Below, one piece after another: positions 1 to 64,000 of a DNA stretch of 64,000 bases; the stretch's first letter is position 1, and the number at the start of each line of letters is the position of its first letter. The notes under the pieces are model-generated. The model did not search any database. It had not been told where the DNA came from and saw only the letters and a program-made list of their open reading frames with translations. A program made the translations under genes and the position numbers. This stretch comes from Actinoplanes derwentensis (lineage in GTDB: Bacteria; Actinomycetota; Actinomycetes; Mycobacteriales; Micromonosporaceae), in contig NZ_LT629758.1 in NCBI RefSeq assembly GCF_900104725.1, positions 4,974,501 through 5,038,500 of the forward strand, read 5' to 3'.

Positions 1-135
1 ACCGGCCAGATCATCGCCGCCGCCCCATCGCCGGTACACCTCGGGCGTCGACCGGATCCGCGTCAAACTCGGAACATCGTCCCGAACGGCTGTCCTGAGA
101 CGCACCAGCGCGCCCGATAAGGTGACTGTTTCCAT
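1..135 (-). CDS. GNAT-family acetyltransferase, N-terminal fragment cut by the window edge
   Basis: Reading leftward from an ATG at 133-135 gives 45 open codons that run off the left edge. The stretch has an LR.A..DDVP.L..IR.TPEVYRRWG pattern, typical of the first strand and helix of RimJ/AAC(6')-type GNAT N-acetyltransferases, which transfer acetyl from acetyl-CoA to an amine. The acetyl-CoA binding motif lies outside the window, so the substrate cannot be judged. No strong Shine-Dalgarno site precedes the ATG, so it may be weakly translated, leaderless, or start elsewhere. It is divergent from the zinc-ribbon gene at 230, and the 94-bp gap should hold both promoters. Confidence 0.65.
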   Translation of the reverse strand, partial: METVTLSGALVRLRTAVRDDVPSLTRIRSTPEVYRRWGGGDDLAG

Positions 136-196
136 TCCAGGAAAATACCCGGCGCGATCCGATCGGTATCGGCACGTGAAAGATGCGGCACGGTCG

Positions 197-202
197 TAGG
201 CT
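197..202 (+). promoter_or_regulatory. Candidate -10 element TAGGCT for the zinc-ribbon gene
   Basis: TAGGCT fits the actinobacterial -10 pattern TANNNT. It lies 27 nt upstream of the ATG at 230 and 17 nt upstream of the AGGAGG site. No convincing -35 hexamer is visible. Confidence 0.3.
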
Positions 203-229
203 GGGAATCCTGGAACCCAGGAGGCAGGC

Positions 230-433
230 ATGGGATTGTCGGGCCGGCATTGTCCAGACTGCGGCCGCCACGTCCGCGAGCCGTTCGAGAAGACCGTCAC
301 CGGACGAGAGGTTTGCCCGGACTGCGCAAACGCGCTGTTCATGGGCTCCGCCGCGGGTGCGGTCACCGGCGATGTGGGGTCTGGATTCGGAGTGTGGGCG
401 ATGCTCATGCGCAAGATCCGGCGATCCGGCTGA
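230..433 (+). CDS. Small zinc-ribbon protein, unknown function
   Basis: This 67-residue protein carries two CPDC (CxxC) knuckles about 20 residues apart (residues 8-11 and 29-32), a spacing typical of a small treble-clef or zinc-ribbon fold binding one Zn(II). After the second knuckle comes a Gly/Ala-rich stretch, possibly a short hydrophobic helix, and a basic C terminus (RKIRRSG). An excellent AGGAGG site at 219-224 sits 5 nt before the ATG, which fixes the start. It is monocistronic, with a leftward gene downstream. No function can be assigned. Small zinc ribbons often serve as protein-interaction or nucleic-acid-binding modules, but that is family knowledge only. Confidence 0.75.
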   Translation: MGLSGRHCPDCGRHVREPFEKTVTGREVCPDCANALFMGSAAGAVTGDVGSGFGVWAMLMRKIRRSG

Positions 434-515
434 GGACGCTGACCGGTTCCCCGGCCGCGCACCATGAACCGGTATCCGGCCGATGAGCGGATCTCGTGCA
501 AGATTCGCCCAGCGG

Positions 516-968
516 CTAATCGCTTGAAATACCCAAGACCTTCATGAGGTTCAGAAGCGTTTCTTCGACGAAGACGTTCTCGGCAGTGAGTGCCTGCGCA
601 ACCACGGTCGCATCGACGACATGGCCGGCTTCACCGGCCCAATCCACAATCCGGGCGACAACCTCCTCCAGAGGCTGCTGAAGCGCTGGCGCACCCAATT
701 CTTCCGCGGTCTGCGGGTGCAAGTAGGTATGCCAGGATCTGCCTCCAGGGCTACCGGCTTCCACATCCGCGAGGTCGCTGTCGAAGACATATGCGCATAG
801 GGCCGGTGCGTGAGTAGCGGCAACCAGCTCCTGCGGCTTGGGTGGGGAGTCGCTGTCGAGCCAGAGGCAGCGCCAGCCGTTGTCGAAGACCTGTTCGTCC
901 AAGATTTCGCTCAGGCCGGCCATCGGCTGTTCGAACCGCGCGACGACGATCGTTCCCGAAAATCCCAC
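516..968 (-). CDS. Hypothetical protein, 150 residues
   Basis: An acidic, soluble-looking protein of 150 residues starting at a GTG (966-968). The start is supported by a near-perfect Shine-Dalgarno site (CCTCCT on the + strand at 973-978, 4-5 nt away). It has no signal peptide, no membrane segment and no recognisable catalytic motif. The N-terminal part (TIVVARFEQP) and a later WLDSD segment suggest alternating strands and helices, and the C-terminal third is predicted helical. It resembles small hypothetical proteins found sporadically in actinomycetes. It lies 68 bp downstream of the polysaccharide glycosyltransferase stop at 1037 in the same direction, but its own RBS and the gap suggest it is not an integral part of that operon. 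Function unknown. Confidence 0.7.
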   Translation of the reverse strand: MGFSGTIVVARFEQPMAGLSEILDEQVFDNGWRCLWLDSDSPPKPQELVAATHAPALCAYVFDSDLADVEAGSPGGRSWHTYLHPQTAEELGAPALQQPLEEVVARIVDWAGEAGHVVDATVVAQALTAENVFVEETLLNLMKVLGISSD

Positions 969-1036
969 GCTGCCTCCTGTCGACCATGTGTAGTCGTAGA
1001 TCTTTCCACCAGCAAGACTTCACGAAGCCCCCGGCG

Positions 1037-2245
1037 TCAGGCCGGGCCGTAGACCTCGTCCTCGATCGTCTGCCGGGTCACCGCCTTCGCTGTCTCCCAA
1101 GGGGTCTGCCGGACGTTGGCGGCCACCTCGGCCGGGGCGGCGGCCCGCCCGGAGACGATGTCGCCGAGCGCTTCGGCGATCGAGGACCCGGTCGGAGTGA
1201 CCCAGCGGACGTACGGGTTGTCCATGCTCGCTTTGGCGTATTCGTTCTCCACCGCGACCGGGACCACCCCGCACGCCAGCATCTCGTCGGGCACCAGCGA
1301 CAGGTTGGTGAACGACATCGCGATCCCGGCCGCACACTCGTTGTAGAGCGCCGCCAGTGCCGCGGGCCGCAGCGTCCCGTGGTTGGTGTGCGGGAACGGC
1401 GGTTTGACGGTGGCGTCGCCGAACAGGTGGATCTCCTGGTCCGGGTGCATCCGGTGGAACTCGCGCAGCGCCAGGGCCCCGAGGATGAACCCGCGCCGGG
1501 CGTAGTCCCGTTTGGCGTAGAAGACGACGCCGCGCCGCCGTGAAGGACGTGTCAGGTGGTAGACCCCGGTGTCCACACCGAACTCGGCGACCGCCGCCTC
1601 CAGCCCGAACCGGTCCCGGAGCAGGTCGCGCAGCATCGGCCCGACCACGATCGGCCGGAACCCGAACCGGTAGGTGTCCTCGGACAGCACGTAATGCGAG
1701 CCGGCCGGATAGAACAGCGGCTCGAAGTCCTGGATGAAGTAGAGCCGCCGGGTCGTCAGGCCGGAGTGCGAGGCCAGCACGTGCGCGGTCTCCCAGCCGG
1801 ACGCCACGTAGGCGTCCAGTGGCCCGAGCCCGTCGGCCACCGACCGTACCTCGGCTTTCATGCCGGGCCAGTTGTCCCGGATGACCTTCTCGTGCCGGGC
1901 CAGCTCTCCCCCGTACACGTCATGGGTGTAAAGAACGCACCGGTGACCCGCGGCCTCCAGACCCTCGACCATCCGGAAGAGAGTGGTGTGACCGCCGGAG
2001 CCGGGGGCCGGCGGTGTGCAGATCCAGCCGACCGTCAGCGGTGTACCCCGCTCCGGCCGCCGGTCCGGAACCGGCAGGTCGAGCCGCCGGGAGTCGGCGA
2101 TCAGGTCCAGGTCGAGTTTCGCGTTCAGCTCGGACGCGCCGAGCCGGTCGTAGGCGGCCCGGACGGCCCGCTGAGCGAGACCACGGGCCCCGGAGGCCCG
2201 CAGCACACGCAGAGCCTCCCGGGAGCGGGACGGCAGACTGCTCAT
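1037..2245 (-). CDS. GT4-like glycosyltransferase (possibly WsaF/rhamnosyltransferase type)
   Basis: A 402-residue GT-B fold glycosyltransferase. The N-terminal Rossmann half has a donor/acceptor loop of the PGSGGHTTLFRMVEGLE type (about residues 74-90). The C-terminal half has a segment DEMLACGVVPVAVENEYAK, which matches the nucleotide-sugar binding region of GT4 enzymes. The GSGGHTT loop resembles WsaF-like rhamnosyltransferases; with a full dTDP-rhamnose pathway at 26918-30266 this is an attractive but unproven specificity. The ATG at 2243-2245 overlaps the ABC permease stop by 4 nt (ATGA), so it is the last gene of a coupled GT2-ATPase-permease-GT4 unit. An upstream extension in the same frame is only a shadow of the permease gene. 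Confidence 0.85.
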   Translation of the reverse strand: MSSLPSRSREALRVLRASGARGLAQRAVRAAYDRLGASELNAKLDLDLIADSRRLDLPVPDRRPERGTPLTVGWICTPPAPGSGGHTTLFRMVEGLEAAGHRCVLYTHDVYGGELARHEKVIRDNWPGMKAEVRSVADGLGPLDAYVASGWETAHVLASHSGLTTRRLYFIQDFEPLFYPAGSHYVLSEDTYRFGFRPIVVGPMLRDLLRDRFGLEAAVAEFGVDTGVYHLTRPSRRRGVVFYAKRDYARRGFILGALALREFHRMHPDQEIHLFGDATVKPPFPHTNHGTLRPAALAALYNECAAGIAMSFTNLSLVPDEMLACGVVPVAVENEYAKASMDNPYVRWVTPTGSSIAEALGDIVSGRAAAPAEVAANVRQTPWETAKAVTRQTIEDEVYGPA

Positions 2246-3072
2246 ATCGACAGGATCCCCAGTCGGCGGGCGAGGCGGAGGGCCCGGTCGAAGACGAACA
2301 GGCCGGCGATGAACGAGATGACGCAGAAGACGGCCAGGATGCCGATCGACAACGACGGGTCCATGTGACCGCTGGACGCCGAGCCCATCAGCAGCTGCCG
2401 TTCGGCGTCGATCACGTAGGTGTGCGGGACCAGGTAGCTGGCCCAGCGGATCCACGACGGCAGCACGTCGATCGGGAAGAGCGCGCCGCCGAGCACCGAC
2501 GCGGCCAGGCTGTAGAGCGCGACCACCGGCTCGCCCCGTTTGAACAGCAGGATGAACGCGGCAGCGAACGAGCCGAGCGCGTTGCAGGCCGCCACCCCGA
2601 GGAAGAGCACCAGCAGCGCCAGCGGGATCGCGGTGACCTCGATGGATCCGCCGAGCAGCAGTCCGACGCCGACCATCACGCAGGCGAGGATGGCTCCGGT
2701 GAAGCTGCGCCAGATGTTCATCGCAACCGGGATCAGGGCCCACGGCACCGGCTCGACCAGGTAGGTCTCCAGCGTGCCGCGTTCCATCGCGAAGCTGAGC
2801 CGGCTGGTCAGGCCGGTGAGCGCGTCCTGCAGACCGGCGATGACGGCCGTACCGATCAGCATGGTCATGAAGAGGTCTTCGCTGATCGACAGGAACGTGC
2901 TCTGGAAGTAGTACAGCAGCACCGGGAAGACCACTGCCAGGTAGCGCAGGATCGTCGAGGCCGGGAACATCCGCTCCTCGACCAGGTCGATCCGGATGTA
3001 GCCCTCGAACGTGTCGAGGACTTTGCGGGCGCGGCTGCGCCGGTGCACCGACGACGGGTAGGACAGGCTCAT
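2242..3072 (-). CDS. ABC-2 type polysaccharide/lipid exporter permease
   Basis: A 276-residue integral membrane protein with about six hydrophobic helices (for example TILRYLAVVFPVLLYYFQ and VLGGALFPIDVLPSWI). A conserved FPIDVLP loop is typical of ABC-2 permeases of the DrrB/Wzm group. It pairs with the ATPase encoded immediately upstream: the start ATG (3070-3072) shares one base with the ATPase stop (TGATG), indicating translational coupling and a 1:1 partner. Because the operon also holds glycosyltransferases, the likely cargo is a lipid-linked glycan or glycolipid moved across the cytoplasmic membrane. The permease alone cannot distinguish polysaccharide from lipid or drug cargo. Confidence 0.88.
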   Translation of the reverse strand: MSLSYPSSVHRRSRARKVLDTFEGYIRIDLVEERMFPASTILRYLAVVFPVLLYYFQSTFLSISEDLFMTMLIGTAVIAGLQDALTGLTSRLSFAMERGTLETYLVEPVPWALIPVAMNIWRSFTGAILACVMVGVGLLLGGSIEVTAIPLALLVLFLGVAACNALGSFAAAFILLFKRGEPVVALYSLAASVLGGALFPIDVLPSWIRWASYLVPHTYVIDAERQLLMGSASSGHMDPSLSIGILAVFCVISFIAGLFVFDRALRLARRLGILSI

Positions 3073-4058
3073 CAGGCCTCGCCTCGCTCGTAGACCTGGG
3101 CGATCAGGTCGCGCAGCGGCATCGGGGTCTCCCGGACGTGACGGATGTCGGAGGTGAGCGGGCCGAGCCGGGACAGTACGGCGCCGACCGGCTCGTTCGG
3201 GTTCGGGCGGCAGCGCACGCTGGTTTCCTCGACTACCGCGTGCAGGCCCTGGGCGATCAGGTTCTCGGCCAGGGCGTGCGCGGTCGCCGGGTCGGCGAGG
3301 ACGAACTCGATCTCCGGCCGTTCCCATTCCCGGCGCAGACTGTCCAGGTCGCCGGAGTACTTGACCCGGCCCCGGTCCATCAGCAGCGCCTGCGACTGCA
3401 GGGCCTCGATCTCCTCCAGGCGGTGCGAGGAGATCAGCACGGCGAGTTGTTCCTGCTTGACCAGGTCCATGATCAGGGTGAGCAGGCCGTGCGCGGCGAT
3501 CGGGTCGACGGCGCCGGTCGGCTCGTCCAGGATCAGCGCGCGCGGGCCGGGCAGCAGGGCGCGGGCCAGCCGGAGCCGGGCCCGCATACCGGCCGACAGC
3601 CCGGCGACCACCGATTCGGTCTGGGCGGTCAGGTTGACCGTCTCCAGGACGTACCCGATCCGATCCGTCAGTTCCCGCCTCGGCATGCCCTGCAGCCTGC
3701 CGTGCAGTTGCAGGTTCTCCTTCGAGGTGGCCCGCATCAGCAGGCTGCGATCCTCCGACGGCATCCAGCCGACGATCTGGCGCACCTGTTCGGAGTCGCG
3801 CCCGGCGTCGAAACCGTGCACGGTGGCGGTGCCGCCGGTGGCGGTGGTCAGCCCGACCAGGATGCGGAACATGCTGGTCTTGCCGGCGCCGTTGGGGCCG
3901 ACGATCGCGCAGATCTCCCCGGACCGGACGGTCAGGTCGACGCCGTCGAGGGCTTTGACCGGCTTGGTCATGTGGGAACGGGCGAACACCCGCATCCAGC
4001 GCGGGGTGGGCTCGTAGAGCTTGGTCAGCCCTTGGAGACGGATGACTTCGTCGGTCAC
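3072..4058 (-). CDS. ABC transporter ATP-binding protein, partner of the ABC-2 permease
   Basis: A 328-residue ATPase with Walker A GPNGAGKT at about residues 49-56, Walker B RALILDEPTGAVDP and an H-loop (SSHRLEE). The signature motif reads LSAGM rather than the usual LSGGQ, a tolerated variant worth noting. The ~90 residues after the ATPase core form a C-terminal domain like that of DrrA/NatA-type exporters. The start is a GTG at 4056-4058, overlapping the upstream GT2 stop by 4 nt (GTGA). The apparent longer reading frame upstream is the GT2 gene in another phase. With the permease it should power outward transport of a product of this polysaccharide locus. Confidence 0.88.
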   Translation of the reverse strand: MTDEVIRLQGLTKLYEPTPRWMRVFARSHMTKPVKALDGVDLTVRSGEICAIVGPNGAGKTSMFRILVGLTTATGGTATVHGFDAGRDSEQVRQIVGWMPSEDRSLLMRATSKENLQLHGRLQGMPRRELTDRIGYVLETVNLTAQTESVVAGLSAGMRARLRLARALLPGPRALILDEPTGAVDPIAAHGLLTLIMDLVKQEQLAVLISSHRLEEIEALQSQALLMDRGRVKYSGDLDSLRREWERPEIEFVLADPATAHALAENLIAQGLHAVVEETSVRCRPNPNEPVGAVLSRLGPLTSDIRHVRETPMPLRDLIAQVYERGEA

Positions 4059-5137
4059 AGCGCCGCACCCACTGCCGGAGAGATGCCGGTCTGACGCCAC
4101 CGGCGCCAGCCGACGTGCTCGACGACGCGGTCCCGGAAGGCGTTCACCGGGGCGGTGAGCACCCGGCCGCCGCTGCTCAACCGCTGGTAGCGCTGGCTCA
4201 GTTTGCTCTCCTTGGACGCGGGCCAGATCTGGTACGCGAGTTCCGCGAGCTGGTCCAACTGGTCGGCCTGGTCGCCGATGGGGGTGCCGTGGTCGTAGGG
4301 CCGGCAGGCGAGCAGCAGCGCCTCCCGGGCCAGTGCCTTCAGCGACGGCGCCCGGGTGAACGGCAACCGGTCGCCGTCGTCGTCGAACAGGATCTGCAGC
4401 GTCAGGTGCCGCTGCTGGATGTCCAGGACCGCGCCGGCGTACTGCTCGACGTGCATGTTCGCGCCGTGGATCCGGTAGAACGCCTGGTCCACGCCGTTGA
4501 CCCGGCCGATCCCGGCTCGGGTGCCGGCTCGCAGCCAGAGCAGGAAGTCGGCGGCGTGCGGCAGGCGGGCGTCGTAGCCGGCCAGCTCCCGCATCACCGA
4601 CGTGCGCATCAGCACCTCGGGGGTGTAGATCGGGTTGCTGACCCGGCGGCTCACCTCGGCCACCCACTCCGGCCCGTCCCAGACGGTCCACGAGCTGACC
4701 GTGGAGCGGGCCGGTGGCGGGTGTTCGGTGGTGAACCGTCGGGAGAAGCCGTAGACCATCCCGACCTCGGGATGGGCCTGCAGCAGGGCCGCCGAGCGGG
4801 TGAGGGCGCCGGGGGCGAGCAGGTCGTCCGCTGACAGCAGCATGACGTACTCGCCCTCGGCGGCGGCCAGTCCCTCGTTGTAGGTGGCGATGTGCCGCTT
4901 GTTGGTCTCGTGGGCGATCACCCGGACCCGGGGGTCACGGGCGGCGATCCGGTGGGCGACAGCGGCGCTACCGTCCGGGGACGCGTCGTCGACGATGATC
5001 ACGTCGACGTCCAGGCCGTCCGAGTCGATGAAACTCTCCAGGCACGGGGCCAGGAAATGGCCGTAGTTGTAGCAGGGGACGACAACCGTGACCCTGGGCC
5101 GGCTCTTCAGGGGAACCGGCCGCACTTTCCTGGCCAC
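4055..5137 (-). CDS. Family 2 glycosyltransferase
   Basis: A 360-residue GT-A fold enzyme. The N terminus has the classic VTVVVPCYNYG strand-loop, then DVIIVDDASPDGS (nucleotide-binding DD) and LLSADD, the DXD-like metal/sugar-binding element. The C-terminal ~120 residues are helical with a basic end. It should transfer a sugar from an NDP-sugar to a growing lipid-linked glycan at the inner face of the membrane. Translation starts at a GTG (5135-5137) behind a GAGAGGA site. It lies 27 bp downstream of the secreted DMFase-like gene and overlaps the ABC ATPase start by 4 nt, so it belongs to the export unit. Confidence 0.88.
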   Translation of the reverse strand: MARKVRPVPLKSRPRVTVVVPCYNYGHFLAPCLESFIDSDGLDVDVIIVDDASPDGSAAVAHRIAARDPRVRVIAHETNKRHIATYNEGLAAAEGEYVMLLSADDLLAPGALTRSAALLQAHPEVGMVYGFSRRFTTEHPPPARSTVSSWTVWDGPEWVAEVSRRVSNPIYTPEVLMRTSVMRELAGYDARLPHAADFLLWLRAGTRAGIGRVNGVDQAFYRIHGANMHVEQYAGAVLDIQQRHLTLQILFDDDGDRLPFTRAPSLKALAREALLLACRPYDHGTPIGDQADQLDQLAELAYQIWPASKESKLSQRYQRLSSGGRVLTAPVNAFRDRVVEHVGWRRWRQTGISPAVGAAL

Positions 5138-5148
5138 TACGAATCCTC

Positions 5149-5176
5149 TCTAGGAAGCGGGAATCTAGGAAGCGGG
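5149..5176. repeat. 13-bp tandem direct repeat at the end of the secreted-protein gene
   Basis: TCTAGGAAGCGGG occurs at 5149-5161 and again at 5164-5176, a 15-bp period. The right-hand copy contains the TAG stop of the gene at 5165-8860 and the left-hand copy follows it. It looks like a small slippage duplication of the stop-codon region. Confidence 0.7.
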
Positions 5177-8100
5177 GAAGAAGTAGACGTCGGCCCAGAA
5201 GTTGTGGTTCGAGGCCCCTTCGGGGAAGGACGAGGGGCCGTACGCGTACCGCCCGCCCTGTGCCTCGACCGTCAACGGCCCGTTGCTGACCGCCGACGTG
5301 AACCCGCCGAGATCGGCCGCGTAGTGGCCCTGGGTGGTGTGGTACGACGCCACATAGCTGGTGTTCGCGGTGATCGGCACCGGCTCGTCGAAGATCAGGG
5401 TCTGCCAGCCGGTCGCGGTCTCGTGCTGGAAGGTGCCCTGCGCGAGTTCCGTCCCGCCGGCCGACCACAGTGTGCCGGTGTGTGCCCCGCCGTTGCCCTC
5501 GCCCTTGTAGAAGCGCAGGCCACGGACGGTTCCGGCGACACTCGACGAGAACCGGGCGCCCACCTCGATCGCCGAGCCGTCATTGAACGCCGGAACCACC
5601 GGGGTGGTGCTGCCGAGCAGGGTGGACGCCCCGGCCGGCGGATCCGGCTGGGTGGGCAGCGGCGGGGCCGGTTCGTCGGTGACGAACAGCGGGTCGACCC
5701 AGTAGTTGGTGGAGTTCCAGTCGGCGGTCGGGAAGTCGTCGGCACCGTACTTGTAGAGGCCGTTGGCTCCGGCCGGCGCGGTCAGATAGCGATCACTGGT
5801 GGTGTAGGCCTCGTTGAAGAAGCCCGGGTTGTACGAGTAGTTGCCGTTCGAGGCCCAGTAGGAGGCCACGTAGGTCTGCCCGGCCGTCACCGGGACCGGC
5901 TCGGCGAAGAACACCTTCTGCCAGCCGGAGCCGGTTCCGGCGCCGAACGTGGCCTTGGCCAGTTCCTCACCGTTCGCCTTGTAGAGGGTGCCGATGTGCG
6001 CCCCGGTGTTGCCGGGCCCCTGGTAGTAGCGGACCCCGATGACCTCGCCGTCGACCGCCGGGCTGAATTTGACACCCAGGTTGACTTCGGAGCCGTCGCC
6101 GGAGGACGCGTTCTGTGGCAGGGCGTTCAACGGCATCAAGGTCTTCACGTCGTCGTACGCCGTGGTGGTGAAAGTCCACGAGTACGGCTCGGACATCGGC
6201 CGGCCCTGCGTGTCCTGTGCGGTGACGGTGGCGGTGTAGGCCACTCCGGCGGTCAGGTTCGCCGTCGGGTTGAACGTCACCGTGCGGGTGCCGCCGTCGT
6301 ACGAGGTGGTCCCCGCGACCGTGGTGTTCCCCGGCCCGGTGAGGGTGACCGCCGCGGTGGAGCCGTTCAGCGGTTTGCTGAACAGCGCCGACAGGTTGGC
6401 GTCCAGGTCGAGGCCGCGTTCAGTGTCCTCCGGGGTGGTGACGAGCACGCTCGGCGGTGCCGTGTCCCCGTCCACGAACAGTACGTCCACGTAGTAGTTC
6501 GCGCTGGTCCGGGAGTTCTCCACCGGGAACCCGTTGCCGGTCCGGAAGACGCCGTTGCCGGTGGTGCTGGTGCCGCGCGGTGCCACCAGCGGGTACCGGG
6601 TCCACGGCAGCGAGCTGAAGAACCGCTCGTCGGCGGCGTACCGGCCGTTCGGGGCGTAGTACGACGCCGTGTACGTGGTGTTCGCGGTGACCTGCAGCGG
6701 GCTGGAGAACTTGAGTGTCTGCCAGCCGGACGCCGACTCGTCGGTGAAGGTTCCGCCGCGCAGTTGTTCGCCGGTCGACGACCAGATCGCCCCGCGGTGG
6801 GTGCCGGTGTTGCCGGGGCCCTTGTAGAACCGGACTCCGGTGATGTTGCCGGCGGTCTGCGGGGTGAACCGCACGCCGAGGGTGACGGCACTGCCGTCGT
6901 CGGCGGCCGCGACCTCGGGCACCCGTTTGCCGAACAGGGTGCTCGTACCGGTCAGGTCCAGGGTGAGGCTGGCCGGGCTGGTCTCGATGTTGCCGCTGTC
7001 GTCGACCGCGCGGGCCTTGAGGACCTGGGCGGCGGCACCGTGGCTGTACGTGCTGTACGTCCACGTCGAGGTGCCGTCGGCCGGGTGCCAGGTGTCCCCG
7101 CCGTCTTCGGAGACCTCGACCGCCGCGACCTGGCCGCCGCCGGAGTCGACGGCGGTACCGGTGACGGTCACCGTGGTCCCGTTGACCTCCTTGGTACCGG
7201 CGGCCGGTGAGGTGATCGTGGTGTCCGGGGCGACCACATCACCGGAGGCCGGGCTCGCGACCAGCCCGGTCATCAGGGTGGTCGGCGGGGCGCCCATGTC
7301 GGCGAGCAGGTTCACGGTGGCCTGCTGGATGTTGCGGTCGGCCGGCGCGTTCTGCTCGGTGTCCTCGGAGTCGTGGCTCTGGTCCAGGCCCCACGCCCAC
7401 TGGATGGTGCCGGCGCCGAAGACCAGGGCACCGCTGGGTGCCTTGTAGAGCGTCATGTGGTGGGTGGTGGTGCCCGGTGCCACCTGCAGACCGAAGTCCT
7501 GCAGGTATTCCGGCGAGGGGCCGGTGGTGGTGGAGAGCCGGATCAGGCCGGCCGGGCGGAACCCGTTGTCCAGGTCCTCGTCCGACTCGTAACCGACGGT
7601 GTGCGGGGCGAGGGTGACCACCCCGTTGGGGTTGCTCTGGCCGTACGCGTCGGTGTTGCGCCAGAACCGGTTGTTTCCCTGCGCGGCCGGGACCTTCATG
7701 GCCAGGTCGGTGTTGTTCGACATGTAGGCCGTACCGGTCAGCGCGTTCTCCGGCTTGTTGCCGTTGGAGGGTGGGCTGAACTGCGGGTCACGCCAGGTGC
7801 CGGTCCACTCCGCCGACGGGTCGATCTTGGCACCGGCCCAGGTCTCCTTGTAACAGACCAGCGTCCGGTACGGCGAGTTCGTACCGTCCACGCTGCTCTC
7901 CCAGCGGGTCTTCCAGTAGACCTCGTTGCCGCTGAAGAAGGCGAGGTTGACACCGGCGTCGCGGGCCGCCTCGACGTGCGCGCGCTGCGGTCCGGACCAG
8001 TACTCGTCGTGGCCGACCGACAGGAACGTCTGATGGTTGCGGATCAGCTGGCCACGGCGGTCGGCGTCGACGTCGGTGGTGTAGCTGACGTCGTACCCGT

Positions 8101-8860
8101 TGCGTTCCAGGAACTTGATCATCGGGAACTCGTTGCTGAACACGAAGTCCCGGCCGGAGCCGACGTTCCGGGTCTCCCACGGACGGTTGTAACTGACCTT
8201 GAGCGCGCGCCCCATCGGGCCGCCCCAGTAGAAGTTCGACCCGCCGAACGTGTTGTACGCCTGCCAGGTCGCGTCGGAGGTCTTGAAGTAGAGCTTGGAC
8301 GTGCTGGCGTCGTTGCGGACCACGAACGGGATCTGGCTCGCGCCCTGATCGCCGTCGCGGGTCAGCCGGGCCGTGAAGACGCCGGAGACGGTGTCGGACG
8401 GCACCGCCCAGCTCGCGGTGACCGTCCACTGGCCGCAGTCGTAGATCTCGGTCGTCGGGTCGGTGACACACGCACCCTGCAGGTTCGTGGGCAGGTTCTC
8501 GATGCTCTTGTAGAGCCGGGCGCCGGAGCCGCCGTAGTAGCCCAGCCGGTAGATGTCGATCCGGTAGGTGCCCTCGGAGCGGACCTTGAAGTTGACGGTC
8601 TGCCCGACGTTGACACTGATGTCGGTGGTGAAGCCCTGAATCGACGGGTCTCCGGCGCCCCAGATGTTGTCCCAGACGGCGGGATCGACACCGGTCTTGG
8701 TGTTCTCGCAGGCGATCGCGTTCACCGGTGCCGCGCAAGGATCGGCGGCGTAAACCGGTGAGATGTGGAAACTGGACGTGATTACCACAAGCAACGCGGC
8801 GATCGCCGCCAATGTCGGTCGGCGCCACGGACGAGTGGCGACGGCCCGGAAAATACTCAA
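5165..8860 (-). CDS. Secreted multidomain protein: DMFase-like domain, Ig-like domains and three DUF4082-type repeats
   Basis: 1231 residues with a Sec signal peptide (basic RPWRR, a hydrophobic run, cleavage near VYA-ADP, about residue 39). Residues ~45-535 resemble the large domain of the N,N-dimethylformamidase beta subunit family, including a GHDEYWSGPQR segment and FFSGNEVYWKTRWE. Then come an Ig-like domain (~545-635), a ~150-residue DUF4082-like module opening STLFGKRVPEV, a Big_5-like domain (~800-895) and two more DUF4082-like modules, each with VR(F/Y)Y(K/Q)G.GN.G.H and ASY..(N/T). The start is a TTG (8858-8860) behind GGGGAG at 8 nt. It is likely exported and glycan-associated given its place between the ACP cassette and the glycosyltransferases. 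Actual hydrolase activity is unproven. Confidence 0.85.
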   Translation of the reverse strand: MSIFRAVATRPWRRPTLAAIAALLVVITSSFHISPVYAADPCAAPVNAIACENTKTGVDPAVWDNIWGAGDPSIQGFTTDISVNVGQTVNFKVRSEGTYRIDIYRLGYYGGSGARLYKSIENLPTNLQGACVTDPTTEIYDCGQWTVTASWAVPSDTVSGVFTARLTRDGDQGASQIPFVVRNDASTSKLYFKTSDATWQAYNTFGGSNFYWGGPMGRALKVSYNRPWETRNVGSGRDFVFSNEFPMIKFLERNGYDVSYTTDVDADRRGQLIRNHQTFLSVGHDEYWSGPQRAHVEAARDAGVNLAFFSGNEVYWKTRWESSVDGTNSPYRTLVCYKETWAGAKIDPSAEWTGTWRDPQFSPPSNGNKPENALTGTAYMSNNTDLAMKVPAAQGNNRFWRNTDAYGQSNPNGVVTLAPHTVGYESDEDLDNGFRPAGLIRLSTTTGPSPEYLQDFGLQVAPGTTTHHMTLYKAPSGALVFGAGTIQWAWGLDQSHDSEDTEQNAPADRNIQQATVNLLADMGAPPTTLMTGLVASPASGDVVAPDTTITSPAAGTKEVNGTTVTVTGTAVDSGGGQVAAVEVSEDGGDTWHPADGTSTWTYSTYSHGAAAQVLKARAVDDSGNIETSPASLTLDLTGTSTLFGKRVPEVAAADDGSAVTLGVRFTPQTAGNITGVRFYKGPGNTGTHRGAIWSSTGEQLRGGTFTDESASGWQTLKFSSPLQVTANTTYTASYYAPNGRYAADERFFSSLPWTRYPLVAPRGTSTTGNGVFRTGNGFPVENSRTSANYYVDVLFVDGDTAPPSVLVTTPEDTERGLDLDANLSALFSKPLNGSTAAVTLTGPGNTTVAGTTSYDGGTRTVTFNPTANLTAGVAYTATVTAQDTQGRPMSEPYSWTFTTTAYDDVKTLMPLNALPQNASSGDGSEVNLGVKFSPAVDGEVIGVRYYQGPGNTGAHIGTLYKANGEELAKATFGAGTGSGWQKVFFAEPVPVTAGQTYVASYWASNGNYSYNPGFFNEAYTTSDRYLTAPAGANGLYKYGADDFPTADWNSTNYWVDPLFVTDEPAPPLPTQPDPPAGASTLLGSTTPVVPAFNDGSAIEVGARFSSSVAGTVRGLRFYKGEGNGGAHTGTLWSAGGTELAQGTFQHETATGWQTLIFDEPVPITANTSYVASYHTTQGHYAADLGGFTSAVSNGPLTVEAQGGRYAYGPSSFPEGASNHNFWADVYFFPAS

Positions 8861-9024
8861 CGCGATTGCTCCCCAAATCGCACGAGACCGCGACGCAACG
8901 GTAGCGTCTCACTCGTGAATATGAGCGCGACGTTATCCTCCGCGCGAAAGTCCACACAAGACACGGAGAACCGGTTCCGGCAACCGGTCAGCGACCGGCG
9001 TTCATCCGTTCGGACAGCCTCTAC

Positions 9025-9285
9025 TCAGACGATCTTTTCGTCGATCAGCGCCGCCAGGGTGCCGAGCGTGTCGAAGACCTCCGCGGTCACCTCGTCGTCG
9101 TCGATGCTCACGCCGAAACGCTCCTCCAGCGCGGCGATCAACTCCAGTACCGCCATCGAGTCGAGCTCGGGCAGATTTCCCAGCAACTGGGTGTCGGCGC
9201 CGATCGTCGCCGCCCGGTCCTCGATAGCCAGAACGGACACCAGAACCGCCTTGACGTCGTCGATGGTCGTACCGGTCAGGGCCAT
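9025..9285 (-). CDS. Acyl carrier protein
   Basis: An 86-residue acidic four-helix carrier protein with the phosphopantetheine attachment motif ELDSMAVLELI, the modified Ser being about residue 43. The ATG at 9283-9285 is fixed by GGAGG at 9293-9297. It lies 23 bp downstream of a PLP-dependent decarboxylase, which in turn follows an AMP-forming ligase. The trio suggests that the ligase activates an acid and loads it on this ACP. The same trio occurs beside exosortase/PEP-CTERM polysaccharide loci in Gram-negative bacteria. This is a dedicated ACP rather than the fatty-acid one, since no fab genes are nearby. Confidence 0.9.
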   Translation of the reverse strand: MALTGTTIDDVKAVLVSVLAIEDRAATIGADTQLLGNLPELDSMAVLELIAALEERFGVSIDDDEVTAEVFDTLGTLAALIDEKIV

Positions 9286-9308
9286 GGATTTACCTCCGGT
9301 GGAAAGGT

Positions 9309-10517
9309 TCACAGCAGCACCTCGGCGGGCGCCGGGTGGCTCAGGAAAGCGGTGGGGCTGGCGGTCAGACCGTAGGCGCCGGCCTGATGAAGCACGATCA
9401 GATCTCCGACAGCGGCCGGCGGCAGGGTCACGTCGTTGCCCAGCAGGTCGAGCGGCGTGCACAGGCAGCCGACCACGGTGACCTGCTCGGACGGCTCTTC
9501 GGCGACCCGGTTCCCGACAGCGATCGGATAGTTGCGGCGGATCACCTGGCCGAAGTTGCCGGACGCGGCCAGTTGGTGGTGCAGTCCCCCGTCGACGACC
9601 AGGAACGTCTTGCCGCGCGACACCTTGCGGTCGACGACCCGGGTCACGTAGACACCTGCCTCACCGACCAGGAACCGGCCCAGCTCGATCACCACCCGGG
9701 CGTCGGGCAGGCGCGGGCGGACCTCGTCGCGCAGCAGCGTCTCCAGGTTGCCGCCGATGGCGGCCAGATCCAACGGCCGATCCTTCCCGGTGTACGGGAT
9801 ACCGAAGCCGCCGCCCAGGTTGAGATACCGCACCGGTGCGGGGGCGTCACCGGCCAGCCGCAGCAGCAACTCGACGGTCCGGCGCTGGGCCTCGGCGATG
9901 ATCTCGGCGTTCAGGTTCTGCGACCCGGCGAAACAGTGGAACCCGAGCACCTCCAGATCGGTCCCGGCCAGTTCCTTGAGCAGCGCTGGAACCCGTTCGG
10001 CGTCGATCCCGAACTGCTGCGGCCCACCACCCATCCGCATGCCCGATCCCTTGACCGAGAAGTCCGGGTTGACCCGTACCGCGACCCGCGGCCGGACCCC
10101 CAGCGCCGAACCGACACGTGCGATCCGGGCGGCCTCGGTCTCCGACTCCACCTCGATCGTCACACCGGCCGCGACCGCCTGCCGCAGTTCCGGGTCCCGT
10201 TTGCCGGGCCCGGCGAAACTCACCCGGTCCGGCGGTTTCACGGTGTCCAGCGCGGTCCGCATCTCCAGCGCCGACGCCACGTCCAGCGAGTCGACAAGGG
10301 TGCTCAGGTGCTGCACCACGGCCGGCATCGGGTTCGCCTTGATCGCATAGCTGAGCTGCAGATCCGCCGGCAGGTGCTCACGCAGCAGCGCGACCCGTTC
10401 GGTGAGCAGCCGCCGGTCGTACGCGAAGAAGGGTGTGCTCCCGACCCGTTCGGCCAGCCGCTCCACCGGCACCCCACCGACCGCCAACTGCCCGTCGACC
10501 TGTTCGAACTCGGTCAT
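9309..10517 (-). CDS. PLP-dependent decarboxylase, DAP/ornithine (alanine-racemase fold) family
   Basis: 402 residues. The PLP lysine is in YAIKANP (about residue 60), followed by a beta/alpha barrel with a glycine-rich phosphate loop LNLGGGFGIPY and a C-terminal strand domain carrying a catalytic-type Cys in VVGCLCTPLD. It most resembles the exosortase-associated branch of the family (the PEP-CTERM pyridoxal-dependent decarboxylase group) rather than LysA itself. Expected chemistry is decarboxylation of an amino acid, possibly while bound to the ACP. The ATG at 10515-10517 was chosen because GGAGGTGA lies just upstream; a longer frame beginning 33 nt earlier has no better site. It is preceded by a 77-bp duplicated-junction insert. 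Confidence 0.88.
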   Translation of the reverse strand: MTEFEQVDGQLAVGGVPVERLAERVGSTPFFAYDRRLLTERVALLREHLPADLQLSYAIKANPMPAVVQHLSTLVDSLDVASALEMRTALDTVKPPDRVSFAGPGKRDPELRQAVAAGVTIEVESETEAARIARVGSALGVRPRVAVRVNPDFSVKGSGMRMGGGPQQFGIDAERVPALLKELAGTDLEVLGFHCFAGSQNLNAEIIAEAQRRTVELLLRLAGDAPAPVRYLNLGGGFGIPYTGKDRPLDLAAIGGNLETLLRDEVRPRLPDARVVIELGRFLVGEAGVYVTRVVDRKVSRGKTFLVVDGGLHHQLAASGNFGQVIRRNYPIAVGNRVAEEPSEQVTVVGCLCTPLDLLGNDVTLPPAAVGDLIVLHQAGAYGLTASPTAFLSHPAPAEVLL

Positions 10518-10594
10518 GCCGTCACCTCCGCTTCGCTCCGGCGCCGCCATGACTCAAATACTGAGCTCGATGATTCGCTCGCAAGCTCGCTCAT
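10514..10594 (-). other. 26-codon mini-ORF formed by a short insert at an ATGA junction
   Basis: Starting at the ATG at 10592-10594, which overlaps the ligase stop by 4 nt, 26 codons run to a TGA that itself overlaps the decarboxylase ATG by 4 nt. The peptide is Ser/Glu/Arg-rich, beginning MSELASES and ending EAEVTA. The ligase also ends EVTA, because both borders are copies of the same 18 bases. The insert thus keeps stop/start coupling on both sides. Whether the peptide has a role is unknown; it could simply preserve translational coupling. Confidence 0.5.
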
Positions 10595-10608
10595 GCCGTC
10601 ACCTCCGC
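10514..10608. repeat. 18-bp direct repeats flanking a short insert
   Basis: TCATGCCGTCACCTCCGC occurs at 10514-10531 and 10591-10608, 77 bp apart. Each copy, read on the minus strand, is a Shine-Dalgarno site plus ATGA. The 59 bases between the copies include GCGAGC/GAGCGA-type runs. The pattern fits a small repetitive element or duplication inserted at a gene junction. Confidence 0.7.
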
Positions 10609-12093
10609 GCGCAGCAGGTTGCGGTCGAACTTGCCGTTCGGGGAACGCGGCAGCTCCGGCCGCACCTGGACGTCCTTGGGCAGCATGTAGAGCGGCAGAT
10701 CCTTCTTCAGGGCCGCTTTCAGCGCGTCCACGTCCAGTTCGTCGCCGGCCGGGCTGACGATCAGCACGATCCGGTGGCCGAGCTTCGGATCCGGCAGACC
10801 GAGCGCGACGGCGTCCCGGACCAGGCCGGTGCCGTAGACGACCTCCTCGATCTCGGTCGGGCTGACCCGGTACCCGGACGTCTTGATCATGTCGTCGGTG
10901 CGGCCCACGAAGTAGAGGAAACCCTGTTCGTCGCGGACCACCGAGTCACCGGACCAGACCGCCGGCTCCGGCAGCAGCGCGCCCTCGGTGCCGGGCAGTG
11001 GCCGGAACCGTTCGGCGGTGCGCTGCGGGTCGTTCCAGTAACCCAGGGCCACCAGGGCGCCCCGGTGCACCAGCTCGCCCTCCTCCCCCGGATCACAGAC
11101 GCTGCCGTCCGGGCGGACCACCAGGATCTCCGCGTTCGGAATCGCCTTGCCGATCGAGTCGGGCCGCCGGTCCACCTGCGCCGGATCGAGGTAGGTGGAC
11201 CGGAACGCCTCAGTCAACCCGTACATCAGAAACGGTCTGGCCTCGGGGAACAGCGACCGCAACCGGTCCAGCGTGGTTTTCGGCATCCGCCCGCCGGTGT
11301 TGGCGAACAGGCGCAACCCGCGGCCGGTCTGTTCCGGCCAGGTCTGCTCGGCCAATTGGATCCAGAGCGGCGGTACGCACGTCAGAGCGGTCACGCCGTG
11401 CCGGGTGCAGAGTTTCACCACGTCCCGCGGCAGCAGATAGTTGACCAGGACCACGTGCGCGCGGACCGCGAACGACGTGGTGAGCTGGCTGAACCCGGCG
11501 TCGAAGCTGAGCGGCAGCGCGGCAAGCACCACGTCGTCCCCGGTCAGTTCCAGGTAGGTGCTGACGCTCTCCGCCCCGGCCAGCAGGTTGCGGTGCGAGA
11601 GCACGACACCCTTGGGCCGGCCGGTGCTGCCGGAGGTGTAGAGGATCGCCGCCACTTCCACGTCGACGCCGGTGACCGGCTCCTCCTCGCCGGTCAGCGC
11701 GTCCCACTCCGGCGAGCCCACCACGATCACCTGCCGCAGCGACTTGACCTGCTCCAGTTCGTCCCCCAGCGCCTCAAGGCGGTCGGGTGTGGTGATCAGG
11801 ACCCGCACGTCGCAGTCGGCGAGGATGTACGCCACCTGTTTGGCCCGCAGCACCGGGTTGACCGGTACGAACGCTCCCCCCGCGTACGAGGTGGCGAAGA
11901 TCGCGGTGACCGTCTCGATCCGTTTGTCGAGGTAGACGGCGACCCGGTCGCCCTTGTCGATCAGCCGCCGCAGCCCGGCGCCCTTGGCCCGGACCTCCCG
12001 CCACAGGGTGGCGTAGGAGACGGTCTCGTCGCGGTAGGTCAATGCCGGTGAGTCGGCTGCCCCGGCCAGCAGGTCGTGCAGTCGGATACGCAT
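10591..12093 (-). CDS. AMP-forming acyl/aminoacyl-CoA (or ACP) ligase
   Basis: About 500 residues of the ANL superfamily. The phosphate loop LYTSGSTGRPKGV, the YGLTEAF adenine-binding motif, GYWND and the hinge/catalytic-lysine motif SPNGKFDR near the C terminus are all intact, so it should adenylate a carboxylic acid and thioesterify it to CoA or a carrier protein. Operon position upstream of a decarboxylase and an ACP suggests the ACP is the acceptor. Related ligases occur in exosortase-type polysaccharide loci. The ATG at 12091-12093 has a GGAAG site; an alternative GTG at 12118-12120 overlaps the upstream GNAT stop by 4 nt and would add nine residues. The 3' end is one arm of the 18-bp repeat. 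Confidence 0.87.
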   Translation of the reverse strand: MRIRLHDLLAGAADSPALTYRDETVSYATLWREVRAKGAGLRRLIDKGDRVAVYLDKRIETVTAIFATSYAGGAFVPVNPVLRAKQVAYILADCDVRVLITTPDRLEALGDELEQVKSLRQVIVVGSPEWDALTGEEEPVTGVDVEVAAILYTSGSTGRPKGVVLSHRNLLAGAESVSTYLELTGDDVVLAALPLSFDAGFSQLTTSFAVRAHVVLVNYLLPRDVVKLCTRHGVTALTCVPPLWIQLAEQTWPEQTGRGLRLFANTGGRMPKTTLDRLRSLFPEARPFLMYGLTEAFRSTYLDPAQVDRRPDSIGKAIPNAEILVVRPDGSVCDPGEEGELVHRGALVALGYWNDPQRTAERFRPLPGTEGALLPEPAVWSGDSVVRDEQGFLYFVGRTDDMIKTSGYRVSPTEIEEVVYGTGLVRDAVALGLPDPKLGHRIVLIVSPAGDELDVDALKAALKKDLPLYMLPKDVQVRPELPRSPNGKFDRNLLRAEVTA

Positions 12094-12116
12094 TCGTCTT
12101 CCGATCGTCGTGGTGG

Positions 12117-12956
12117 TCACCAGCTCAGGCAGGTCAGTTCGCTGTAGAGGTAGTCGACGTCGCGTTCGGCCAGGTCACCGCGGTACATCTTGCGGCGGGT
12201 GTCCGGCAGCATCCGGGACAGCCGGGGCCGGTGACCGGCCACCCGGATCTCGGCCAGCAACGCCGGGATCCCGTGCCGCAACAGCAGGTGGCTCTGGAAC
12301 CGGCGGCGCAGCACCCGGAACAGGCCGGGGTCGCTGACGTGCAGCAGCGACGCGAACAGCGGCAGGCCCTTGCGGCGGTCGGTCCGGTAGATGACGTGGC
12401 AGTACCGGCCGCGGTGAGTCAGCATCACCTGCCGGGCCGCTGCGGCGGTCGCGTGATCCCGGTAGATCTGCAGGTCGGCGCCGCGCAGTGTGCTCTCCAA
12501 GGCGGCCGGATCGGTGCTCAGCCGCCCCGGCGCCGACGGCCACGGCAGGTTCGGCGCCAGAGCGGTGGCGGTGTCCACGAAACGGAATCCCAGACGGGTG
12601 TTCATAGGAACCACGGTGCCGCTCGGCGAGAGATCGGTGAAGACGTGTCCCTCCTGAGAGAGAAGCGCCTTCAGCAACTTCAGACTGTGGAACCGGTGCT
12701 GAGGCAGCACACACCACGCGCCCAGATTGCAGATCCGCCGGCCGTCGCGCTCCGAGTAGAACGCCAGATACACCCCGGCGATCTCGTCCTGCTCGTCCCG
12801 CAGCAGGAAGCCGTGATTGGGGGCCTCCACCTTCCACGGGACCTGGATCGCCCGCTCCCACGAGTCCGCGCTGACCCGCGCGTTCAGGTGCTCGTACAGG
12901 AAACGTGCCACCGCCGGGACGTCAGCTGTCGTGATGGGCGCCGTCTGCGGAGCCAT
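12117..12956 (-). CDS. GNAT-like acyltransferase of the polysaccharide locus
   Basis: A 279-residue protein. The N-terminal ~150 residues match a GNAT fold, with VPAVARFLYEHL, then DEIAGVYLAFYSE (strands 2-3) and an acetyl-CoA loop-like LPQHRFHSLKLLKALL followed by NTRLGFRFVD. The C-terminal ~120 residues are basic and unassigned. It probably N- or O-acylates a sugar or amine, perhaps with the ACP-bound acyl group made by its neighbours. The ATG at 12954-12956 has AGGGTGA upstream. It is the first gene of the ligase-decarboxylase-ACP group, 111 bp after the O-antigen polymerase-like gene. Confidence 0.75.
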   Translation of the reverse strand: MAPQTAPITTADVPAVARFLYEHLNARVSADSWERAIQVPWKVEAPNHGFLLRDEQDEIAGVYLAFYSERDGRRICNLGAWCVLPQHRFHSLKLLKALLSQEGHVFTDLSPSGTVVPMNTRLGFRFVDTATALAPNLPWPSAPGRLSTDPAALESTLRGADLQIYRDHATAAAARQVMLTHRGRYCHVIYRTDRRKGLPLFASLLHVSDPGLFRVLRRRFQSHLLLRHGIPALLAEIRVAGHRPRLSRMLPDTRRKMYRGDLAERDVDYLYSELTCLSW

Positions 12957-13013
12957 CGTCACCCTTTCCCTGTGCACATCGGACGGTCCACGGTGTCACA
13001 GACTCCGGCCGGT

Positions 13014-13029
13014 GTCGGTCCTTACCGAC
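13014..13029. other. Short perfect hairpin between the polymerase-like and GNAT genes
   Basis: GTCGGT-CCTT-ACCGAC forms a 6-bp stem with a 4-nt loop, 38 nt past the stop of the O-antigen polymerase-like gene. There is no T-tract, so it is not a classical intrinsic terminator. It could attenuate transcription or bind a regulator. Confidence 0.3.
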
Positions 13030-13067
13030 CGGTCCGGCACACGCTCGGACCATGCGTCGCGAGGCCG

Positions 13068-14438
13068 TCATTCGAACAGCCGCTTGACATGGGACGTGCG
13101 GACGACCCGAGCCGGGTGAGTGAAACGCCAGACCGCACCGGAGAGGCCCGACATCAGCGCGAGAGTGAACGCGAACGTGGTGAAACTGAACGAGTCGAAG
13201 GTGGCCCCGACCAGGATCGCGACCACCTGGCTGGAGATCAGGGCGGCACAGAGGTGCTTGTCCTCGGCGGTGGTGGACCGCCGGAGCGCGACCCCGGCCT
13301 GGGCGATACAGGTGATGTGCAGGGCGGCCAGCGCGACCAGGCCGACGATGCCGTAGGTCACCAGCGTCATCAGCCACTGGTTGTCGAGCATGATGTAGAG
13401 GTCCGGGATCAGGGTCCCCGGGCCGCGGCCGAGCCAGGGCCGCTGGCTGAACCAGTACGACACCATCTCGTAGTCCTCGGTGCGGCCGGTGATGCTGGGG
13501 TCCTCGTCGGCACTCAGGAACATCGACTTCAGGGTGCCGAGCACCCCGGGGCGCACCACGGCCATCGCCACCAGCGCGGCCATCCCGACGAACAGCATGT
13601 TGTAGCGGGTCCGCCAGCTCCAGGCGAAGAACATCACGCCCACCGCGGCGACCAGGGCCAGGATCCCGGTCCGGGAGATCGCGATCGGCACGGCCACCGC
13701 GATCACCCCGGTCAGCGCGGCGTAGAAGCGGCGGCTGCGCCGGGTCGGCGAGTACATCGCGAAGTGCAGGCCGAACGGGACCGCCATGGCCAGCACGGTG
13801 CTGAACTCGATGTAGTGGATAGCGGTGCCGGCCACCCGGAACAGGCCCTCGTCACCACGCTTCTGGAAGTCGGCCATCTCAGCCTTGATCTCCAGGCCCG
13901 GCACGATCAGGTTCTGGGCGATGTCGTACTCGAACAGCGACTGGATCAGGCCGATCACGGCCATGAACGCGGCCGCCCAGAGGAACACCCGCAGGATCTT
14001 GCGCAGGCGCTCCCAGTTGGCCACCCCGTCGGCCGCCATCAGCACCAGGCCGATGAACTGGAAGGTGACCAGCAGGGTGAAGTTCTGCCGGTTCGCCTCC
14101 AGGGTCGGCAGACCGCGCAACATCCCGGCGGTGTACGACAACAGGGTCGACACCAGGTAGAACAGCATCGTCCAGCGCAGCGGCTGGGGGCCCATCAGGA
14201 ACAGGGTCGGGCTCAGCCGGGCGATCAGCCACCAGGCGAACAGGCCCATCGCCAGCACCAGCGCCGGGCGGCCCGCGAAGGTCAGGCCCGGCACGATCAG
14301 CGCGGCCGGCAGGCAGTAGAGCAGCAGCACCAGCAGAGCGATGACAGTGGCGGTGTCCAGCCGGACCTGCAGTCGCCGGGAGGTGTAGGTGCCCGGGCCG
14401 ATCAGCGACGGCTCGAGATCGACCGGATGGACGGTCAT
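13068..14438 (-). CDS. O-antigen polymerase/ligase-like membrane protein (Wzy/WaaL family)
   Basis: 456 residues with about 11-12 hydrophobic helices and one large extracytoplasmic loop before the last helices, the layout of the O-antigen ligase/polymerase superfamily. The loop contains SITGRTEDYEMVSYWFSQRP and WLGRGPGT, matching the (x)GRG/W..GRT features of Wzy_C proteins. It should join polyprenyl-linked repeat units outside the membrane. The ATG at 14436-14438 overlaps the stop of the Wzz-like gene by 4 nt, and the pair forms a polymerase/length-regulator unit. It is the only polymerase candidate in the window. Confidence 0.85.
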   Translation of the reverse strand: MTVHPVDLEPSLIGPGTYTSRRLQVRLDTATVIALLVLLLYCLPAALIVPGLTFAGRPALVLAMGLFAWWLIARLSPTLFLMGPQPLRWTMLFYLVSTLLSYTAGMLRGLPTLEANRQNFTLLVTFQFIGLVLMAADGVANWERLRKILRVFLWAAAFMAVIGLIQSLFEYDIAQNLIVPGLEIKAEMADFQKRGDEGLFRVAGTAIHYIEFSTVLAMAVPFGLHFAMYSPTRRSRRFYAALTGVIAVAVPIAISRTGILALVAAVGVMFFAWSWRTRYNMLFVGMAALVAMAVVRPGVLGTLKSMFLSADEDPSITGRTEDYEMVSYWFSQRPWLGRGPGTLIPDLYIMLDNQWLMTLVTYGIVGLVALAALHITCIAQAGVALRRSTTAEDKHLCAALISSQVVAILVGATFDSFSFTTFAFTLALMSGLSGAVWRFTHPARVVRTSHVKRLFE

Positions 14439-15343
14439 GACCGCTTTTTCGGCGAGTTCCAGTTCTTGTACGGCATGGGCAGCACGACCGTGGCGTCCAC
14501 CGGCGCCGCCGGAGCCGGAACCGGAGTGGCCGGCGCGTTCGTGTCCCGCTGGGCGTGTGCCGACCGGTGACGGGTCTCCGTCGAGTGCCGCACCCCGCCG
14601 CCCTGACGTGGCTGCGGAATCAGGGCCTGCGTGCGCTCCGCGTCGTCGGACAGCCCGGCCTGCCGGGTGGACACCGGCTCGGACTTCACCGAGGCCGGCG
14701 GCGCCGGGCCGTCACCGGTCGTCTTGCGGTGCTTGCGGCGGCGCAGCCAGTAGTCCAGCGCGATGGTCGCCGCGGTGGTCAGCAGCACGCCCAGACCGGC
14801 GGCCACGATCAGGACCCGTTTGCGGGTGCTGGTGTCCTGCTCCGGCGCACTGCCGTCGTTGATCACCAGCGTGGTGATGGTGTCCTCTTCGAGGGCGTCG
14901 TACTGCTTCTGCTTGGCGGCGATGTCGTCCTGGAGCAGCTTGATCACCCGCTGGACGGTGGCGGTCGCCTGCTCCCGGCTGTCCCCGACGACCTCGATCT
15001 CGTAGAGCGGGGTGCGCTCGTTCATCACCACCGTGACGCTGTCGGACAGGCCCTGGTCGGCCATCTTCTCCAGGGTGGCCGGGTTGGACACGGTGAGGGA
15101 GGCCGCGTTGGCCAGCGCCGCGTAACCGAGGTCGAGCCACGGGTTGGACGGTTTGGGCTTGGCGTCCGGGTCGATCGGCTTACCACTGCTGGGCGCCGGG
15201 ATGAGCTGCATGTAACCCAGCGCCTTGTAGTCGGGCGAGACCTGCTGAGCCGCCAGGAAGACGACCGCGACCGTGGCCGCGAGCATCGGCACGGCGAAAT
15301 ACCACCGGCGGAGCAGCAGCCTGGTGAGGTCCCAGAGGTCCAC
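14435..15343 (-). CDS. Wzz/YveK-type chain-length determinant protein
   Basis: 302 residues. A membrane helix near the N terminus (YFAVPMLAATVAVVFLAAQQ), an extracytoplasmic coiled region with periodic Gln/Glu (for example DDIAAKQKQYDALEED), a second membrane helix (VLIVAAGLGVLLTTAATIAL) and a Pro/Ala-rich cytoplasmic tail fit polysaccharide co-polymerases. No tyrosine-kinase domain is attached. The GTG at 15341-15343 was chosen because GAGAGGGA sits 6-7 nt upstream and the protein then begins VDLWDLTRLL, where family members start. It should set polymer length with the adjacent Wzy-like protein. Confidence 0.82.
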   Translation of the reverse strand: MDLWDLTRLLLRRWYFAVPMLAATVAVVFLAAQQVSPDYKALGYMQLIPAPSSGKPIDPDAKPKPSNPWLDLGYAALANAASLTVSNPATLEKMADQGLSDSVTVVMNERTPLYEIEVVGDSREQATATVQRVIKLLQDDIAAKQKQYDALEEDTITTLVINDGSAPEQDTSTRKRVLIVAAGLGVLLTTAATIALDYWLRRRKHRKTTGDGPAPPASVKSEPVSTRQAGLSDDAERTQALIPQPRQGGGVRHSTETRHRSAHAQRDTNAPATPVPAPAAPVDATVVLPMPYKNWNSPKKRS

Positions 15344-15730
15344 AATTTCCCTCTCGATCGAACGGGTCGATGCACGACCCTGCACGACTCGGTGGCGAGT
15401 CGTCCATCCACCTTCGATCTTAGGCATCCGGCCGTCCGGACCGAATCGAGCGGCTGTCATAAAACCGACAAGCCCTTCGGCTGAAGTCAATGTCGTGCCA
15501 GCGAAAGCACAAATTCGGCCATACCCCGACAAGTACCGTCCACGATGTACCGACAATCCCGCATTATGCGGTTAGAAGTGCGATTCGGGCTTTACCCCGG
15601 AAGTCGTGGCATCTCGATGCTCATCATTGAAAGGATGACCCGCGGGTGGTCCGGACGGCCGGTTGCTGAGCCCCGTTCGGATCCAGCACTGTCGTCAGGT
15701 TCGGAGTGACCAAAGGAGACGGACGACACC
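15344..15730. promoter_or_regulatory. Divergent intergenic region between the two polysaccharide operons
   Basis: 387 bp without a gene, less GC-rich than its flanks. It must hold the promoters for the leftward wzz-like unit and the rightward glycosyltransferase unit. It contains a 13-bp palindrome CCGCATTATGCGG at 15559-15571 and three direct copies of CCGACAA at 15465-15471, 15526-15532 and 15550-15556. No -10/-35 pair can be chosen with confidence. AAGGAG at 15713-15718 serves the rightward gene. Confidence 0.55.
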
Positions 15731-16987
15731 ATGGCCGGGAAACCGCACGTCACGATCCTCATCGCCAACCTGCCGGCCGAACGGGACCGCCGCGTCATCC
15801 GGGAGTGCCTGACCCTGGAGGAGAAGGGCTTCGACGTCACGGTCATCGCCCCCCGCGGCGACAAGGACCTGCGCGTCCTGCCGGGCAGCCGCGACACCCG
15901 GCTCAAGCCGTACCCGGTCAGGATCTACGGCGGCGGGGTGCTCACCTACGCCGTCGAGTTCGGCTGGTCCCTGTTCTGCATCGCGATCCGGCTGATCGGC
16001 GAGATCCTCGCCGGGCGCGCGCACGCCGTGCAGGTCTGCAACCCGCCGGACGTCTACTGGCCGCTCGCGCTGCTGCTGCGGGCCCTCGGCCGGCCCTGGG
16101 TCTTCGACCACCACGACCTGAGCCCGGAGGTCTACGCCTCCCGGGTCGGCGCTTCCGAGACACCGAACAAGTGGGCGATGCGGACACTCGTCGCCATGGA
16201 GTGGCTGACCCTGCGCACCGCCACCGAGGTGGTCGCCACCAACGAGTCGTTCAAGGACAACGCGGTCCGGCGCGGCGTCGACCCGGCGAAGGTCATCGTG
16301 GTCCGCAACGGCCCGGCCGCCCGCGAGATCGCGCCTTTCCAGTACGTGGAGGGCGATCCTCACAAGATCGTCTACCTCGGTGTCTTCGGCCCGCAGGACA
16401 ACGTCGAGGGTGTCGTCCTGGCCGCCGAGGAACTGGCCCGCCGACGGGGCCGGACCGGCTGGAAGGTGATCCTGGCCGGGGACGGCGAGAGCATGCCGTC
16501 GGTGCGCCGTCTCGCCGCCGAGCGCAAGGTCGAGGACGTCGTCGAGTTCACCGGCTGGCTCGACGGCCCCGCCGTCGACGAACTGCTGCGGTCGGCCACC
16601 ATCGCGGTCCAGCCCGACCTGCCGACCCGGATGAACGACCTGTCGACGATGGCCAAGACCGTCGAGTACGTGGGCCGTGGCCTGCCCGTGGTCGCCGCCG
16701 ACCTGACCGAGACCCGCGCCACCCTCGGGGACGCCGGGGCCTACGTGCCGACCGGGGCCCCCGAGGAGTTCGCCGAAGCCCTCGACACGCTGCTCGACGA
16801 CCCGGACCGGCGGCGGCAGATGAGCAAACTCGGGCGCGAGCGGTTCCTCGGGCAGCTCTCCTGGGAGCACCAGGCCGGACCGTACGCCGCGGTCTTCCAG
16901 CGTCTCCTCGCCAAGCGCCTCCCGCCGGCCCCGATCCCCCGGCAGCGTTCCGGCAGCTCGATGCCGGCCCCGGAGAGGCACCGATGA
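15731..16987 (+). CDS. Family 4 glycosyltransferase
   Basis: 418 residues, GT-B fold. The N terminus (VTILIANLPAERDRRVIRE) and a central acceptor region DHHDLSPEVYASR precede a C-terminal donor domain with a YLGVFGPQDNVE strand. An STMAKTVEYVGRGLPVVAAD segment replaces the usual E.FG...EAMA.G.PV nucleotide-sugar loop and resembles ExoK/WcaC-like relatives. It should add a sugar to a lipid-linked glycan. AAGGAG lies 12 nt upstream of the ATG, slightly far. It is the first gene of a three-gene rightward operon in which each stop overlaps the next start by 4 nt. Confidence 0.87.
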   Translation: MAGKPHVTILIANLPAERDRRVIRECLTLEEKGFDVTVIAPRGDKDLRVLPGSRDTRLKPYPVRIYGGGVLTYAVEFGWSLFCIAIRLIGEILAGRAHAVQVCNPPDVYWPLALLLRALGRPWVFDHHDLSPEVYASRVGASETPNKWAMRTLVAMEWLTLRTATEVVATNESFKDNAVRRGVDPAKVIVVRNGPAAREIAPFQYVEGDPHKIVYLGVFGPQDNVEGVVLAAEELARRRGRTGWKVILAGDGESMPSVRRLAAERKVEDVVEFTGWLDGPAVDELLRSATIAVQPDLPTRMNDLSTMAKTVEYVGRGLPVVAADLTETRATLGDAGAYVPTGAPEEFAEALDTLLDDPDRRRQMSKLGRERFLGQLSWEHQAGPYAAVFQRLLAKRLPPAPIPRQRSGSSMPAPERHR

Positions 16988-17823
16988 CCAGCATCGTCAT
17001 CGCCGCCCACAACGAGGCGGCGGTCATCGGGCGCTGCCTGGACGCGCTGCTCGCCGACACGGCGCCGGGCGAGTTCGACATCACCGTCGTCGCCAACGGC
17101 TGCACCGATGACACGGCCGCCGTGGCAGCGCTTCGCCCCGGCGTACGAACAGTCGATCTGAAGAAGGCCGGCAAAGCGGCCGCCTTGAACGCGGGCGACG
17201 ACGCCGCCGTGGGATTCCCCCGCGTCTACCTGGACGCCGACGTGGTGCTCAGCAGTGCGGCCGTCCGGTCCCTGGCCACCGCGCTGGAGAGTTCCCCCGC
17301 CGCCACCGTCGGCCGGGAACTCGACGTCACCGGGCGCCCGGTGCTGGTCCGGGCGTACTACGCGATCCACGGACGGCTGCCGGTGCTGCGGGACGGGCTG
17401 TTCGGGCGGGGTGTCGTCGCGGTCTCCGAGAAGGGCCGGGCGCGGTTCGGCCGGTTCCCGGAACTCGTCGCCGACGACCTCTACCTGGACTCGCAGTTCG
17501 CCCGCGAGGAGAAGGCCCATCTCGACGAGTACACCGCGACGATCGCCACCCCGCGGCGCACCGGCGACCTGATCCGCCGCCTGGTCCGGGTCCGCGGCGG
17601 CAACACCGCGATGCGCGCGGCCGCCGCCCGGGGCGAGATCACCGTGCCGGTCCGCCCCGCCGACCGCTCGTCCTGGCTACGCGACGTGGTCCTGCCCCGC
17701 CCGTGGCTGGCTCCGGCAGCCGCCTGTTACGTGGCGATCACCGTGACCGCGGCCTGGTCCGCGAAACGCGCCGGCGACGGCGGCACCGCCTGGGGCCGCG
17801 ACGAATCCTCGAGGACATCATGA
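16984..17823 (+). CDS. Family 2 glycosyltransferase
   Basis: 279 residues, GT-A fold: TSIVIAAHNEAAVIGRCLDA at the start, DITVVANGCTDDT, then VYLDADVVLS giving the DXD motif, and a hydrophobic helix near the C terminus (PWLAPAAACYVAITVTAAW) that could anchor it to the membrane. The ATG at 16984-16986 overlaps the preceding stop (ATGA), and its own stop overlaps the deacetylase start in the same way. An acidic stretch PELVADDLYLDSQFAREEK lies where the catalytic base (ED/DD) of related enzymes is found. Specificity unknown. Confidence 0.86.
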   Translation: MTSIVIAAHNEAAVIGRCLDALLADTAPGEFDITVVANGCTDDTAAVAALRPGVRTVDLKKAGKAAALNAGDDAAVGFPRVYLDADVVLSSAAVRSLATALESSPAATVGRELDVTGRPVLVRAYYAIHGRLPVLRDGLFGRGVVAVSEKGRARFGRFPELVADDLYLDSQFAREEKAHLDEYTATIATPRRTGDLIRRLVRVRGGNTAMRAAAARGEITVPVRPADRSSWLRDVVLPRPWLAPAAACYVAITVTAAWSAKRAGDGGTAWGRDESSRTS

Positions 17824-18479
17824 CCATCCGGAACGTCTGCTTCCACGGCATCGGCACCCCGCAGCGCGAACTCGAACCCGGCGAGGCCCGGTACTGGATC
17901 ACCCCGGATCAGTTCGAAGCCGTGCTCGACGAGATCCGCGACTGGCCCGGCCTGCGGATCAGCTTCGACGACAGCAACACCTCCGACGTCGAGTTCGGTC
18001 TGCCCGCCCTGCTCGCCCGTGGCCTGACCGCCGACTTCTTCGTGCTGGCCGGCCGCCTTGACAGCGCGGGCAGCCTCGACGAGGACGCGGTGCGATCGTT
18101 GCAGCGCAACGGCATGACCGTCGGCACCCACGGCATGCGCCACATCCCGTGGCGCGGGCTCTCCCCGGCGGCCGCCGACGAGGAACTGGTCGCCGCCCGC
18201 GAACGCCTGACCAAGGTCGTCGGCGCTGACGTCAGCACGGCGGCGTGCCCGCTCGGCCGTTACGACCGGACCCTGCTCACCCGGATGCGGCGCCTCGGTT
18301 ACACCCGCGTCTTCACCAGTGACCGCCGCCCCGCCCGCGCCTCGGATTGGCTGCAGCCGCGCTTCACCGTCCGTAACGATGACACTCCGCAAACGTTGCG
18401 TGCGGAGGCAATCGACGGCCCGTCGGCTCTCCGCCGCCTCAAGCTGGAAGCGATCGGGCTGGTCAAACGACTTAGGTAG
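17820..18479 (+). CDS. Polysaccharide deacetylase (NodB-like, CE4)
   Basis: 219 residues. The NodB fold is visible: RISFDDSN corresponds to motif 1 (TFDDG; the two Asp are present), GTHGMRHIPW to motif 2 (H..H metal ligands) and CPLGRYD to motif 3 (RPPxG...), which is degenerate. No signal peptide is seen, so it may act in the cytoplasm on a lipid-linked precursor. The ATG at 17820-17822 overlaps the GT2 stop by 4 nt. N-deacetylation would create free amines that could be re-acylated by the GNAT/ACP genes; that link is inference. Confidence 0.8.
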   Translation: MTIRNVCFHGIGTPQRELEPGEARYWITPDQFEAVLDEIRDWPGLRISFDDSNTSDVEFGLPALLARGLTADFFVLAGRLDSAGSLDEDAVRSLQRNGMTVGTHGMRHIPWRGLSPAAADEELVAARERLTKVVGADVSTAACPLGRYDRTLLTRMRRLGYTRVFTSDRRPARASDWLQPRFTVRNDDTPQTLRAEAIDGPSALRRLKLEAIGLVKRLR

Positions 18480-18524
18480 CCCTCTTCACCCGCACTTCAC
18501 ACCGGGTCTAGCAAGATCACCCAG

Positions 18525-19343
18525 GTGTGGAATGCGAGGACTTCTCGGACACTGACCGCCGCCGGCATCGTCATGGCACTGGCCGCCTGCACTAACGGTG
18601 GGTCACCGGCCACCTCGGCGTCCTGGGTGCCACCCGCCTCCGGGCCGTCGTCCGCCGCCGCACCCGCCCCGGACCAGACCCGGGCCGCCATGCGCGCGAA
18701 ACACGGCATCCCCGATTTCGCGGACGCCCCGTCACCCGAGCCGATCACCCTGGCCGGCGGCGATTCCGTCGAATACCTGCACCGCATCCCCACCACCCAG
18801 AAAGTGGCGTTCCTGACCATCGACGACGGCTATCTCAAACTCCCCGAAGCACAGGAGCTGATCGCCGCCGCCGGCGTCCCGGTGACCCTTTTCCTGACCA
18901 CCGACGCGGTCAAGGACGACCCGGACTATTTCAAGCCGATGGTCGACGCCGGAGCGGTGATCGAATCACACACGATCAGCCACCCGAACATGCGCGGCAA
19001 GTCCTTCGAATTCCAGAAACGGCAGATCTGTGGCTCGGCGGACAAGCTGGAACAGTGGTACACCCGGCGCCCGACCCTGTTCCGCCCGCCGTACGGCAAC
19101 AAGGACGACAACACGCTCCGAGCAGCCAAGTCCTGCGGGATGACAGCCGCCTTCATGTGGACCGAGACCGTCCACAAGGGGAAGGTGCGCTATCAGGGCC
19201 CGAAGGGCGTCAAGCCCGGCGACATCATCCTCATGCACTTCCGCGAGGCGTTCCGGGCCGATTTCGTGAACGCTCTCAAAGCCATTCATCGGGCTGGTCT
19301 CACTCCCGCTCTACTCGAGGATTACATGCCTCGTCCCGCTTAG
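18525..19343 (+). CDS. Lipoprotein polysaccharide deacetylase (CE4)
   Basis: 272 residues starting at GTG 18525. A lipobox ALAAC follows a short hydrophobic run, giving a mature lipid-anchored protein with a Pro/Ser/Ala-rich tether. The NodB domain carries VAFLTIDDGY (motif 1, two Asp), ESHTISHPNM (motif 2, H...H), LFRPPYGNKD (motif 3) and a late ILMHF motif (catalytic His), so it looks fully active. It should remove N-acetyl groups from cell-surface glycan or peptidoglycan. No Shine-Dalgarno site precedes the GTG; CAAGAT at 18512-18517 could be a -10 for a nearly leaderless transcript. The 45-bp gap separates it from the preceding operon. Confidence 0.88.
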   Translation: MWNARTSRTLTAAGIVMALAACTNGGSPATSASWVPPASGPSSAAAPAPDQTRAAMRAKHGIPDFADAPSPEPITLAGGDSVEYLHRIPTTQKVAFLTIDDGYLKLPEAQELIAAAGVPVTLFLTTDAVKDDPDYFKPMVDAGAVIESHTISHPNMRGKSFEFQKRQICGSADKLEQWYTRRPTLFRPPYGNKDDNTLRAAKSCGMTAAFMWTETVHKGKVRYQGPKGVKPGDIILMHFREAFRADFVNALKAIHRAGLTPALLEDYMPRPA

Positions 19344-19403
19344 CGTGGGGACGGTTCCGGGCTGAAGCGGTGGGCACGGCTAGCAGGTTCCGTTCTGGTG
19401 CCT

Positions 19404-19862
19404 TTAGTCGTTTTGGTGAGGGCTGCTCAGGGAGCGGATCATGCTCTGCAGGAGGGTGTGGGCGGCTGACTGGTCGGCTTCGGTCAGGCCGGTCAGCATG
19501 CGGAGCTCGACGGAGCGGACCGCCGCGGTGGCCTTCGCCAGGCTTCGGCGGCCTCGTGGGGTGAGCCGGGTGGGCAGGGCCTTTCCCACCGGGGCCTCGG
19601 CCGGTCTGGTCACGTACCCGTCTCGTTCCAAGGTCTGCAGCAGCACGTTCATCGACTGCCTCGTCACGAAGGCGCCCCGCGCCAGTTCGGAGTTCGACAA
19701 GCCCGGGCGTTGGGCCAGCAGTTCCAGGCAGGAGTAGTGCGTCACGGTCATTCCGAGCGGGCGCAGCACCGCCTCCATGGCCACCCGGAGGGCGCTCGAC
19801 GCCTCTTTCAGCAGGTAGCCCAGTGAGGTCTCCAGGTCGATGCCGGGCTCGTCTTGACTCAT
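19404..19862 (-). CDS. MarR-family transcriptional regulator
   Basis: 152 residues with the MarR winged-helix layout: an N-terminal dimerisation helix, SNSELARGAFVTRQSMNVLLQTL recognition helix region (written here as two parts, SNSELARGAFV and TRQSMNVLLQTL), a wing with DGYVTRPAEAPVGKALPTRLT, and a C-terminal dimerisation helix. It is divergent from the VOC-protein gene at 19926. Two identical-type inverted repeats lie in the 63-bp gap, one over its own start codon, so autoregulation and control of the neighbour are likely. The effector is unknown. Confidence 0.9.
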   Translation of the reverse strand: MSQDEPGIDLETSLGYLLKEASSALRVAMEAVLRPLGMTVTHYSCLELLAQRPGLSNSELARGAFVTRQSMNVLLQTLERDGYVTRPAEAPVGKALPTRLTPRGRRSLAKATAAVRSVELRMLTGLTEADQSAAHTLLQSMIRSLSSPHQND

Positions 19863-19905
19863 GTCAGCAGTCTGACATAGCTTGGTGCATGTCAGTAAAC
19901 TGACA
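19862..19905. promoter_or_regulatory. Pair of MarR-type operators, TGTCAG-N4-CTGACA
   Basis: TGTCAGCAGTCTGACA at 19862-19877 and TGTCAGTAAACTGACA at 19890-19905 share perfect 6-bp arms, an identical 4-nt spacer length and 28-bp centre spacing. The first overlaps the marR start codon and the second lies just upstream of the VOC gene RBS (AAGGAG at 19913-19918). Both sites are placed to repress the two divergent genes. Confidence 0.8.
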
Positions 19906-19925
19906 CGAACCGAAGGAGCTTCGTC

Positions 19926-20294
19926 ATGCCCGTCACCGGCCCCGACTTCATCTCCCTGCAGGCTCGCGACCTCGACGCGTCGCAGGCGTTCTACGAGCAG
20001 TACCTCGGCCTGGTCCGCTCACCGGCCGGGCCGCCGCACGCCGTGGTGTTCGAGACGAAGCCGATCGCGTTCGCACTGCGCAGCATCGTGCCCGGCACCG
20101 ATCTCGCGTCGGTCAGCCAGCCGGGCATCGGCGCGGCGATCTGGCTCCACGCCACCGACGTCCAGGCCATCCACGACGCCCTCACCACCGACGGCCACCC
20201 GATCGTCACCGCCCCGATCGACGGCCCGTTCGGCCGCACCTTCACTTTCGCCGACCCCGACGGCTACCACATCACCCTCCACGACCGCGCCTGA
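19926..20294 (+). CDS. VOC-superfamily (glyoxalase/bleomycin-resistance-like) protein
   Basis: 122 residues with two beta-alpha-beta-beta-beta modules: FISLQARDLDASQAFYEQYLGL at the start (written in parts: FISLQARDLD, ASQAFYEQYLGL) and FTFADPDGYHITLHDRA at the end, the usual DPDGY...H metal-site strand. It may be a small metal-dependent lyase, dioxygenase-like protein or binding protein. AAGGAG at 19913-19918 supports the ATG. It is likely controlled by the adjacent MarR regulator and may detoxify the compound that the regulator senses, a common pairing. Substrate unknown. Confidence 0.85.
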   Translation: MPVTGPDFISLQARDLDASQAFYEQYLGLVRSPAGPPHAVVFETKPIAFALRSIVPGTDLASVSQPGIGAAIWLHATDVQAIHDALTTDGHPIVTAPIDGPFGRTFTFADPDGYHITLHDRA

Positions 20295-20322
20295 CACACC
20301 CGCCGCTACCCGCGTTCGGTGC

Positions 20323-21650
20323 TCAGGACGCGTACAACTGATCGAGGTCGACCAGGAGGATGTCGGCGTTCCCGGCGGCAGCGGCCTTCAGGTCGGAGGT
20401 GAAGCCGGCACCGCCGTAGAGGGTCAGCTTGGTGGCTTCGGTGTCGTAGCCCTTCTGGCGCAGCAGGTAGCGGGCCCTCTCCAGGCGGGTGAGGTGGTGG
20501 TGGCCGATCACCTGGCCCCACTCGGCCTCGCCCAGGGAGAGGACGCGGCGCGGGCTGTTCGGCTGCTGGGGCGAGAGCGCGACCACGTCGATCTCGATCT
20601 GAGTGCGGTTGGTGGCGTCGTTGACCGTGCCGGAGCCGACCCCGGCGGGCTGCTCGGCGAACAGGGCGCCACCGGACTCCAGGGCGAAGGCCCGGCACAC
20701 GGCTTCGAAATTCGGGCCGACGACCTGGGTGGGAAGGTCTGCCGGGTGGTCGCCCAGACCTGGTCGGCCCGGTGGATCTCCAGTTCGGCCCAGCGCTTTC
20801 GCATGATCGCCTGATAGAAGGTGATCAGCGATTCGACGATCCGGTACCGCGCCCGGCCGGGCCGGAACATGTCCGGGTCGCGGGCGATCAGCGCGCAGTC
20901 CTTCAGGATGGTGAGCGGATGCGTGATCTGATCGGCTCGCCGGCCGATGTAACCGGCGATGCCGCCGTTGGTGTTGTTGCCGGCGGCGATCGCGGCCAGC
21001 ACCGAGTGGTAGAGGGCGGGGTCACGGATGGCGGACTCCTCGGCCAGTAGGTAGCGCGCCTCCCGGAACAGTGGAGTCTGCGGGTTCAGGACGGTCCGGA
21101 CCACCCAGGCGTCGAAGTCGTCGATCGCGGCGGGAGCATCGCCCTGGGTGAACTCGTGCCGGTAGGCCGGGGTTCCGCCGACGACCGCGCCGACCAGGAC
21201 GGCGAGCCTGGGATCGGTGATACCCCAGAAGTCGGCCGCCTCCCGGTAGCGAAACGGCTGGACCACCAATTCGAGGCTCGCCCGGCCCCGCAGCGGTGCC
21301 TGCCCGGACAGGAGACCGCCCATGACGGCCATCGCCGATCCGCACAACACCAGCCGGACCGCACTCGCTCGGCCGCTGCCGCCGGGACCCACCTCGCGTT
21401 GAATGATCGACGGCAGCGCCGGTGACGCCTTCACCAGGAACGGGAACTCGTCGATCACGACGATGGTCGGGCCGCCGTCGCTCAAGCTGCGGAACAGGTG
21501 CGCTATCGCGTCGTTCCAGTCCCGGAAGGGCACTTCGGCGACCTTCCGGGTGTGCCGGGTGAGCGCCTCACTGAACAGGCGTAGCGACTCCACCTCGGTG
21601 GCCTCGGTGGCGGCGAAGTACAGCCCACCAGCGGCCTCCGCGACGGCTTG
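20323..21650 (-). pseudogene. Broken archaeal-type AAA ATPase (ATPase/DUF234-like)
   Basis: Leftward remnant of a P-loop ATPase. The larger part (20730-21593) has Walker B TIVVIDEFPFLV, a sensor strand VRLVLCGSAMAVMG, an SLELVVQPFRYREA segment and a DUF234-like winged helix region (GGIAGYIGRRADQITHPL). A one-base deletion near 20728-20735 then shifts the frame: the expected continuation VVGPNFEAVCRAFALESG and the C-terminal nuclease-like part are in another frame (20323-20700 and a little upstream). Upstream of 21593 the frame stays open through GGLYFAATEATE, but no Walker A is found before the divergent flavoprotein gene. It is therefore truncated at the N terminus and frameshifted. Such ATPases occur as scattered accessory genes. 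Confidence 0.8.
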
Positions 21651-21838
21651 CTCTTGCTCTGACGCCGCCGTCCGCTCACCACACCGCCCGCCGTCGCTGT
21701 TCGCAAGGGTCGGTGGGCGACAAAAGGACGCCGGGACGTTGGCGGTCGGCGACTACCGCGCGGAGGGATCGGCCTGTTTCGATTTCTGTCCAGTGTGGGT
21801 CCAGTGAGGGGCCGCACAGGGGTCGGTCGGGAGGGCTC

Positions 21839-23629
21839 GTGGAACAGTCAGGGTCTGCGCGGATCAGTCGTCGGCAGGCGATCGGGGTGGCCGGTGGGGT
21901 CGTTGCGGGGGCCACGGTCGCTCAAGCGGCCGGGGTGCCCGCCTTCGGGGCGGCGGCCGCTGCCGACGCGGATGTGATCGTTGTCGGGCATGGGCTGGCG
22001 GGGCTGGTCGCCGCCGCGGAGCTCGTCGCGGCCGGGCGTAAGGTGCTGCTGCTCGATCAGGAGCCGGAGGCGAGCCTGGGTGGGCAGGCGTTCTGGTCGT
22101 TCGGCGGGCTGTTCTTCGTCGACTCCGATGAGCAGCGGCTGATGGGCGTGCGGGACAGCTACGACCTGGCCTGGCAGGACTGGCTGGGGACGGCCGGTTT
22201 CGACCGGGGGATCACCGATCCGGCGGGGCAGGACTACTGGGCCTACAAGTGGGCGCAGGCCTACGTCCAGTTCGCGGCCGGGGAGAAACGGTCGTGGCTG
22301 GCGGGGCTGGGGCTGCAGTGGTTCCCGATGGTGGGCTGGGCCGAGCGTGGTGGCGGGGTCGCGGACGGGCCGGGGAACTCGGTGCCCCGGTTCCACGTCA
22401 CCTGGGGCACCGGGCCGGCGATCGTGGAACCGTTCGAGAAGAAGGTCCGGGCGGGGGTGGCGGCGGGCAAGGTGGTGTTCAAGTTCCGGCATCGGGTCGA
22501 CGAGGTCGTGGTGACGAACGGCGCGGTCACCGGCGTGCGGGGGGCGATCCTGGAAGCGAGCACCGTCGCCCGGGGCAAGCCGAGTTCCCGTACGGCGATC
22601 GGCAGTTTTGATCTTAAAGCGCCGGTGGTGATCGTGGCGTCCGGCGGCATCGGGGCGAACCACGACCTGATCCGGCAGAACTGGCCGGCCCGACTCGGTA
22701 AAGCGCCCACCACCATGATCACTGGCGTGCCGGCGCATGTGGACGGCCGGATGCTGGCGATCACGCAGACCGCCGGTGGGCGGGTGGTGAACCCGGACCG
22801 GATGTGGCACTACACCGAGGGGCTGCGCAACTGGGATCCGATCTGGCCGGGGCACGGCATCCGGATCCTGCCGGGGCCGTCGTCGATGTGGTTCGACGCG
22901 ACCGGGAAACGGTTCGCGGCGCCGGACTGGCCGGGGTACGACACGCTGCACACTCTCGGTTCGATCACCGCTTCCGGGTACGACTACTCCTGGTTCGTCA
23001 CGACGCAGAAGATCGTGGACAAGGAGTTCGCCCTGTCCGGTTCGGAACAGAACCCGGACCTGACGAACAAGAACCTGTGGCTGCTGTTGAGCCGGATCTG
23101 GCAGACGCCGGGGCCGATCCAGAAGTTCCAGCAGTACGGTGCGGACTTCGTGAAGGCGGCGACTCTGCCCGAGCTGGTGGCCGGGATGAACCGGGTGGCC
23201 GGCAACAACCTGATCAAACTGGACGCGCTGACCCGGCAGATCGAGGCCCGGGACCGGGAGATGGACAACGCGTACAGCAAGGACGCGCAGGTGATGGGCA
23301 TCCGGAACGCGCTGTCCTATCCGGGTGACGTGCTCGGGCGGACCGCGGCGGCGCACCGGTTCCTCAGCACGGACGCGGAGGCGCTGGTCGCGGTGAAGCT
23401 GAACGTGCTGACCCGCAAGACGCTCGGCGGGTTGCAGACCAATCTGCAGGGTCAGGTGCTCAACGCGGCGGGCACTCCGGTGCCGGGGCTGTACGCGGCG
23501 GGTGAGGCGGCCGGTTTCGGTGGCGGTGGGGTGCACGGTTATCGATCGCTGGAGGGCACGTTCCTGGGCGGCTGCCTCTTCTCCGGGCGGGCCGCCGGGC
23601 GGGCGGCGGCCGCGGCGACGGGGTCCTAG
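21839..23629 (+). CDS. Tat-exported FAD-binding dehydrogenase (KstD/fumarate reductase flavoprotein type)
   Basis: 596 residues. A twin-arginine signal (ISRRQAIGV followed by an Ala/Gly/Val-rich run) precedes the FAD dinucleotide fold DVIVVGHGLAGLVAAAEL and a second FAD contact near the C terminus, GLYAAGEAAGFGGGGVHG. The middle holds the substrate/capping region with GLQWFPMVGWAER. It resembles the reviewed FAD-binding dehydrogenase family related to 3-ketosteroid-1-dehydrogenase. Substrate unknown. The GTG at 21839-21841 was chosen because GGGAGGG lies 5 nt upstream; the 42-codon upstream extension overlaps the remnant ATPase. It is probably monocistronic or followed by the leaderless membrane gene. 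Confidence 0.87.
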   Translation: MEQSGSARISRRQAIGVAGGVVAGATVAQAAGVPAFGAAAAADADVIVVGHGLAGLVAAAELVAAGRKVLLLDQEPEASLGGQAFWSFGGLFFVDSDEQRLMGVRDSYDLAWQDWLGTAGFDRGITDPAGQDYWAYKWAQAYVQFAAGEKRSWLAGLGLQWFPMVGWAERGGGVADGPGNSVPRFHVTWGTGPAIVEPFEKKVRAGVAAGKVVFKFRHRVDEVVVTNGAVTGVRGAILEASTVARGKPSSRTAIGSFDLKAPVVIVASGGIGANHDLIRQNWPARLGKAPTTMITGVPAHVDGRMLAITQTAGGRVVNPDRMWHYTEGLRNWDPIWPGHGIRILPGPSSMWFDATGKRFAAPDWPGYDTLHTLGSITASGYDYSWFVTTQKIVDKEFALSGSEQNPDLTNKNLWLLLSRIWQTPGPIQKFQQYGADFVKAATLPELVAGMNRVAGNNLIKLDALTRQIEARDREMDNAYSKDAQVMGIRNALSYPGDVLGRTAAAHRFLSTDAEALVAVKLNVLTRKTLGGLQTNLQGQVLNAAGTPVPGLYAAGEAAGFGGGGVHGYRSLEGTFLGGCLFSGRAAGRAAAAATGS

Positions 23630-23632
23630 GCT
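23627..23632 (+). promoter_or_regulatory. Candidate -10 TAGGCT for a leaderless transcript
   Basis: TAGGCT spans the stop codon of the flavoprotein gene and lies 6 nt before the GTG at 23639. With no Shine-Dalgarno site present, this fits a leaderless mRNA. No clear -35. Confidence 0.35.
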
Positions 23633-23638
23633 GGGGCC

Positions 23639-24349
23639 GTGACGAACGCGGTATTGGAGTGGGTGGACCGGCGACGGGGTGTGGTGGTGGCCGTCGCGCT
23701 GTCGGCCGCCCTCGTCATCGAAGTGATGCGCAGGACCGGCGGCGGGACCGGGTCGATGCTCCTGGGAACCGCGTTGCCGCTGGCCGTGGCGTTGTTCGCG
23801 GTCGCCGGCACACGTTCGTACCGGCCGCGGCGGCTGGTGGCGCGACCGGACGAGAACACTTTCGACGTTCCGGTGCATCCGGGCACGGTCCTGGCCGCCG
23901 CCGGTTACACGGTGCTGGGGACGCGGACGCTCGGCATGGCCGGGGACAACGTGATCGTCCTGGTGTTCTGGATCGTCGCGCTGGCCGTCCTGTGGCTGTT
24001 CGCGCTGGGCCGGTTCGGGGTGCGGCTGCGCCCGGAAGGGATCGCCGACGTCCACCTGCTCGGGTCGTCGGTGATCCCCTGGGAGGCGCTGGGTGCCCCG
24101 GCCACGGCCGGCAACCCGCACCAGCTGCGGCTGGACCTGGCCCGGCCGGAGCTGGTCGCGCGGCACGGGGCCCGCCACTTCGACCCCACCCGGCTGACCA
24201 CCACCGGCATCGACGCCGCGTTCCTGGCCGCCGTCATCGAGGAGTACCGCGCGCAGCCCGGCCGCCGTTCGGCTATCGGCACCGAGTACGAGCTGTCACG
24301 CCTGACGGCCGTGCACGGTGTGCGGTCCGGGGGTCTCCCGCAGCCGTGA
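23639..24349 (+). CDS. Hypothetical membrane protein
   Basis: 236 residues from a GTG. Two hydrophobic segments near the N terminus (VVVAVALSAALVIEVM and MLLGTALPLAVALFAVAGT) and two centrally (PGTVLAAAGYTVLGTRTLGMAG and VIVLVFWIVALAVLWLFALG, written separately) suggest four membrane helices. A soluble C-terminal ~100 residues contain GVRLRPEGIADVHLLGSSVIPWEAL, a PH-like/bPH_6-type pattern seen in actinobacterial membrane proteins (shown here as GVRLRPEGIADV then SSVIPWEAL). Function unknown. Its last 54 nt overlap the 3' end of the convergent glycosyltransferase gene. No Shine-Dalgarno site. Confidence 0.7.
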   Translation: MTNAVLEWVDRRRGVVVAVALSAALVIEVMRRTGGGTGSMLLGTALPLAVALFAVAGTRSYRPRRLVARPDENTFDVPVHPGTVLAAAGYTVLGTRTLGMAGDNVIVLVFWIVALAVLWLFALGRFGVRLRPEGIADVHLLGSSVIPWEALGAPATAGNPHQLRLDLARPELVARHGARHFDPTRLTTTGIDAAFLAAVIEEYRAQPGRRSAIGTEYELSRLTAVHGVRSGGLPQP

Positions 24350-25213
24350 CGGGCTGAGCAGGAAACGGACGGCACGGCGGCTGGGGGCTTTGCCGAGAGC
24401 CGCCCGGCTGGTCTCGCGCAGCAGCAGTGCAGCCCAGAACGCCGTGGTGGCCAGACGGTGGTGGCGACGGCCGTACAGGCGCACCTTGTTGATCGTGAGC
24501 AGGGCCCACAGGCCGGGTGAGACCTTGGAGTCGCCTTCCAGGTGGACCGCGCGCGCGACGGGGGTGAAACGGGTGGCGAAACCGGCGTCGCGGGCGCGCA
24601 GTGCGAAGTCGGTCTCCTCGGAGTAGAGGAAGAACGACTCGTCCCAGGGTGCGATCGCGTTCCAGCAGTCGGCGCTGATCAGCTGGGTGGAACCCTCGGC
24701 CCAGTCCGCGACCGTCTCCGATCCGTACCGGGCGGGGTCGGTGATCATCTCGCCGAGGGTGCCGATCCGTCCGGCGCGGCCGGCCCCGAGGAAGGCGTCG
24801 GCGAGAACGCGACGGATGGCGGGCTCGCGGCGCATGGTTTCGATCAGTTCGCCGTCGCCGTCGGTCAGCAGCGGCACCGCGATGCCGGTCCCGTCCTTGC
24901 GGAGCGTTTCCAGCAGCGGGTGGATACAGCCGGGGGTCAGGCGCACGTCGGGGTTGAGGACCAGGATCGCGGTGTACGGGCCGGACTTGGCGACTGCGGC
25001 GTTGATCCCGGCCGCATAACCGGCGTTACGTCCCATCTCGACCACCGTCGCATCGGGCTTCAGCCGTAAGACCTCGGCGACGGAGTCGTCTGCGGAGTCG
25101 TTGTCGGCCACTGTCAGGTGCCAGTCCACTCCGTCCAGCCCTGGGCCGAGCGAGTCGATCAGGTCCGCGAGCAGGCGCTGGCTGTTGTAGGTGACGACCA
25201 CAACGGCGATCAC
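24296..25213 (-). CDS. Family 2 glycosyltransferase, rhamnosyltransferase-like
   Basis: 305 residues, GT-A fold: VVVVTYNSQRLLADLIDSL, then LTVADNDSADDSV, GRNAGYAAGINAAV and VLNPDVRLTPGCI. The combination of GxNxGxAxGxN and NPD is typical of the WbbL/rhamnosyltransferase subgroup. WDESFFLYSEETDFALRAR supplies the catalytic-base region (ED..D). The GTG at 25211-25213 has AAGGAG upstream. It follows the sugar transferase by 15 bp, and dTDP-rhamnose genes lie next to it, so a second-step rhamnosyl transfer onto the lipid carrier-linked first sugar is a reasonable inference, as for mycobacterial WbbL. Confidence 0.86.
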   Translation of the reverse strand: MIAVVVVTYNSQRLLADLIDSLGPGLDGVDWHLTVADNDSADDSVAEVLRLKPDATVVEMGRNAGYAAGINAAVAKSGPYTAILVLNPDVRLTPGCIHPLLETLRKDGTGIAVPLLTDGDGELIETMRREPAIRRVLADAFLGAGRAGRIGTLGEMITDPARYGSETVADWAEGSTQLISADCWNAIAPWDESFFLYSEETDFALRARDAGFATRFTPVARAVHLEGDSKVSPGLWALLTINKVRLYGRRHHRLATTAFWAALLLRETSRAALGKAPSRRAVRFLLSPSRLRETPGPHTVHGRQA

Positions 25214-25228
25214 TGGAGAACTCCTTGT

Positions 25229-26725
25229 TCAGTACGCGCCGGAGCTGCGCACCACGGCGCTGACCGTGCGGAAGAGGATGGCCAGGTCCATGGCGAGCGA
25301 CCAGTTCTCGACATAGCTGAGGTCGAGCCGGATCGACTCCTCCCAGGACAGGTCGGAGCGGCCGGAGACCTGCCACAGGCCGGTGAGCCCGGGTTTGACG
25401 ACGAGACGGCGGCGCATGTCGGCCGGGTAGGTGGCGACCTCCTTGGCCAGTGGCGGGCGCGGGCCGACCAGCGACATGTGCCCCTTGACCACGTTGACCA
25501 GCTGTGGCAGTTCGTCCAGGGAGAACCGGCGCAGCCAGCGGCCGACCGGGGTGATCCGCGGGTCCTCGCGCATCTTGAACAGCGACCCGTCGGTGTCGTT
25601 GAGGTCGCCCAGTTCGAAGAGCCGGGCTTCGGCGTCGACCTGCATGGTGCGGAACTTGAAGAGCATGAACGGCTTGCCGTCCCGGCCGACCCGCTCCTGC
25701 CGGAAGATCGCCGGGCCACGGCCGCGAGGCCCGAACCGGACCAGGGCGGCCACCACGGCCAGCACCGGGGAGGCCAGCAGGAGCAGGCTGATCGCGCCGA
25801 CCCGGTCGAAGATCTCCTTGACGACACGGGCACTGCCCTTGAGCCGTGGGTGCTCGACGTGCAGCATCGGCAGGCCGTCGACGGGCCGGATGGTGGTGCG
25901 GTCCCCGGCCACGTCGACCAGGGTGCTGGCCACGATCAGGTCGACCTCGCCGCGTTCCAGCTGCCAGGCGAGCCGGCGCAGGGCCGGGCCGTCGATCTCC
26001 GGGCAGGACAGCACGATGACGGTGTCGGCGTCGGACCGGGCGACGGCGGTGGCGACGTCGTCGAAGGTGCCGTAGACCGGCGGCATCCCCGGCGGGCTGA
26101 CCGTCCGGGGCGGGCCGGGCGGCAGGCAGGCGCCGATGACGCCGAGCCCGTGGTAGCGCTCTCTGCTCAGCCGGCGCGTCATGTCGACGACGGCTCGCTC
26201 GTGCCCGACCAGCACCACCCGCTGCAGGCGGCGGCCCTTGGCCCAGGCCCGGTGCAGCCGTTGCCGGAAGACGAAACGGGCGCCCAGGTCGACCAGGATC
26301 GCCAGCGGCATCACGATCAGCACATATCCGCGGGCCAGGCGCAGGTCGAATGCGAACGAGACAATGGCGAGCGCGGCGGTCAGCGCCAAACCGGCGCGGA
26401 ATACCCGGGCGTACTCCTCGGTGCCTACAAAGAGGTGACGTGGTTCATACGCTCGGTTGAACGCCAGGCATGCGATCCAGGCGATCGGCAGAAGTGCGGT
26501 GAGGAGAAGGTAGTCGCGCTGTTCCGGAGCGGCGCCGGGCGCGCCGAACCTGAGCAGCAGCGCCCAGGAGGCCGCGCTGAGGCCGACGACGAAATCGATG
26601 AGGTAGAGGGACAGGCTGTAGCGGCTCTGCCACCCGGTCCGGGCCGCACCGGCCCGGGACCGGGATTTGAGCTGGGAGGCCGTCGCCGCCAGGTCGACGG
26701 TCTCCAGGGATTCAATTGTTCGCAC
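25229..26725 (-). CDS. Polyprenyl-phosphate sugar phosphotransferase (initiating glycosyltransferase)
   Basis: About 498 residues. Four N-terminal membrane helices (from LIDFVVGLSAASWALLLRFG onward), a Rossmann-like CoA_binding_3 domain (VVLVGHERAVVDM), a fifth helix (ISLLLLASPVLAVVAALV) and the C-terminal bacterial sugar transferase domain with FRQERVGRDGKPF, KFRTM, DELPQL.NV..G.MSLVGPRP and PGLTGLWQVSGRSD. All signature motifs of the WbaP/exopolysaccharide glycosylphosphotransferase family are present, so it should transfer a sugar-1-phosphate onto undecaprenyl/decaprenyl phosphate. The GTG at 26723-26725 is preferred; an upstream GTG at 26791 would add a 22-residue extension without family support. 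Confidence 0.9.
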   Translation of the reverse strand: MRTIESLETVDLAATASQLKSRSRAGAARTGWQSRYSLSLYLIDFVVGLSAASWALLLRFGAPGAAPEQRDYLLLTALLPIAWIACLAFNRAYEPRHLFVGTEEYARVFRAGLALTAALAIVSFAFDLRLARGYVLIVMPLAILVDLGARFVFRQRLHRAWAKGRRLQRVVLVGHERAVVDMTRRLSRERYHGLGVIGACLPPGPPRTVSPPGMPPVYGTFDDVATAVARSDADTVIVLSCPEIDGPALRRLAWQLERGEVDLIVASTLVDVAGDRTTIRPVDGLPMLHVEHPRLKGSARVVKEIFDRVGAISLLLLASPVLAVVAALVRFGPRGRGPAIFRQERVGRDGKPFMLFKFRTMQVDAEARLFELGDLNDTDGSLFKMREDPRITPVGRWLRRFSLDELPQLVNVVKGHMSLVGPRPPLAKEVATYPADMRRRLVVKPGLTGLWQVSGRSDLSWEESIRLDLSYVENWSLAMDLAILFRTVSAVVRSSGAY

Positions 26726-26887
26726 GCCTTTGCCCCCATCAGCGGCTTCAACCGATTCATGAACTTCCCCGTGGCGAAACCCACAGGACACATGAGACAG
26801 ACTCTCAATGTGTCGGAGGCCGCGCTACAGCTTTCCGTTCGACACGCGTGCCGTTTCGGATGATGCCGGGAACCGATGGGTCGCAAG

Positions 26888-26904
26888 CTGTCCAAGTCGG
26901 ACAG
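26888..26904. other. Small hairpin 3' of rmlC
   Basis: CTGTCC-AAGTC-GGACAG, a 6-bp stem with a 5-nt loop, lies 13 nt past the rmlC stop in the 192-bp gap before the sugar transferase gene. There is no T-tract, so a terminator role is uncertain. Confidence 0.3.
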
Positions 26905-26917
26905 ACCGGCACTGAAA

Positions 26918-27529
26918 TCATCGACTGTCGCCAATCTGACTCAGCGATTTGACAAAGTCGTTGCAAACCTCGTACTGAGGCAACATGCGATTGACGCCGG
27001 CCTCCGCCAGCGACGGTGCAGCGGCGTCCTTGGCGGACAGTACGGGTTCAGCCACCGGCCAGGCAATGCCCAGCTCCGGATCAAGGGGATGAATGCCGTG
27101 CTCGTGGCCGGGACGGTAGGTCGACGAGCACAGGTAGGCCACCGTCGCCCCCTCACTCAGCGCGCAGAAGCCGTGCCCCAGCCCCTCCGCCAGGTAGACC
27201 GCGCGCCGGTCCTCGTCATCCAGGCGCACCGCCTCCCACGACCCGAACGTCGGCGACCCGGTCCGCAGGTCCACGATCACATCGATGATCGCGCCCGCCA
27301 CACAGGTCACATACTTCGCCTGACCGGGCGGTACGTCGGCGAAGTGGATGCCGCGGACCACGCCCCGCGCCGACGTGGAGAGGTTGGCCTGAGCCAGGTC
27401 GAGCTGATGCCCGACCGCCTCGGCCAAACGGTCGAACCGATACCACTCCAAGAACCGGCCCCGGTCGTCCCCGTGCTGAACCGGGGTGATCTCGAAAGCG
27501 CCCTCGATCGTCAGCGGCCGGATCTTCAT
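26918..27529 (-). CDS. rmlC: dTDP-4-dehydrorhamnose 3,5-epimerase
   Basis: 203 residues, cupin-type epimerase. [13 protein letters not shown], the RG(V)VRGIHF strand with the catalytic His, [23 protein letters not shown] core (visible as [20 protein letters not shown]) and [13 protein letters not shown] match the family. It converts dTDP-4-keto-6-deoxyglucose to dTDP-4-keto-L-rhamnose, the third step of dTDP-L-rhamnose synthesis. Length is slightly longer than the usual ~185-200 because of a C-terminal tail. The ATG at 27527-27529 overlaps the rmlA stop by 4 nt; an upstream extension is only rmlA in another frame. Confidence 0.93.
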
Positions 27530-28380
27530 CGCAGTCCCCCGTCCAGCAGCCGCAGCAGGTACTGCCCGTAACCACTCTTCAGCAACGGTTCGGCCAGCAC
27601 CCGCAACTCGTCGTCGGTGATGAAGCCCCGGCGCCAGGCCGCCTCCTCGACACAGCCGATCTTCAGGCCCTGCCGTTCCTCGATGACCCGGACGTACTCC
27701 GAGGCCTGCACCATCGACTGGAACGTGCCGGTGTCCAGCCACACGGTGCCCCGGTCCAGCACGGTCACGTCGAGGCGGCCCTGCCGCAGGTAGGCCTCGT
27801 TCACGGCGGTGATCTCCAGTTCGCCGCGGGCGCTCGGGACCAGCTGTTCGGCGATGCTCACCACGTCCGGGCCGTAGAAGTACAGGCCCGGTACCACGTA
27901 CGTCGACTTGGGCTTCTCGGGTTTCTCCTCGATCGACAGCACGTGACCGTCGTCGTCGAACTCGACCACGCCGTACCGCTCCGGATCAGCCACCGGGTAG
28001 GCGAAGACCCGGCCCCCGTCCGCCTCCTGGAAGTTCCCGACCCCGTGGAAGAGGTTGTCGCCCAGGATCAGTGCCACCGGCTGATCGCCGATGAACGCGG
28101 CCCCGATCCGGAACGCCTGGGCGATCCCGTCCGGCCGGGGCTGGACCGCGTAGGTCAGCTCCAGCCCGAACCGGCTCCCGTCACCGAGCAACCGCTGGAA
28201 ATGCGGCTGATCCTCATCGGTGGTGATCACCAGGATCTCGCGGATCCCGGCGGATACCAGAGTGGCGAGCGGGTAGTAGATCATCGGCTTGTCGAAGATC
28301 GGCATCAACTGTTTGGACATCGCCATGGTGATCGGCCAGAGTCGCGAGCCTGTCCCACCGGCGAGCAGAATTCCACGCAC
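27526..28380 (-). CDS. rmlA: Glucose-1-phosphate thymidylyltransferase
   Basis: 284 residues, the usual length of the short RmlA form. The N terminus has the nucleotidyltransferase signature [14 protein letters not shown] with [25 protein letters not shown] (metal/dTTP site), [15 protein letters not shown] and [11 protein letters not shown] are all intact. It makes dTDP-glucose from dTTP and glucose-1-phosphate, the first and feedback-controlled step of dTDP-L-rhamnose synthesis. It starts at the left side of a 45-bp divergent gap shared with rmlB and is followed by rmlC with an ATGA overlap. Confidence 0.94.
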
Positions 28381-28411
28381 TGGGCGACCCTAGACGGGGT
28401 GGGCGACCGTC

Positions 28412-28417
28412 TACACT
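28412..28417 (+). promoter_or_regulatory. Candidate -10 TACACT for leaderless rmlB
   Basis: TACACT ends 8 nt before the rmlB GTG in a 45-bp divergent gap without a Shine-Dalgarno site. TAGACG at 28391-28396 is a poor -35 with 15-bp spacing. Fits a leaderless rmlBD transcript. Confidence 0.4.
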
Positions 28418-28425
28418 CGCCAGTC

Positions 28426-29403
28426 GTGCAGATTTTCGTGACCGGTGGTGCCGGTTTCATCGGATCAGCCTACGTCCGGGCCCTCTTGCAGGACGAATAC
28501 GCCAGCGCGGCCGGATCATCGGTGACCGTTCTGGATCTGTTGTCCTATTCTGGTAATCGCGCCAACCTGCCGCTGTCGGATACCCGACTGCGGTTTGTGC
28601 AGGGCGACATTTCCGATTCTGATCTTCTTCTTTCACTGCTTCCCGGGCATGACGTGATCGTGCATTTCGCCGCCGAATCACATGTGGACCGGTCTATTTC
28701 GGGCGCGGTGCCGTTCGTCGCCACCAACGTGCTCGGCACCCAGATCCTGCTGGACGCCGCCCGAACCGCCGGGGTACCCCGATTCGTCCACGTGTCCACC
28801 GACGAGGTCTACGGCTCGATCGACGACGGCTCGTGGACCGAGACGTGGCCACTCGCGCCGAACTCGCCGTACGCCGCCTCGAAAGCAGGATCGGACCTGC
28901 TCGCCCTCGCCGCCCACCGCACCCACGGCATGGACGTCGTCGTCACCCGCTGCTCCAACAACTACGGCCCGCACCAGTTCCCCGAGAAGCTCATCCCGCT
29001 CTTCGTGACCAACCTGCTCGACGGCAAGCCGGTCCCGCTCTACGGCGACGGCGGCAACGTGCGCGACTGGCTGCACGTGGCCGACCACTGCCGCGGCATC
29101 CAGCTCGTCCTGGAGAAGGGCCGGTCCGGCGAGGTCTACAACATCGGCGGCGGCACCGAACTGAGCAACCGCGACCTGACCGGACTGCTGCTGTCCGCGT
29201 GCGGAGCCGACTGGGACATGGTCCGCCCGGTCGCCGACCGCAAAGGCCACGATCGCCGCTACTCCCTCGACATCACCAAGATCCAGAACGAGTTGGGGTA
29301 CGTCCCCCAAGTCGCCCTGGAGCCGGGCCTCGCCTCGACCGTCACGTGGTACCGCGAGAACCGCCAGTGGTGGGAACCCCTCAAGTCGCGAGCCGGTCTC
29401 TGA
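28426..29403 (+). CDS. rmlB: dTDP-glucose 4,6-dehydratase
   Basis: 325 residues from a GTG at 28426. An SDR extended fold: NAD loop VTGGAGFIGSAYVR, HFAAESHVDRSI, HVSTDEVYG with the catalytic Thr-Asp-Glu, SPYAASKAGSD (YxxxK) and RCSNNYGPHQFPEKLIPLF. All residues of an active RmlB are present. It converts dTDP-glucose to dTDP-4-keto-6-deoxyglucose, step two of the rhamnose pathway. rmlD follows with a 1-nt TGATG overlap. The much longer open frame to the left is the antisense of rmlA. Confidence 0.94.
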   Translation: MQIFVTGGAGFIGSAYVRALLQDEYASAAGSSVTVLDLLSYSGNRANLPLSDTRLRFVQGDISDSDLLLSLLPGHDVIVHFAAESHVDRSISGAVPFVATNVLGTQILLDAARTAGVPRFVHVSTDEVYGSIDDGSWTETWPLAPNSPYAASKAGSDLLALAAHRTHGMDVVVTRCSNNYGPHQFPEKLIPLFVTNLLDGKPVPLYGDGGNVRDWLHVADHCRGIQLVLEKGRSGEVYNIGGGTELSNRDLTGLLLSACGADWDMVRPVADRKGHDRRYSLDITKIQNELGYVPQVALEPGLASTVTWYRENRQWWEPLKSRAGL

Positions 29404-30266
29404 TGCCCACACGGTGGCTCGTCACCGGGGCCGGCGGGATGCTCGGCCGGGACCTGCAGCGCGTCCTGGCCGCCCACGATGAGACCGCGGTGATCGCCGC
29501 CGGGCACACCGACCTGGACATCACCTCGCCGGCTCAGGTCCGCGCCGCGGTCGCCGAAGCCGACATCGTCATCAACGCCGCGGCCTGGACCGACGTCGAC
29601 GGGGCCGAGACCGACGAGAAGCAAGCCACCGCGGTCAACGGCGACGCGGTCCGGCTGCTCGCGTCGGAGGCAGGTAACCGGCTCGTCCACGTCTCCACCG
29701 ACTACGTGTTCGACGGTTCCGCCCGCACGCCCTACCCCGAGGACACCCCGCACCAGCCGGTCAACGCCTACGGCCGCGGCAAAGCCGAAGGCGAGCGGGC
29801 CGTCCTGGCCAACGGCGGATACGTGGTTCGCACCGCCTGGCTCTACGGCGAACACGGCCGCAACTTCGTCCGCACCATGCTCGACCTGGCCGCCACCCGC
29901 CCGCACATCGACGTCGTCGACGACCAGGAAGGACCACCCACCTGGTCGTACGCCCTGGCCGAGCAGTTGGTGGCCCTGTCCCGGGCGGCAGTCGACGGTC
30001 GCGCCGCCCCCGGCGCCTACCACGGCACAGCGGCCGGCTCCACCACGTGGTTCGGCTTGGCCCAGGCCGTCTTCGAAGAGGCCGGACTCGACCCCGCCCG
30101 CGTCCGGCCCACCACCAGCGCCGCTTTCTCCCGCCCCGCCCGCCGCCCCGCTTACAGCGTCCTGTCCCACTCCCGCTGGCCGTCGACCGGCGTCCCCCCA
30201 CTCCCGCACTGGCGCGCCCAGCTCACCGAGGCGATGCCCCGGCTCCTCCAGCCCACACCCTCCTGA
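29403..30266 (+). CDS. rmlD: dTDP-4-dehydrorhamnose reductase
   Basis: 287 residues, SDR fold: WLVTGAGGMLGRDLQRVL, INAAAWTDVDGAE, VHVSTDYVFDGSA and YGRGKAEGE (YxxxK). It reduces dTDP-4-keto-L-rhamnose to dTDP-L-rhamnose with NAD(P)H, completing the pathway. The ATG at 29403-29405 shares one base with the rmlB stop. Together with rmlC, rmlA and two candidate rhamnosyltransferases in the window this makes rhamnose a probable component of the surface glycan. Confidence 0.93.
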   Translation: MPTRWLVTGAGGMLGRDLQRVLAAHDETAVIAAGHTDLDITSPAQVRAAVAEADIVINAAAWTDVDGAETDEKQATAVNGDAVRLLASEAGNRLVHVSTDYVFDGSARTPYPEDTPHQPVNAYGRGKAEGERAVLANGGYVVRTAWLYGEHGRNFVRTMLDLAATRPHIDVVDDQEGPPTWSYALAEQLVALSRAAVDGRAAPGAYHGTAAGSTTWFGLAQAVFEEAGLDPARVRPTTSAAFSRPARRPAYSVLSHSRWPSTGVPPLPHWRAQLTEAMPRLLQPTPS

Positions 30267-30310
30267 GTCCCGCGATCCGCTCCGCACGGTCGACTACACG
30301 TCAAAAGAAT

Positions 30311-30339
30311 AGTGATCACTCTCGATCGATATGTAGCAT
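30311..30339 (+). promoter_or_regulatory. Candidate promoter with 10-bp palindrome ahead of the satellite T7SS operon
   Basis: AGTGATCACT (30311-30320) is a perfect palindrome in an AT-rich patch, and TAGCAT at 30334-30339 fits TANNNT. The palindrome sits where the -35 would be (17 bp upstream), suggesting a regulator site. The GTG of the first gene is at 30387 behind GGGGAG. Confidence 0.4.
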
Positions 30340-30386
30340 GCCGTGGATCTGTGCGGGGGCCGGCGGAAGGGAACGGGGAGTGAGGC

Positions 30387-31061
30387 GTGGTCGATCGATC
30401 TTCCTACCGTGCGGGCCGCCCGGCGGAGCGGGAATCGGATTCGCTTGCGGGTCTCCGCAGAGCCCTCATCGACCTGCGCACTCTGAACCATGACCTGAGT
30501 GCGGTCAGAACCACCGCACCGGCATTCGACGGGCATGACGAGACGGGCACGGTCACCATCACCGTCAGCTCTGAGGGACTGGTCACCGACATCACTGTCG
30601 ACGCGCGCTGGCAGGCCCGCCTTCCTCGGGAGCATCTGGGCGCAGCGCTGTTCGAGGCGTATGGCAACGCCATGCACGCCACCATGTCCGCGCAACTCGA
30701 GGCGCTCGACTGGGCGGATTCCATCCGCGGGGACGACAGGATTGCCGAAGAGGTGGACGAGAGACTCCGGTTGAACCGGCGGCACTATCCCGACCTAGCG
30801 GACATGCTCGCCGATGTTCAGCACCGGCGCGACCGGTACGAGATGGCGACGCGGCACGCCGATCCACCAGCAACCGCCCCCATCCAGCGAGATACGACGA
30901 TTCGCGGGCCGATCGGGTTCTTCGAGATCACTGTCATCGGCGGCCGGATAGCCGACATTCAGGTGTTGTTGAGCCGGCTACCCCACCCGGCCACCAACGG
31001 CACCCTCGTACAGGAAGCACTGGCGGCCTTTCGCTCCGCCGCCCGAGCCGGCAGTCGGTAA
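30387..31061 (+). CDS. YbaB/EbfC-like protein of a T7SS-associated operon
   Basis: 224 residues. After a basic N terminus and a helix (LAGLRRALIDLRTLNHDLSA), a segment TGTVTITVSSEGLVTDITVD followed by LGAALFEAYGNAMHATMSAQLE has the strand-turn-strand/helix pattern of YbaB-like proteins. A second short strand module, FEITVIGGRIADIQVL, follows near the C terminus. YbaB-like genes are common companions of WXG100/T7SS genes in actinomycetes, where their role is unsettled. The GTG at 30387-30389 has GGGGAG upstream. It opens an operon with two helical proteins and a mycosin-like protein. Confidence 0.7.
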   Translation: MVDRSSYRAGRPAERESDSLAGLRRALIDLRTLNHDLSAVRTTAPAFDGHDETGTVTITVSSEGLVTDITVDARWQARLPREHLGAALFEAYGNAMHATMSAQLEALDWADSIRGDDRIAEEVDERLRLNRRHYPDLADMLADVQHRRDRYEMATRHADPPATAPIQRDTTIRGPIGFFEITVIGGRIADIQVLLSRLPHPATNGTLVQEALAAFRSAARAGSR

Positions 31062-31154
31062 TGCCAGCCCCGCATCCGAACCAGATCCGACCATCGGGTG
31101 TAGACACCCGTGACAGCGCACGGATATGTCTCGAACAGCAGCTTGGGAGGTCGG

Positions 31155-31493
31155 ATGCCTGGCGACAGTAGCGACGAGGTTCGCCTCATCGAGGACGCCC
31201 TTCTGGACGAAGCGGCCAAGTGGGATCGCCTGTCGAAGGACATGGCCGCCGTCCAGGCCGGTCTCGCCGGCCTGGAGCTCCAGACGACCGCGTTCTTCAC
31301 CAACGATCCGATGAAGGCACAGATGGCGATGGCCGCGTACGACCAGGTCTGGCGGCTCGTCACGACGCTGACTGGCGAGGCCGCCCGGGAGTTCAACCAG
31401 ATCGGCGGGGCGCTTCGCCGGGCCAACGACTTCCTGCAGACCACCGACCAGGACTCCGCCCAGGACCTTCGCGGCATCTACGGGCCGACCTGA
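31155..31493 (+). CDS. WXG100-like helical protein, possible T7SS component
   Basis: 112 residues, almost entirely helical: a first helix with DEVRLIEDALLDEAAKWDRL, a middle turn and a second long helix AYDQVWRLVTTLTGEAAREF, then NQIGGALRRANDFLQTTDQD. The size and two-helix layout match WXG100/EspC-type proteins, although no W-x-G turn is visible and the tail lacks an exact YxxxD/E signal. The ATG at 31155 was chosen because GGGAGG at 31145-31150 is ideally spaced; a GTG 45 nt upstream lacks a site. It is the second gene of the satellite T7SS operon. Confidence 0.68.
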   Translation: MPGDSSDEVRLIEDALLDEAAKWDRLSKDMAAVQAGLAGLELQTTAFFTNDPMKAQMAMAAYDQVWRLVTTLTGEAAREFNQIGGALRRANDFLQTTDQDSAQDLRGIYGPT

Positions 31494-31531
31494 GTCACGC
31501 CCTTCTCCCGGACACGAACGGAACGCAGACG

Positions 31532-32329
31532 ATGACACAGCCGCTGGAAGCACAGATCAGCGCTGCCGGGTCCGACCTGAGCGCAAGTGTGGGCCAGGCG
31601 CGGGAGAACGCGGCGACGGTCGCTACCCACCTCGACAGCCTCACCGCTGCCGTACACCTGGCTGTGGCTCAGACCCGGAATGCCGGCTGGTTCGCTCTGC
31701 CGTTCGCCGGTCCGCTCGGCCCTGGTGGCGCCTACCTGTACGGGCACAAGGTCCAGAGCACCATGGACAGGTTGCGAGAGAGCGTCCACGAGATCCTCGA
31801 TTTCGTCGAAACGGTCCTCGACGGAGCGATCCCGGTCTTCTCCCTGATCGACAGGGCGTTCGGATGGCTGAACGTCGTCCAAGCCCCGGTATCGGCGATG
31901 TCCGACACCGCCGGTCAGTACGTGATCAACCTGAACAACTGGTCCGGCAGCGCTAGGAAGGCGTACGACCAGCGCGTTCCCATCCAGGTCAAGAACATCG
32001 ACGGCTTGTCGCAAGCAGGTGGAGAGATGGCGTCCTGGCTGGGTGAGCTCGTGGCCGTCAACGCCTCCTACATCTGGATGCTCGTCAAACCTCTCTTCGA
32101 CATCGGAGGTGCGATTCTGGCGGCCGTCGCCGAGGCCGCCACTGTAGTGGGGGCGTTTCATGCCCTCGGCAAATGCGCCGAGCTGATCGAGATAGCCGTG
32201 CAGAGCATGTGGGAACAGATCGATGCGGCTCTCGCTCAATTGACCGCACTCATCAACAAGATGCTGGAAGCCAAGAAGATCACCGGATCCCTGGGGGACT
32301 CCTGGCCGGACATGGTGACGTTCGAGTGA
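31532..32329 (+). CDS. Large WXG-like T7SS-associated protein with hydrophobic segments
   Basis: 265 residues. The N-terminal ~45 residues are helical, followed by a Gly/Pro/aromatic patch and long helices. A WSG turn at residues 137-139 (LNNWSGSARKAYD) matches the W-x-G hairpin of WXG100 proteins, and the flanking helices could form that fold. Residues ~178-205 are hydrophobic (WMLVKPLFDIGGAILAAVAE) and may enter a membrane. Its last codons overlap the next gene GTG by 4 nt, so it is coupled to the mycosin-like gene. It is probably a substrate or membrane-interacting partner of the T7SS, by inference. Confidence 0.65.
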   Translation: MTQPLEAQISAAGSDLSASVGQARENAATVATHLDSLTAAVHLAVAQTRNAGWFALPFAGPLGPGGAYLYGHKVQSTMDRLRESVHEILDFVETVLDGAIPVFSLIDRAFGWLNVVQAPVSAMSDTAGQYVINLNNWSGSARKAYDQRVPIQVKNIDGLSQAGGEMASWLGELVAVNASYIWMLVKPLFDIGGAILAAVAEAATVVGAFHALGKCAELIEIAVQSMWEQIDAALAQLTALINKMLEAKKITGSLGDSWPDMVTFE

Positions 32330-33435
32330 GGGGTTCGCGAGTGCTGCTACGTAGAGCGGCTTCGTTGGTGGCTGCACTGGTCACGGCGACCAATTTGGGG
32401 GCGGCTCCCGACGAGCGGCAGTGGCACCTCGAGTCGATCAACGTTTCTGAGGCTCAGCGGGCCAGCACGGGTGACGGAGTAACCATCGGGCTGCTCACCG
32501 GTGGCCTGCCCGTCGCCCATCCCGATCTCGGCGACGCCGTCCTGCCGACGGTCCGGCGCGCCGCGGAGGACCTGTTCGGCGGTTTCGAGCAGGTCGGCGC
32601 CGACTACCCCGGGCCTGACGACTACGCGACGGGTGAGTTGGGGTTGATGGTCGCCCAAGGTGGCTCCGGGCTTCTGGGGGTCGCGCCGGGCGCCCGGGTC
32701 CAGCCGGTCATCTGCACCGGCTTGCCGGACGACACTGCGGCGTGCATCCGATGGCTGGTGGACTCGGGTGCCGATGTGATCGACCTCGCGACGGCTCCGT
32801 TCCCCCGTATCGGCAACGACTTCGAGGGCATCCGCTACGCGCTGGCTCATGACGTGGTGGTGGTCGCGGCGCTCAGCGAGGGTGCCCAGATGCCTCGCGA
32901 TGTCACGGCCGGTGTCATCCTGGTCGGCGGAGTGGACCGCAACGGGAACCTCCCACCGAACGTCCTTCCGAACGGCCGGGTCAGCATTCGCGCACCCGGC
33001 ACCGGGCCGTCCGTACAAGCCGGCGACGAGATCATCGGCTTGGTGCCCGGTGCACCGGGCGGTCACGGAACCCTGCGGTTGCCGGACGGCGACGAAGTGG
33101 CCGCCGCACTGGTCACCGGCGTGGTGGCGCTGGTCCGGTCGAAGTATCCGGAGTTGAAGGGACCATCCGTCATCAACCGGATCCTGCTCACCGCCGCTGA
33201 CCGTGACGGGCCTGGCCGGGATGGCACCTACGGATACGGGATCGTGGATGCCGCGGCCGCCGTTACCGACGACGTGCCCGAGGTGCGAGCCAACCCGTTG
33301 GGCGAGCCCGGTTCCTCGGGCGGGAACTCACTACCCGTGATCGCCGTCGCGGTCGGCGCTGTGATCCTGGCGGTCGCCGTCGTGACAGTCGTCGTCGTGG
33401 TGACAGTGCTGCGTCGGCGACGGCGGGTGGGGTGA
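32326..33435 (+). CDS. Mycosin-like S8 protein lacking the catalytic triad (pseudo-mycosin)
   Basis: 369 residues with mycosin architecture: N-terminal signal-like segment, subtilase core, C-terminal membrane helix (VIAVAVGAVILAVAVVTVVV) and a basic RRRRR tail. The fold is recognisable by WHLESINVSEAQ, GDGVTIGLL, AHPDLGD, LLGVAPGARVQPV, GADVIDLATAP and VTGVVALVRSKYPEL. The triad appears lost: the Asp of the DTG motif is Leu57, the HGT His position is Thr102, and the Ser of GTS is Glu257. The oxyanion Asn also reads Glu. Normal mycosins are essential T7SS subtilases with a structural role in complex stability, so a non-proteolytic function is plausible. GTG 32326 overlaps the previous stop by 4 nt. 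Confidence 0.82.
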   Translation: MRGSRVLLRRAASLVAALVTATNLGAAPDERQWHLESINVSEAQRASTGDGVTIGLLTGGLPVAHPDLGDAVLPTVRRAAEDLFGGFEQVGADYPGPDDYATGELGLMVAQGGSGLLGVAPGARVQPVICTGLPDDTAACIRWLVDSGADVIDLATAPFPRIGNDFEGIRYALAHDVVVVAALSEGAQMPRDVTAGVILVGGVDRNGNLPPNVLPNGRVSIRAPGTGPSVQAGDEIIGLVPGAPGGHGTLRLPDGDEVAAALVTGVVALVRSKYPELKGPSVINRILLTAADRDGPGRDGTYGYGIVDAAAAVTDDVPEVRANPLGEPGSSGGNSLPVIAVAVGAVILAVAVVTVVVVVTVLRRRRRVG

Positions 33436-33490
33436 TGATTCAGACAGCATTGCCGCCGTTTCGGGACTTTCTCCGCCGATAAGGTGGATC

Positions 33491-34255
33491 GTGCGAATCG
33501 AACACGCGGTGTTGCTGGTGGCCGGGGGTGTCGGGTCCGGGCTCACTGGGTCGATGGCGGGGCTGGCGTCGCTGGTCAGCTATCCGGCTCTGCTCGCGGT
33601 GGGGCTGCCGCCGATCGCGGCCAACGTGACCAACTCGGTGGGGCTGCTGGCCAGCGGGGTCGGGTCGGCCGCCGGGTCGCGGCCGGAGCTGCGGGGGCAA
33701 GGGGCGCGGATCCTGCGGCTGGGGGTGTTCGCCCTGTTCGGTGGGACCGTGGGGGCGGTGCTGCTGATGAACACCACGTCGTCGGTGTTCGAACTGATCG
33801 TTCCGGTGCTGATCGCTCTGGCCGCGGTGGTCCTGCTGCTGCGTGATCAGCTGCGGGGGTGGTACACGCGGCCGAAAGGGCGGTTCGCGCAGCCGCCGAT
33901 GGGGGTGGCGATCTTCCTGATCGGTATCTACGGCGGCTATTTCGGGGCGGCCGCCGGAGTGCTGATGCTGGCCGTCCTGTCGATGTCGGTGGTGGAGCCG
34001 CTGCCGGTGACGAACGCGGTCAAGAGTGTGGTGCTGGCGGCCGCCAACCTGTCGGCGGCCGTCCTCTACGCGGTGATCGCCCCGGTGAACTGGGCGGCGG
34101 CCGCCCTCCTGGGCGTCGGCTGCCTGGTCGGCAGCTGGATCGGTCCCGCCCTGGTCCGCCGCACCCCGGAACGCCCGTTGCGCCTGGTCATCGCCGTCGC
34201 CGCGCTGGCCCTCGCCGCCTACCTGTGGCACGACGCCGTCACCGGCAACGCCTGA
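33491..34255 (+). CDS. TauE/SafE-family (sulfite exporter-like) membrane protein
   Basis: 254 residues with eight or so hydrophobic helices in two repeats. The first includes GSGLTGSMAGLASLVSYPALLA and ANVTNSVGLLASG; the second has YGGYFGAAAGVLMLAVLS and TNAVKSVVLAAANLSAAV. The N...N/K repeat pattern (TNSVG, TNAVKS) is characteristic of TauE/SafE transporters, which move small organic or inorganic anions. The start is a GTG with no Shine-Dalgarno site; TAAGGT at 33480-33485 suggests a leaderless message. It is unrelated to the neighbouring T7SS genes. The 267 bp that follow hold no gene that I can see. Confidence 0.85.
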   Translation: MRIEHAVLLVAGGVGSGLTGSMAGLASLVSYPALLAVGLPPIAANVTNSVGLLASGVGSAAGSRPELRGQGARILRLGVFALFGGTVGAVLLMNTTSSVFELIVPVLIALAAVVLLLRDQLRGWYTRPKGRFAQPPMGVAIFLIGIYGGYFGAAAGVLMLAVLSMSVVEPLPVTNAVKSVVLAAANLSAAVLYAVIAPVNWAAAALLGVGCLVGSWIGPALVRRTPERPLRLVIAVAALALAAYLWHDAVTGNA

Positions 34256-34522
34256 GAGCCCCGCTACAAAAGCGCCGGCCAGAGCGCCGGGTTGCGAGTG
34301 CACAGTCAGCGGCCGGAGGGCCTGACCGCCCGGAACGACCTGCCCCCAAGCCTCTCGAACTGTTGGTCTGGCCGCGCCGTGGCCTGACCGCCGATCTCTT
34401 CGACGGCGCCGCCACGGCCCTGACCGGGATCCTGGCCGGCGCTGTTCACCAGCCTTCCAATATCCCAGTAAACCGATAGGATCTCATTGGCATCGGGGGT
34501 GTTGACGATTCAAGATGCGGGC

Positions 34523-34987
34523 ATGAGCGACCCTTTTCACCAACGGCTGCACCACGTGGCGTCCGGCGCCCTGAGCGGCGCCACCGCCCAGACCTCCGGG
34601 ATGCGCCGGGTCGAGGCGATCAGCGGCAGCACAGTGGGCAGCCGGAACCTCTGGATGGGACAGACCCACGTCGCCGCCGGCACCGACTCCGGTAACCACC
34701 ACCACGGCGAGTCGGAGACCGCGATCTATGTGGTCAGCGGCACCCCGTCGTTCGTCTTCCTGGACGCCGAGCACGGCGAGACCCGGGTCGACACCAAACC
34801 CGGTGACTACATCTACGTGCCGCCGTGGGTGCCGCACCGTGAGGAGAACCCGGACCCGGAGAACGAGGCAGTCGTGGTGATCTCGCGCACCACCCAGGAC
34901 GCGATCGTGGTCAATGTGCCTGATCTGAAGTGGGTCGGCCCGGTCGCCGTCGGCCCCACGGCCCACGAAAGTCCGCAACAACCGTAA
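34523..34987 (+). CDS. Cupin-domain protein
   Basis: 154 residues forming a single small cupin barrel: GNHHHGESETAIYVVSGTPSF is motif 1 (three His and a Glu as metal ligands; given here in two parts, GNHHHGESE and TAIYVVSGTPSF), and GDYIYVPPWVPHREENP is motif 2 (last His). All four metal ligands are present, so a metal-binding isomerase, oxygenase or sensor role is possible, but no substrate can be inferred. The ATG at 34523 lacks a clear RBS; CAAGAT at 34511-34516 might be a -10 for a near-leaderless transcript. A longer frame starting 36 nt upstream is unlikely. Confidence 0.82.
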   Translation: MSDPFHQRLHHVASGALSGATAQTSGMRRVEAISGSTVGSRNLWMGQTHVAAGTDSGNHHHGESETAIYVVSGTPSFVFLDAEHGETRVDTKPGDYIYVPPWVPHREENPDPENEAVVVISRTTQDAIVVNVPDLKWVGPVAVGPTAHESPQQP

Positions 34988-35163
34988 CCAGGCCGCCTCT
35001 TCCTTTGATGGGAACGGCCCGGCCCCGATACCGGGACGTGTCCGCGCACCGACCTTGAACGCCGCGCACCGGGACTCCGTATGGAAAGCCGGACGCCGCC
35101 GGCGAAGATCGATTGCGCTATGGTTACGAACCTTTTACATCCCGCGCCGCAAGGGGAACCATC

Positions 35164-37488
35164 ATGATCGACCTCGAGTTGATCGTCCCGGACGGCTGGG
35201 TGCAGATCCCGGCCGGCACGGACCACGACGGGGAACGCGCCCGGATCATCGACGGTCTCGTCCGCCGGCACCTGCCCGCCGGCACCGACGAGACCGGCCC
35301 CTGGCCGCGGGCGCTACGCCGCGAGATCACCGCGGCGGTGGACGAGGCGAGCCGTCACCAGGCCCGGTCGGTACTGCTGCCGATCGGGGACTTCGACGGC
35401 GTGCGACTGCCCGGTTCGCTCGTCATCGCTGTGGTGGAGGACGTCGAGGAGGGCACCGCCCCGGAGCAGTTGTTCGCGTCGGTTCTCGCCGGCGCCGGAC
35501 CGGACGGGACATACCTGGAGATCGGCGGCTCGCAAGCCATCCGCGTCTCCTCGGTGACCACCGCCGGACCTGCCGAGCGGCGGACACCTGCCCGGCAGGT
35601 CCGATACCACATCGCCCATCCCCGGGTGCCCGGCGCCTACGGTCTGGTCACCTTCACCGCGATCAGTGACGGCGACGTCGAGGCCGAACCGGTCCAGGCC
35701 GCGGTTCTGATGTTCGACGCGATCATCGGCACCCTGCGGTGGGAGGAGGAGACCGCCCCCGCGGCCCCGGTGGTCCAGGAGGCCCCCGAGGCACCGGTTG
35801 AGATCCTCGCCGAGAAGCCCACCGAGGTCATCCTGGCGACAGCGCCACCGGCACCTGCCCGGCGGTCGTTGCTGCGGCACCCGGTCACGCTCGGCGTCGT
35901 ACTGGCGCTCGCGATCATGAGCGGCACCGGAGGCCTGGTCGCACGGCACGCGGCCAGCGCCGCCGAACCGGAGGAGGGCAACCGGGCCTCCACGGCTGAC
36001 GTGCGGATCCTCGTCGGTGCGGCGTCCGTCTGCCCCGCGCTCACCGCGCCCCGGCTGGCCGGGCAGATCATGGTCGCCTCGAACTTCGGTGGCCAGCCGG
36101 TCGCCGCGATGCGGGACGGCGGCGCGACCGGGGTGGCGGCGCTGACCCCGGCCCAGTGGCAGGAGAACATCCCGTGGGACGGCGCGCAGATCACTGATCG
36201 CAAAGCCTCCGTCACCGCTCTCGCCCACCACATGTGCCGGCTCTTCGGCCAGGCCCGCATGGTCGACCTGGACGACGATCCGTGGCGGGTGGCCCTGGCG
36301 GCGCACCGGCTCGGCATGGAGCCGGTACTCGCGGCCGGCGGTGTCCCCGGCGAGGCGGACGACTATGTGCGGACCGTCGAGCGGTACGCGAACTGGTACG
36401 CACTGCAGCCGGGGTTCACCGGACATGCCGCGTCACCGGTCCCGACGGCCGCTCCCACCCCCGGTGACACGGTGGTCCCGGTGCCGGAGGCGTACGTGAC
36501 GGCGATCGCCGCGGCCGGCAAGACCTGCCCGGACATGCCGCCCGCCCGGATCGCGGCGCAGATCATGGCCACCTCCGGATTCGACCCGGACAAACTGGGC
36601 GAGGCCGGCGAGCAGGGCATCGCGCAGTTCCCGCCGACGGTGTGGGCGAGGAACGTCAAGGCCGCGCCGGGCCGGTCCCCGTGGGATCCGGACGTGGCGA
36701 TCCCGGCACTCGGCCGCACCATGTGCCGAATGATCAAGAACAACGGTGGATACGGCGCCGCCCTGGCCGCCTTCACTCGCGGCGATCGGGAGGCGTCGGT
36801 CACCGGCCTGACCGTCCGGGTGTCCGAGGCGCAGACCACGTACGCCAAGGATCTCCGTCTGCAGCCCGTCCGGCAGCCCGCGCCGAAGCCGTCCGCTTCG
36901 GCCTCCCCGTCCGCTTCCCCCTCCCCCAGCCCGACGGCGGCCCGCCCTCAGCCGACGGCCCCGGCCCGGACCAATCAGCCGGCCGTCAAGGCGGCGGGCT
37001 CGTCGGGCTCGGCCTACGGCCCGTACTTCGTCCTCAACTTCGGCACCGGGATGTGCGTCGACGTGCCCGGTTATGCCGCGGGCCCGGTGGACGGCCCGGT
37101 CCACCAGTTCCCCTGTGCCAAGACCGGTGAGGACAACCAGGAGTGGACGTTCGAGCCGCGGGCGGCCGACGCGGAGGGGTACCAGCTCTACTGGATCCGC
37201 AACGCCGACGACCGTTACTGCATCGACCCGCCGGGCACCGGCAGCGTGGATCCGGGGACATCGCTCAACGAGACGAACTGCTTCGACGCCGACAACCAGC
37301 ACTTCCGGCTGGAGCCGCGGTTGACCAGCGGCGGATTCGCCTACTACTGGCTGCGGAACACCGCGTCCGGACTCTGTCTCGACGTTCCCGGTAGCGCGGA
37401 CGCCGGCCCCGCCACCCGGCTGGCGCTGTCCCCGTGCCAGTCGAACGACGACCACGAGTGGGCGCTCGTCCAGAAGTCCGAGTGGTGA
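35164..37488 (+). CDS. Membrane protein with two transglycosylase-like domains and a C-terminal ricin-type lectin
   Basis: 774 residues. Residues 1-195 form a cytoplasmic domain seen beside actinobacterial T7SS genes but without a name I can give. A single membrane helix at ~240-262 (VTLGVVLALAIMSGTGGLVA) places the rest outside. Residues ~283-412 and ~440-565 are two related lysozyme-like/SLT modules, each with QIM..S.F and an AL/QF..(Q/V)W motif. In both, the residue matching the catalytic Glu of the VES motif is Ala or Thr. A Pro/Ser linker leads to a ricin B-type beta-trefoil (~618-774) with repeated W-type QXW-like ends. The ATG has AAGGGGA 7 nt upstream. Its stop overlaps the next GTG. 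Confidence 0.75.
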   Translation: MIDLELIVPDGWVQIPAGTDHDGERARIIDGLVRRHLPAGTDETGPWPRALRREITAAVDEASRHQARSVLLPIGDFDGVRLPGSLVIAVVEDVEEGTAPEQLFASVLAGAGPDGTYLEIGGSQAIRVSSVTTAGPAERRTPARQVRYHIAHPRVPGAYGLVTFTAISDGDVEAEPVQAAVLMFDAIIGTLRWEEETAPAAPVVQEAPEAPVEILAEKPTEVILATAPPAPARRSLLRHPVTLGVVLALAIMSGTGGLVARHAASAAEPEEGNRASTADVRILVGAASVCPALTAPRLAGQIMVASNFGGQPVAAMRDGGATGVAALTPAQWQENIPWDGAQITDRKASVTALAHHMCRLFGQARMVDLDDDPWRVALAAHRLGMEPVLAAGGVPGEADDYVRTVERYANWYALQPGFTGHAASPVPTAAPTPGDTVVPVPEAYVTAIAAAGKTCPDMPPARIAAQIMATSGFDPDKLGEAGEQGIAQFPPTVWARNVKAAPGRSPWDPDVAIPALGRTMCRMIKNNGGYGAALAAFTRGDREASVTGLTVRVSEAQTTYAKDLRLQPVRQPAPKPSASASPSASPSPSPTAARPQPTAPARTNQPAVKAAGSSGSAYGPYFVLNFGTGMCVDVPGYAAGPVDGPVHQFPCAKTGEDNQEWTFEPRAADAEGYQLYWIRNADDRYCIDPPGTGSVDPGTSLNETNCFDADNQHFRLEPRLTSGGFAYYWLRNTASGLCLDVPGSADAGPATRLALSPCQSNDDHEWALVQKSEW

Positions 37489-38813
37489 GGGCGATGCCGG
37501 CAACCGCCCTGCGCGCCGTCGCGCTGGCCCTCGCCGCGGTCGCGGTGACCGCCACCGGAACCGCCCTGCCTGCCCGGGCCGAGCCGGGCACGGACGCCGC
37601 GCCGAACCGGTACTACTACACCGTCGGCAAGGGGGCGCCGGAGAACCTGTGGGAGATCGCGGAACGCTTCCTGGGTGACCCGGAACGGGCCGGCGAGATC
37701 CTCGATCTCAACGCCGGCCGGGTACAGCCCGACGGCGGCCGGCTCGTCAGCCCCGACGACCTCACCGGAGGCTGGCATCTCGTGCTGCCCGGGGACGCGA
37801 TCGGAGCGGAACTCCAGCACGGTCCGCTGCCGGCCGGCCGGACCCGCCCGTCGAAGTGCCAGTGGGGCGCCACGCCGCCGGCCGCCGCGACGTGGGGGCA
37901 GACCCTGCTCACACCCAGCGGGGCATGGACGGTGGCGGACGGCTCCGGCGTCAAGGTGGCGATCGTGGGCTCCGGCGTCGACGGCTCCGCCACCGGGCTG
38001 ACCGGCCGGGTCCTCGCCGGCACGGACGTCACCTCCGGCACCGGCCGCGGCGACGACAGTTGCGCCGGCTCCGGGACTGCCCTGGCCGGCATCGTGGCCG
38101 GTGACGACGGCGACGAGGGGCGGTCGTTCGGGGTGGCGCCGGGTGCGAGGATCGTGCCCGTCAAGGCGGGGACCGGCAAACCCACGGCGGGTGTCGCGGC
38201 GACCGCCATCCGGGTGGCGGCGGCCTCCGGCGCCGGGGTCGTGCTGATCGGGGCCGACGTCGACGCCACCGACCCGCAGGTCGGCACCGCCATCAACAAG
38301 GCGATCGCCGCCGACGTGGTGGTCGTGCTACCCGCTACCGCCGCTGCCGGGGCAGCCGACGGCCTGCTCCGGGTGGGCGCGGCGGGCCGGGACGGGCAGC
38401 CGGCCGGGAACACCGCACCGGACGCCGCGGATCTGCTGGCGCCCGGCGACGAGGTGGCCAGCATCGGCCGGGCCGGCAGCGGTCCCGCGTACGCCGCCGC
38501 CTTCGTGGCCGGCACGATCACTCTGGTCCGTTCGGCCGACCCGGGGTTGCCCGCCACCGAGGTCACCCGGCGGGTGCTCGCGACGGCAGTCGACGGCGTG
38601 GTCAGCCCGGTCGCCGCGGTCACCACGCCGCAGTCCGCTGAACCGGCGGCCGCCGCCGGCTCGGCGCCGGAGCCACGGAACGGTCTCGGCACCCTGAGCA
38701 CCGTGCTGATCGGGATAGCGGCCGGGTTGATCGTGCTCCTGTCGGTGCTGCTCGTCTCACGCCGGTGGCAGCGACGCCGGGCCCCGATGCCGCCGCCGGG
38801 ACAGGCGGGCTGA
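37485..38813 (+). CDS. Second mycosin-like S8 protein lacking the catalytic triad, with LysM-like N-terminal region
   Basis: 442 residues. A signal peptide (ATALRAVALALAAVAVTATG...ARA) is followed by a ~60-residue region RYYYTVGKGAPENLWEIAER that resembles a LysM motif. The subtilase core then carries GVKVAIVGSGVD, GSGTALAGIVAG, FGVAPGARIVPVK and AYAAAFVAGTITLVRSADP, and a C-terminal membrane helix (LSTVLIGIAAGLIVLLSVLL) precedes a basic tail. Compared with active mycosins the Asp is Gly162, the His is Ser196 and the Ser is Ala335, so the triad is missing although the folds around it are conserved. GTG 37485 overlaps the transglycosylase-like gene stop; ATG 37494 is an alternative start. Confidence 0.82.
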   Translation: MRAMPATALRAVALALAAVAVTATGTALPARAEPGTDAAPNRYYYTVGKGAPENLWEIAERFLGDPERAGEILDLNAGRVQPDGGRLVSPDDLTGGWHLVLPGDAIGAELQHGPLPAGRTRPSKCQWGATPPAAATWGQTLLTPSGAWTVADGSGVKVAIVGSGVDGSATGLTGRVLAGTDVTSGTGRGDDSCAGSGTALAGIVAGDDGDEGRSFGVAPGARIVPVKAGTGKPTAGVAATAIRVAAASGAGVVLIGADVDATDPQVGTAINKAIAADVVVVLPATAAAGAADGLLRVGAAGRDGQPAGNTAPDAADLLAPGDEVASIGRAGSGPAYAAAFVAGTITLVRSADPGLPATEVTRRVLATAVDGVVSPVAAVTTPQSAEPAAAAGSAPEPRNGLGTLSTVLIGIAAGLIVLLSVLLVSRRWQRRRAPMPPPGQAG

Positions 38814-38815
38814 TG

Positions 38816-39133
38816 TCAGTCGGCGGCGAGAGTCTGGCGGGCCAGTCGCAACGCCGTGACGTACTTCGGGAGTTCCCGGGCGGCGTGCTCGATCCACCCT
38901 GGGGAGAGCTGGTCGGCGAAGACGGCGTCCACCACGATTCCGGTGATCGCCGCCGGCATCTGATCCAGGCCCGGCGCCTGCCGCCAGTGACCGAGCACGC
39001 TCAACCGCTCGTTCAGCTCGGCGATCGTCCGCTCCAGGTCCGCGATCAGGGAATCGGCCTGCTCCGAAGCGACGACCAAGCGCCCCTCGCTCGCGAGGGT
39101 GAGAAAGGTCTCGCCCGCGAATTCCTCACCCAT
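38816..39133 (-). CDS. Small helical hypothetical protein
   Basis: 105 residues. Two long helices (SEQADSLIADLERTIAELNERL and a C-terminal RELPKYVTALRLARQTLAA, shown partly) suggest a helical hairpin. Size and position beside T7SS-related genes make a WXG100-like or chaperone role conceivable, but there is no WXG turn. ATG 39131-39133 is preferred because GGGGAGA lies 4-5 nt upstream; an upstream GTG would add six residues. It converges on the pseudo-mycosin gene with only 2 bp between stops, and it is divergent from the SARP regulator gene across a 265-bp region. Confidence 0.65.
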   Translation of the reverse strand: MGEEFAGETFLTLASEGRLVVASEQADSLIADLERTIAELNERLSVLGHWRQAPGLDQMPAAITGIVVDAVFADQLSPGWIEHAARELPKYVTALRLARQTLAAD

Positions 39134-39317
39134 CGGTCTCCCCACGGCCATTTCGCCGGCACCCCGCCGACAGAATCGCTCACGATTTCATCACCCCGGA
39201 CGATGATTCGTCAGCGCAAGGGGACCGACAGTGCCCGGTCCGGCCAGGCAGGATGCCCTCGATCGCCTTCGCGGCGAGGTGTGACGACCGACGCCATCGC
39301 AACCGTCACACCAAAAG

Positions 39318-39358
39318 TTGACCAGATTACATCGTTCGGCTAATAATTCAGCCGAACG
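39318..39358 (+). promoter_or_regulatory. Promoter of the SARP gene pair with a perfect 9-bp inverted repeat
   Basis: TTGACC (39318-39323), 17 bp, TAATAA (39341-39346) is the best -35/-10 pair in the window. The -10 lies in the loop of a perfect inverted repeat CGTTCGGCT-N8-AGCCGAACG (39333-39341 and 39350-39358). A second TTGACT occurs 42 bp downstream of the first (39360-39365). A regulator bound at the repeat would block RNA polymerase. Confidence 0.65.
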
Positions 39359-39398
39359 GTTGACTAAACGTCTAGCACAAGATACAGCGAGGACGCGT

Positions 39399-41519
39399 AT
39401 GACGGCGGTGCCCATCAGCTTGGACATCCGATTGCTGGGCACCCCCCGACTGATGCTCGCGGGGCGGGAAACTGCTCCGGGCGCCGCCCGCCGCCAGGCC
39501 GTCTTCGCCACCCTGGTCCTCAACCCCGGCCGGGAAGTGCCCCGTGAGGAACTGATCGCCGCGGTCTGGGGTGAGGATCCACCCGCCAGCGCGATGGGCA
39601 ACCTCTACACGTACATCTCCGCGCTGCGCCGGGTGCTCGAACCGGGCCGCGACCGCTGGTCCTCCGGATCCGTCCTCACTTCCCAGGGCGGCGGTTACCG
39701 CCTGCACGTGTCGGCCGACGAGGTCGACGTGCGCCGCTTCGAGAGGGCGCGCGAGCAGAGCCGGACGTTCCGCGCCGCCGGAGACGCCCGTGGCGAGCTG
39801 GCCGCCCTGGACGCGGCACTGGCCGAGTGGCAGGACGAGGAGCCACTGGCCGGAGTCCCCGGGCCGCATGCCGAGAACCAGCGTGTCCGGCTCGGCGAGC
39901 TGTACCTGGCCTCCACCGAACGCCACGCCGAGCTGATGCTCGGCTTCGGCCGGGCCGCCGAGGTCACCGGCCGTCTTCTGAAGCTGGCCGGCCGTCATCG
40001 CACCCGGGAGAGCCTGTACGCGGTGGCCCTGCTCGCGCTCGCCGCACAGGACCGCACGGAGGAGGCGACAGCGCTCTACCTCGAGCTGCGTGACCGCCTG
40101 GTGGAGGAGTCGGGAACCGAACCCGACCCGGCCGTGACCAAGATCTACGCCCAGCTGGCCGACGACGCCGCCCGTCCGGTGCGGGTCTCCTCACCGGTGC
40201 CGCCCCGGCACGCCGATTTTCTGGGCCGGACCGCGACGGTCGCCCGGCTGCGGCAGACGGTGGCCGCTCTCGCCGGTGGCGGTCCCGGTGGCAGCATCTG
40301 GATCAGTGGTGAGGCGGGTATCGGCAAGTCCGCGCTGCTCGCCGAGGGCCTGCGCGACGCGGCCACCTCCGGCGTCCAGGTCGGCTGGGGTGTCGGCGAC
40401 GAACCCGATCGTGGGGCGCCGTTGAGCCTGCTACCGGAGTTCCTCCCCCAGGAAGCGGTGAACGACCTGCTCGCCGCGTTGCACGCCGCCCACGGGACGA
40501 TGCCGCCGACCATGGCCGTGATCGACACGGTCAAGGCGTTCGTGGTCGCGCGATGCGCCGAAGGCCCGGTCCTGCTGGTGATGGACGACATGCAGTGGGC
40601 CGACGACACCTCCCTGCTGGTCTGGCACGCGCTCCACGAACTCACCGGACGGCTGCCCCTGCTGCTCGTCTCGGCCTCCCGCCCTCTGCCCACCGGGTAC
40701 GAGATGCGGCTGCTGCAGCGGGTGCTGCCCCGTAACGGCACCGCCCTGATCGACCTCGGCCCGCTGGACGACTCGACGGCCACCGAACTGGTGCACACCT
40801 GGGTGCTCCGGGCGGAGATCGAGCCGGGTACGGTGCGCTCCCTGGTCGCGGCCGCCGCCGGAAACCCGTTCTATCTGCGTCAGCTGGTCATCTCCGAACG
40901 GCTGGGGCTCTCCGCCGACACTCCCACGCCCGAGCTGATCGAGGCCGTCTACCGGCATCTGCGGCCACTGGCCGACGACACCCGGCAGTTGCTGCGCGCG
41001 GTCGCCTTCCTGGGCAACAATCACCGGGTCATCGACCTGGCGGCGGTCACCGGCATGCCCCTGCCCGCGCTGGTCCCGCTCGTGGAGGAGGCGATGACAG
41101 CGGGGGTTCTCATCGAGGACGGTCTCCGCCTGCGGTTCCGGCATCCGATGATCCGCCAGGTGCTGCACGGCGCGATTCCGATCGCCCTCCGGGTCGCCAT
41201 GCACCGGCAGTTCGCCCAGCGGATCGCCGAGGCCGATGGTGATCTGAGCCGGGTCGCCGGTCAGCTCCTGGCCGGTCCGGTGCCGATCGACGCGTGGGTG
41301 GAACAGTGGCTGACGGCCAACGCCGAACAGTTGAGCGTCACCACTCCGGCCTCGGCGATAGCCGTGCTGCGGCACGCCGTCTCCTCCCCCAGCCTCTCGC
41401 CGCGGGGCCGCCGGCTGCTCACCGCACCGCTGGCGCAGTCGCTGTTCCGGGCCGGGTTGTTCGGCGCGACCGCAGCCGGGCGGTCATCCGCCCCGGACGA
41501 GTGCTCCGCGATCCGATGA
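39399..41519 (+). CDS. SARP-type regulator with BTAD and ATPase domains (first of a tandem pair)
   Basis: 706 residues. Residues ~8-105 are an OmpR-type winged helix (RLLGTPRLML ... ELIAAVWGEDPPASA), ~110-255 a BTAD bundle, and ~270 onward an AAA_16-type ATPase with Walker A ISGEAGIGKS (~302-311) and Walker B LLVMDDMQWADD. The protein ends soon after the ATPase's helical part and lacks the TPR array of AfsR-sized proteins. SARPs activate transcription by binding direct repeats with 11-bp spacing near -35. ATG 39399 is preferred because AGCGAGGA lies 5 nt before it; an ATG-equivalent 81 nt upstream lies inside the promoter. It overlaps the paralogous gene by 4 nt. Confidence 0.87.
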   Translation: MTAVPISLDIRLLGTPRLMLAGRETAPGAARRQAVFATLVLNPGREVPREELIAAVWGEDPPASAMGNLYTYISALRRVLEPGRDRWSSGSVLTSQGGGYRLHVSADEVDVRRFERAREQSRTFRAAGDARGELAALDAALAEWQDEEPLAGVPGPHAENQRVRLGELYLASTERHAELMLGFGRAAEVTGRLLKLAGRHRTRESLYAVALLALAAQDRTEEATALYLELRDRLVEESGTEPDPAVTKIYAQLADDAARPVRVSSPVPPRHADFLGRTATVARLRQTVAALAGGGPGGSIWISGEAGIGKSALLAEGLRDAATSGVQVGWGVGDEPDRGAPLSLLPEFLPQEAVNDLLAALHAAHGTMPPTMAVIDTVKAFVVARCAEGPVLLVMDDMQWADDTSLLVWHALHELTGRLPLLLVSASRPLPTGYEMRLLQRVLPRNGTALIDLGPLDDSTATELVHTWVLRAEIEPGTVRSLVAAAAGNPFYLRQLVISERLGLSADTPTPELIEAVYRHLRPLADDTRQLLRAVAFLGNNHRVIDLAAVTGMPLPALVPLVEEAMTAGVLIEDGLRLRFRHPMIRQVLHGAIPIALRVAMHRQFAQRIAEADGDLSRVAGQLLAGPVPIDAWVEQWLTANAEQLSVTTPASAIAVLRHAVSSPSLSPRGRRLLTAPLAQSLFRAGLFGATAAGRSSAPDECSAIR

Positions 41520-43606
41520 AAGGGCTGTGCGTCAAAATCCTGGGACCGGTCCGCGCGTGGCGGGACGAGCAGGAGGTCGACCTGGGGACGGCCCGCCGGC
41601 GCGCCCTCTTCGCGGTGCTGGCGGCCAACGCGAACCGGGTGGTCAGCCGTAATGAACTGATCGTCGCACTGTGGGGTGACTCCCCGCCGACGACCGCGAC
41701 GGGCAACGTCTACACGTACGTCTCCGGGCTGCGGCGAAGCCTGGAGAAGCACCGCGAGCCGGGACGAGGCGGAGGGCCACTGACCTCCGGAGCCACCGGC
41801 TACACCCTGCGAATGGACTCGGACGCCCTGGACGCCGACCGGTTCCACCGCCTCTACGACGCGGCCGGCGCCGCGGCTGCCGCGGGCCGGACCGATGAGG
41901 CGGTGGCCGGCCTCGACGAGGCGCTCGCGCTCTGGCAGGGCGACGCGTACGCGAATCTGACCGGCCGTTTCGTCGAACTGGACCGATACCGCCTCGGCGA
42001 ACTGCGGATCGCCGCGGCCGAACAGCGGGCCCGGCTGATCCTGGCCGGCGGCGACGACGGCCTGGTCGCCGACCTCACCACGCTGGTCCGGGCGCATCCG
42101 CTGCACGAGCCGTTCCATGAGCTGCTAATGCGGGCGCTGCACCAGGCGGGACGCGGCACCGAGGCGCTCGAGGCGTTCCGGGCGGCCCGGCGGGTGTTCG
42201 TCGACGAGCTCGGCGTCGAGCCCGGCCCGACCATCCGCGCGCTGCAGCGGCGGATCCTGGCCACGCCGGACCAGCCGGCCGCGACACCGAGACCCCCGGC
42301 GCCCGTGGCTCCGTCCCCGCCGGTGACCGCCCGGCCGCGGGGCCGTTTTCTGGTCGGCAGGGACACCGAGGTGCGGCTGCTGCGCCGCCTGGCCGGCGAG
42401 GTGAACAGCCGCCGCGGAACAACCGTCTGGATCGAGGGCGAACCGGGCATCGGTAAGTCCGAGCTGCTGGCCGTGGCCCTGGACGAGGCCCGGCGGACCG
42501 GGTGCCGGGTCGCCCGGGGCGCCGCGGACGAACTCAGCCGCCGCGTCCCGCTGCGGGTGGTGATGCGGACGCTGGGCCTGGAGACCACCTCCGCCGACTC
42601 GGAACGCGCGGCGCTGGCCGCCGTGCTGCCCGGAGATCCGAGGGCGGTCGACCGGATCGCCGGGTACGTCCGCGACCTGTGCGCCACCGGACCGCTGACC
42701 CTGGCCGTCGACGACCTGCAGTGGCTCGACGACGACAGCCTGCTCGTCTGGGAACGGCTGATCGAATTCACCCGGTCCCTGCCGCTGCTGTTGGTCTCCG
42801 CGACCCGGCCCACGCCGGCCGGCCGGGAGTCGAACGGCCTGCGCGATCGGGTGGCGGCTGGTGGCGGGCACGTGCTGGCCCTCGGGCCGTTGCACCGGGG
42901 CGACGTCGCGCGGATCCTCGGTGCGGCCGCCGGTGCGAGACCCGGCCCCAATCTTCGATCGCTGGCCGAGCTGGCCGGCGGCAACCCGTTGTACACCCGG
43001 GAACTGGTCCTCGGGCTGCTCCGGCAACAGGCCGTCCAGATCACCGGCGGGGTAGCCGAAGTCGGTGCCCAGGTGCCGGAGGTGCCCCGGTCCCTGCTCG
43101 ACATCGTGCTGGCCCCACTCAGCGACCTCCATTCGGGCCAGTGGGAGACGCTGCGTCACGCCGCGCTGCTCGGCGACCGGTTCACCGTCGCGGAGGTGGC
43201 GGCGTTCACCGGGCGGACCCCGTCGACCGTCGAGACCGACCTGCGGGCGGCGGAGGTCGTCGTGAACACCGGCGGCGCCCTGACGTTCCGGCATCCGATG
43301 CTGCGGCAGGCCCTGATCGAGAGCGTCCCGGCCGCCCTGCGGCCGACCCTGCACCGGCACGCCGCGGAAGTGCTGGCGGCCGGCGGCGGCACTGTCGCGC
43401 GGGTCGCCAAACACCTTGCCGTGAGTACGCCCGACGTCGACGCGTGGCTGGTGGAGTGGCTGACCACGCACGCTGGCGAACTGGTGCGGGTGTCGCCGGG
43501 AACGGCCGCGGAACTGATCCGCCGGGCACTGGCCGACGGCCGGTGCACCCGGTCACAACGGGAGGCGCTGGAGTCGGCCCTGCCCGCACCCGGCAGCCCG
43601 GCCTGA
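41516..43606 (+). CDS. Second SARP-type regulator with BTAD and ATPase domains
   Basis: 696 residues, a paralogue of the preceding protein with the same order: winged helix (KILGPVRAWRDEQEVDLG, ELIVALWGDSPP), BTAD domain, Pro-rich linker at ~263-280, ATPase with Walker A IEGEPGIGKS and Walker B LAVDDLQWLDDD. The start ATG overlaps the upstream stop (ATGA), so the two should be made in fixed ratio and may heterodimerise. It converges with the leftward ART-like gene, with only 5 bp between stops, placing both regulators directly beside the main T7SS locus they probably control. Confidence 0.87.
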   Translation: MKGLCVKILGPVRAWRDEQEVDLGTARRRALFAVLAANANRVVSRNELIVALWGDSPPTTATGNVYTYVSGLRRSLEKHREPGRGGGPLTSGATGYTLRMDSDALDADRFHRLYDAAGAAAAAGRTDEAVAGLDEALALWQGDAYANLTGRFVELDRYRLGELRIAAAEQRARLILAGGDDGLVADLTTLVRAHPLHEPFHELLMRALHQAGRGTEALEAFRAARRVFVDELGVEPGPTIRALQRRILATPDQPAATPRPPAPVAPSPPVTARPRGRFLVGRDTEVRLLRRLAGEVNSRRGTTVWIEGEPGIGKSELLAVALDEARRTGCRVARGAADELSRRVPLRVVMRTLGLETTSADSERAALAAVLPGDPRAVDRIAGYVRDLCATGPLTLAVDDLQWLDDDSLLVWERLIEFTRSLPLLLVSATRPTPAGRESNGLRDRVAAGGGHVLALGPLHRGDVARILGAAAGARPGPNLRSLAELAGGNPLYTRELVLGLLRQQAVQITGGVAEVGAQVPEVPRSLLDIVLAPLSDLHSGQWETLRHAALLGDRFTVAEVAAFTGRTPSTVETDLRAAEVVVNTGGALTFRHPMLRQALIESVPAALRPTLHRHAAEVLAAGGGTVARVAKHLAVSTPDVDAWLVEWLTTHAGELVRVSPGTAAELIRRALADGRCTRSQREALESALPAPGSPA

Positions 43607-43611
43607 CCGGA

Positions 43612-46074
43612 TCAGAGCATGCCCGGGACCCCGAGGAACCGGCTCGACGAGGTCACCGGCGCCGGTGACAACGGGCCGGCGGTGGCGTCGCGCTCGACGG
43701 ACCGGCGCAGAGCGGCGAGCGCCAGGGCGTCTAGAGGGACCTGCCGGGCGAAACCGGCCTCGTCCCGGAGCAGCTCACGGAGGAGCAGCCGGCCGGGAAC
43801 GCCGCCGCTGGGCTCCTGCAACTCCAGAACTTTGAACGCGGTTCCCGGAAGGAACAGGACCCGCCCCGGCCTGCCCGTGTCGCCCTCCGGTTCCAGCGGA
43901 CGGGTCCGCCGGGCGGTGGTGGACCAGAGCATCACCTCGAGGTTTCCGGGCAGACCGGCGGGCCGCTCGACGAGCGCGTTGGTGAACCCCCAGTCGGTCA
44001 GCACCTCGCGCCGGGCGAGATGCCGTATCTCGTCCGCGGTCAGGTCGGCGGCGGCGTAGGTGACGCCACGGTGCGAGGGCAGCCGGCTCAGGCCGGTGGC
44101 CACGCATCGCGCGAAGGCGACGTGCGCGCCCGGCTCGGCCAGGCGCAGCATCCGGTCGACGCTGTCGCCCCAGACGGAGAGGTAGAGCCGGACGGCGACC
44201 GCGTACTCCAGGGCTTCGGGGCCGTTCTGCAGGATGGCGTGCTCGGCGAGGACTCGGGCGATACCGCCGGAGACGGCATCGAACTCGCGGCTGAACGCGC
44301 GCCGCAGCCAGGCCCGTTCCTCGGCCAGATCACCGCCGGGGTGGTGGCCGCGCACCTCGTCGCGCGGAACCCGCTGGAAGTAGCCGGACTCATCACCCGG
44401 CTCGGCGTGTTCCGCGGCGGCGGCGGGCGGCGGGTCCGGGACGACCGTGGCCGTCACGGCGGTGGGAACGACGGCCGCGGGCGCGCCGACCGCCGGCAGT
44501 TCGAGCGTGGCGCCGGCGGCCCATACCGTGCTGGGCTGCTCCGGGGCCGGGGCCGGGGCCGGGGGCCGGACCGGACGTTGCAACGGCAGCATCATGGTCG
44601 GGGCCGCAGCCCATGACGGCCGGGACTCCGGGGACGTGGACGGCGCCGCGGCCGACGGGCCGGCCATGGCGGGCCCGTCGGTCTCGGTGGGCATCGCGGG
44701 CCCGGCCACCGTGAGGCCGGGCGGGGCGACAGCGGGTGTCGGCTCCGGGGCCACCGGCACCGGTTGTTCCGGCACCGTCACCGGACTGCCGGGAACACCG
44801 TGCGGAGCGGTCTCGACACCACCGGCGGGGCCCGGCGTCCGCTGACCGGTCTCGGCGGCCACCGAGGAGAGCGGCGTCGACGCCCGGTCCCGGGTGGCCT
44901 GGTCGAGCCGGGCCGCCAGGTCGCCGGCGAGTTCCCGGTAGCGGTCGACCATGGCCGGCGCGGCGTCGTCCACGATCACCCGCACGTTGTCCGGGTCGGC
45001 CGGGATGGCCCGGATCCGGTCGGCGTACCGGGGTGGTTCCTCGCCCCGGAGCCAGAGGCCGGACTGGATCACCTCGACGACAGCGTCGTTCGTGTAGCGG
45101 TAGGCGAGGGCGCCGAGCGGCTCACCGAGCAGGTCCGGGGCACGGTGACCGACGATCCGGGGCGTCTTCGCGGCAGCGCTCCGGCTCTCCCGGGGCTGGT
45201 AGGCGAGTTCCCGGGCGAAGACCTGCCAGCCGGGCCGGCCGTCGGACCCCACCGTGAACAGTTCCGGATCCGACGGCTTACCGGCCGGCACCCCACCGAA
45301 GAGCGTCACCGGGCTCTCCAGCAGGTCGGCCAGCGCTTGGCCGAGGGTTTCGCCGGAACGCAGAGCGACCGGGCCGTAGTGCACAAAACGGGCCTGCTCC
45401 CGCCCCTGCGGCTCCAGGCCGCGCCAGAACCGGGCGATGTCGTCGAGGCTGAGCGGTGCGGTGCCCGGGCAGCCGAGGATGACCGACATCGCGTTCGGCT
45501 GGCACGGCATCGTCGACATCAGCCGGTGCCAGTGCCCGGCTATCGCCGCCTCGTCCCGGCTCTCCCGCAGCCATACGCCGCCGGGCAGTGGTTCCACCGC
45601 GGCGGTGGAACTGATCGGCAGATAGTCGGTGGCGGCACCGTCCCACGCCGGCACGGGATAACGTTTCGACTGCCAGATCGGCGTCCGGCCCGCCCGGTAG
45701 CAGACCCAGCCACCGAGGTCCGCCGCGTGCACGAAGAGCAGCCCCGACGCCCCCGGGATCAGTCTGCCGAACGGAGCGATCACCGGCCGGCCCAGCCGGT
45801 CGGACAGCCACTGACCGGCGAGCGCCCCGGTCTCCGGGTGCGCGCCGCAGACCACCAGCCGGATCCCCCGGCCCCGGCGCTGCAGAGCGGCTGCCACCGA
45901 GTCCCAGATGTCGAAGGGCAGTTCGTTCTGCAGGTCGAGGATGACGATGTCGTTGTCCGGATCGCTCGCCACCGACAACGCGACCGACCGGGCCTCCGCA
46001 CTGATCTGCTGACGCGCGTGCAGCACCAGGGCGTTGCCGACGGTATGTCTCTCGATCACCGCGGATTCCGGCAC
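43612..46074 (-). CDS. T7SS-locus protein with degenerate ADP-ribosyltransferase-like C-terminal domain (paralogue A)
   Basis: 820 residues. Residues ~1-420 form a mixed alpha/beta region shared with the protein at 50512-53256 (both begin with HTVGNALV and contain LGCPGT..LSLDD..RFWRGL). A Pro/Ala/Val-rich linker spans ~420-580. The C-terminal domain (~590-775) has an ART-like arrangement: HRGVTYAAA (R), WSTTARRTRPL (S-T) and RVLFLPGTAFKVLEL, where exoenzymes have E-x-E-V-L. Here the residue before VLF is Arg, so the catalytic ExE is lost. GTG 46072-46074 has GAGG upstream and lies 7 bp after the LuxR stop. Role in T7SS unknown. Confidence 0.72.
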   Translation of the reverse strand: MPESAVIERHTVGNALVLHARQQISAEARSVALSVASDPDNDIVILDLQNELPFDIWDSVAAALQRRGRGIRLVVCGAHPETGALAGQWLSDRLGRPVIAPFGRLIPGASGLLFVHAADLGGWVCYRAGRTPIWQSKRYPVPAWDGAATDYLPISSTAAVEPLPGGVWLRESRDEAAIAGHWHRLMSTMPCQPNAMSVILGCPGTAPLSLDDIARFWRGLEPQGREQARFVHYGPVALRSGETLGQALADLLESPVTLFGGVPAGKPSDPELFTVGSDGRPGWQVFARELAYQPRESRSAAAKTPRIVGHRAPDLLGEPLGALAYRYTNDAVVEVIQSGLWLRGEEPPRYADRIRAIPADPDNVRVIVDDAAPAMVDRYRELAGDLAARLDQATRDRASTPLSSVAAETGQRTPGPAGGVETAPHGVPGSPVTVPEQPVPVAPEPTPAVAPPGLTVAGPAMPTETDGPAMAGPSAAAPSTSPESRPSWAAAPTMMLPLQRPVRPPAPAPAPEQPSTVWAAGATLELPAVGAPAAVVPTAVTATVVPDPPPAAAAEHAEPGDESGYFQRVPRDEVRGHHPGGDLAEERAWLRRAFSREFDAVSGGIARVLAEHAILQNGPEALEYAVAVRLYLSVWGDSVDRMLRLAEPGAHVAFARCVATGLSRLPSHRGVTYAAADLTADEIRHLARREVLTDWGFTNALVERPAGLPGNLEVMLWSTTARRTRPLEPEGDTGRPGRVLFLPGTAFKVLELQEPSGGVPGRLLLRELLRDEAGFARQVPLDALALAALRRSVERDATAGPLSPAPVTSSSRFLGVPGML

Positions 46075-46081
46075 GAACGCC

Positions 46082-46705
46082 TCAGATCACGCCGGAACGC
46101 ACGGCGTAGGCGACCGCGTGCGACCGGTTCCGCAGCTTCAGTCGATGGTTGAGGCCGTAGATGACGTTCTTCACCGTGCGCTCGGAATAGCACAGCTCGT
46201 CGGCTATCTCGTTGGTGTCCAGCCCGTCGGCCATCAGCCGCAGCACGTCGATCTCGCGCGCGGTGAGACCGGAGGAGTTCAGCCCGTTCGGGGTGAGCAC
46301 GTCACGCTGCAGACGCTCGACGTGCTTGAGCAGTTCGCCGACGAGGTTCGGCGGCAGGACACCGTCACCGGAGGCGGCGGCGAGCACACTGTGCGCGAGA
46401 CGCTCGGCGGTGACCACCGCCCGCGGCATGATGGCGACCACCCGGCACTCCACCGCGATCAGCAGCTCCTGCTCGCTGATCTCGTCGGCGACCAGCACCA
46501 CCGGGACACCGACCTCACTGGCCGCGAGACGCAGCATCGCGATGACATCCGCGGTGAGGCGCTCGGCGGCGACGATCAGCACTTTGGACCGGGACCGGTC
46601 CTCGCCACGCAACACGGTGATGTCGGACCGGGTCCGCAGATGACTCACCAGCCCCGCGTGGGTCAGCGGGTCCGGCGCGTGCACCGAGACATCAACCTGC
46701 TCCAC
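46082..46705 (-). CDS. Atypical LuxR/NarL-family response regulator
   Basis: About 207 residues. The C-terminal ~60 residues are a clear LuxR helix-turn-helix (LTAREIDVLRLMADGLDTNEIADEL, shown as LTAREIDVLRLM and GLDTNEIADEL, then YSERTVKNVIYGLNHRLKL). The N-terminal half looks like a receiver, but the phospho-acceptor Asp position reads KVLIVAAERL and the conserved Lys is absent (AIMPRAVV). It is probably phosphorylation-independent. The GTG at 46703-46705 is preferred because GGAGG precedes it by 5 nt; the upstream GTG at 46720 has no site. Five 11-bp repeats lie in its promoter. Confidence 0.85.
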   Translation of the reverse strand: MEQVDVSVHAPDPLTHAGLVSHLRTRSDITVLRGEDRSRSKVLIVAAERLTADVIAMLRLAASEVGVPVVLVADEISEQELLIAVECRVVAIMPRAVVTAERLAHSVLAAASGDGVLPPNLVGELLKHVERLQRDVLTPNGLNSSGLTAREIDVLRLMADGLDTNEIADELCYSERTVKNVIYGLNHRLKLRNRSHAVAYAVRSGVI

Positions 46706-46741
46706 AGCCACCTCCGTCACTCAATGTGGGCGTTGGAAGTG

Positions 46742-46796
46742 TCTTTAAACAGTCTTCAAAAAATCTTCACAGCAACCTTAACAGCACCGTAACGAC
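46742..46796. repeat. Five tandem 11-bp direct repeats in the promoter of the LuxR gene
   Basis: Units start at 46742, 46753, 46764, 46775 and 46786. They read TCTTTAAAC, TCTTCAAAA, TCTTCACAG, ACCTTAACA and ACCGTAACG at their conserved positions (consensus about WCYTYAAMR). An 11-bp period is one helical turn, the classic arrangement for OmpR-type winged helices such as SARPs and PhoP. The tract is AT-rich and lies 37 bp upstream of the LuxR GTG at 46705, on the side expected for activation. Confidence 0.75.
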
Positions 46797-46854
46797 CGCG
46801 AAAAGACCAACAAAAGTGCAGCTCAGGGTCGGTTTCTCGGCAACCAAAATGTCC

Positions 46855-47175
46855 TCAATGGAGGGTTATCTCCACCGGCCCCATCTTCTCCGTGGCGAGT
46901 TTCGAAGCGTTCTCCCCGGCGGCTCGCATCGCCTCCATGATTGCGTTCTGTAACGAAGCGACGTCGTGTTGCTCGTAGATCGCGGGGTCGACCCGAACCG
47001 CGTGGAGCTTGCCCAGCCCGGTGGCCATGACCGCGACCGTCCCGTCCTGCGAGCGGCCGGTGACGACCGCCTTCTCCAGCTCCGCCTGCCCTCTGCGCAT
47101 CCGGTCCTCGAGGCGCTGGGCGTTCTCCATGAAGTCCTGAAAGCTCGGTGGGACGGGTACTGACGACGGTTGCAC
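46855..47175 (-). CDS. YbaB/EbfC-family protein
   Basis: 106 residues. The YbaB pattern is clear: an N-terminal helix with RLEDRMRRGQAELEKAVVTG, then strands GTVAVMATGLGKLHAVRVDP, a helix LQNAIMEAMRAAGENASKLA and a short end MGPVEITLH. Family members bind DNA as dimers or act as partners in T7SS loci. The GTG at 47173-47175 is chosen with AAAGG upstream; the longer frame is the antisense-like extension into the EccA gene region. It is the gene before the 11-bp repeat tract and follows the EccA-like gene by 26 bp. Confidence 0.83.
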   Translation of the reverse strand: MQPSSVPVPPSFQDFMENAQRLEDRMRRGQAELEKAVVTGRSQDGTVAVMATGLGKLHAVRVDPAIYEQHDVASLQNAIMEAMRAAGENASKLATEKMGPVEITLH

Positions 47176-47201
47176 GGCACTGCCTTTCTGACGGGGAACG
47201 G

Positions 47202-50200
47202 TCAGCCGACCACGGCCAGGCCGACCGGCTGACCGCCCACGGCGGCAGACGGCGGCAGGGCCAGATCGGCCAGCGCGATGGTACGAGAACCAGTGCGTCG
47301 GGCCAGGTTCAGGGCGAACTCGTGGGCGGCACGGACGGTACGTTCGGGAAGCTGCCGGGCGAGTTCCGTCAGGGCCGCCTGCACGTCCTCGGGGATGTCG
47401 TGTCCCCGCCGCACCAGGTGCCGGACCACGATCGTGGCCAGTTCCTCGGTGCTCAGCTCCGGCACCGGCCACTGCTGCCCGAACACCTCGCCGATCGCCG
47501 GTACGGCGGCACGCAGGCTCGCGAGGGCCGCCTCCTCACCGGTCAGGATGACCACCGGGTCACCCAGCCGAGACCGAATCTGGCCGGCCAGCGCCTCCCC
47601 GATCTCCTGGGCCGCGCCGCTGCCGTCATCCGACCAGTCGATCTGCAGCACGCCACCCGCGGCGTCCTCGATGGCGGCGGCGACCAGGCTGCGCACCTGG
47701 CCGGGCCATTGCGGAGCCAGCTCCCGGACGGTGCTCACCCGGACCAGGTGACCGACCGGCACGAGGTCGAGTTCGGACAGCCCGGCCGCGTAGAGCCGGG
47801 CGTACTCGCTCCGCCCGCTCCCCGGACTGCCGCTGATCAGCACGTTGCCGGTCTTGCCGTGGCCACGGCGGCGGTTGCGTCCCTCACAGAGCTGCAGCAG
47901 GGTCTGCCCGGCCGCCTCCTTGACCGAACGCCCGCCGACCAGCTCACAGATCCGTTTCCAGCTACGGGCGGCGTTGATCGCGCCGGTCGGATCGGTCGCC
48001 GAGTCCGGCTGTGCGGTCCGCTCGACCGGCAGGTCCTCCAACTGGGACAGCTCCGGCGCGACGTCCGCCGCGGTGAGCCGGTTGAGCTCGTTGTCCCTGG
48101 TCGGCGGCATGGTGGCCAGCCGGGAGGCCTGATTGTTGATCAGCGCCTCGAACAGCTTCCGGGCGACACGGCCGTTACCGAACGTCGAGTTCTTCGGCAC
48201 TCGGGTGAAGTATTCCTCCAGCGCGTCGACCGCGTCGTCGGTCAGCTCGTAGTAGTGCTTGCGGACCAGGTTCGACGTGATCGTGACGAGTTCTTCGACC
48301 GAGTAGTTCGGGAACTCGACGGTGCGCGTGAATCGGGAGGCCAGACCGGGGTTGGAGGCGAGGAACTGTTCCATCAGCTCCGAGTACCCGGCGACGATCA
48401 CCACGAGTTCGTCGCGGTGGTCCTCCATCATCTTCATCAGCGCGTCGATGGCCTCCTGACCGAAGTCCGGCCCGGAACCACCCGAGCCCGCGGACAGGGT
48501 GTAGGCCTCGTCGATGAAGAGCACGCCGCCGAGCGCCTTGGTGACCAGCTCGGTGGTCTTGATCGCGGTCGACCCGATGTACTGGCCCACCAGGTCGGCC
48601 CGCGCCGCCTCGATCATGTGCCCCTTGGTCAGGATGCCCAGTTCCTTGAGCACCGAGCCGTAGAGCCGGGCGACGGTGGTCTTACCCGTACCGGGTGGAC
48701 CGGCGAAGACCAGATGCCGGCTCATCGGCGGCATCGGCAGGCCCATCTGGAGGCGTACCTGCGACATCTTGATCAGGTTGATGAGCGCGGTGACCTCCTG
48801 CTTCACCCCACGCAGACCGATCAGGCTGTTCAGCTCGCGCAACGGCTCGCTCAGCTCGTCGTCGCCGCTCTCGGTCCTCTCCCCGGCCTGACTCGGTGCC
48901 GGTGCCGGCGCCGGCACCGAGCTCACCGGCGGGGTGCCGCCCGGCGACGCCGGCTGCGAACGACGGCCGGCGGTCAGCGAGTCCGCGGTCACCTGGGCGC
49001 CCGGCGCCCGGCGGACATCCTCGTCACCGCTGTCCTGGACCACGCACCGGGTCAGCGTCACCGGCTCGGTGGTGTCCACGTTGATGCCGACCGCGGCACT
49101 GTCGAGGACTTCGCAGGCGGTGAAGGAGCCGGACGAACCGGCTTCGAGACTGATGCCGTCGGACTTGGCGTTGCGGACCCGGGTCTGGGTGGCGGTCACC
49201 GAGCCCTTGATCCGCAGACCGTCCCGGGCCGCGTCGACGACCTCACTGTCACGCAACTGCACGGCGCCCTCGGACACCAGGCCGGAGCCACGGAGCACCG
49301 AGGACTCCAGGGTCAGATCGGCGCCGGAGCCCACCTGGACGCAGACCGCGCCGGTGCCGCTGAACCGGGCCTCACGGACGGTACCCCGCGCCGGACCGCT
49401 CAGGGCGAGGCCCACCGAGCCACCGGCGTCCACCACCATGTCGGCACCGTCGATCGAGGCGTTCTCCTGGACGACGAGACCGGCGCCCTTGGTGATCACG
49501 GCGCGGAGCCGGTGCATCGTGACGGCCGCATCGCCACCGATCGACGCGACGTTGTCGCTGGTCCCGCGCACCGTCAGACCGATGAACCGGGGCGCCGCGT
49601 TGCTACCGGCGTTGATGCCGATCGGGACGTCGCTGACGGTACAGTCGGTGAAGGTCGGCTTCGCGTCGCTGAGCACCTGCACGGCGGTGTGCTTGGCGCC
49701 GCTGAAGACGCAGTTCTTGAAGACCGGCGAGCCGCCCTCGGTGAGATGCACCGACTGCACCGCGGCACCGGTGAACGTGGAGTCGCTGATCTGGACGTCG
49801 GCCTCGCCGCGCACGAAGACGTCGACGTTCCCGCTCTCGGTGACCGTCAGGGCCCGCACCCGGGCCCAGGCCCGCTGTTCGATCACCAGCGCGGGCTTGC
49901 CGGAGCCGGTGATCTCACACTGCTCGATCGTGAGCCGCGAGTCGCCGCCCGCGCAGATGCTGTTCGCGCTGGCCGCGGTGACCCGGCAGCGGCGCAGCGT
50001 CAGGGCGCTCTTCTCGCCGACCACCACCCCGGTGGTCGCGATGTCATGGATGACCGTGTCCTCGATCGTGCTCGCACCGACCGACATCACCACCACCCCG
50101 GCACCGGTCGAGCTGGTGATGTCGCAGCCGCGCAGGGCCAGCGAACCCTGCAGACGGGCCAGCAGGGTGACCCACGAGGCGCCGCTGACCCGGCAGTCGT

Positions 50201-50507
50201 CCAGAGCGATCTCACCGGCGTACACGTCGACCGCGGCGAGTTTCGGGTCGTCGCTGGTGAGTGCGACACCGCGCAACTGGGCACCCTCACCGTGCACGAC
50301 GAGGACGCTGCCCTCCTCCACGTGCACCTCGACGGTGCCGGGTTCGGCCGCGCTGATCGTCACCCGGTTGCCGACGACCAGCTTCTCCACGTATCTGCCC
50401 GGGTGGACGTTGATGGTGGCGCCCGGTTCCGCCCGGGACAACGCCGCACCGATCGTCGGGTACGAACCCGGCTTCCGGTCACCGACCACGAGAACCTGCC
50501 GACTCAC
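47202..50507 (-). CDS. EccA-like AAA ATPase fused to an N-terminal parallel beta-helix
   Basis: 1101 residues. Residues ~1-500 are a right-handed parallel beta-helix, with repeated short strands and C.V/C.I turns (GCDITSS, RCRVTAAS, QCEITGSG, DCTVSDV), replacing the TPR domain that precedes the ATPase in EccA. After a Pro-rich linker (~520-550) comes a CbxX/CfqX-type AAA module: Walker A GPPGTGKT (~603-610), Walker B GVLFIDEAY (~661-669), sensor and arginine-finger regions. A second module (~850-1080) has GSPGSGRS at the P-loop position, Lys replaced by Arg, and LQIDWSDDG for Walker B, so it looks inactive. GTG 50505-50507 is preceded by AAGGGGTGA. EccA ATPases are cytosolic T7SS substrate factors. 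Confidence 0.85.
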   Translation of the reverse strand: MSRQVLVVGDRKPGSYPTIGAALSRAEPGATINVHPGRYVEKLVVGNRVTISAAEPGTVEVHVEEGSVLVVHGEGAQLRGVALTSDDPKLAAVDVYAGEIALDDCRVSGASWVTLLARLQGSLALRGCDITSSTGAGVVVMSVGASTIEDTVIHDIATTGVVVGEKSALTLRRCRVTAASANSICAGGDSRLTIEQCEITGSGKPALVIEQRAWARVRALTVTESGNVDVFVRGEADVQISDSTFTGAAVQSVHLTEGGSPVFKNCVFSGAKHTAVQVLSDAKPTFTDCTVSDVPIGINAGSNAAPRFIGLTVRGTSDNVASIGGDAAVTMHRLRAVITKGAGLVVQENASIDGADMVVDAGGSVGLALSGPARGTVREARFSGTGAVCVQVGSGADLTLESSVLRGSGLVSEGAVQLRDSEVVDAARDGLRIKGSVTATQTRVRNAKSDGISLEAGSSGSFTACEVLDSAAVGINVDTTEPVTLTRCVVQDSGDEDVRRAPGAQVTADSLTAGRRSQPASPGGTPPVSSVPAPAPAPSQAGERTESGDDELSEPLRELNSLIGLRGVKQEVTALINLIKMSQVRLQMGLPMPPMSRHLVFAGPPGTGKTTVARLYGSVLKELGILTKGHMIEAARADLVGQYIGSTAIKTTELVTKALGGVLFIDEAYTLSAGSGGSGPDFGQEAIDALMKMMEDHRDELVVIVAGYSELMEQFLASNPGLASRFTRTVEFPNYSVEELVTITSNLVRKHYYELTDDAVDALEEYFTRVPKNSTFGNGRVARKLFEALINNQASRLATMPPTRDNELNRLTAADVAPELSQLEDLPVERTAQPDSATDPTGAINAARSWKRICELVGGRSVKEAAGQTLLQLCEGRNRRRGHGKTGNVLISGSPGSGRSEYARLYAAGLSELDLVPVGHLVRVSTVRELAPQWPGQVRSLVAAAIEDAAGGVLQIDWSDDGSGAAQEIGEALAGQIRSRLGDPVVILTGEEAALASLRAAVPAIGEVFGQQWPVPELSTEELATIVVRHLVRRGHDIPEDVQAALTELARQLPERTVRAAHEFALNLARRTGSRTIALADLALPPSAAVGGQPVGLAVVG

Positions 50508-50511
50508 GGCG

Positions 50512-53256
50512 TCACCCCTTCCGTTCCAGGCCGGGCAGTGTGCGAATCCGTCCACCGGCCCCGGCACCGATCCGGCGGCGTGGCTCGGCGGTGGCCCAGC
50601 GGTCCACGCTCCGGCGCAGCGAGGTGACCGCCAATTCGTCGAGCGACACCCGGTTGGAGTCGACCTTGCCGTTGTCGTCGATCTCGTTGGTGCCGATCTC
50701 CCGGATCAGGACCGCACCACGCTCGCCAGCCGACGGCCGGCGCAGTTCCAGGATCTTGTAGTTCGTACCGGGCAGGAACAGCACCCGGTCCTCGACGGCC
50801 TCGTCGCCCTCCGGTTCCAGCACCGTGGTCCGCCGTGCCGTCATCGACCAGATCAGCACGTCGGTGTCGCCGTCCTGGGAGGAGCACGGCTGGGTCAGGG
50901 CGTTGACGAAACCCCAGTCGGTGACGAGCTTGCGCTGCTCGTAGAGGTCCCACTCGTCATCGGTCGGGGTGATCCGGTAGATCGTCGTCCCGCGGAACGA
51001 CGACATCCGGGACAACCCGGAGACCACACAGCGGGCGAACGGCACATGAGGCCCGTTACGGCCGGACCGCAGACCGGCGTCGATACCCGGGCCCCGGGCG
51101 GTGAGGTAGAGCCGCAGCGCCACCGAGTCGGCGAGCACGTCCTCGGTGGACAGGCCGGAGCCCTGCATCCCGGGGTGCTCGGACATGGTCCGGGAGACCG
51201 AGCTGGCCATCACGTCGAACTCGCGGCTGAGGGTGCGGCGCAACCAGGCCCGTTCGTCACCCAGGCCCTTCTCCCGGAGGAGGGCGCTCGATCCGGCGGC
51301 GGGGACCGGCTGCCAGTGGGCATCGGCCCGCGACTCGGGGGTGTCCGGTTGCCGCGCGGGCACCGGGGCCTCCATCACCGGCTCGGGAGCCCGGGGGACG
51401 GCGATCACCGGTTCCGTGACGGGAGCCGCCGGGGCCGGGACGACGGCCGTGGGCAGCGCCGTCTCGGCGCCGAGGGACTCACCGAACCCGGCGGGCATGG
51501 TCGGGGGCTCCGGCTCCGCGACCGGAACCGGCGGCGCACCCGGAACCGGGGGCGCAACCGGAACCGGGGGCGCAGCCGGCTCGGCGACCAGGACCGGGGG
51601 CGGAGACGGGGCCGCGGGCGGAGACGGGGCCTGCGGCGCGACCTGGACCGGCGGGGCCGGCTCGGGCACGGGCGCGGGACGGGATTCCACCGGCGCGGGC
51701 GGCAGCGCCACCGCCGGCTCGGCCCGCACCTGCTGGCGAGCGGCCGGGAGTTGGATCCGCTCCTCCTCGGCCGGGGCCTCGACCTCCAGGCGCAACACCG
51801 GCACTTCGGTCGGGGCTTCGACTTCCAGCCGTACCGCCGGCACGGACACCTCGGCGATGACCATGTTCTCCGCGGCCGCCGGGGCGGGCGGAGCGACCTC
51901 GACGTAGACCGGGATCGGTGCCTCCGAGGCGACCTTGCGGGTCTCCTCCTCGATGTCGATGACCGCCTGCGCCCGGCTGGCCGGTTTCGCGCCCGGCACC
52001 AGGACGGAGGACGGCATCAAGGCGCTGCCGCTGCCTTCCATCCCGCTGACCCGGGCGGCCAGGTCGACCGCGAGCTCGCGCATCCGGCCGGTCGCGGAGT
52101 GGATGGTGTCGTCGAAGACGAGAACACCGCCTTCGGCGTCGAGCATCGCGGCCCGGACCTGCTCGGCGTTCTTCGGTTCCTCGGCCGAACGAACCCAGAG
52201 GCCGGTCTGTACGACCTCGACCACGGCACCGGGAGCGAACCAGAAGACGCGCGGCGCGATCTCCTCCGCCGCGGCCAACGGCGGGCGGTGCGACAGCACG
52301 GTGGGACGGCGGGCACGGGAGTTCGGGTGCGCGCGGGGCGTGTAGACGAGTTCGAGCGCGAACGGCGCCCAGCCGAGGGTGCCGTCCGGCAGCACCGTGC
52401 GGATCTCGTGCTTCACCGGGCTGCCGATCGGCATGCCGGTGTAGCAGACCACGCTGGTGTTCAGCAGATCCGCCAGGGCCTGGCCGAAGGCCTCCCCCTC
52501 CGGCATCCGCACGTCGCCGAACTGGGCGAACCGCACCCGTTGCCGGTTCTCCTCGTCCAGCCCACGCCAGAATCGCACCACGTCGTCCAGCGAGAGCGCC
52601 GGTGTGCCCGGGCAGCCCAGCAGAACCGTCATGGTGTCCGGATGACACGGCACGTACGCGGTCAACCGCTGCCGGTGCTGCTCCACCACCTCCGGATTGC
52701 GGGTGCTGTGGATCCACACCCCGGCCGGGATGGGTTCGATCTCGCCGGTCGCGCTGGAGGCCTGCGTATCGATCGCGGCCTTGTCCCACTGCGGGGTGGG
52801 ATACCGCTTGGCGTCCCAGGTCGGTGGGCGGCCGGGCCGGAACCGCACCCAGCCGCTGCCCGGGGCCGAGTGCACGAACAGCGCGCCGGCCGAGCCGCGC
52901 ACCAGTTCGCCGTCGGGAGCGATCACCGTGCGGTTGAGCCGCTCGGAGAGCCATTGACCGGCCATGGCCGCGGAGTCGTGGTACCGCCCGCACGCCACCA
53001 GCCGGATGCCGCGGCGACGCCGGGGCAACACCACCGCCACCGACTCCCACGCGGTGATCCGCATACCGTCGCCGAGGTCGAGCACGACGACGTCGTTCTC
53101 CGCGTCCTCGATCATCGACAGTGCCAGTGACTGGGCCTCCGGACTGATCGCGTCCTCGGAATGAACCACCAGGGCGTTGCCGACGGTGTGCTGGACGATG
53201 CCGCCCTCGGACCGGTCCTTCCCACCACCGAGCAGGTCACGAAACCGCGATGCCAT
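50512..53256 (-). CDS. T7SS-locus protein with degenerate ADP-ribosyltransferase-like C-terminal domain (paralogue B)
   Basis: 914 residues, a paralogue of the 820-residue protein at 43612-46074: shared N-terminal HTVGNALVVHSED and LGCPGTPALSLDD motifs, a long Pro/Val/Ala-rich low-complexity linker (~430-660), and a C-terminal ART-like domain with SSFRGTTIYR, WSMTARRTTVL and EDRVLFLPGTNYKIL. The ExE second Glu is Arg, so mono-ADP-ribosyl transfer is doubtful. It lies 9 bp downstream of eccB and 4 bp upstream of the EccA-like gene, in the core of the operon. A structural or NAD-sensing role is possible; nothing in the sequence decides. Confidence 0.72.
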   Translation of the reverse strand: MASRFRDLLGGGKDRSEGGIVQHTVGNALVVHSEDAISPEAQSLALSMIEDAENDVVVLDLGDGMRITAWESVAVVLPRRRRGIRLVACGRYHDSAAMAGQWLSERLNRTVIAPDGELVRGSAGALFVHSAPGSGWVRFRPGRPPTWDAKRYPTPQWDKAAIDTQASSATGEIEPIPAGVWIHSTRNPEVVEQHRQRLTAYVPCHPDTMTVLLGCPGTPALSLDDVVRFWRGLDEENRQRVRFAQFGDVRMPEGEAFGQALADLLNTSVVCYTGMPIGSPVKHEIRTVLPDGTLGWAPFALELVYTPRAHPNSRARRPTVLSHRPPLAAAEEIAPRVFWFAPGAVVEVVQTGLWVRSAEEPKNAEQVRAAMLDAEGGVLVFDDTIHSATGRMRELAVDLAARVSGMEGSGSALMPSSVLVPGAKPASRAQAVIDIEEETRKVASEAPIPVYVEVAPPAPAAAENMVIAEVSVPAVRLEVEAPTEVPVLRLEVEAPAEEERIQLPAARQQVRAEPAVALPPAPVESRPAPVPEPAPPVQVAPQAPSPPAAPSPPPVLVAEPAAPPVPVAPPVPGAPPVPVAEPEPPTMPAGFGESLGAETALPTAVVPAPAAPVTEPVIAVPRAPEPVMEAPVPARQPDTPESRADAHWQPVPAAGSSALLREKGLGDERAWLRRTLSREFDVMASSVSRTMSEHPGMQGSGLSTEDVLADSVALRLYLTARGPGIDAGLRSGRNGPHVPFARCVVSGLSRMSSFRGTTIYRITPTDDEWDLYEQRKLVTDWGFVNALTQPCSSQDGDTDVLIWSMTARRTTVLEPEGDEAVEDRVLFLPGTNYKILELRRPSAGERGAVLIREIGTNEIDDNGKVDSNRVSLDELAVTSLRRSVDRWATAEPRRRIGAGAGGRIRTLPGLERKG

Positions 53257-53265
53257 GAGATCGAC

Positions 53266-54620
53266 TCACCTTACTTCTGCGGCCGCGATGGCCCTCACGC
53301 TCAGCGTCGGCCCCTGAGCCAGCGACACGAGCAGGTTCTTCGGGAACGGGACGGCCGCGACCTTGTCGAGCTTCAGCGCCGCCGCCGAATCCGAGTCGCC
53401 GATCGGGTAGGCCTTTCCGTCATCCGCGATGTAGGTGGCCAGGGGCTTGCTGTAACCGGCCTGGTACGGCACCGGGATGACCGCCATACCGGAGCCGGGC
53501 GCGGTGATCACCGACGTCCGCCCGGCGGGGTCCACCCCGGACTGTGCCGGCGGCACGAACACGGCGACGCTGGCGAACGCCTGCTCGCCCACCGCGGCCT
53601 GCCGCAGGCAGAGCACTTCCGCTCCGGGTTCCCGCGGGGTCAGGCCGGTCAGGTCGGGAAGGCGGGTGAGCAACGAACGGTCGTCCGACTTCCGCGCCGA
53701 GACCAGGTCGGCGGTGTCCAGTTCGATCGGCCGCCGGTCGCTCGTCGCCGACGCGAACAGGAATTCGGTGCGGCTGATCGCCGCCAGCCCGTCCCGGCGG
53801 AGGACGAACAGTTGCTCCACGCCGGCGGCCGGCTGCTGCCGGAACAGCGTGCCGACCGGATGGGCGGCCGACCCGACCCGGCGACTCTCACCGGCGCCGG
53901 GAATCCTGGCCGGCGCCAGTTCGGGACCGTCCGGGAGGTAGTCGAGCCAGAGCTGTGGCGCCTGCACCTCGCGGACCGTGCTGGCGCCGAGCGCGACGAG
54001 CACCGCCGGGTCGGTCACCGGGTATTTCCGGTCGGCGGTCACCAGGTAGGTGGCCGACCGGGGGCCCCGGACGACGACGAAACCGTCGGCCGGCACGCCG
54101 GTTCCGGTGACCCGCGGGTTCAGGTTCAGGCCGAGACTCTCACCGGGCCGGTCCGACACCGAACCGGGCAGGCAGACCAGCCAGGGGCCGGTGACGATGG
54201 AGTCGGTGGCGATCGACTGCGGCGCCCCGTCGATCCCGATCGCCGGGCCGCGCGGAACGTCCTTGAGTGATTCCTTGGAGATCAGCTGCACGGTGGCGGA
54301 GCCGCCCTGGATCAGCATGGCCGAGGTGAGATTGGGGGTCGGCCGCAGCATGCCGTTCAGGAACACGTACCGGGTGCCGCTCTCCTTCTCGACCAGGATC
54401 ACCCCACCCTTGGTGTACGCCTTGCTCCCCCGGGGACGATCCAGCCGTAGACGGCGAAACCCGCCACCACCAGGACACTGATCAGTACGCCGAAGGCCAG
54501 CCCGGTGAGAGCGCGCCGGCCGGGGATCTCCGCGGTCGACGGGTCACCCTGCACCAGGGCGGAACTCAGCCGCCCCATCATGAACTGATGGGCGTGGACG
54601 TGGTCTCGCTGAGTCTGCAC
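53266..54620 (-). pseudogene. eccB: eccB, T7SS membrane component, split by a one-base frameshift
   Basis: The 5' part (GTG 54618-54620) encodes QRDHVHAHQFMMGRLSSALVQ, here shown as QRDHVHAHQFMMGR and SSALVQG, then a membrane helix (LTGLAFGVLISVLVVAGFAV); the N-terminal helix-TM layout is diagnostic for EccB. The remaining ~378 residues (53266-54402) are the extracytoplasmic EccB domain, but in another frame. Adding one G in the run CCCCGGGGG at 54427-54435 would restore WIVPGGSKAYTKGGVILVEKE. Because eccB is essential in a working T7SS and the break is in a homopolymer, a sequencing or assembly error is the simplest reading. RBS AGGCGA before the GTG; eccD stop is 6 bp upstream. Confidence 0.88.
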
Positions 54621-54626
54621 AGTCGC

Positions 54627-56036
54627 CTACCCGAACAATCCGCGGGCCCAGGTGTAGAGCCCGAGCACCTGCGCGAGCACCGGGAGCACGACCAGCCCGG
54701 TGGCGACGTCCAGACCGGTGGCCGTGTACTCCCAGAACGGCAGCATGCGTCGCGGCCACGGCCGCAGCGCCGCCATCACCAGCGGGATCAGCAGCGCGAC
54801 GAGGCCGCCGAGCAGCACGTACCGGCCGGAGGCGCCGAACATGTCGGAGAACTTGAGGACCACCATGAGGTAGCCGACGGTACCGGCCAGCACCAGGGCG
54901 ATCCGCTGCCAGAGACCGAAGAAGGTACGCGAGCGCAGCAGGATTGCACTTGAGGTCATCAGCACCAGGGTCCATCCCGACCAGCCCGGGACCGCCATGG
55001 TGAAGTGCATCAGGAACGGCAGGACCAGCGCGGAGGAGACCATGCAGACGGTCAGGTAGGTGTCCGCGTCGTTGGCTCGCGTACGGACCAGGTCGGAGTC
55101 CTCCGGCTCGATGTCGTACGACATGTCCGCGCCCGTCTTGGGCAACTGCGGACCCCGCAGCCGGGAGAACTTCACCGCCGCCCGGGGCGCGAGCACGACC
55201 ATCGTCAGGATCAGGGTGACGGCCGTGGCCGAGACCCCGGGAGCGGTCATCTCCGCGATGTCGCGGGTCACCAGGACGAGGACCGCGATCACGGCCGTCA
55301 CGCCGCCGGCCAGCAACGGCGCGAACGGGATCACCGGCGTGACCGTACGCTGCATGACCAGCAGGAACGCGAACACCGCACCGACCGCGACCGCCGCCGC
55401 CAACAGGGCCGGGCCGTTCAGCGAGACCCCGTCCGGATCACCGTCGACCGCGCTGGACGCGCTGACCGCGGCGAAGAACGCCGCACCACCACCGAACAGC
55501 AACGGGAACGCGCTGTCGTTCTGCCGGAGAGCGCTGATCACCGCGGCGACGAGCAGGCCCACCGCGAGCACGCCGCCGACGATCACCTGGGGCAGCACCG
55601 GGCCCTTGTCGACCAGGACGGCCGCGAGCGCGCCCATCGCCACCAGGGAAAGCACCAGGAACAACACCCGGCGGTACTCCGGCAGCCACCGGTCCCCGCG
55701 CCGGTTGACCATCGTGGCGACGCCCTCGGCGAGGTCGTCGAAGGCGAGTTCCGGCAGCGGGTCCTCGGTGGGACGCAGGTGCAGTTCCTCGCCTTCCAGC
55801 CAGTCCAGGCTCTCCGGCGTGCCGGCGAACTCGAACGGCGCCTGGCCGAGACGCTGCAGCACCCACGACTCGTCGGGGACGTCACCGTCCGGAACCCGGC
55901 TGAGGTTGGTGGTGTGCCGCACCAGCATCGGCATCAGGTTGCCGACCGGCATCCGCATCGGCACGGCCAGGTCGACCTTGCGCTCCGGCCCGATCACGGT
56001 GATGCGGCACAGTTGCTCGTTCAATGCGGTACTCAC
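54627..56036 (-). CDS. eccD: EccD, multi-spanning T7SS channel component
   Basis: 469 residues. The first ~90 form the ubiquitin-like domain of EccD (LCRITVIGPERKVDLAVPMR ... WVLQRLGQAPFE), followed by about 11 hydrophobic helices, for example RVLFLVLSLVAMGALAAVLV and YVLLGGLVALLIPLVMAAL. The short cytoplasmic loop between the domain and the first helix contains LRPTEDPLPELAFDDLAEGV, a conserved EccD contact region. EccD dimers form the membrane cavity of the ESX core complex with EccB and EccC. It lies between eccB and eccC in the usual neighbourhood, 34 bp downstream of eccC. No eccE is seen in the window. Confidence 0.92.
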   Translation of the reverse strand: MSTALNEQLCRITVIGPERKVDLAVPMRMPVGNLMPMLVRHTTNLSRVPDGDVPDESWVLQRLGQAPFEFAGTPESLDWLEGEELHLRPTEDPLPELAFDDLAEGVATMVNRRGDRWLPEYRRVLFLVLSLVAMGALAAVLVDKGPVLPQVIVGGVLAVGLLVAAVISALRQNDSAFPLLFGGGAAFFAAVSASSAVDGDPDGVSLNGPALLAAAVAVGAVFAFLLVMQRTVTPVIPFAPLLAGGVTAVIAVLVLVTRDIAEMTAPGVSATAVTLILTMVVLAPRAAVKFSRLRGPQLPKTGADMSYDIEPEDSDLVRTRANDADTYLTVCMVSSALVLPFLMHFTMAVPGWSGWTLVLMTSSAILLRSRTFFGLWQRIALVLAGTVGYLMVVLKFSDMFGASGRYVLLGGLVALLIPLVMAALRPWPRRMLPFWEYTATGLDVATGLVVLPVLAQVLGLYTWARGLFG

Positions 56037-56070
56037 CAGTGAGCCTTTCTCAGGGGACCGTGTCCGGCTC

Positions 56071-59000
56071 TCACAGGGCCGGGTCCGATACGAAACCGGT
56101 CTGCATCAGGCGCACACCGCGGCGGGTCACCAACTGCGCACGTCCCGGCGGAAGCTGCCGGGGTTTCGCCTCACCGAGGAACTTGCCCTCCTCCTTGGGG
56201 TAGGAGAAGAGCATCGCGGGGGTGCCCAGCTCCCACATCCGCCGGATGACCGGGTCCATCATCGCCCGCATCGCACCGGAGGTGCTCCGCGCGACGATCA
56301 GGTGCAGGCCGATGTACGTGCCCTGGGCCAGCAGCGGGAGCACCGGGTCGAGTGCCGAGCCCATGCCGGTGCCCTTCGCCATCAGGTCGTAGTCGTCGAC
56401 GATGACGAAGAGTTCCGGGCCCTCCCACCAGTCCCGTTTGCGCATCCGGTCCGAGGAGATCTCCGCACCGGGCATGCGCTTGTTCATCGAGACCGAGGTC
56501 TGGCCGGCGAGTTCGTACATCTTGTCGCCAGTGAAGGCGAAGCCCACCTGGTAGGCGGCGTCGATCGCGGTGTCCAGGTCACGACGGGAGTCACCGAGCA
56601 CGACCTTGGCCTGGTCGGGCTGGTAGCGCTGCTGGATGGCCCGCAGAACGAGACGGAGCATGTTGGTCTTGCCGGTCTCGCTGTCCCCGAAGACCAGCAT
56701 GTGCGGCGTGACCATGAAGTCGTGCCAGACCGGGGCGAGCCGCTGCTCGTCCTGGCCGATGACCACCTTGAACTCCGGTTCCGGCAACGGCAGTTGCTCG
56801 ACCATGAGGTGCGCCGGGAGCATCCGCACCGGCGGCGCGGCCGGGCCGGGCCAGAAGGTGCCGATCTCCTCGACCACGGCCTTGGTCGCCTCGGCCAGGT
56901 CGTTCACGTCGGAACTGCCGTCCATCCGCGGCAGGGCGGCGAGGAAGTGCAGCGCGCCGTCGGTCAGACCACGGCCGACCTGGTTCGGCACGGTCTGAGC
57001 CTTGCGGTTGCCGTGTTCCGACTCCATGGCGTCGCCGAGCCGCAGCTCCAGCTTGGTGCCGAGCAGGTCCCGCATCCAGGTGCGCATCTCCGACCAGCGG
57101 GTGGCGGTGACGATCACGTGCACGCCGAACGACAGGCCGCGGGAGGCGAGCTCCTGGAACTTCTGCTCCAGCTCCTGGAAGTCCTGTTTCATCGTGTACC
57201 AGCCGTCGATGACCAGGAAGACGTGCCCGAAGTTGTCCTCGATCACGCCCTCGGCCACCCGGGTGAGGTAGGTCGCCATCGAGTCGAGTCCGTGGCTGGC
57301 GAACTCGGCCTCGCGCCGCTCCATGACCTGAAGGACCTCTTCGACCGTACGGACCACCCGGTCGCGCTCCATCCGGGTCGCCACCGAGCCGACGTGCGGC
57401 AGCCCGGAGATCGAGGCGAGGCCGCCACCGCCGAAGTCCAGCCCGTAGAACTGGACCTCCCGCGGCGTGTTCGCCAGCGACAGCGCCAGGATCAGGCTGC
57501 GCAGCAGGGTGGACTTGCCGCTCTGCGGGGCGCCGGCGATACCGACGTGCCCGTCGGCGCCGTTCAGGTCGACCACCAGTAGTTCCCGCAACTGTTCGGC
57601 GGGCCGGTCGACGATACCGACCGGGACCCGGAGACCACCCCGGACGTACGGGTCGTCGATGGTCATGCCGCGATCCGGATCGGGCACCACGCTCGGCAGC
57701 AGTGAGTCCAGGCTGGGGGCGCTGGACAGTGGTGGCAGCCAGACCTGGCGGGCCGGCGGGCCCGATCCGGCGAGCCGGTCCAGCAGCACCTCGACCAGGC
57801 TCGGCCCGTCGGCGGTCGTGGGGGTCTCCTCCGCGGCCTGCTCCGGGCGTTCCGGACCGGGGTCGTGCCGGACGGCGACCTGCCGGGTGGTGAACGGCAC
57901 CACGTCGGCGGGCAGATCGTCGACGGTCTCGACACTGCCGGCCTTGCGGCCGCTGCCGGTGTACGACCCGGAGACGTACGCCGCCTTGAAACGTACGAGA
58001 TTAGTGGTGTCGATCTTGAGGAAGCCGTTTCCGGGCTCCGGCGGCAGCTCGTAGGCCGCACCCACCCCGATCACGGACCGGGATTCCATCGACGAGAAGG
58101 TCCGCAGGGCCAGCCGGTAGGACAGGTGGCCCTCGACCCGGTTGATCCGGCCCTCGTCGAGACGCTGCGAGGCCAGCAACAGGTGGACACCGAGCGACCG
58201 GCCCAGACGCCCGATGGAGACGAACAGGTCCATGAACTCGGCCTTGCTCGACAGCAGCTCGGAGAACTCGTCGACGATGATCAGCAGCACCGGGAACGGC
58301 ACGAGCTGCGCGCCGTTGCCACGCGCCTTCTCGTAGTCGAACAGCGACGCGTAACCGCTGGCCCGCAGCATCTCCTGACGCCGGGTCATCTCACCGTTGA
58401 GCGCGTCCTGCATGCGGTCGACCAGCGGCAGTTCGTCGGCCAGGTTGGTGATGACCGCCGAGGTGTGCGGCAGCTTCTCCATGCCGATGAATGTCGCGCC
58501 GCCCTTGAAGTCGACGAGCACCAGGTTGAGGATCTCCGAGCTGTGCGTCGCGGCCAGACCGCACACGAGCGTACGGAGCAACTCCGACTTGCCGGAACCC
58601 GTGGCGCCGATGAGCAGACCGTGTGGTCCCATGCCGCCCTGCGCCGACTCCTTGAGGTCGAGTTCGATGACCTCGCGCTCCTCGGTCACGCCGATCGGCA
58701 CCATCAGACGGTTGCGCTGCGGGGTCCGGGTCCGCCACAGCGCCTGCACGTCGAAGGTCATCGCGTCCCGGATGCCGAGCAGCGTGGTCAGTTCGAAGCT
58801 GGTCTCCAGCGGTTCGTCGGAGACCTCCAGCGTGCCGCTGGTCCGCTTCGGGGCGATGATCCGGGCCAGGGCCTCGCACTGGACGTCGTCCAGGCTGTCC
58901 CGCTGCGCCGAACCGGTGGCGGCACCGGCCGGGAACTCCACCACGTCGTCCTTGACCGTGAGCCGCAGAACCTTGGGGCCACCGGGCATCGCACCGGTGA

Positions 59001-60030
59001 GATCGAGCAGGACCGTGTTACGGATGCCCGCGCCGAGCAGGCGAGAGCTGTCCGGCAGGTCGACCAGGTGGGCGATGATCACGACAAGCGGCTCGGCCGA
59101 CGTCGACCGCACGTTCTTGTCGTGATCGCCGCGGTCGGTGACGTCGGGCCCCAGCATGTCCATCAGCGCTTCGTGGGTGCCGGCGAACATCCGCACCGGC
59201 CCGGCGGCGTCGAACGCGGTCGGGTGCGCGTTGTGCGGCAGCCACTTGATCCACTCCCAGGGGCCGCGGTGGACCTCCGCGGCGAGCACCGCGATCCGCA
59301 GTTCGTCCGGGGCGTGGAAGGTGGCGAGCTGGGCCACCATGGCCCGGGCCAGATCGATGGCCGGGTCGATGGCACCCTCGAACTCGACGCTGGTGAAACT
59401 GGTCAGGCCGACCGAGGTCGGAATTCCGGAGACCGTCTGGTACGCCTCGGAGAAGCGCCGCAGCGAGATCGAGGAGAGTGGTTCGAGATCCTCGATCGGC
59501 TTGGTGGACGGCGGGTTGAACTTCAGCATCGCCTTCTGCCGGCCCAGTCCGATCCGCACCCGGCCGAAGTCCTCGTGGCTGGACCGACGCTCCCAGAGCC
59601 GGCTGCCCATCGCGACGGACCAGAGCCAGCTCGGCTGCGGGTTGTTCCACAGCACGAACCTGCGCTGCTGGTCGGCGGCCTCCCGGGCCTGCTTGCGCAA
59701 CTGGCCGATGTACCGCAGGAAGTCCCGGCGCTCGCCCCGCATCTTGCGCTTACGCTCGGCGGCCGCCCGGCCGATCTGCATGACACCCATGAGCAGCATG
59801 CCACCGGCCATGGCGCCACCCATGACGTACATCATCGGGGTGCGGTTGTAGAGGCCGAACATGGCCAGCATCGCGCCCATGCCGAGGCCCATCGGCACGA
59901 CCATCGCGAACGAGCGGAAGTCGAGCGGGGCCTCCTCCGCCATCAGCGGGGGCTCCTGCAACTCGATGGAGCCTTCCGGCGCCTCGGGGCCCTGCGCACG
60001 GGGCGGACGTTTGATCGTGACAGTACTCAT
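56071..60030 (-). CDS. eccC: EccC, FtsK/SpoIIIE-type T7SS motor ATPase
   Basis: 1319 residues in one chain, so all parts of EccCa and EccCb are fused. Two membrane helices (~43-60 and ~68-85) precede a stalk and domain of unknown function. Three P-loop modules follow: Walker A GATGSGKS at ~475-482 with Walker B LLIIVDEFSEL (~582-592); GAPQSGKS at ~833-840 with VFLVIDGW (~937-944); GDSETGKT at ~1115-1122 with LFVIVDDYD (~1207-1215). The first module looks catalytically complete; the second lacks a catalytic Glu as is usual for EccC. ATG 60028-60030 overlaps the small-protein stop by 4 nt. It powers substrate export and recognises C-terminal signals. Confidence 0.95.
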   Translation of the reverse strand: MSTVTIKRPPRAQGPEAPEGSIELQEPPLMAEEAPLDFRSFAMVVPMGLGMGAMLAMFGLYNRTPMMYVMGGAMAGGMLLMGVMQIGRAAAERKRKMRGERRDFLRYIGQLRKQAREAADQQRRFVLWNNPQPSWLWSVAMGSRLWERRSSHEDFGRVRIGLGRQKAMLKFNPPSTKPIEDLEPLSSISLRRFSEAYQTVSGIPTSVGLTSFTSVEFEGAIDPAIDLARAMVAQLATFHAPDELRIAVLAAEVHRGPWEWIKWLPHNAHPTAFDAAGPVRMFAGTHEALMDMLGPDVTDRGDHDKNVRSTSAEPLVVIIAHLVDLPDSSRLLGAGIRNTVLLDLTGAMPGGPKVLRLTVKDDVVEFPAGAATGSAQRDSLDDVQCEALARIIAPKRTSGTLEVSDEPLETSFELTTLLGIRDAMTFDVQALWRTRTPQRNRLMVPIGVTEEREVIELDLKESAQGGMGPHGLLIGATGSGKSELLRTLVCGLAATHSSEILNLVLVDFKGGATFIGMEKLPHTSAVITNLADELPLVDRMQDALNGEMTRRQEMLRASGYASLFDYEKARGNGAQLVPFPVLLIIVDEFSELLSSKAEFMDLFVSIGRLGRSLGVHLLLASQRLDEGRINRVEGHLSYRLALRTFSSMESRSVIGVGAAYELPPEPGNGFLKIDTTNLVRFKAAYVSGSYTGSGRKAGSVETVDDLPADVVPFTTRQVAVRHDPGPERPEQAAEETPTTADGPSLVEVLLDRLAGSGPPARQVWLPPLSSAPSLDSLLPSVVPDPDRGMTIDDPYVRGGLRVPVGIVDRPAEQLRELLVVDLNGADGHVGIAGAPQSGKSTLLRSLILALSLANTPREVQFYGLDFGGGGLASISGLPHVGSVATRMERDRVVRTVEEVLQVMERREAEFASHGLDSMATYLTRVAEGVIEDNFGHVFLVIDGWYTMKQDFQELEQKFQELASRGLSFGVHVIVTATRWSEMRTWMRDLLGTKLELRLGDAMESEHGNRKAQTVPNQVGRGLTDGALHFLAALPRMDGSSDVNDLAEATKAVVEEIGTFWPGPAAPPVRMLPAHLMVEQLPLPEPEFKVVIGQDEQRLAPVWHDFMVTPHMLVFGDSETGKTNMLRLVLRAIQQRYQPDQAKVVLGDSRRDLDTAIDAAYQVGFAFTGDKMYELAGQTSVSMNKRMPGAEISSDRMRKRDWWEGPELFVIVDDYDLMAKGTGMGSALDPVLPLLAQGTYIGLHLIVARSTSGAMRAMMDPVIRRMWELGTPAMLFSYPKEEGKFLGEAKPRQLPPGRAQLVTRRGVRLMQTGFVSDPAL

Positions 60031-60425
60031 CCGAGCATCCCCGACTCGTCGTCGTTACCGCCCCAGGCGGTGTTCTCCTGGCGGAGCAGCTTCACCGAGT
60101 AGCGGTCGTTGCGGTACCGCTCGGTCACCTTGACGTCGTCGTCCTCCTCGGCCTGCCGCTTCTTCTCCTTGGCCCGGGCCTCTTCCTCCTCCTTGCGGAG
60201 ACGGTCCTGCTCGTCCCAGTACGCCTTCGCCCGCGCGGCCTGTTCCTCTTCGTCCTTCGCGAGCGACTTCGTGAACTCGGCGTCGCTGACCCCCTCCTCA
60301 CCGCAGGGACGCATCTTGTCCAGGTCGGCGCTGAAGAAGTCGGGCACACCACCGGCCGACGGGGCCGCCTTCGGCGGAATCACCCGCCGCCATACGGCAC
60401 GAGGAGGTTGCGGGGTCTCGGACAT
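60027..60425 (-). CDS. Small highly charged T7SS-locus protein
   Basis: 132 residues. A central coiled-coil-like Glu/Lys/Arg-rich stretch (EEEARAKEKKRQAEEDDD region) follows a Pro-rich N terminus. The C-terminal end carries LLRQENTAWGG, a motif also found as LLREDDTTWGG near the end of the adjacent repeat protein. The ATG 60423-60425 has AAGGGTGAC upstream and is 2 bp after the repeat-protein stop; its own stop overlaps eccC by 4 nt. No family name is recognised. Position and motif suggest a chaperone, adapter or substrate for EccC, by inference. Confidence 0.7.
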   Translation of the reverse strand: MSETPQPPRAVWRRVIPPKAAPSAGGVPDFFSADLDKMRPCGEEGVSDAEFTKSLAKDEEEQAARAKAYWDEQDRLRKEEEEARAKEKKRQAEEDDDVKVTERYRNDRYSVKLLRQENTAWGGNDDESGMLG

Positions 60426-60427
60426 CG

Positions 60428-63400
60428 TCACCCTTCCGTACCGTCGTCGGACGGTTTGCCGCCGGTCAGCCAATCCGCGTCGCCGGCGTCGTCCCAGCCC
60501 GACATGTCGTCGGGTTCGTCATCCGGCCGGACCAGTGGCACGTGGTCGTCCACCGGCCGCCGCGCAGTGCCATCACCACCTGGGGTGGTGCCGTCACCAC
60601 CCCAGGTGGTGTCGTCCTCGCGCAACAGCTCGGCGGAACCGGAACGCTCCCCGGTCTCGTCGTCCTCGGCACCGTCGGACCGCCGGGGTCCAGCACTTCT
60701 CCGGTCGTCGCCGTCCGTGATGGCACCCGCTCGGCCGAGCCCCGCGGCCAAGCCGACCCCGGCCACGCCACCAGCACCCGCCGCGATGGTGCCCACTCCG
60801 GGCACGACCACGACGACCTCCTCGGCCTTGGCCGCCACGGGCTTCTTCGGCACCGTGTCGGCCGGGACGGCGGGGCCCGCGCCGGACGGCTGACTCGACT
60901 GCCCGGCCGGTCCGGCCTGGCCCGACGAAGTTGTCTGGCCCGGCGAGGCTGGCTGACCCGGCGGCGCCGACGGGCTCGCTTGGCCCACCGGCACCTGTCC
61001 GGCCTGCCCAGGGGCACCGATGAGCACCGGGGTGGCCGGGGATCCACCGACGACCGGCGTCTCGGTGATCGGCGTCTCGGTGATCGTCTCGCCTTCGGCG
61101 GGTGCCCCCGGACCGCCGACGACGGGCGTGCCCGGAAGGTCCACCGCGGTGGGCAGCTCGACCGCCACCGGCGGAACGATCACCTCGACCGGAGGCGGCG
61201 GGCCCACCGGCGGTACCGTCGCCTCGGGCACGTTGGGCACGGTCACTTCCGGCGCAGTGACATCAGGAACGATCACCGCCGCCACGTCGGGCACGGTCAC
61301 TTCCACATCAGGAACAGTCACCACCGACACGCTGGGCACGGTCACTTCCGGCACGGTTACGTCAGGAACGGTCACCGCGGGCACGGTCGTGTCCGGGGCG
61401 TGGGCTCCGGGAGGAGTACCGGCATCCGGGATCTCCACGGCCGGGGATTCCGTGACCGGGACTTCCATTTCCGGCGTCACGGCGGCCGGGACGTCCGGGG
61501 CCCCGATGTCGGGCACGCCGAGATCCGGCCGGTAGTCCACCGGCACGCTCAGATCCGGCACGCTCAGATCCGGGATCGTCACTGCGGAAACCGGGGGCGG
61601 TGTGGCCTCGAAGCCCGCGCCACCGGCCGTGACTCCGCCGGAGGAGTCCGGCGTGTGGTCCACCGGGCCCGAACCGGACCAACCCGTCTGGTCCTGCTCC
61701 ACGAGAGCGGAGGCGTCGGTGGCGCCCCCCGGTGCAGCGTCCCCGGGCGCGTTGCTGCCCGGCATGCCGGGCATGGGCGGCGGCATCCCACCGGCTCCGG
61801 TAGAGGCCGGGACGGCGGGGGCCGGGATGGCCGTCCCGCCACCGGCCGCCGGGGCTTCCCAATCGGGTACGCCGACCGGGGCAGGCGTCTCGACCGAGGT
61901 CCCCGCACCCAGCGATCCGGTGTCCGGGGCGATCCAGCCCGGTGTCTCCAGACCCGCACCGCCCGCACCGGCACCGGTGGGTGCCTCCGGGGTGCCCGCG
62001 CCCAGGTTCCCGGACGGCTTCCAGTCACCGGCGTCCGCGCCGATCAGCCCGGAGGCATCCGGGGAGTCCGGGACGCCTCCGCCCGGGGTTCCGCCACCCG
62101 GGGCGCCCGGCGAGCCAGGCATCATCGGCATGCCCGAGCTGGGCAGTCCCGCGCCCGGTCCGGTCGTACCCGGTGTGGTCTGCGTGCCCGGTGTGGTCTC
62201 GACGACCGGGAGATCCGGCAACCGCGGCGCGGTGGCCCCGTCGAAGCCGCCACCGCCGGGAACCGCACCGCCGGACCCGTTCGGGATTCCCACGTCCGGC
62301 ACGAGCTGCTGCCAGTCGGAGCCGTCGCCTTCGACGAGCCCCTTCGAGTCCGGGGCGTCGGGGAGACCGGTGCCACCTCCGGCTCCGGCACCGGGAGCGC
62401 CGCCACCGGGCATACCCGGCATCATCGGCGACTGGAGACCACCACTACCCGGCACCGCACCCGACGACGAACCCGGCCCCTCGACGGCTCCCAGCGACGG
62501 GGACTGCCAGTCCGAGCCGTCACCTTCCACGAGCCCCTTCGAGTCCGGGGCCTCCGGCACACCCGAACCACCACCGGCACCCCCACCGGGGGCACCACCA
62601 CCGGGCATACCCGGCATCATCGGCTGCTGGAGACCACCACTACCCGGCACCGCACCCGACGACGAGCCCGGCCCTTCGACACCACCGAACGACGGCGACT
62701 TCCAATCGGTCGCATCGCCTTCCACAAGCCCCTTCGAATCGGGAGCCTCCGGCACACCGGCACCACCGCCGGCACCCCCACCGGGAGCACCACCACCGGG
62801 CATACCCGGCATCATCGGCTGCTGGAGACCACCACTACCCGGCACCGCACCCGACGACGAACCGGGCACATCCACACCACCGAACGACGGCGACTTCCAA
62901 TCGGTCGCATCGCCCTCGACAAGGCCCTTCGAATCCGGGGCCTCCGGCACACCCGAACCACCACCGGCACCCCCACCGGGAGCACCACCACCGGGCATAC
63001 CCGGCATCATCGGCTGCTGGAATCCGCTGCCGCCGGTGCCCGGCGAGGCGCCGCCCGGCGAGTTCGGGATGTCCACGCCGGTGAATCCACCGGGCTTGAA
63101 GTCATCGTTGTCGCCGAGCAGGCCGTTCGCGTCGGGCTTCTCGGGGAGGCCGACACCGCCGCCCGCGCCCGCGCCACCGCCACCGGCTCCGGGTGAACCC
63201 ATGCCGGGGATGCTCGGCGGGTTGAAGCCGGTTCCCCCTCCGGTGCCACCGCCGCCTGGAGTCCGACCGCCCAGCTCGCCGGGACCGGTGACCGTCGGTG
63301 GCCGTACCGAGTTGCCGCCACCGGCGCCGTTGCTGTTGCCGCCTCCGGTGCCACCGGCCGGGGCTTTGATCACTGGGGGGATGACGGCGGCGGCGTTACC

Positions 63401-64000
63401 GGATCCGCCACCGGCACCGCCCGGCGGGTTGATCACCGGGGCTTCGAAGCCCGGCAGGCCGGCTCCGGTTCCGCCACCGGCACCGCCGGTACCGCCGGGC
63501 GTGCGGCCGCCGACCTCCCCCGGGCCGTTGAACGCCGGCGGGTTGACGGCGGAGTTGGCACCACCGGGTCCACTGATGTTCGGGCTGTTGAAAGCGGGGG
63601 TGGTGACGCTCGCGAAGTTGCCGGAGCCGGGGCCGGAGCTGTTGAACGCCGGTGTGGTGACGTTGCCCGGCCCGCCCTTGAGGGCGGGGGTGGTGATGCT
63701 GTTGAGGTTCGGCGTCGTGATGTTCGGCACCGTGATGTTCGACGGCGCGGTGATCACCGGTGTGGTGACCCCCTTGATGTTGGGGGTGGTGAACACCGGT
63801 GTCGTGAGCGTCTGCGTCGTGAAGGCCACGGTGGTGAGGTTCATCGTCGTGGTCTTCGGCATGGTCGGCGTGGTGATGGCCGACGTGGGCATGGTGACCC
63901 CGGACGTGCCCGCCTTGTCGGTGGTCATCTTGTACTGGGTGGCCACCGTGTCGACGACCTGCGCCATCTGTTCGGCCATCGGCTTCTCGTACTCGGTGCC
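60428..64000 (-). CDS. Giant Pro/Gly/Thr-rich T7SS-associated protein with 65-residue tandem repeats (N terminus outside window)
   Basis: At least 1190 residues, open to the right edge, where GTEYEKP precedes the first Met. A helical region (MAEQMAQVVDTVATQYKMTTD) may be the end of a WXG100 domain. Then come TTP(x) repeats (~30-130), Gly-rich stretches, a block of ~65-residue repeats (~323-700) with the core PDSKGLVEGD..DW, VP(D/E)VTVP repeats (~880-970), and a C-terminal hydrophobic glycine zipper (VVVVVPGVGTIAAGAGG). The last ~70 residues are acidic and carry LLREDDTTWGGD. It is likely an exported or surface-exposed substrate; the hydrophobic tail could anchor it. It starts the visible T7SS operon. 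Confidence 0.75.
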   Translation of the reverse strand, partial: GTEYEKPMAEQMAQVVDTVATQYKMTTDKAGTSGVTMPTSAITTPTMPKTTTMNLTTVAFTTQTLTTPVFTTPNIKGVTTPVITAPSNITVPNITTPNLNSITTPALKGGPGNVTTPAFNSSGPGSGNFASVTTPAFNSPNISGPGGANSAVNPPAFNGPGEVGGRTPGGTGGAGGGTGAGLPGFEAPVINPPGGAGGGSGNAAAVIPPVIKAPAGGTGGGNSNGAGGGNSVRPPTVTGPGELGGRTPGGGGTGGGTGFNPPSIPGMGSPGAGGGGAGAGGGVGLPEKPDANGLLGDNDDFKPGGFTGVDIPNSPGGASPGTGGSGFQQPMMPGMPGGGAPGGGAGGGSGVPEAPDSKGLVEGDATDWKSPSFGGVDVPGSSSGAVPGSGGLQQPMMPGMPGGGAPGGGAGGGAGVPEAPDSKGLVEGDATDWKSPSFGGVEGPGSSSGAVPGSGGLQQPMMPGMPGGGAPGGGAGGGSGVPEAPDSKGLVEGDGSDWQSPSLGAVEGPGSSSGAVPGSGGLQSPMMPGMPGGGAPGAGAGGGTGLPDAPDSKGLVEGDGSDWQQLVPDVGIPNGSGGAVPGGGGFDGATAPRLPDLPVVETTPGTQTTPGTTGPGAGLPSSGMPMMPGSPGAPGGGTPGGGVPDSPDASGLIGADAGDWKPSGNLGAGTPEAPTGAGAGGAGLETPGWIAPDTGSLGAGTSVETPAPVGVPDWEAPAAGGGTAIPAPAVPASTGAGGMPPPMPGMPGSNAPGDAAPGGATDASALVEQDQTGWSGSGPVDHTPDSSGGVTAGGAGFEATPPPVSAVTIPDLSVPDLSVPVDYRPDLGVPDIGAPDVPAAVTPEMEVPVTESPAVEIPDAGTPPGAHAPDTTVPAVTVPDVTVPEVTVPSVSVVTVPDVEVTVPDVAAVIVPDVTAPEVTVPNVPEATVPPVGPPPPVEVIVPPVAVELPTAVDLPGTPVVGGPGAPAEGETITETPITETPVVGGSPATPVLIGAPGQAGQVPVGQASPSAPPGQPASPGQTTSSGQAGPAGQSSQPSGAGPAVPADTVPKKPVAAKAEEVVVVVPGVGTIAAGAGGVAGVGLAAGLGRAGAITDGDDRRSAGPRRSDGAEDDETGERSGSAELLREDDTTWGGDGTTPGGDGTARRPVDDHVPLVRPDDEPDDMSGWDDAGDADWLTGGKPSDDGTEG
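60574..60611. repeat. Perfect 17-bp inverted repeat with nested 7-bp stems
   Basis: CACCACCTGGGGTGGTG (60574-60590) is followed after CCGT by its exact reverse complement (60595-60611). Each arm is itself a 7-bp palindrome around a 3-nt centre, so two small hairpins or one large cruciform are possible. It lies inside the 3' coding region of the repeat-rich gene, ~150 bp before its stop. Confidence 0.7.
62231..63010. repeat. Four tandem 195-bp coding repeats (65 residues each)
   Basis: Units end at 63010, 62815, 62620 and 62425 (minus-strand starts), spaced exactly 195 bp. Units 1-3 are nearly identical and begin MMPGMPGGGAPGGG; the fourth is one codon shorter and degenerate. More divergent copies flank the block on both sides. 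Recombination between units would change protein length in 65-residue steps. Confidence 0.85.

What the first reader, a model, noticed from the sequence alone, without database searches (positions are those of the whole stretch)
30387..64000. A T7SS locus rich in pseudoenzymes: possible undescribed variant system
In about 34 kb there are two pseudo-mycosins, two pseudo-transglycosylase domains, two ART-like domains lacking ExE, a degenerate second AAA module and a receiver without Asp, alongside a seemingly active EccC and EccD. Genes for eccE, active MycP and small EsxA/B are not seen. The shared loss of catalytic residues suggests a system in which enzymatic folds are reused as structure or sensors. 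Whether it secretes at all is open.
Basis: inference. Interest (0 to 1): 0.8.

Follow-up and report, generated by a model that had tools for sequence, protein, structure and literature searches.

The report
Secretion system with dead-enzyme parts
A soil bacterium's type VII secretion gene cluster, shared with many relatives, carries several proteins that look like enzymes but have lost their active sites, next to one gigantic protein that the system probably exports, which suggests that old enzyme folds were kept as structural or binding parts.

Summary
The pseudoenzyme list is largely real and conserved, not decay. Both subtilases (32173-33435, 37434-38813) lack the whole triad; the second belongs to a family where 81 of 82 homologues lack catalytic His and Ser. 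Both LT-like domains lack Glu; AAA2 lacks the Walker Lys (12 of 12); both ART-like domains have Arg at the ExE Glu (17 of 17). The "receiver without Asp" rests on reading alone.

The Esx pair is not missing: it lies 1.7 kb past the window, beside a 10,450-codon frame (68132-99484). Esx, eccC, eccD, eccB, ART-like protein, beta-helix-AAA and giant gene recur in Actinoplanes, Micromonospora, Jidongwangia and Nucisporomicrobium and at a second locus here; the eccC-to-AAA order also on Streptomyces linear plasmids. Their EccCs form one clade. No eccE lies at the locus.

Best reading: an EccE-less T7SSa lineage exporting a giant polymorphic-toxin-like protein, with a dead caspase/ART-like adaptor beside an EccA-like AAA and, in some members, a dead mycosin in the envelope. 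Secretion is untested. eccB is frameshifted in this assembly, intact in 11 of 11 relatives. Such giants were described in 2012; I found no description of the cluster or of the dead mycosin family.

The parts
32173..33435 (+). mycA, pseudo-mycosin, triad T/Y/E, C-terminal TM-like segment; no ortholog at the 11 other loci
   Evidence: TIGR03921 107.9 bits, cut-off 278.75
30387..32329 (+). YbaB-like gene (weak Pfam match) and two small helical-looking genes just upstream of mycA; link to the T7SS uncertain
35113..37488 (+). membrane protein with two LT-like domains lacking Glu and a ricin-type lectin domain
37434..38813 (+). mycB, pseudo-mycosin with LysM-like N-terminal part, subtilase fold, C-terminal helix; triad G/S/A
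39318..43606 (+). two overlapping SARP/STAND-type regulators
   Evidence: Pfam BTAD, AAA_16; conserved beside the core in several relatives
43612..46074 (-). ART1: caspase-like N-terminal domain, proline-rich linker, pseudo-ART domain
46082..46720 (-). LuxR-type regulator; N-terminal part not recognised as a receiver by Pfam
47202..50567 (-). beta-helix plus EccA/SpoVK-like AAA, second AAA degenerate
50512..53256 (-). ART2: same architecture as ART1; overlaps the AAA gene
53266..54402 (-). eccB, periplasmic part (second frame of the broken gene)
   Evidence: TIGR03919 194.1 bits, cut-off 154; dN/dS 0.22-0.26
54399..54620 (-). eccB, N-terminal part with TM segment (first frame)
   Evidence: Pfam EccB; one continuous frame in 11 of 11 other copies
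54627..56036 (-). eccD
   Evidence: TIGR03920 191.6 bits, cut-off 94.95
56071..60030 (-). eccC, single chain with EccCa and EccCb parts
   Evidence: TIGR03924 922.5 and TIGR03925 842.4 bits, above cut-offs
60027..60473 (-). 148-aa gene of unknown function, conserved in part of the relatives
60428..64000 (-). Pro/Gly-rich 1397-aa frame with a conserved N-terminal part (continues to 64621 outside the window)

Best explanation
This is one side of a conserved gene cluster for a T7SSa-type machine (EccB, EccC, EccD, Esx pair; no EccE and no catalytic mycosin in the cluster) dedicated to exporting a giant multidomain protein of about 3,500-10,500 aa encoded next to the Esx pair. Proposed mechanism: EccC ATPase1 drives export. 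The Esx pair, the YbaB-like protein and the WXG100-like head of the giant provide targeting. The cytosolic pseudo-caspase/pseudo-ART proteins (ART2, ART1) work with the beta-helix/EccA-like AAA as a cargo adaptor or unfolding complex, binding peptides or cargo domains rather than modifying them. On the outside, in the members that have it, the dead mycosin mycB with its dead LT-lectin partner stabilises the channel or anchors it to the wall without cutting substrate. Shown: gene content, conservation, lost catalytic residues, purifying selection, retained folds. Inferred: every binding and transport step.
For: Esx pair, YbaB gene, T7SS-associated protein NF033532 and the giant frame adjoin the ecc genes. 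eccC/eccD/eccB/ART2/AAA present at 11 of 11 other loci and Esx pair, YbaB and giant head at 10 of 10 that reach far enough. Complete giant frames of 3467-10450 aa in 9 clusters. EccCs of ART-linked clusters are one clade, 17 rows against 5 others, support 100. ART2 overlaps the AAA gene, and in one Streptomyces plasmid of five both form a single 2152-codon frame. Closest solved ART relative, XopAI, is reported not to bind NAD+ but to hold an Arg peptide (PMC6829252, abstract). Dead mycosins: 81 of 82, subtilase fold kept. Mycosin works structurally without catalysis in mycobacteria (PMC5082899, PMC8131196, passages).
Against: No secretion data. eccB is broken in this assembly. mycB stands close to the core only in the window, G001 and G002 (about 17 kb from eccC); in G003, G005 and G006 it is 26-58 kb away or more, one G006 copy has an in-frame stop and the other lies beside a different EccC; none was found near G007, G008, G009 or the paralogous locus. 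mycB relatives also stand at T7SS loci of another EccC type (5.99 Mb). The caspase link of ART1/2 is weak: 51 columns only, and the reverse profile search does not find the giants above chance. One Streptomyces plasmid has the ART-like gene without ecc neighbours within 12 kb.
Confidence: 0.5

Rival explanations
1. The core T7SS uses an intact mycosin from another ESX locus, and mycA/mycB/LT form a separate envelope module (lectin and LysM-like wall binding, shared by several T7SS types) that is not needed for export of the giant.
For: Intact S8 proteins at 5.99, 7.80 and 8.055 Mb; no mycB near 4 of 10 loci with long flanks; mycB/LT pair beside another EccC type at 5.99 Mb.
Against: mycB and LT are adjacent to the cluster in the window, G001 and G002; mycosins are thought to serve their own system (PMC5082899, passages).
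Confidence: 0.3
2. ART1/ART2 are immunity or decoy proteins that protect the producer from caspase- and ART-type domains of giant proteins, and not part of the export machine.
For: Dead versions of toxin-type domains beside a toxin-like giant; N-terminal resemblance to the giant's caspase-like repeats.
Against: ART2 sits inside the ecc operon, overlaps the AAA gene and is fused to it in one plasmid; no ART domain was found in the giants with the ART profile.
Confidence: 0.15
3. The locus is a decaying T7SS.
For: Frameshift in eccB; other ESX loci in the genome.
Against: dN/dS 0.04-0.47 for all pairs tested, also after the eccB break; the same dead sites across genera; a 10,450-codon open frame beside it.
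Confidence: 0.05

Closest known systems
T7SSa / ESX systems (EccB, EccC, EccD, MycP, mostly EccE)
   Same: EccB, EccC, EccD score above NCBIfam cut-offs; Esx pair; EccA-like AAA; EccC nearest in the PDB to 4nh0 (recalled as Thermomonospora curvata EccC)
   Different: No EccE or catalytic mycosin at the locus; extra pseudo-caspase/pseudo-ART protein and beta-helix fused to the AAA; giant partner gene
Mycosin MycP (TIGR03921)
   Same: Homologous (108 and 110 bits), subtilase fold, C-terminal membrane helix
   Different: Below the 278.75-bit cut-off; triad lost; LysM-like N-terminal part in mycB
Giant actinobacterial polymorphic toxins (for example SACTE_5178, 13,652 aa; PMC3482391, passages)
   Same: Size, WXG-like head, HExxH motifs, caspase-like repeats of which one here lacks Cys
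   Different: The paper's passages that I saw do not tie them to this ecc operon
XopAI (PDB 6k93/6k94)
   Same: Best match by profile and fold; altered ART active site
   Different: Injected effector; here a domain encoded in a secretion operon

Membership tests
T7SSa | EccB, EccC, EccD | tested here: met
   eccB in two frames in this assembly
T7SSa | WXG100 Esx pair | tested here: met
   (just outside the window)
T7SSa | MycP protease with catalytic triad at the locus | tested here: not met
   both S8 proteins lack D/H/S
T7SSa | EccE (absent in some ESX-4 variants, PMC11217815 passage) | tested here: not met
   one EccE in the genome, at 5.83 Mb
T7SSa | EccA | tested here: inconclusive
   TIGR03922 281.4 bits, cut-off 466.65; beta-helix N-terminal part
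T7SSa | secretes Esx proteins | not testable with these tools
   no experiment
Mycosin (TIGR03921) | score over curated cut-off and catalytic triad | tested here: not met
   works-like claim rests on fold and published structural role
ADP-ribosyltransferase, R-S-E type | catalytic ExE Glu | tested here: not met
   Arg in 17 of 17; in Streptomyces relatives Arg in 5 of 6, Val in 1
ADP-ribosyltransferase, R-S-E type | ART fold | tested here: met
SLT transglycosylase | SLT profile match and catalytic Glu | tested here: not met
   no Pfam SLT hit, Glu absent
Giant T7SS polymorphic toxin | WXG-type head | tested here: inconclusive
   WXG100_2 22.3 bits, cut-off 27
Giant T7SS polymorphic toxin | toxic activity | not testable with these tools
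   no experiment
Two-component receiver | receiver profile and phospho-Asp | tested here: inconclusive
   no Pfam receiver hit; Asp place by reading only

The most novel reading that the evidence does not exclude
A T7SS lineage in which the mycosin has become a permanently dead structural protein, and in which cargo is recognised by an adaptor assembled from dead copies of the cargo's own kinds of domain (caspase-like, ART), coupled to an EccA-like unfoldase, to move single chains of up to 10,000 residues.
Probability: 0.2. Interest if true: 0.85.

Novelty: new variant of a known kind. Interest (0 to 1): 0.6.

Why it matters
Why mycosin is essential when its protease activity is dispensable has been studied with engineered mutants. 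Here nature has made the dead version many times over: 81 homologue clusters, several of them named mycosin or S8 peptidase by their sources, lack catalytic His and Ser. If MycB still holds a T7SS together, the structural role can be tested in non-pathogenic actinomycetes. The cluster also ties giant actinobacterial proteins to one recognisable secretion lineage, which makes their export directly testable.

Tried and rejected
Decay: disfavoured. Universal pseudo-mycosin cap: rejected, on the same contig at 6 of 10 loci with long flanks and close to the core only in 3. ART domains in the giants: not found with the ART profile. Reverse check of the caspase link: the profile of the ART1/2 N-terminal domain does not find the giants above chance, and in the forward ranking 20 ART1/2-like frames stand right after 8 giant frames, but one ART1 frame (L012) falls below the first unrelated frame and the paralogous locus's ART2 only comes at rank 67. 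PDB and Pfam on the giant: only weak hits. The ART2 model is poor outside the ART domain (mean pLDDT 60.8), so its N-terminal fold is untested. In the mycB search only the 7992 candidates sharing most words were scored. Seven partial or odd rows of 59 were dropped before the S8 tree; it needs 3 losses, of which well supported branches force 2, and mycA's place on a long branch is unsure. Starts of relatives' genes were taken as the first start in the frame, so lengths may be too long. Only 9 of 12 EccC rows were given to the motif check.

Full report
Setting. The window is bases 4974501-5038500 of a one-contig genome of 10.65 Mb, which has 7 YukD/EccD matches and 16 WXG100 matches, so several T7SS loci. 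The finding's right edge is only the window edge. Beyond it lie the end of the 1397-aa Pro/Gly-rich frame (60428-64621), a 283-aa gene (64692-65543), two Esx genes (65680-65982, 66022-66507), then divergently a YbaB gene (66525-67028), a 360-aa gene (67025-68107), a 10,450-codon open frame (68132-99484) and a T7SS-associated protein of NCBIfam NF033532 (99716-100312, 175.9 bits, cut-off 85).

Observation. The triad losses, LT Glu losses, ART Glu loss and AAA2 Walker loss hold. The LT assignment is indirect: Pfam finds no SLT domain in 35113-37488, but it matches at 39% over 92 residues a protein with a Pfam SLT domain that keeps the Glu. The receiver claim is inconclusive: no receiver profile match; by ungapped reading the Asp place is A, S or C in 10 of 10, with Asp two residues later in 4 and Glu in 6. 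EccC ATPase1 is intact in the 9 rows checked. eccE is absent from the locus; G000 has one, at 5.83 Mb, and G008, which has the same cluster, has none at E 1e-3 (150 of 171 candidates scored).

Conservation. A search with ART2 gave 10 loci in Actinoplanes, Micromonospora, Jidongwangia and Nucisporomicrobium, and a second locus lies at 2.67 Mb of the same genome. eccC (79-95% identical), eccD, eccB, ART2 and the beta-helix AAA are present at 11 of 11. The Esx pair, the 283-aa gene, YbaB, the 360-aa gene and the head of the giant are present at 10 of 10 that reach far enough; L012 does not. Complete giant frames in aa: 10450 (here), 10332 (paralogous locus), 9376, 8484, 7909, 7563, 6676, 4583, 3467; G001 has runs of N and G004 ends early. 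Of 81 genomes of the family, 9 have strong ART2 hits (over 430 bits) and 9 more only distant ones. On Streptomyces linear plasmids eccC (about 61-62% identical), eccD, eccB, an ART-like gene and the beta-helix AAA stand in the same order at 5 of 6 loci looked at; the sixth has the ART-like gene alone. The residue at the ART Glu place is Arg in those 5 and Val in the sixth. In one plasmid the ART and AAA genes form a single frame of 2152 codons. EccCs of these clusters form one clade of 17 rows against 5 other EccCs; the loci were chosen by ART2 and EccC similarity, so co-occurrence counts depend on that choice.

ART proteins. Profile and fold agree on an ART domain nearest to XopAI, described as unable to bind NAD+ and able to hold an Arg peptide (PMC6829252, abstract). 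The N-terminal domain resembles the giant's caspase-like repeats: the repeat profile lists 20 ART1/2-like frames right after 8 giant frames among 4373, and hhalign gives 95.5 over 51 columns, with at most 20 for five unrelated control profiles and at most 1 for four other parts of ART1/2. The reverse search fails, so this is a lead. The Cys-bearing strand is kept in 11 of 11 ART2 and 4 of 6 ART1 rows (read); no counterpart of the His was aligned. Of four caspase-like repeats found in this giant, three keep the Cys and one has Ser.

Reading. EccB/EccC/EccD/Esx place the machine in the T7SSa lineage; EccE and a catalytic mycosin are missing from the locus. MycP works structurally without catalysis in mycobacteria (PMC5082899, PMC8131196, passages), so a dead mycosin is a plausible cap where present, while an intact mycosin in trans stays open, above all at loci without mycB. 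ART2 lies in the ecc operon, overlaps the AAA gene and is fused to it once, which fits an adaptor working with the AAA. Giant actinobacterial proteins of this sort, and caspase repeats without catalytic residues, were described in 2012 (PMC3482391, passages). Garrett and others (PMC11217815, abstract and passages) name T7SSc to T7SSj; no passage that I saw fits this cluster.

Limits. No transport was shown. Whether the eccB break is real or a sequencing fault cannot be told here.

Noticed in passing
68132-99484, right of the window (L008, L009): 10,450-codon open frame with near-identical internal copies (for example residues 2073-2300 and 3944-4171, 97%), two HEVMH motifs and caspase-like repeats.
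   Followed up: partly
G000:C1:2640001-2720000 (L074-L077): Second copy of the cluster in the same genome with its own 10,332-aa frame.
   Followed up: partly
54399-54620 and 53266-54402: eccB split by a frameshift at a run of G; 11 of 11 other copies are one frame.
   Followed up: partly
L138:26635-33090: ART-like and beta-helix AAA genes in one open frame in a Streptomyces nigrescens plasmid.
   Followed up: partly
G000:C1:5850405-5851931 (L083): Another triad-less S8 protein (A/L/A) near the eccE-bearing ESX locus, with orthologs in G001 and G002.
   Followed up: no
G003 joined stretch, about 70.0-70.7 kb: The giant of this relative ends in what reads like YD/RHS repeats.
   Followed up: no
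33491-34987: TauE-type transporter and cupin genes between mycA and the LT gene, no evident link to the T7SS.
   Followed up: no
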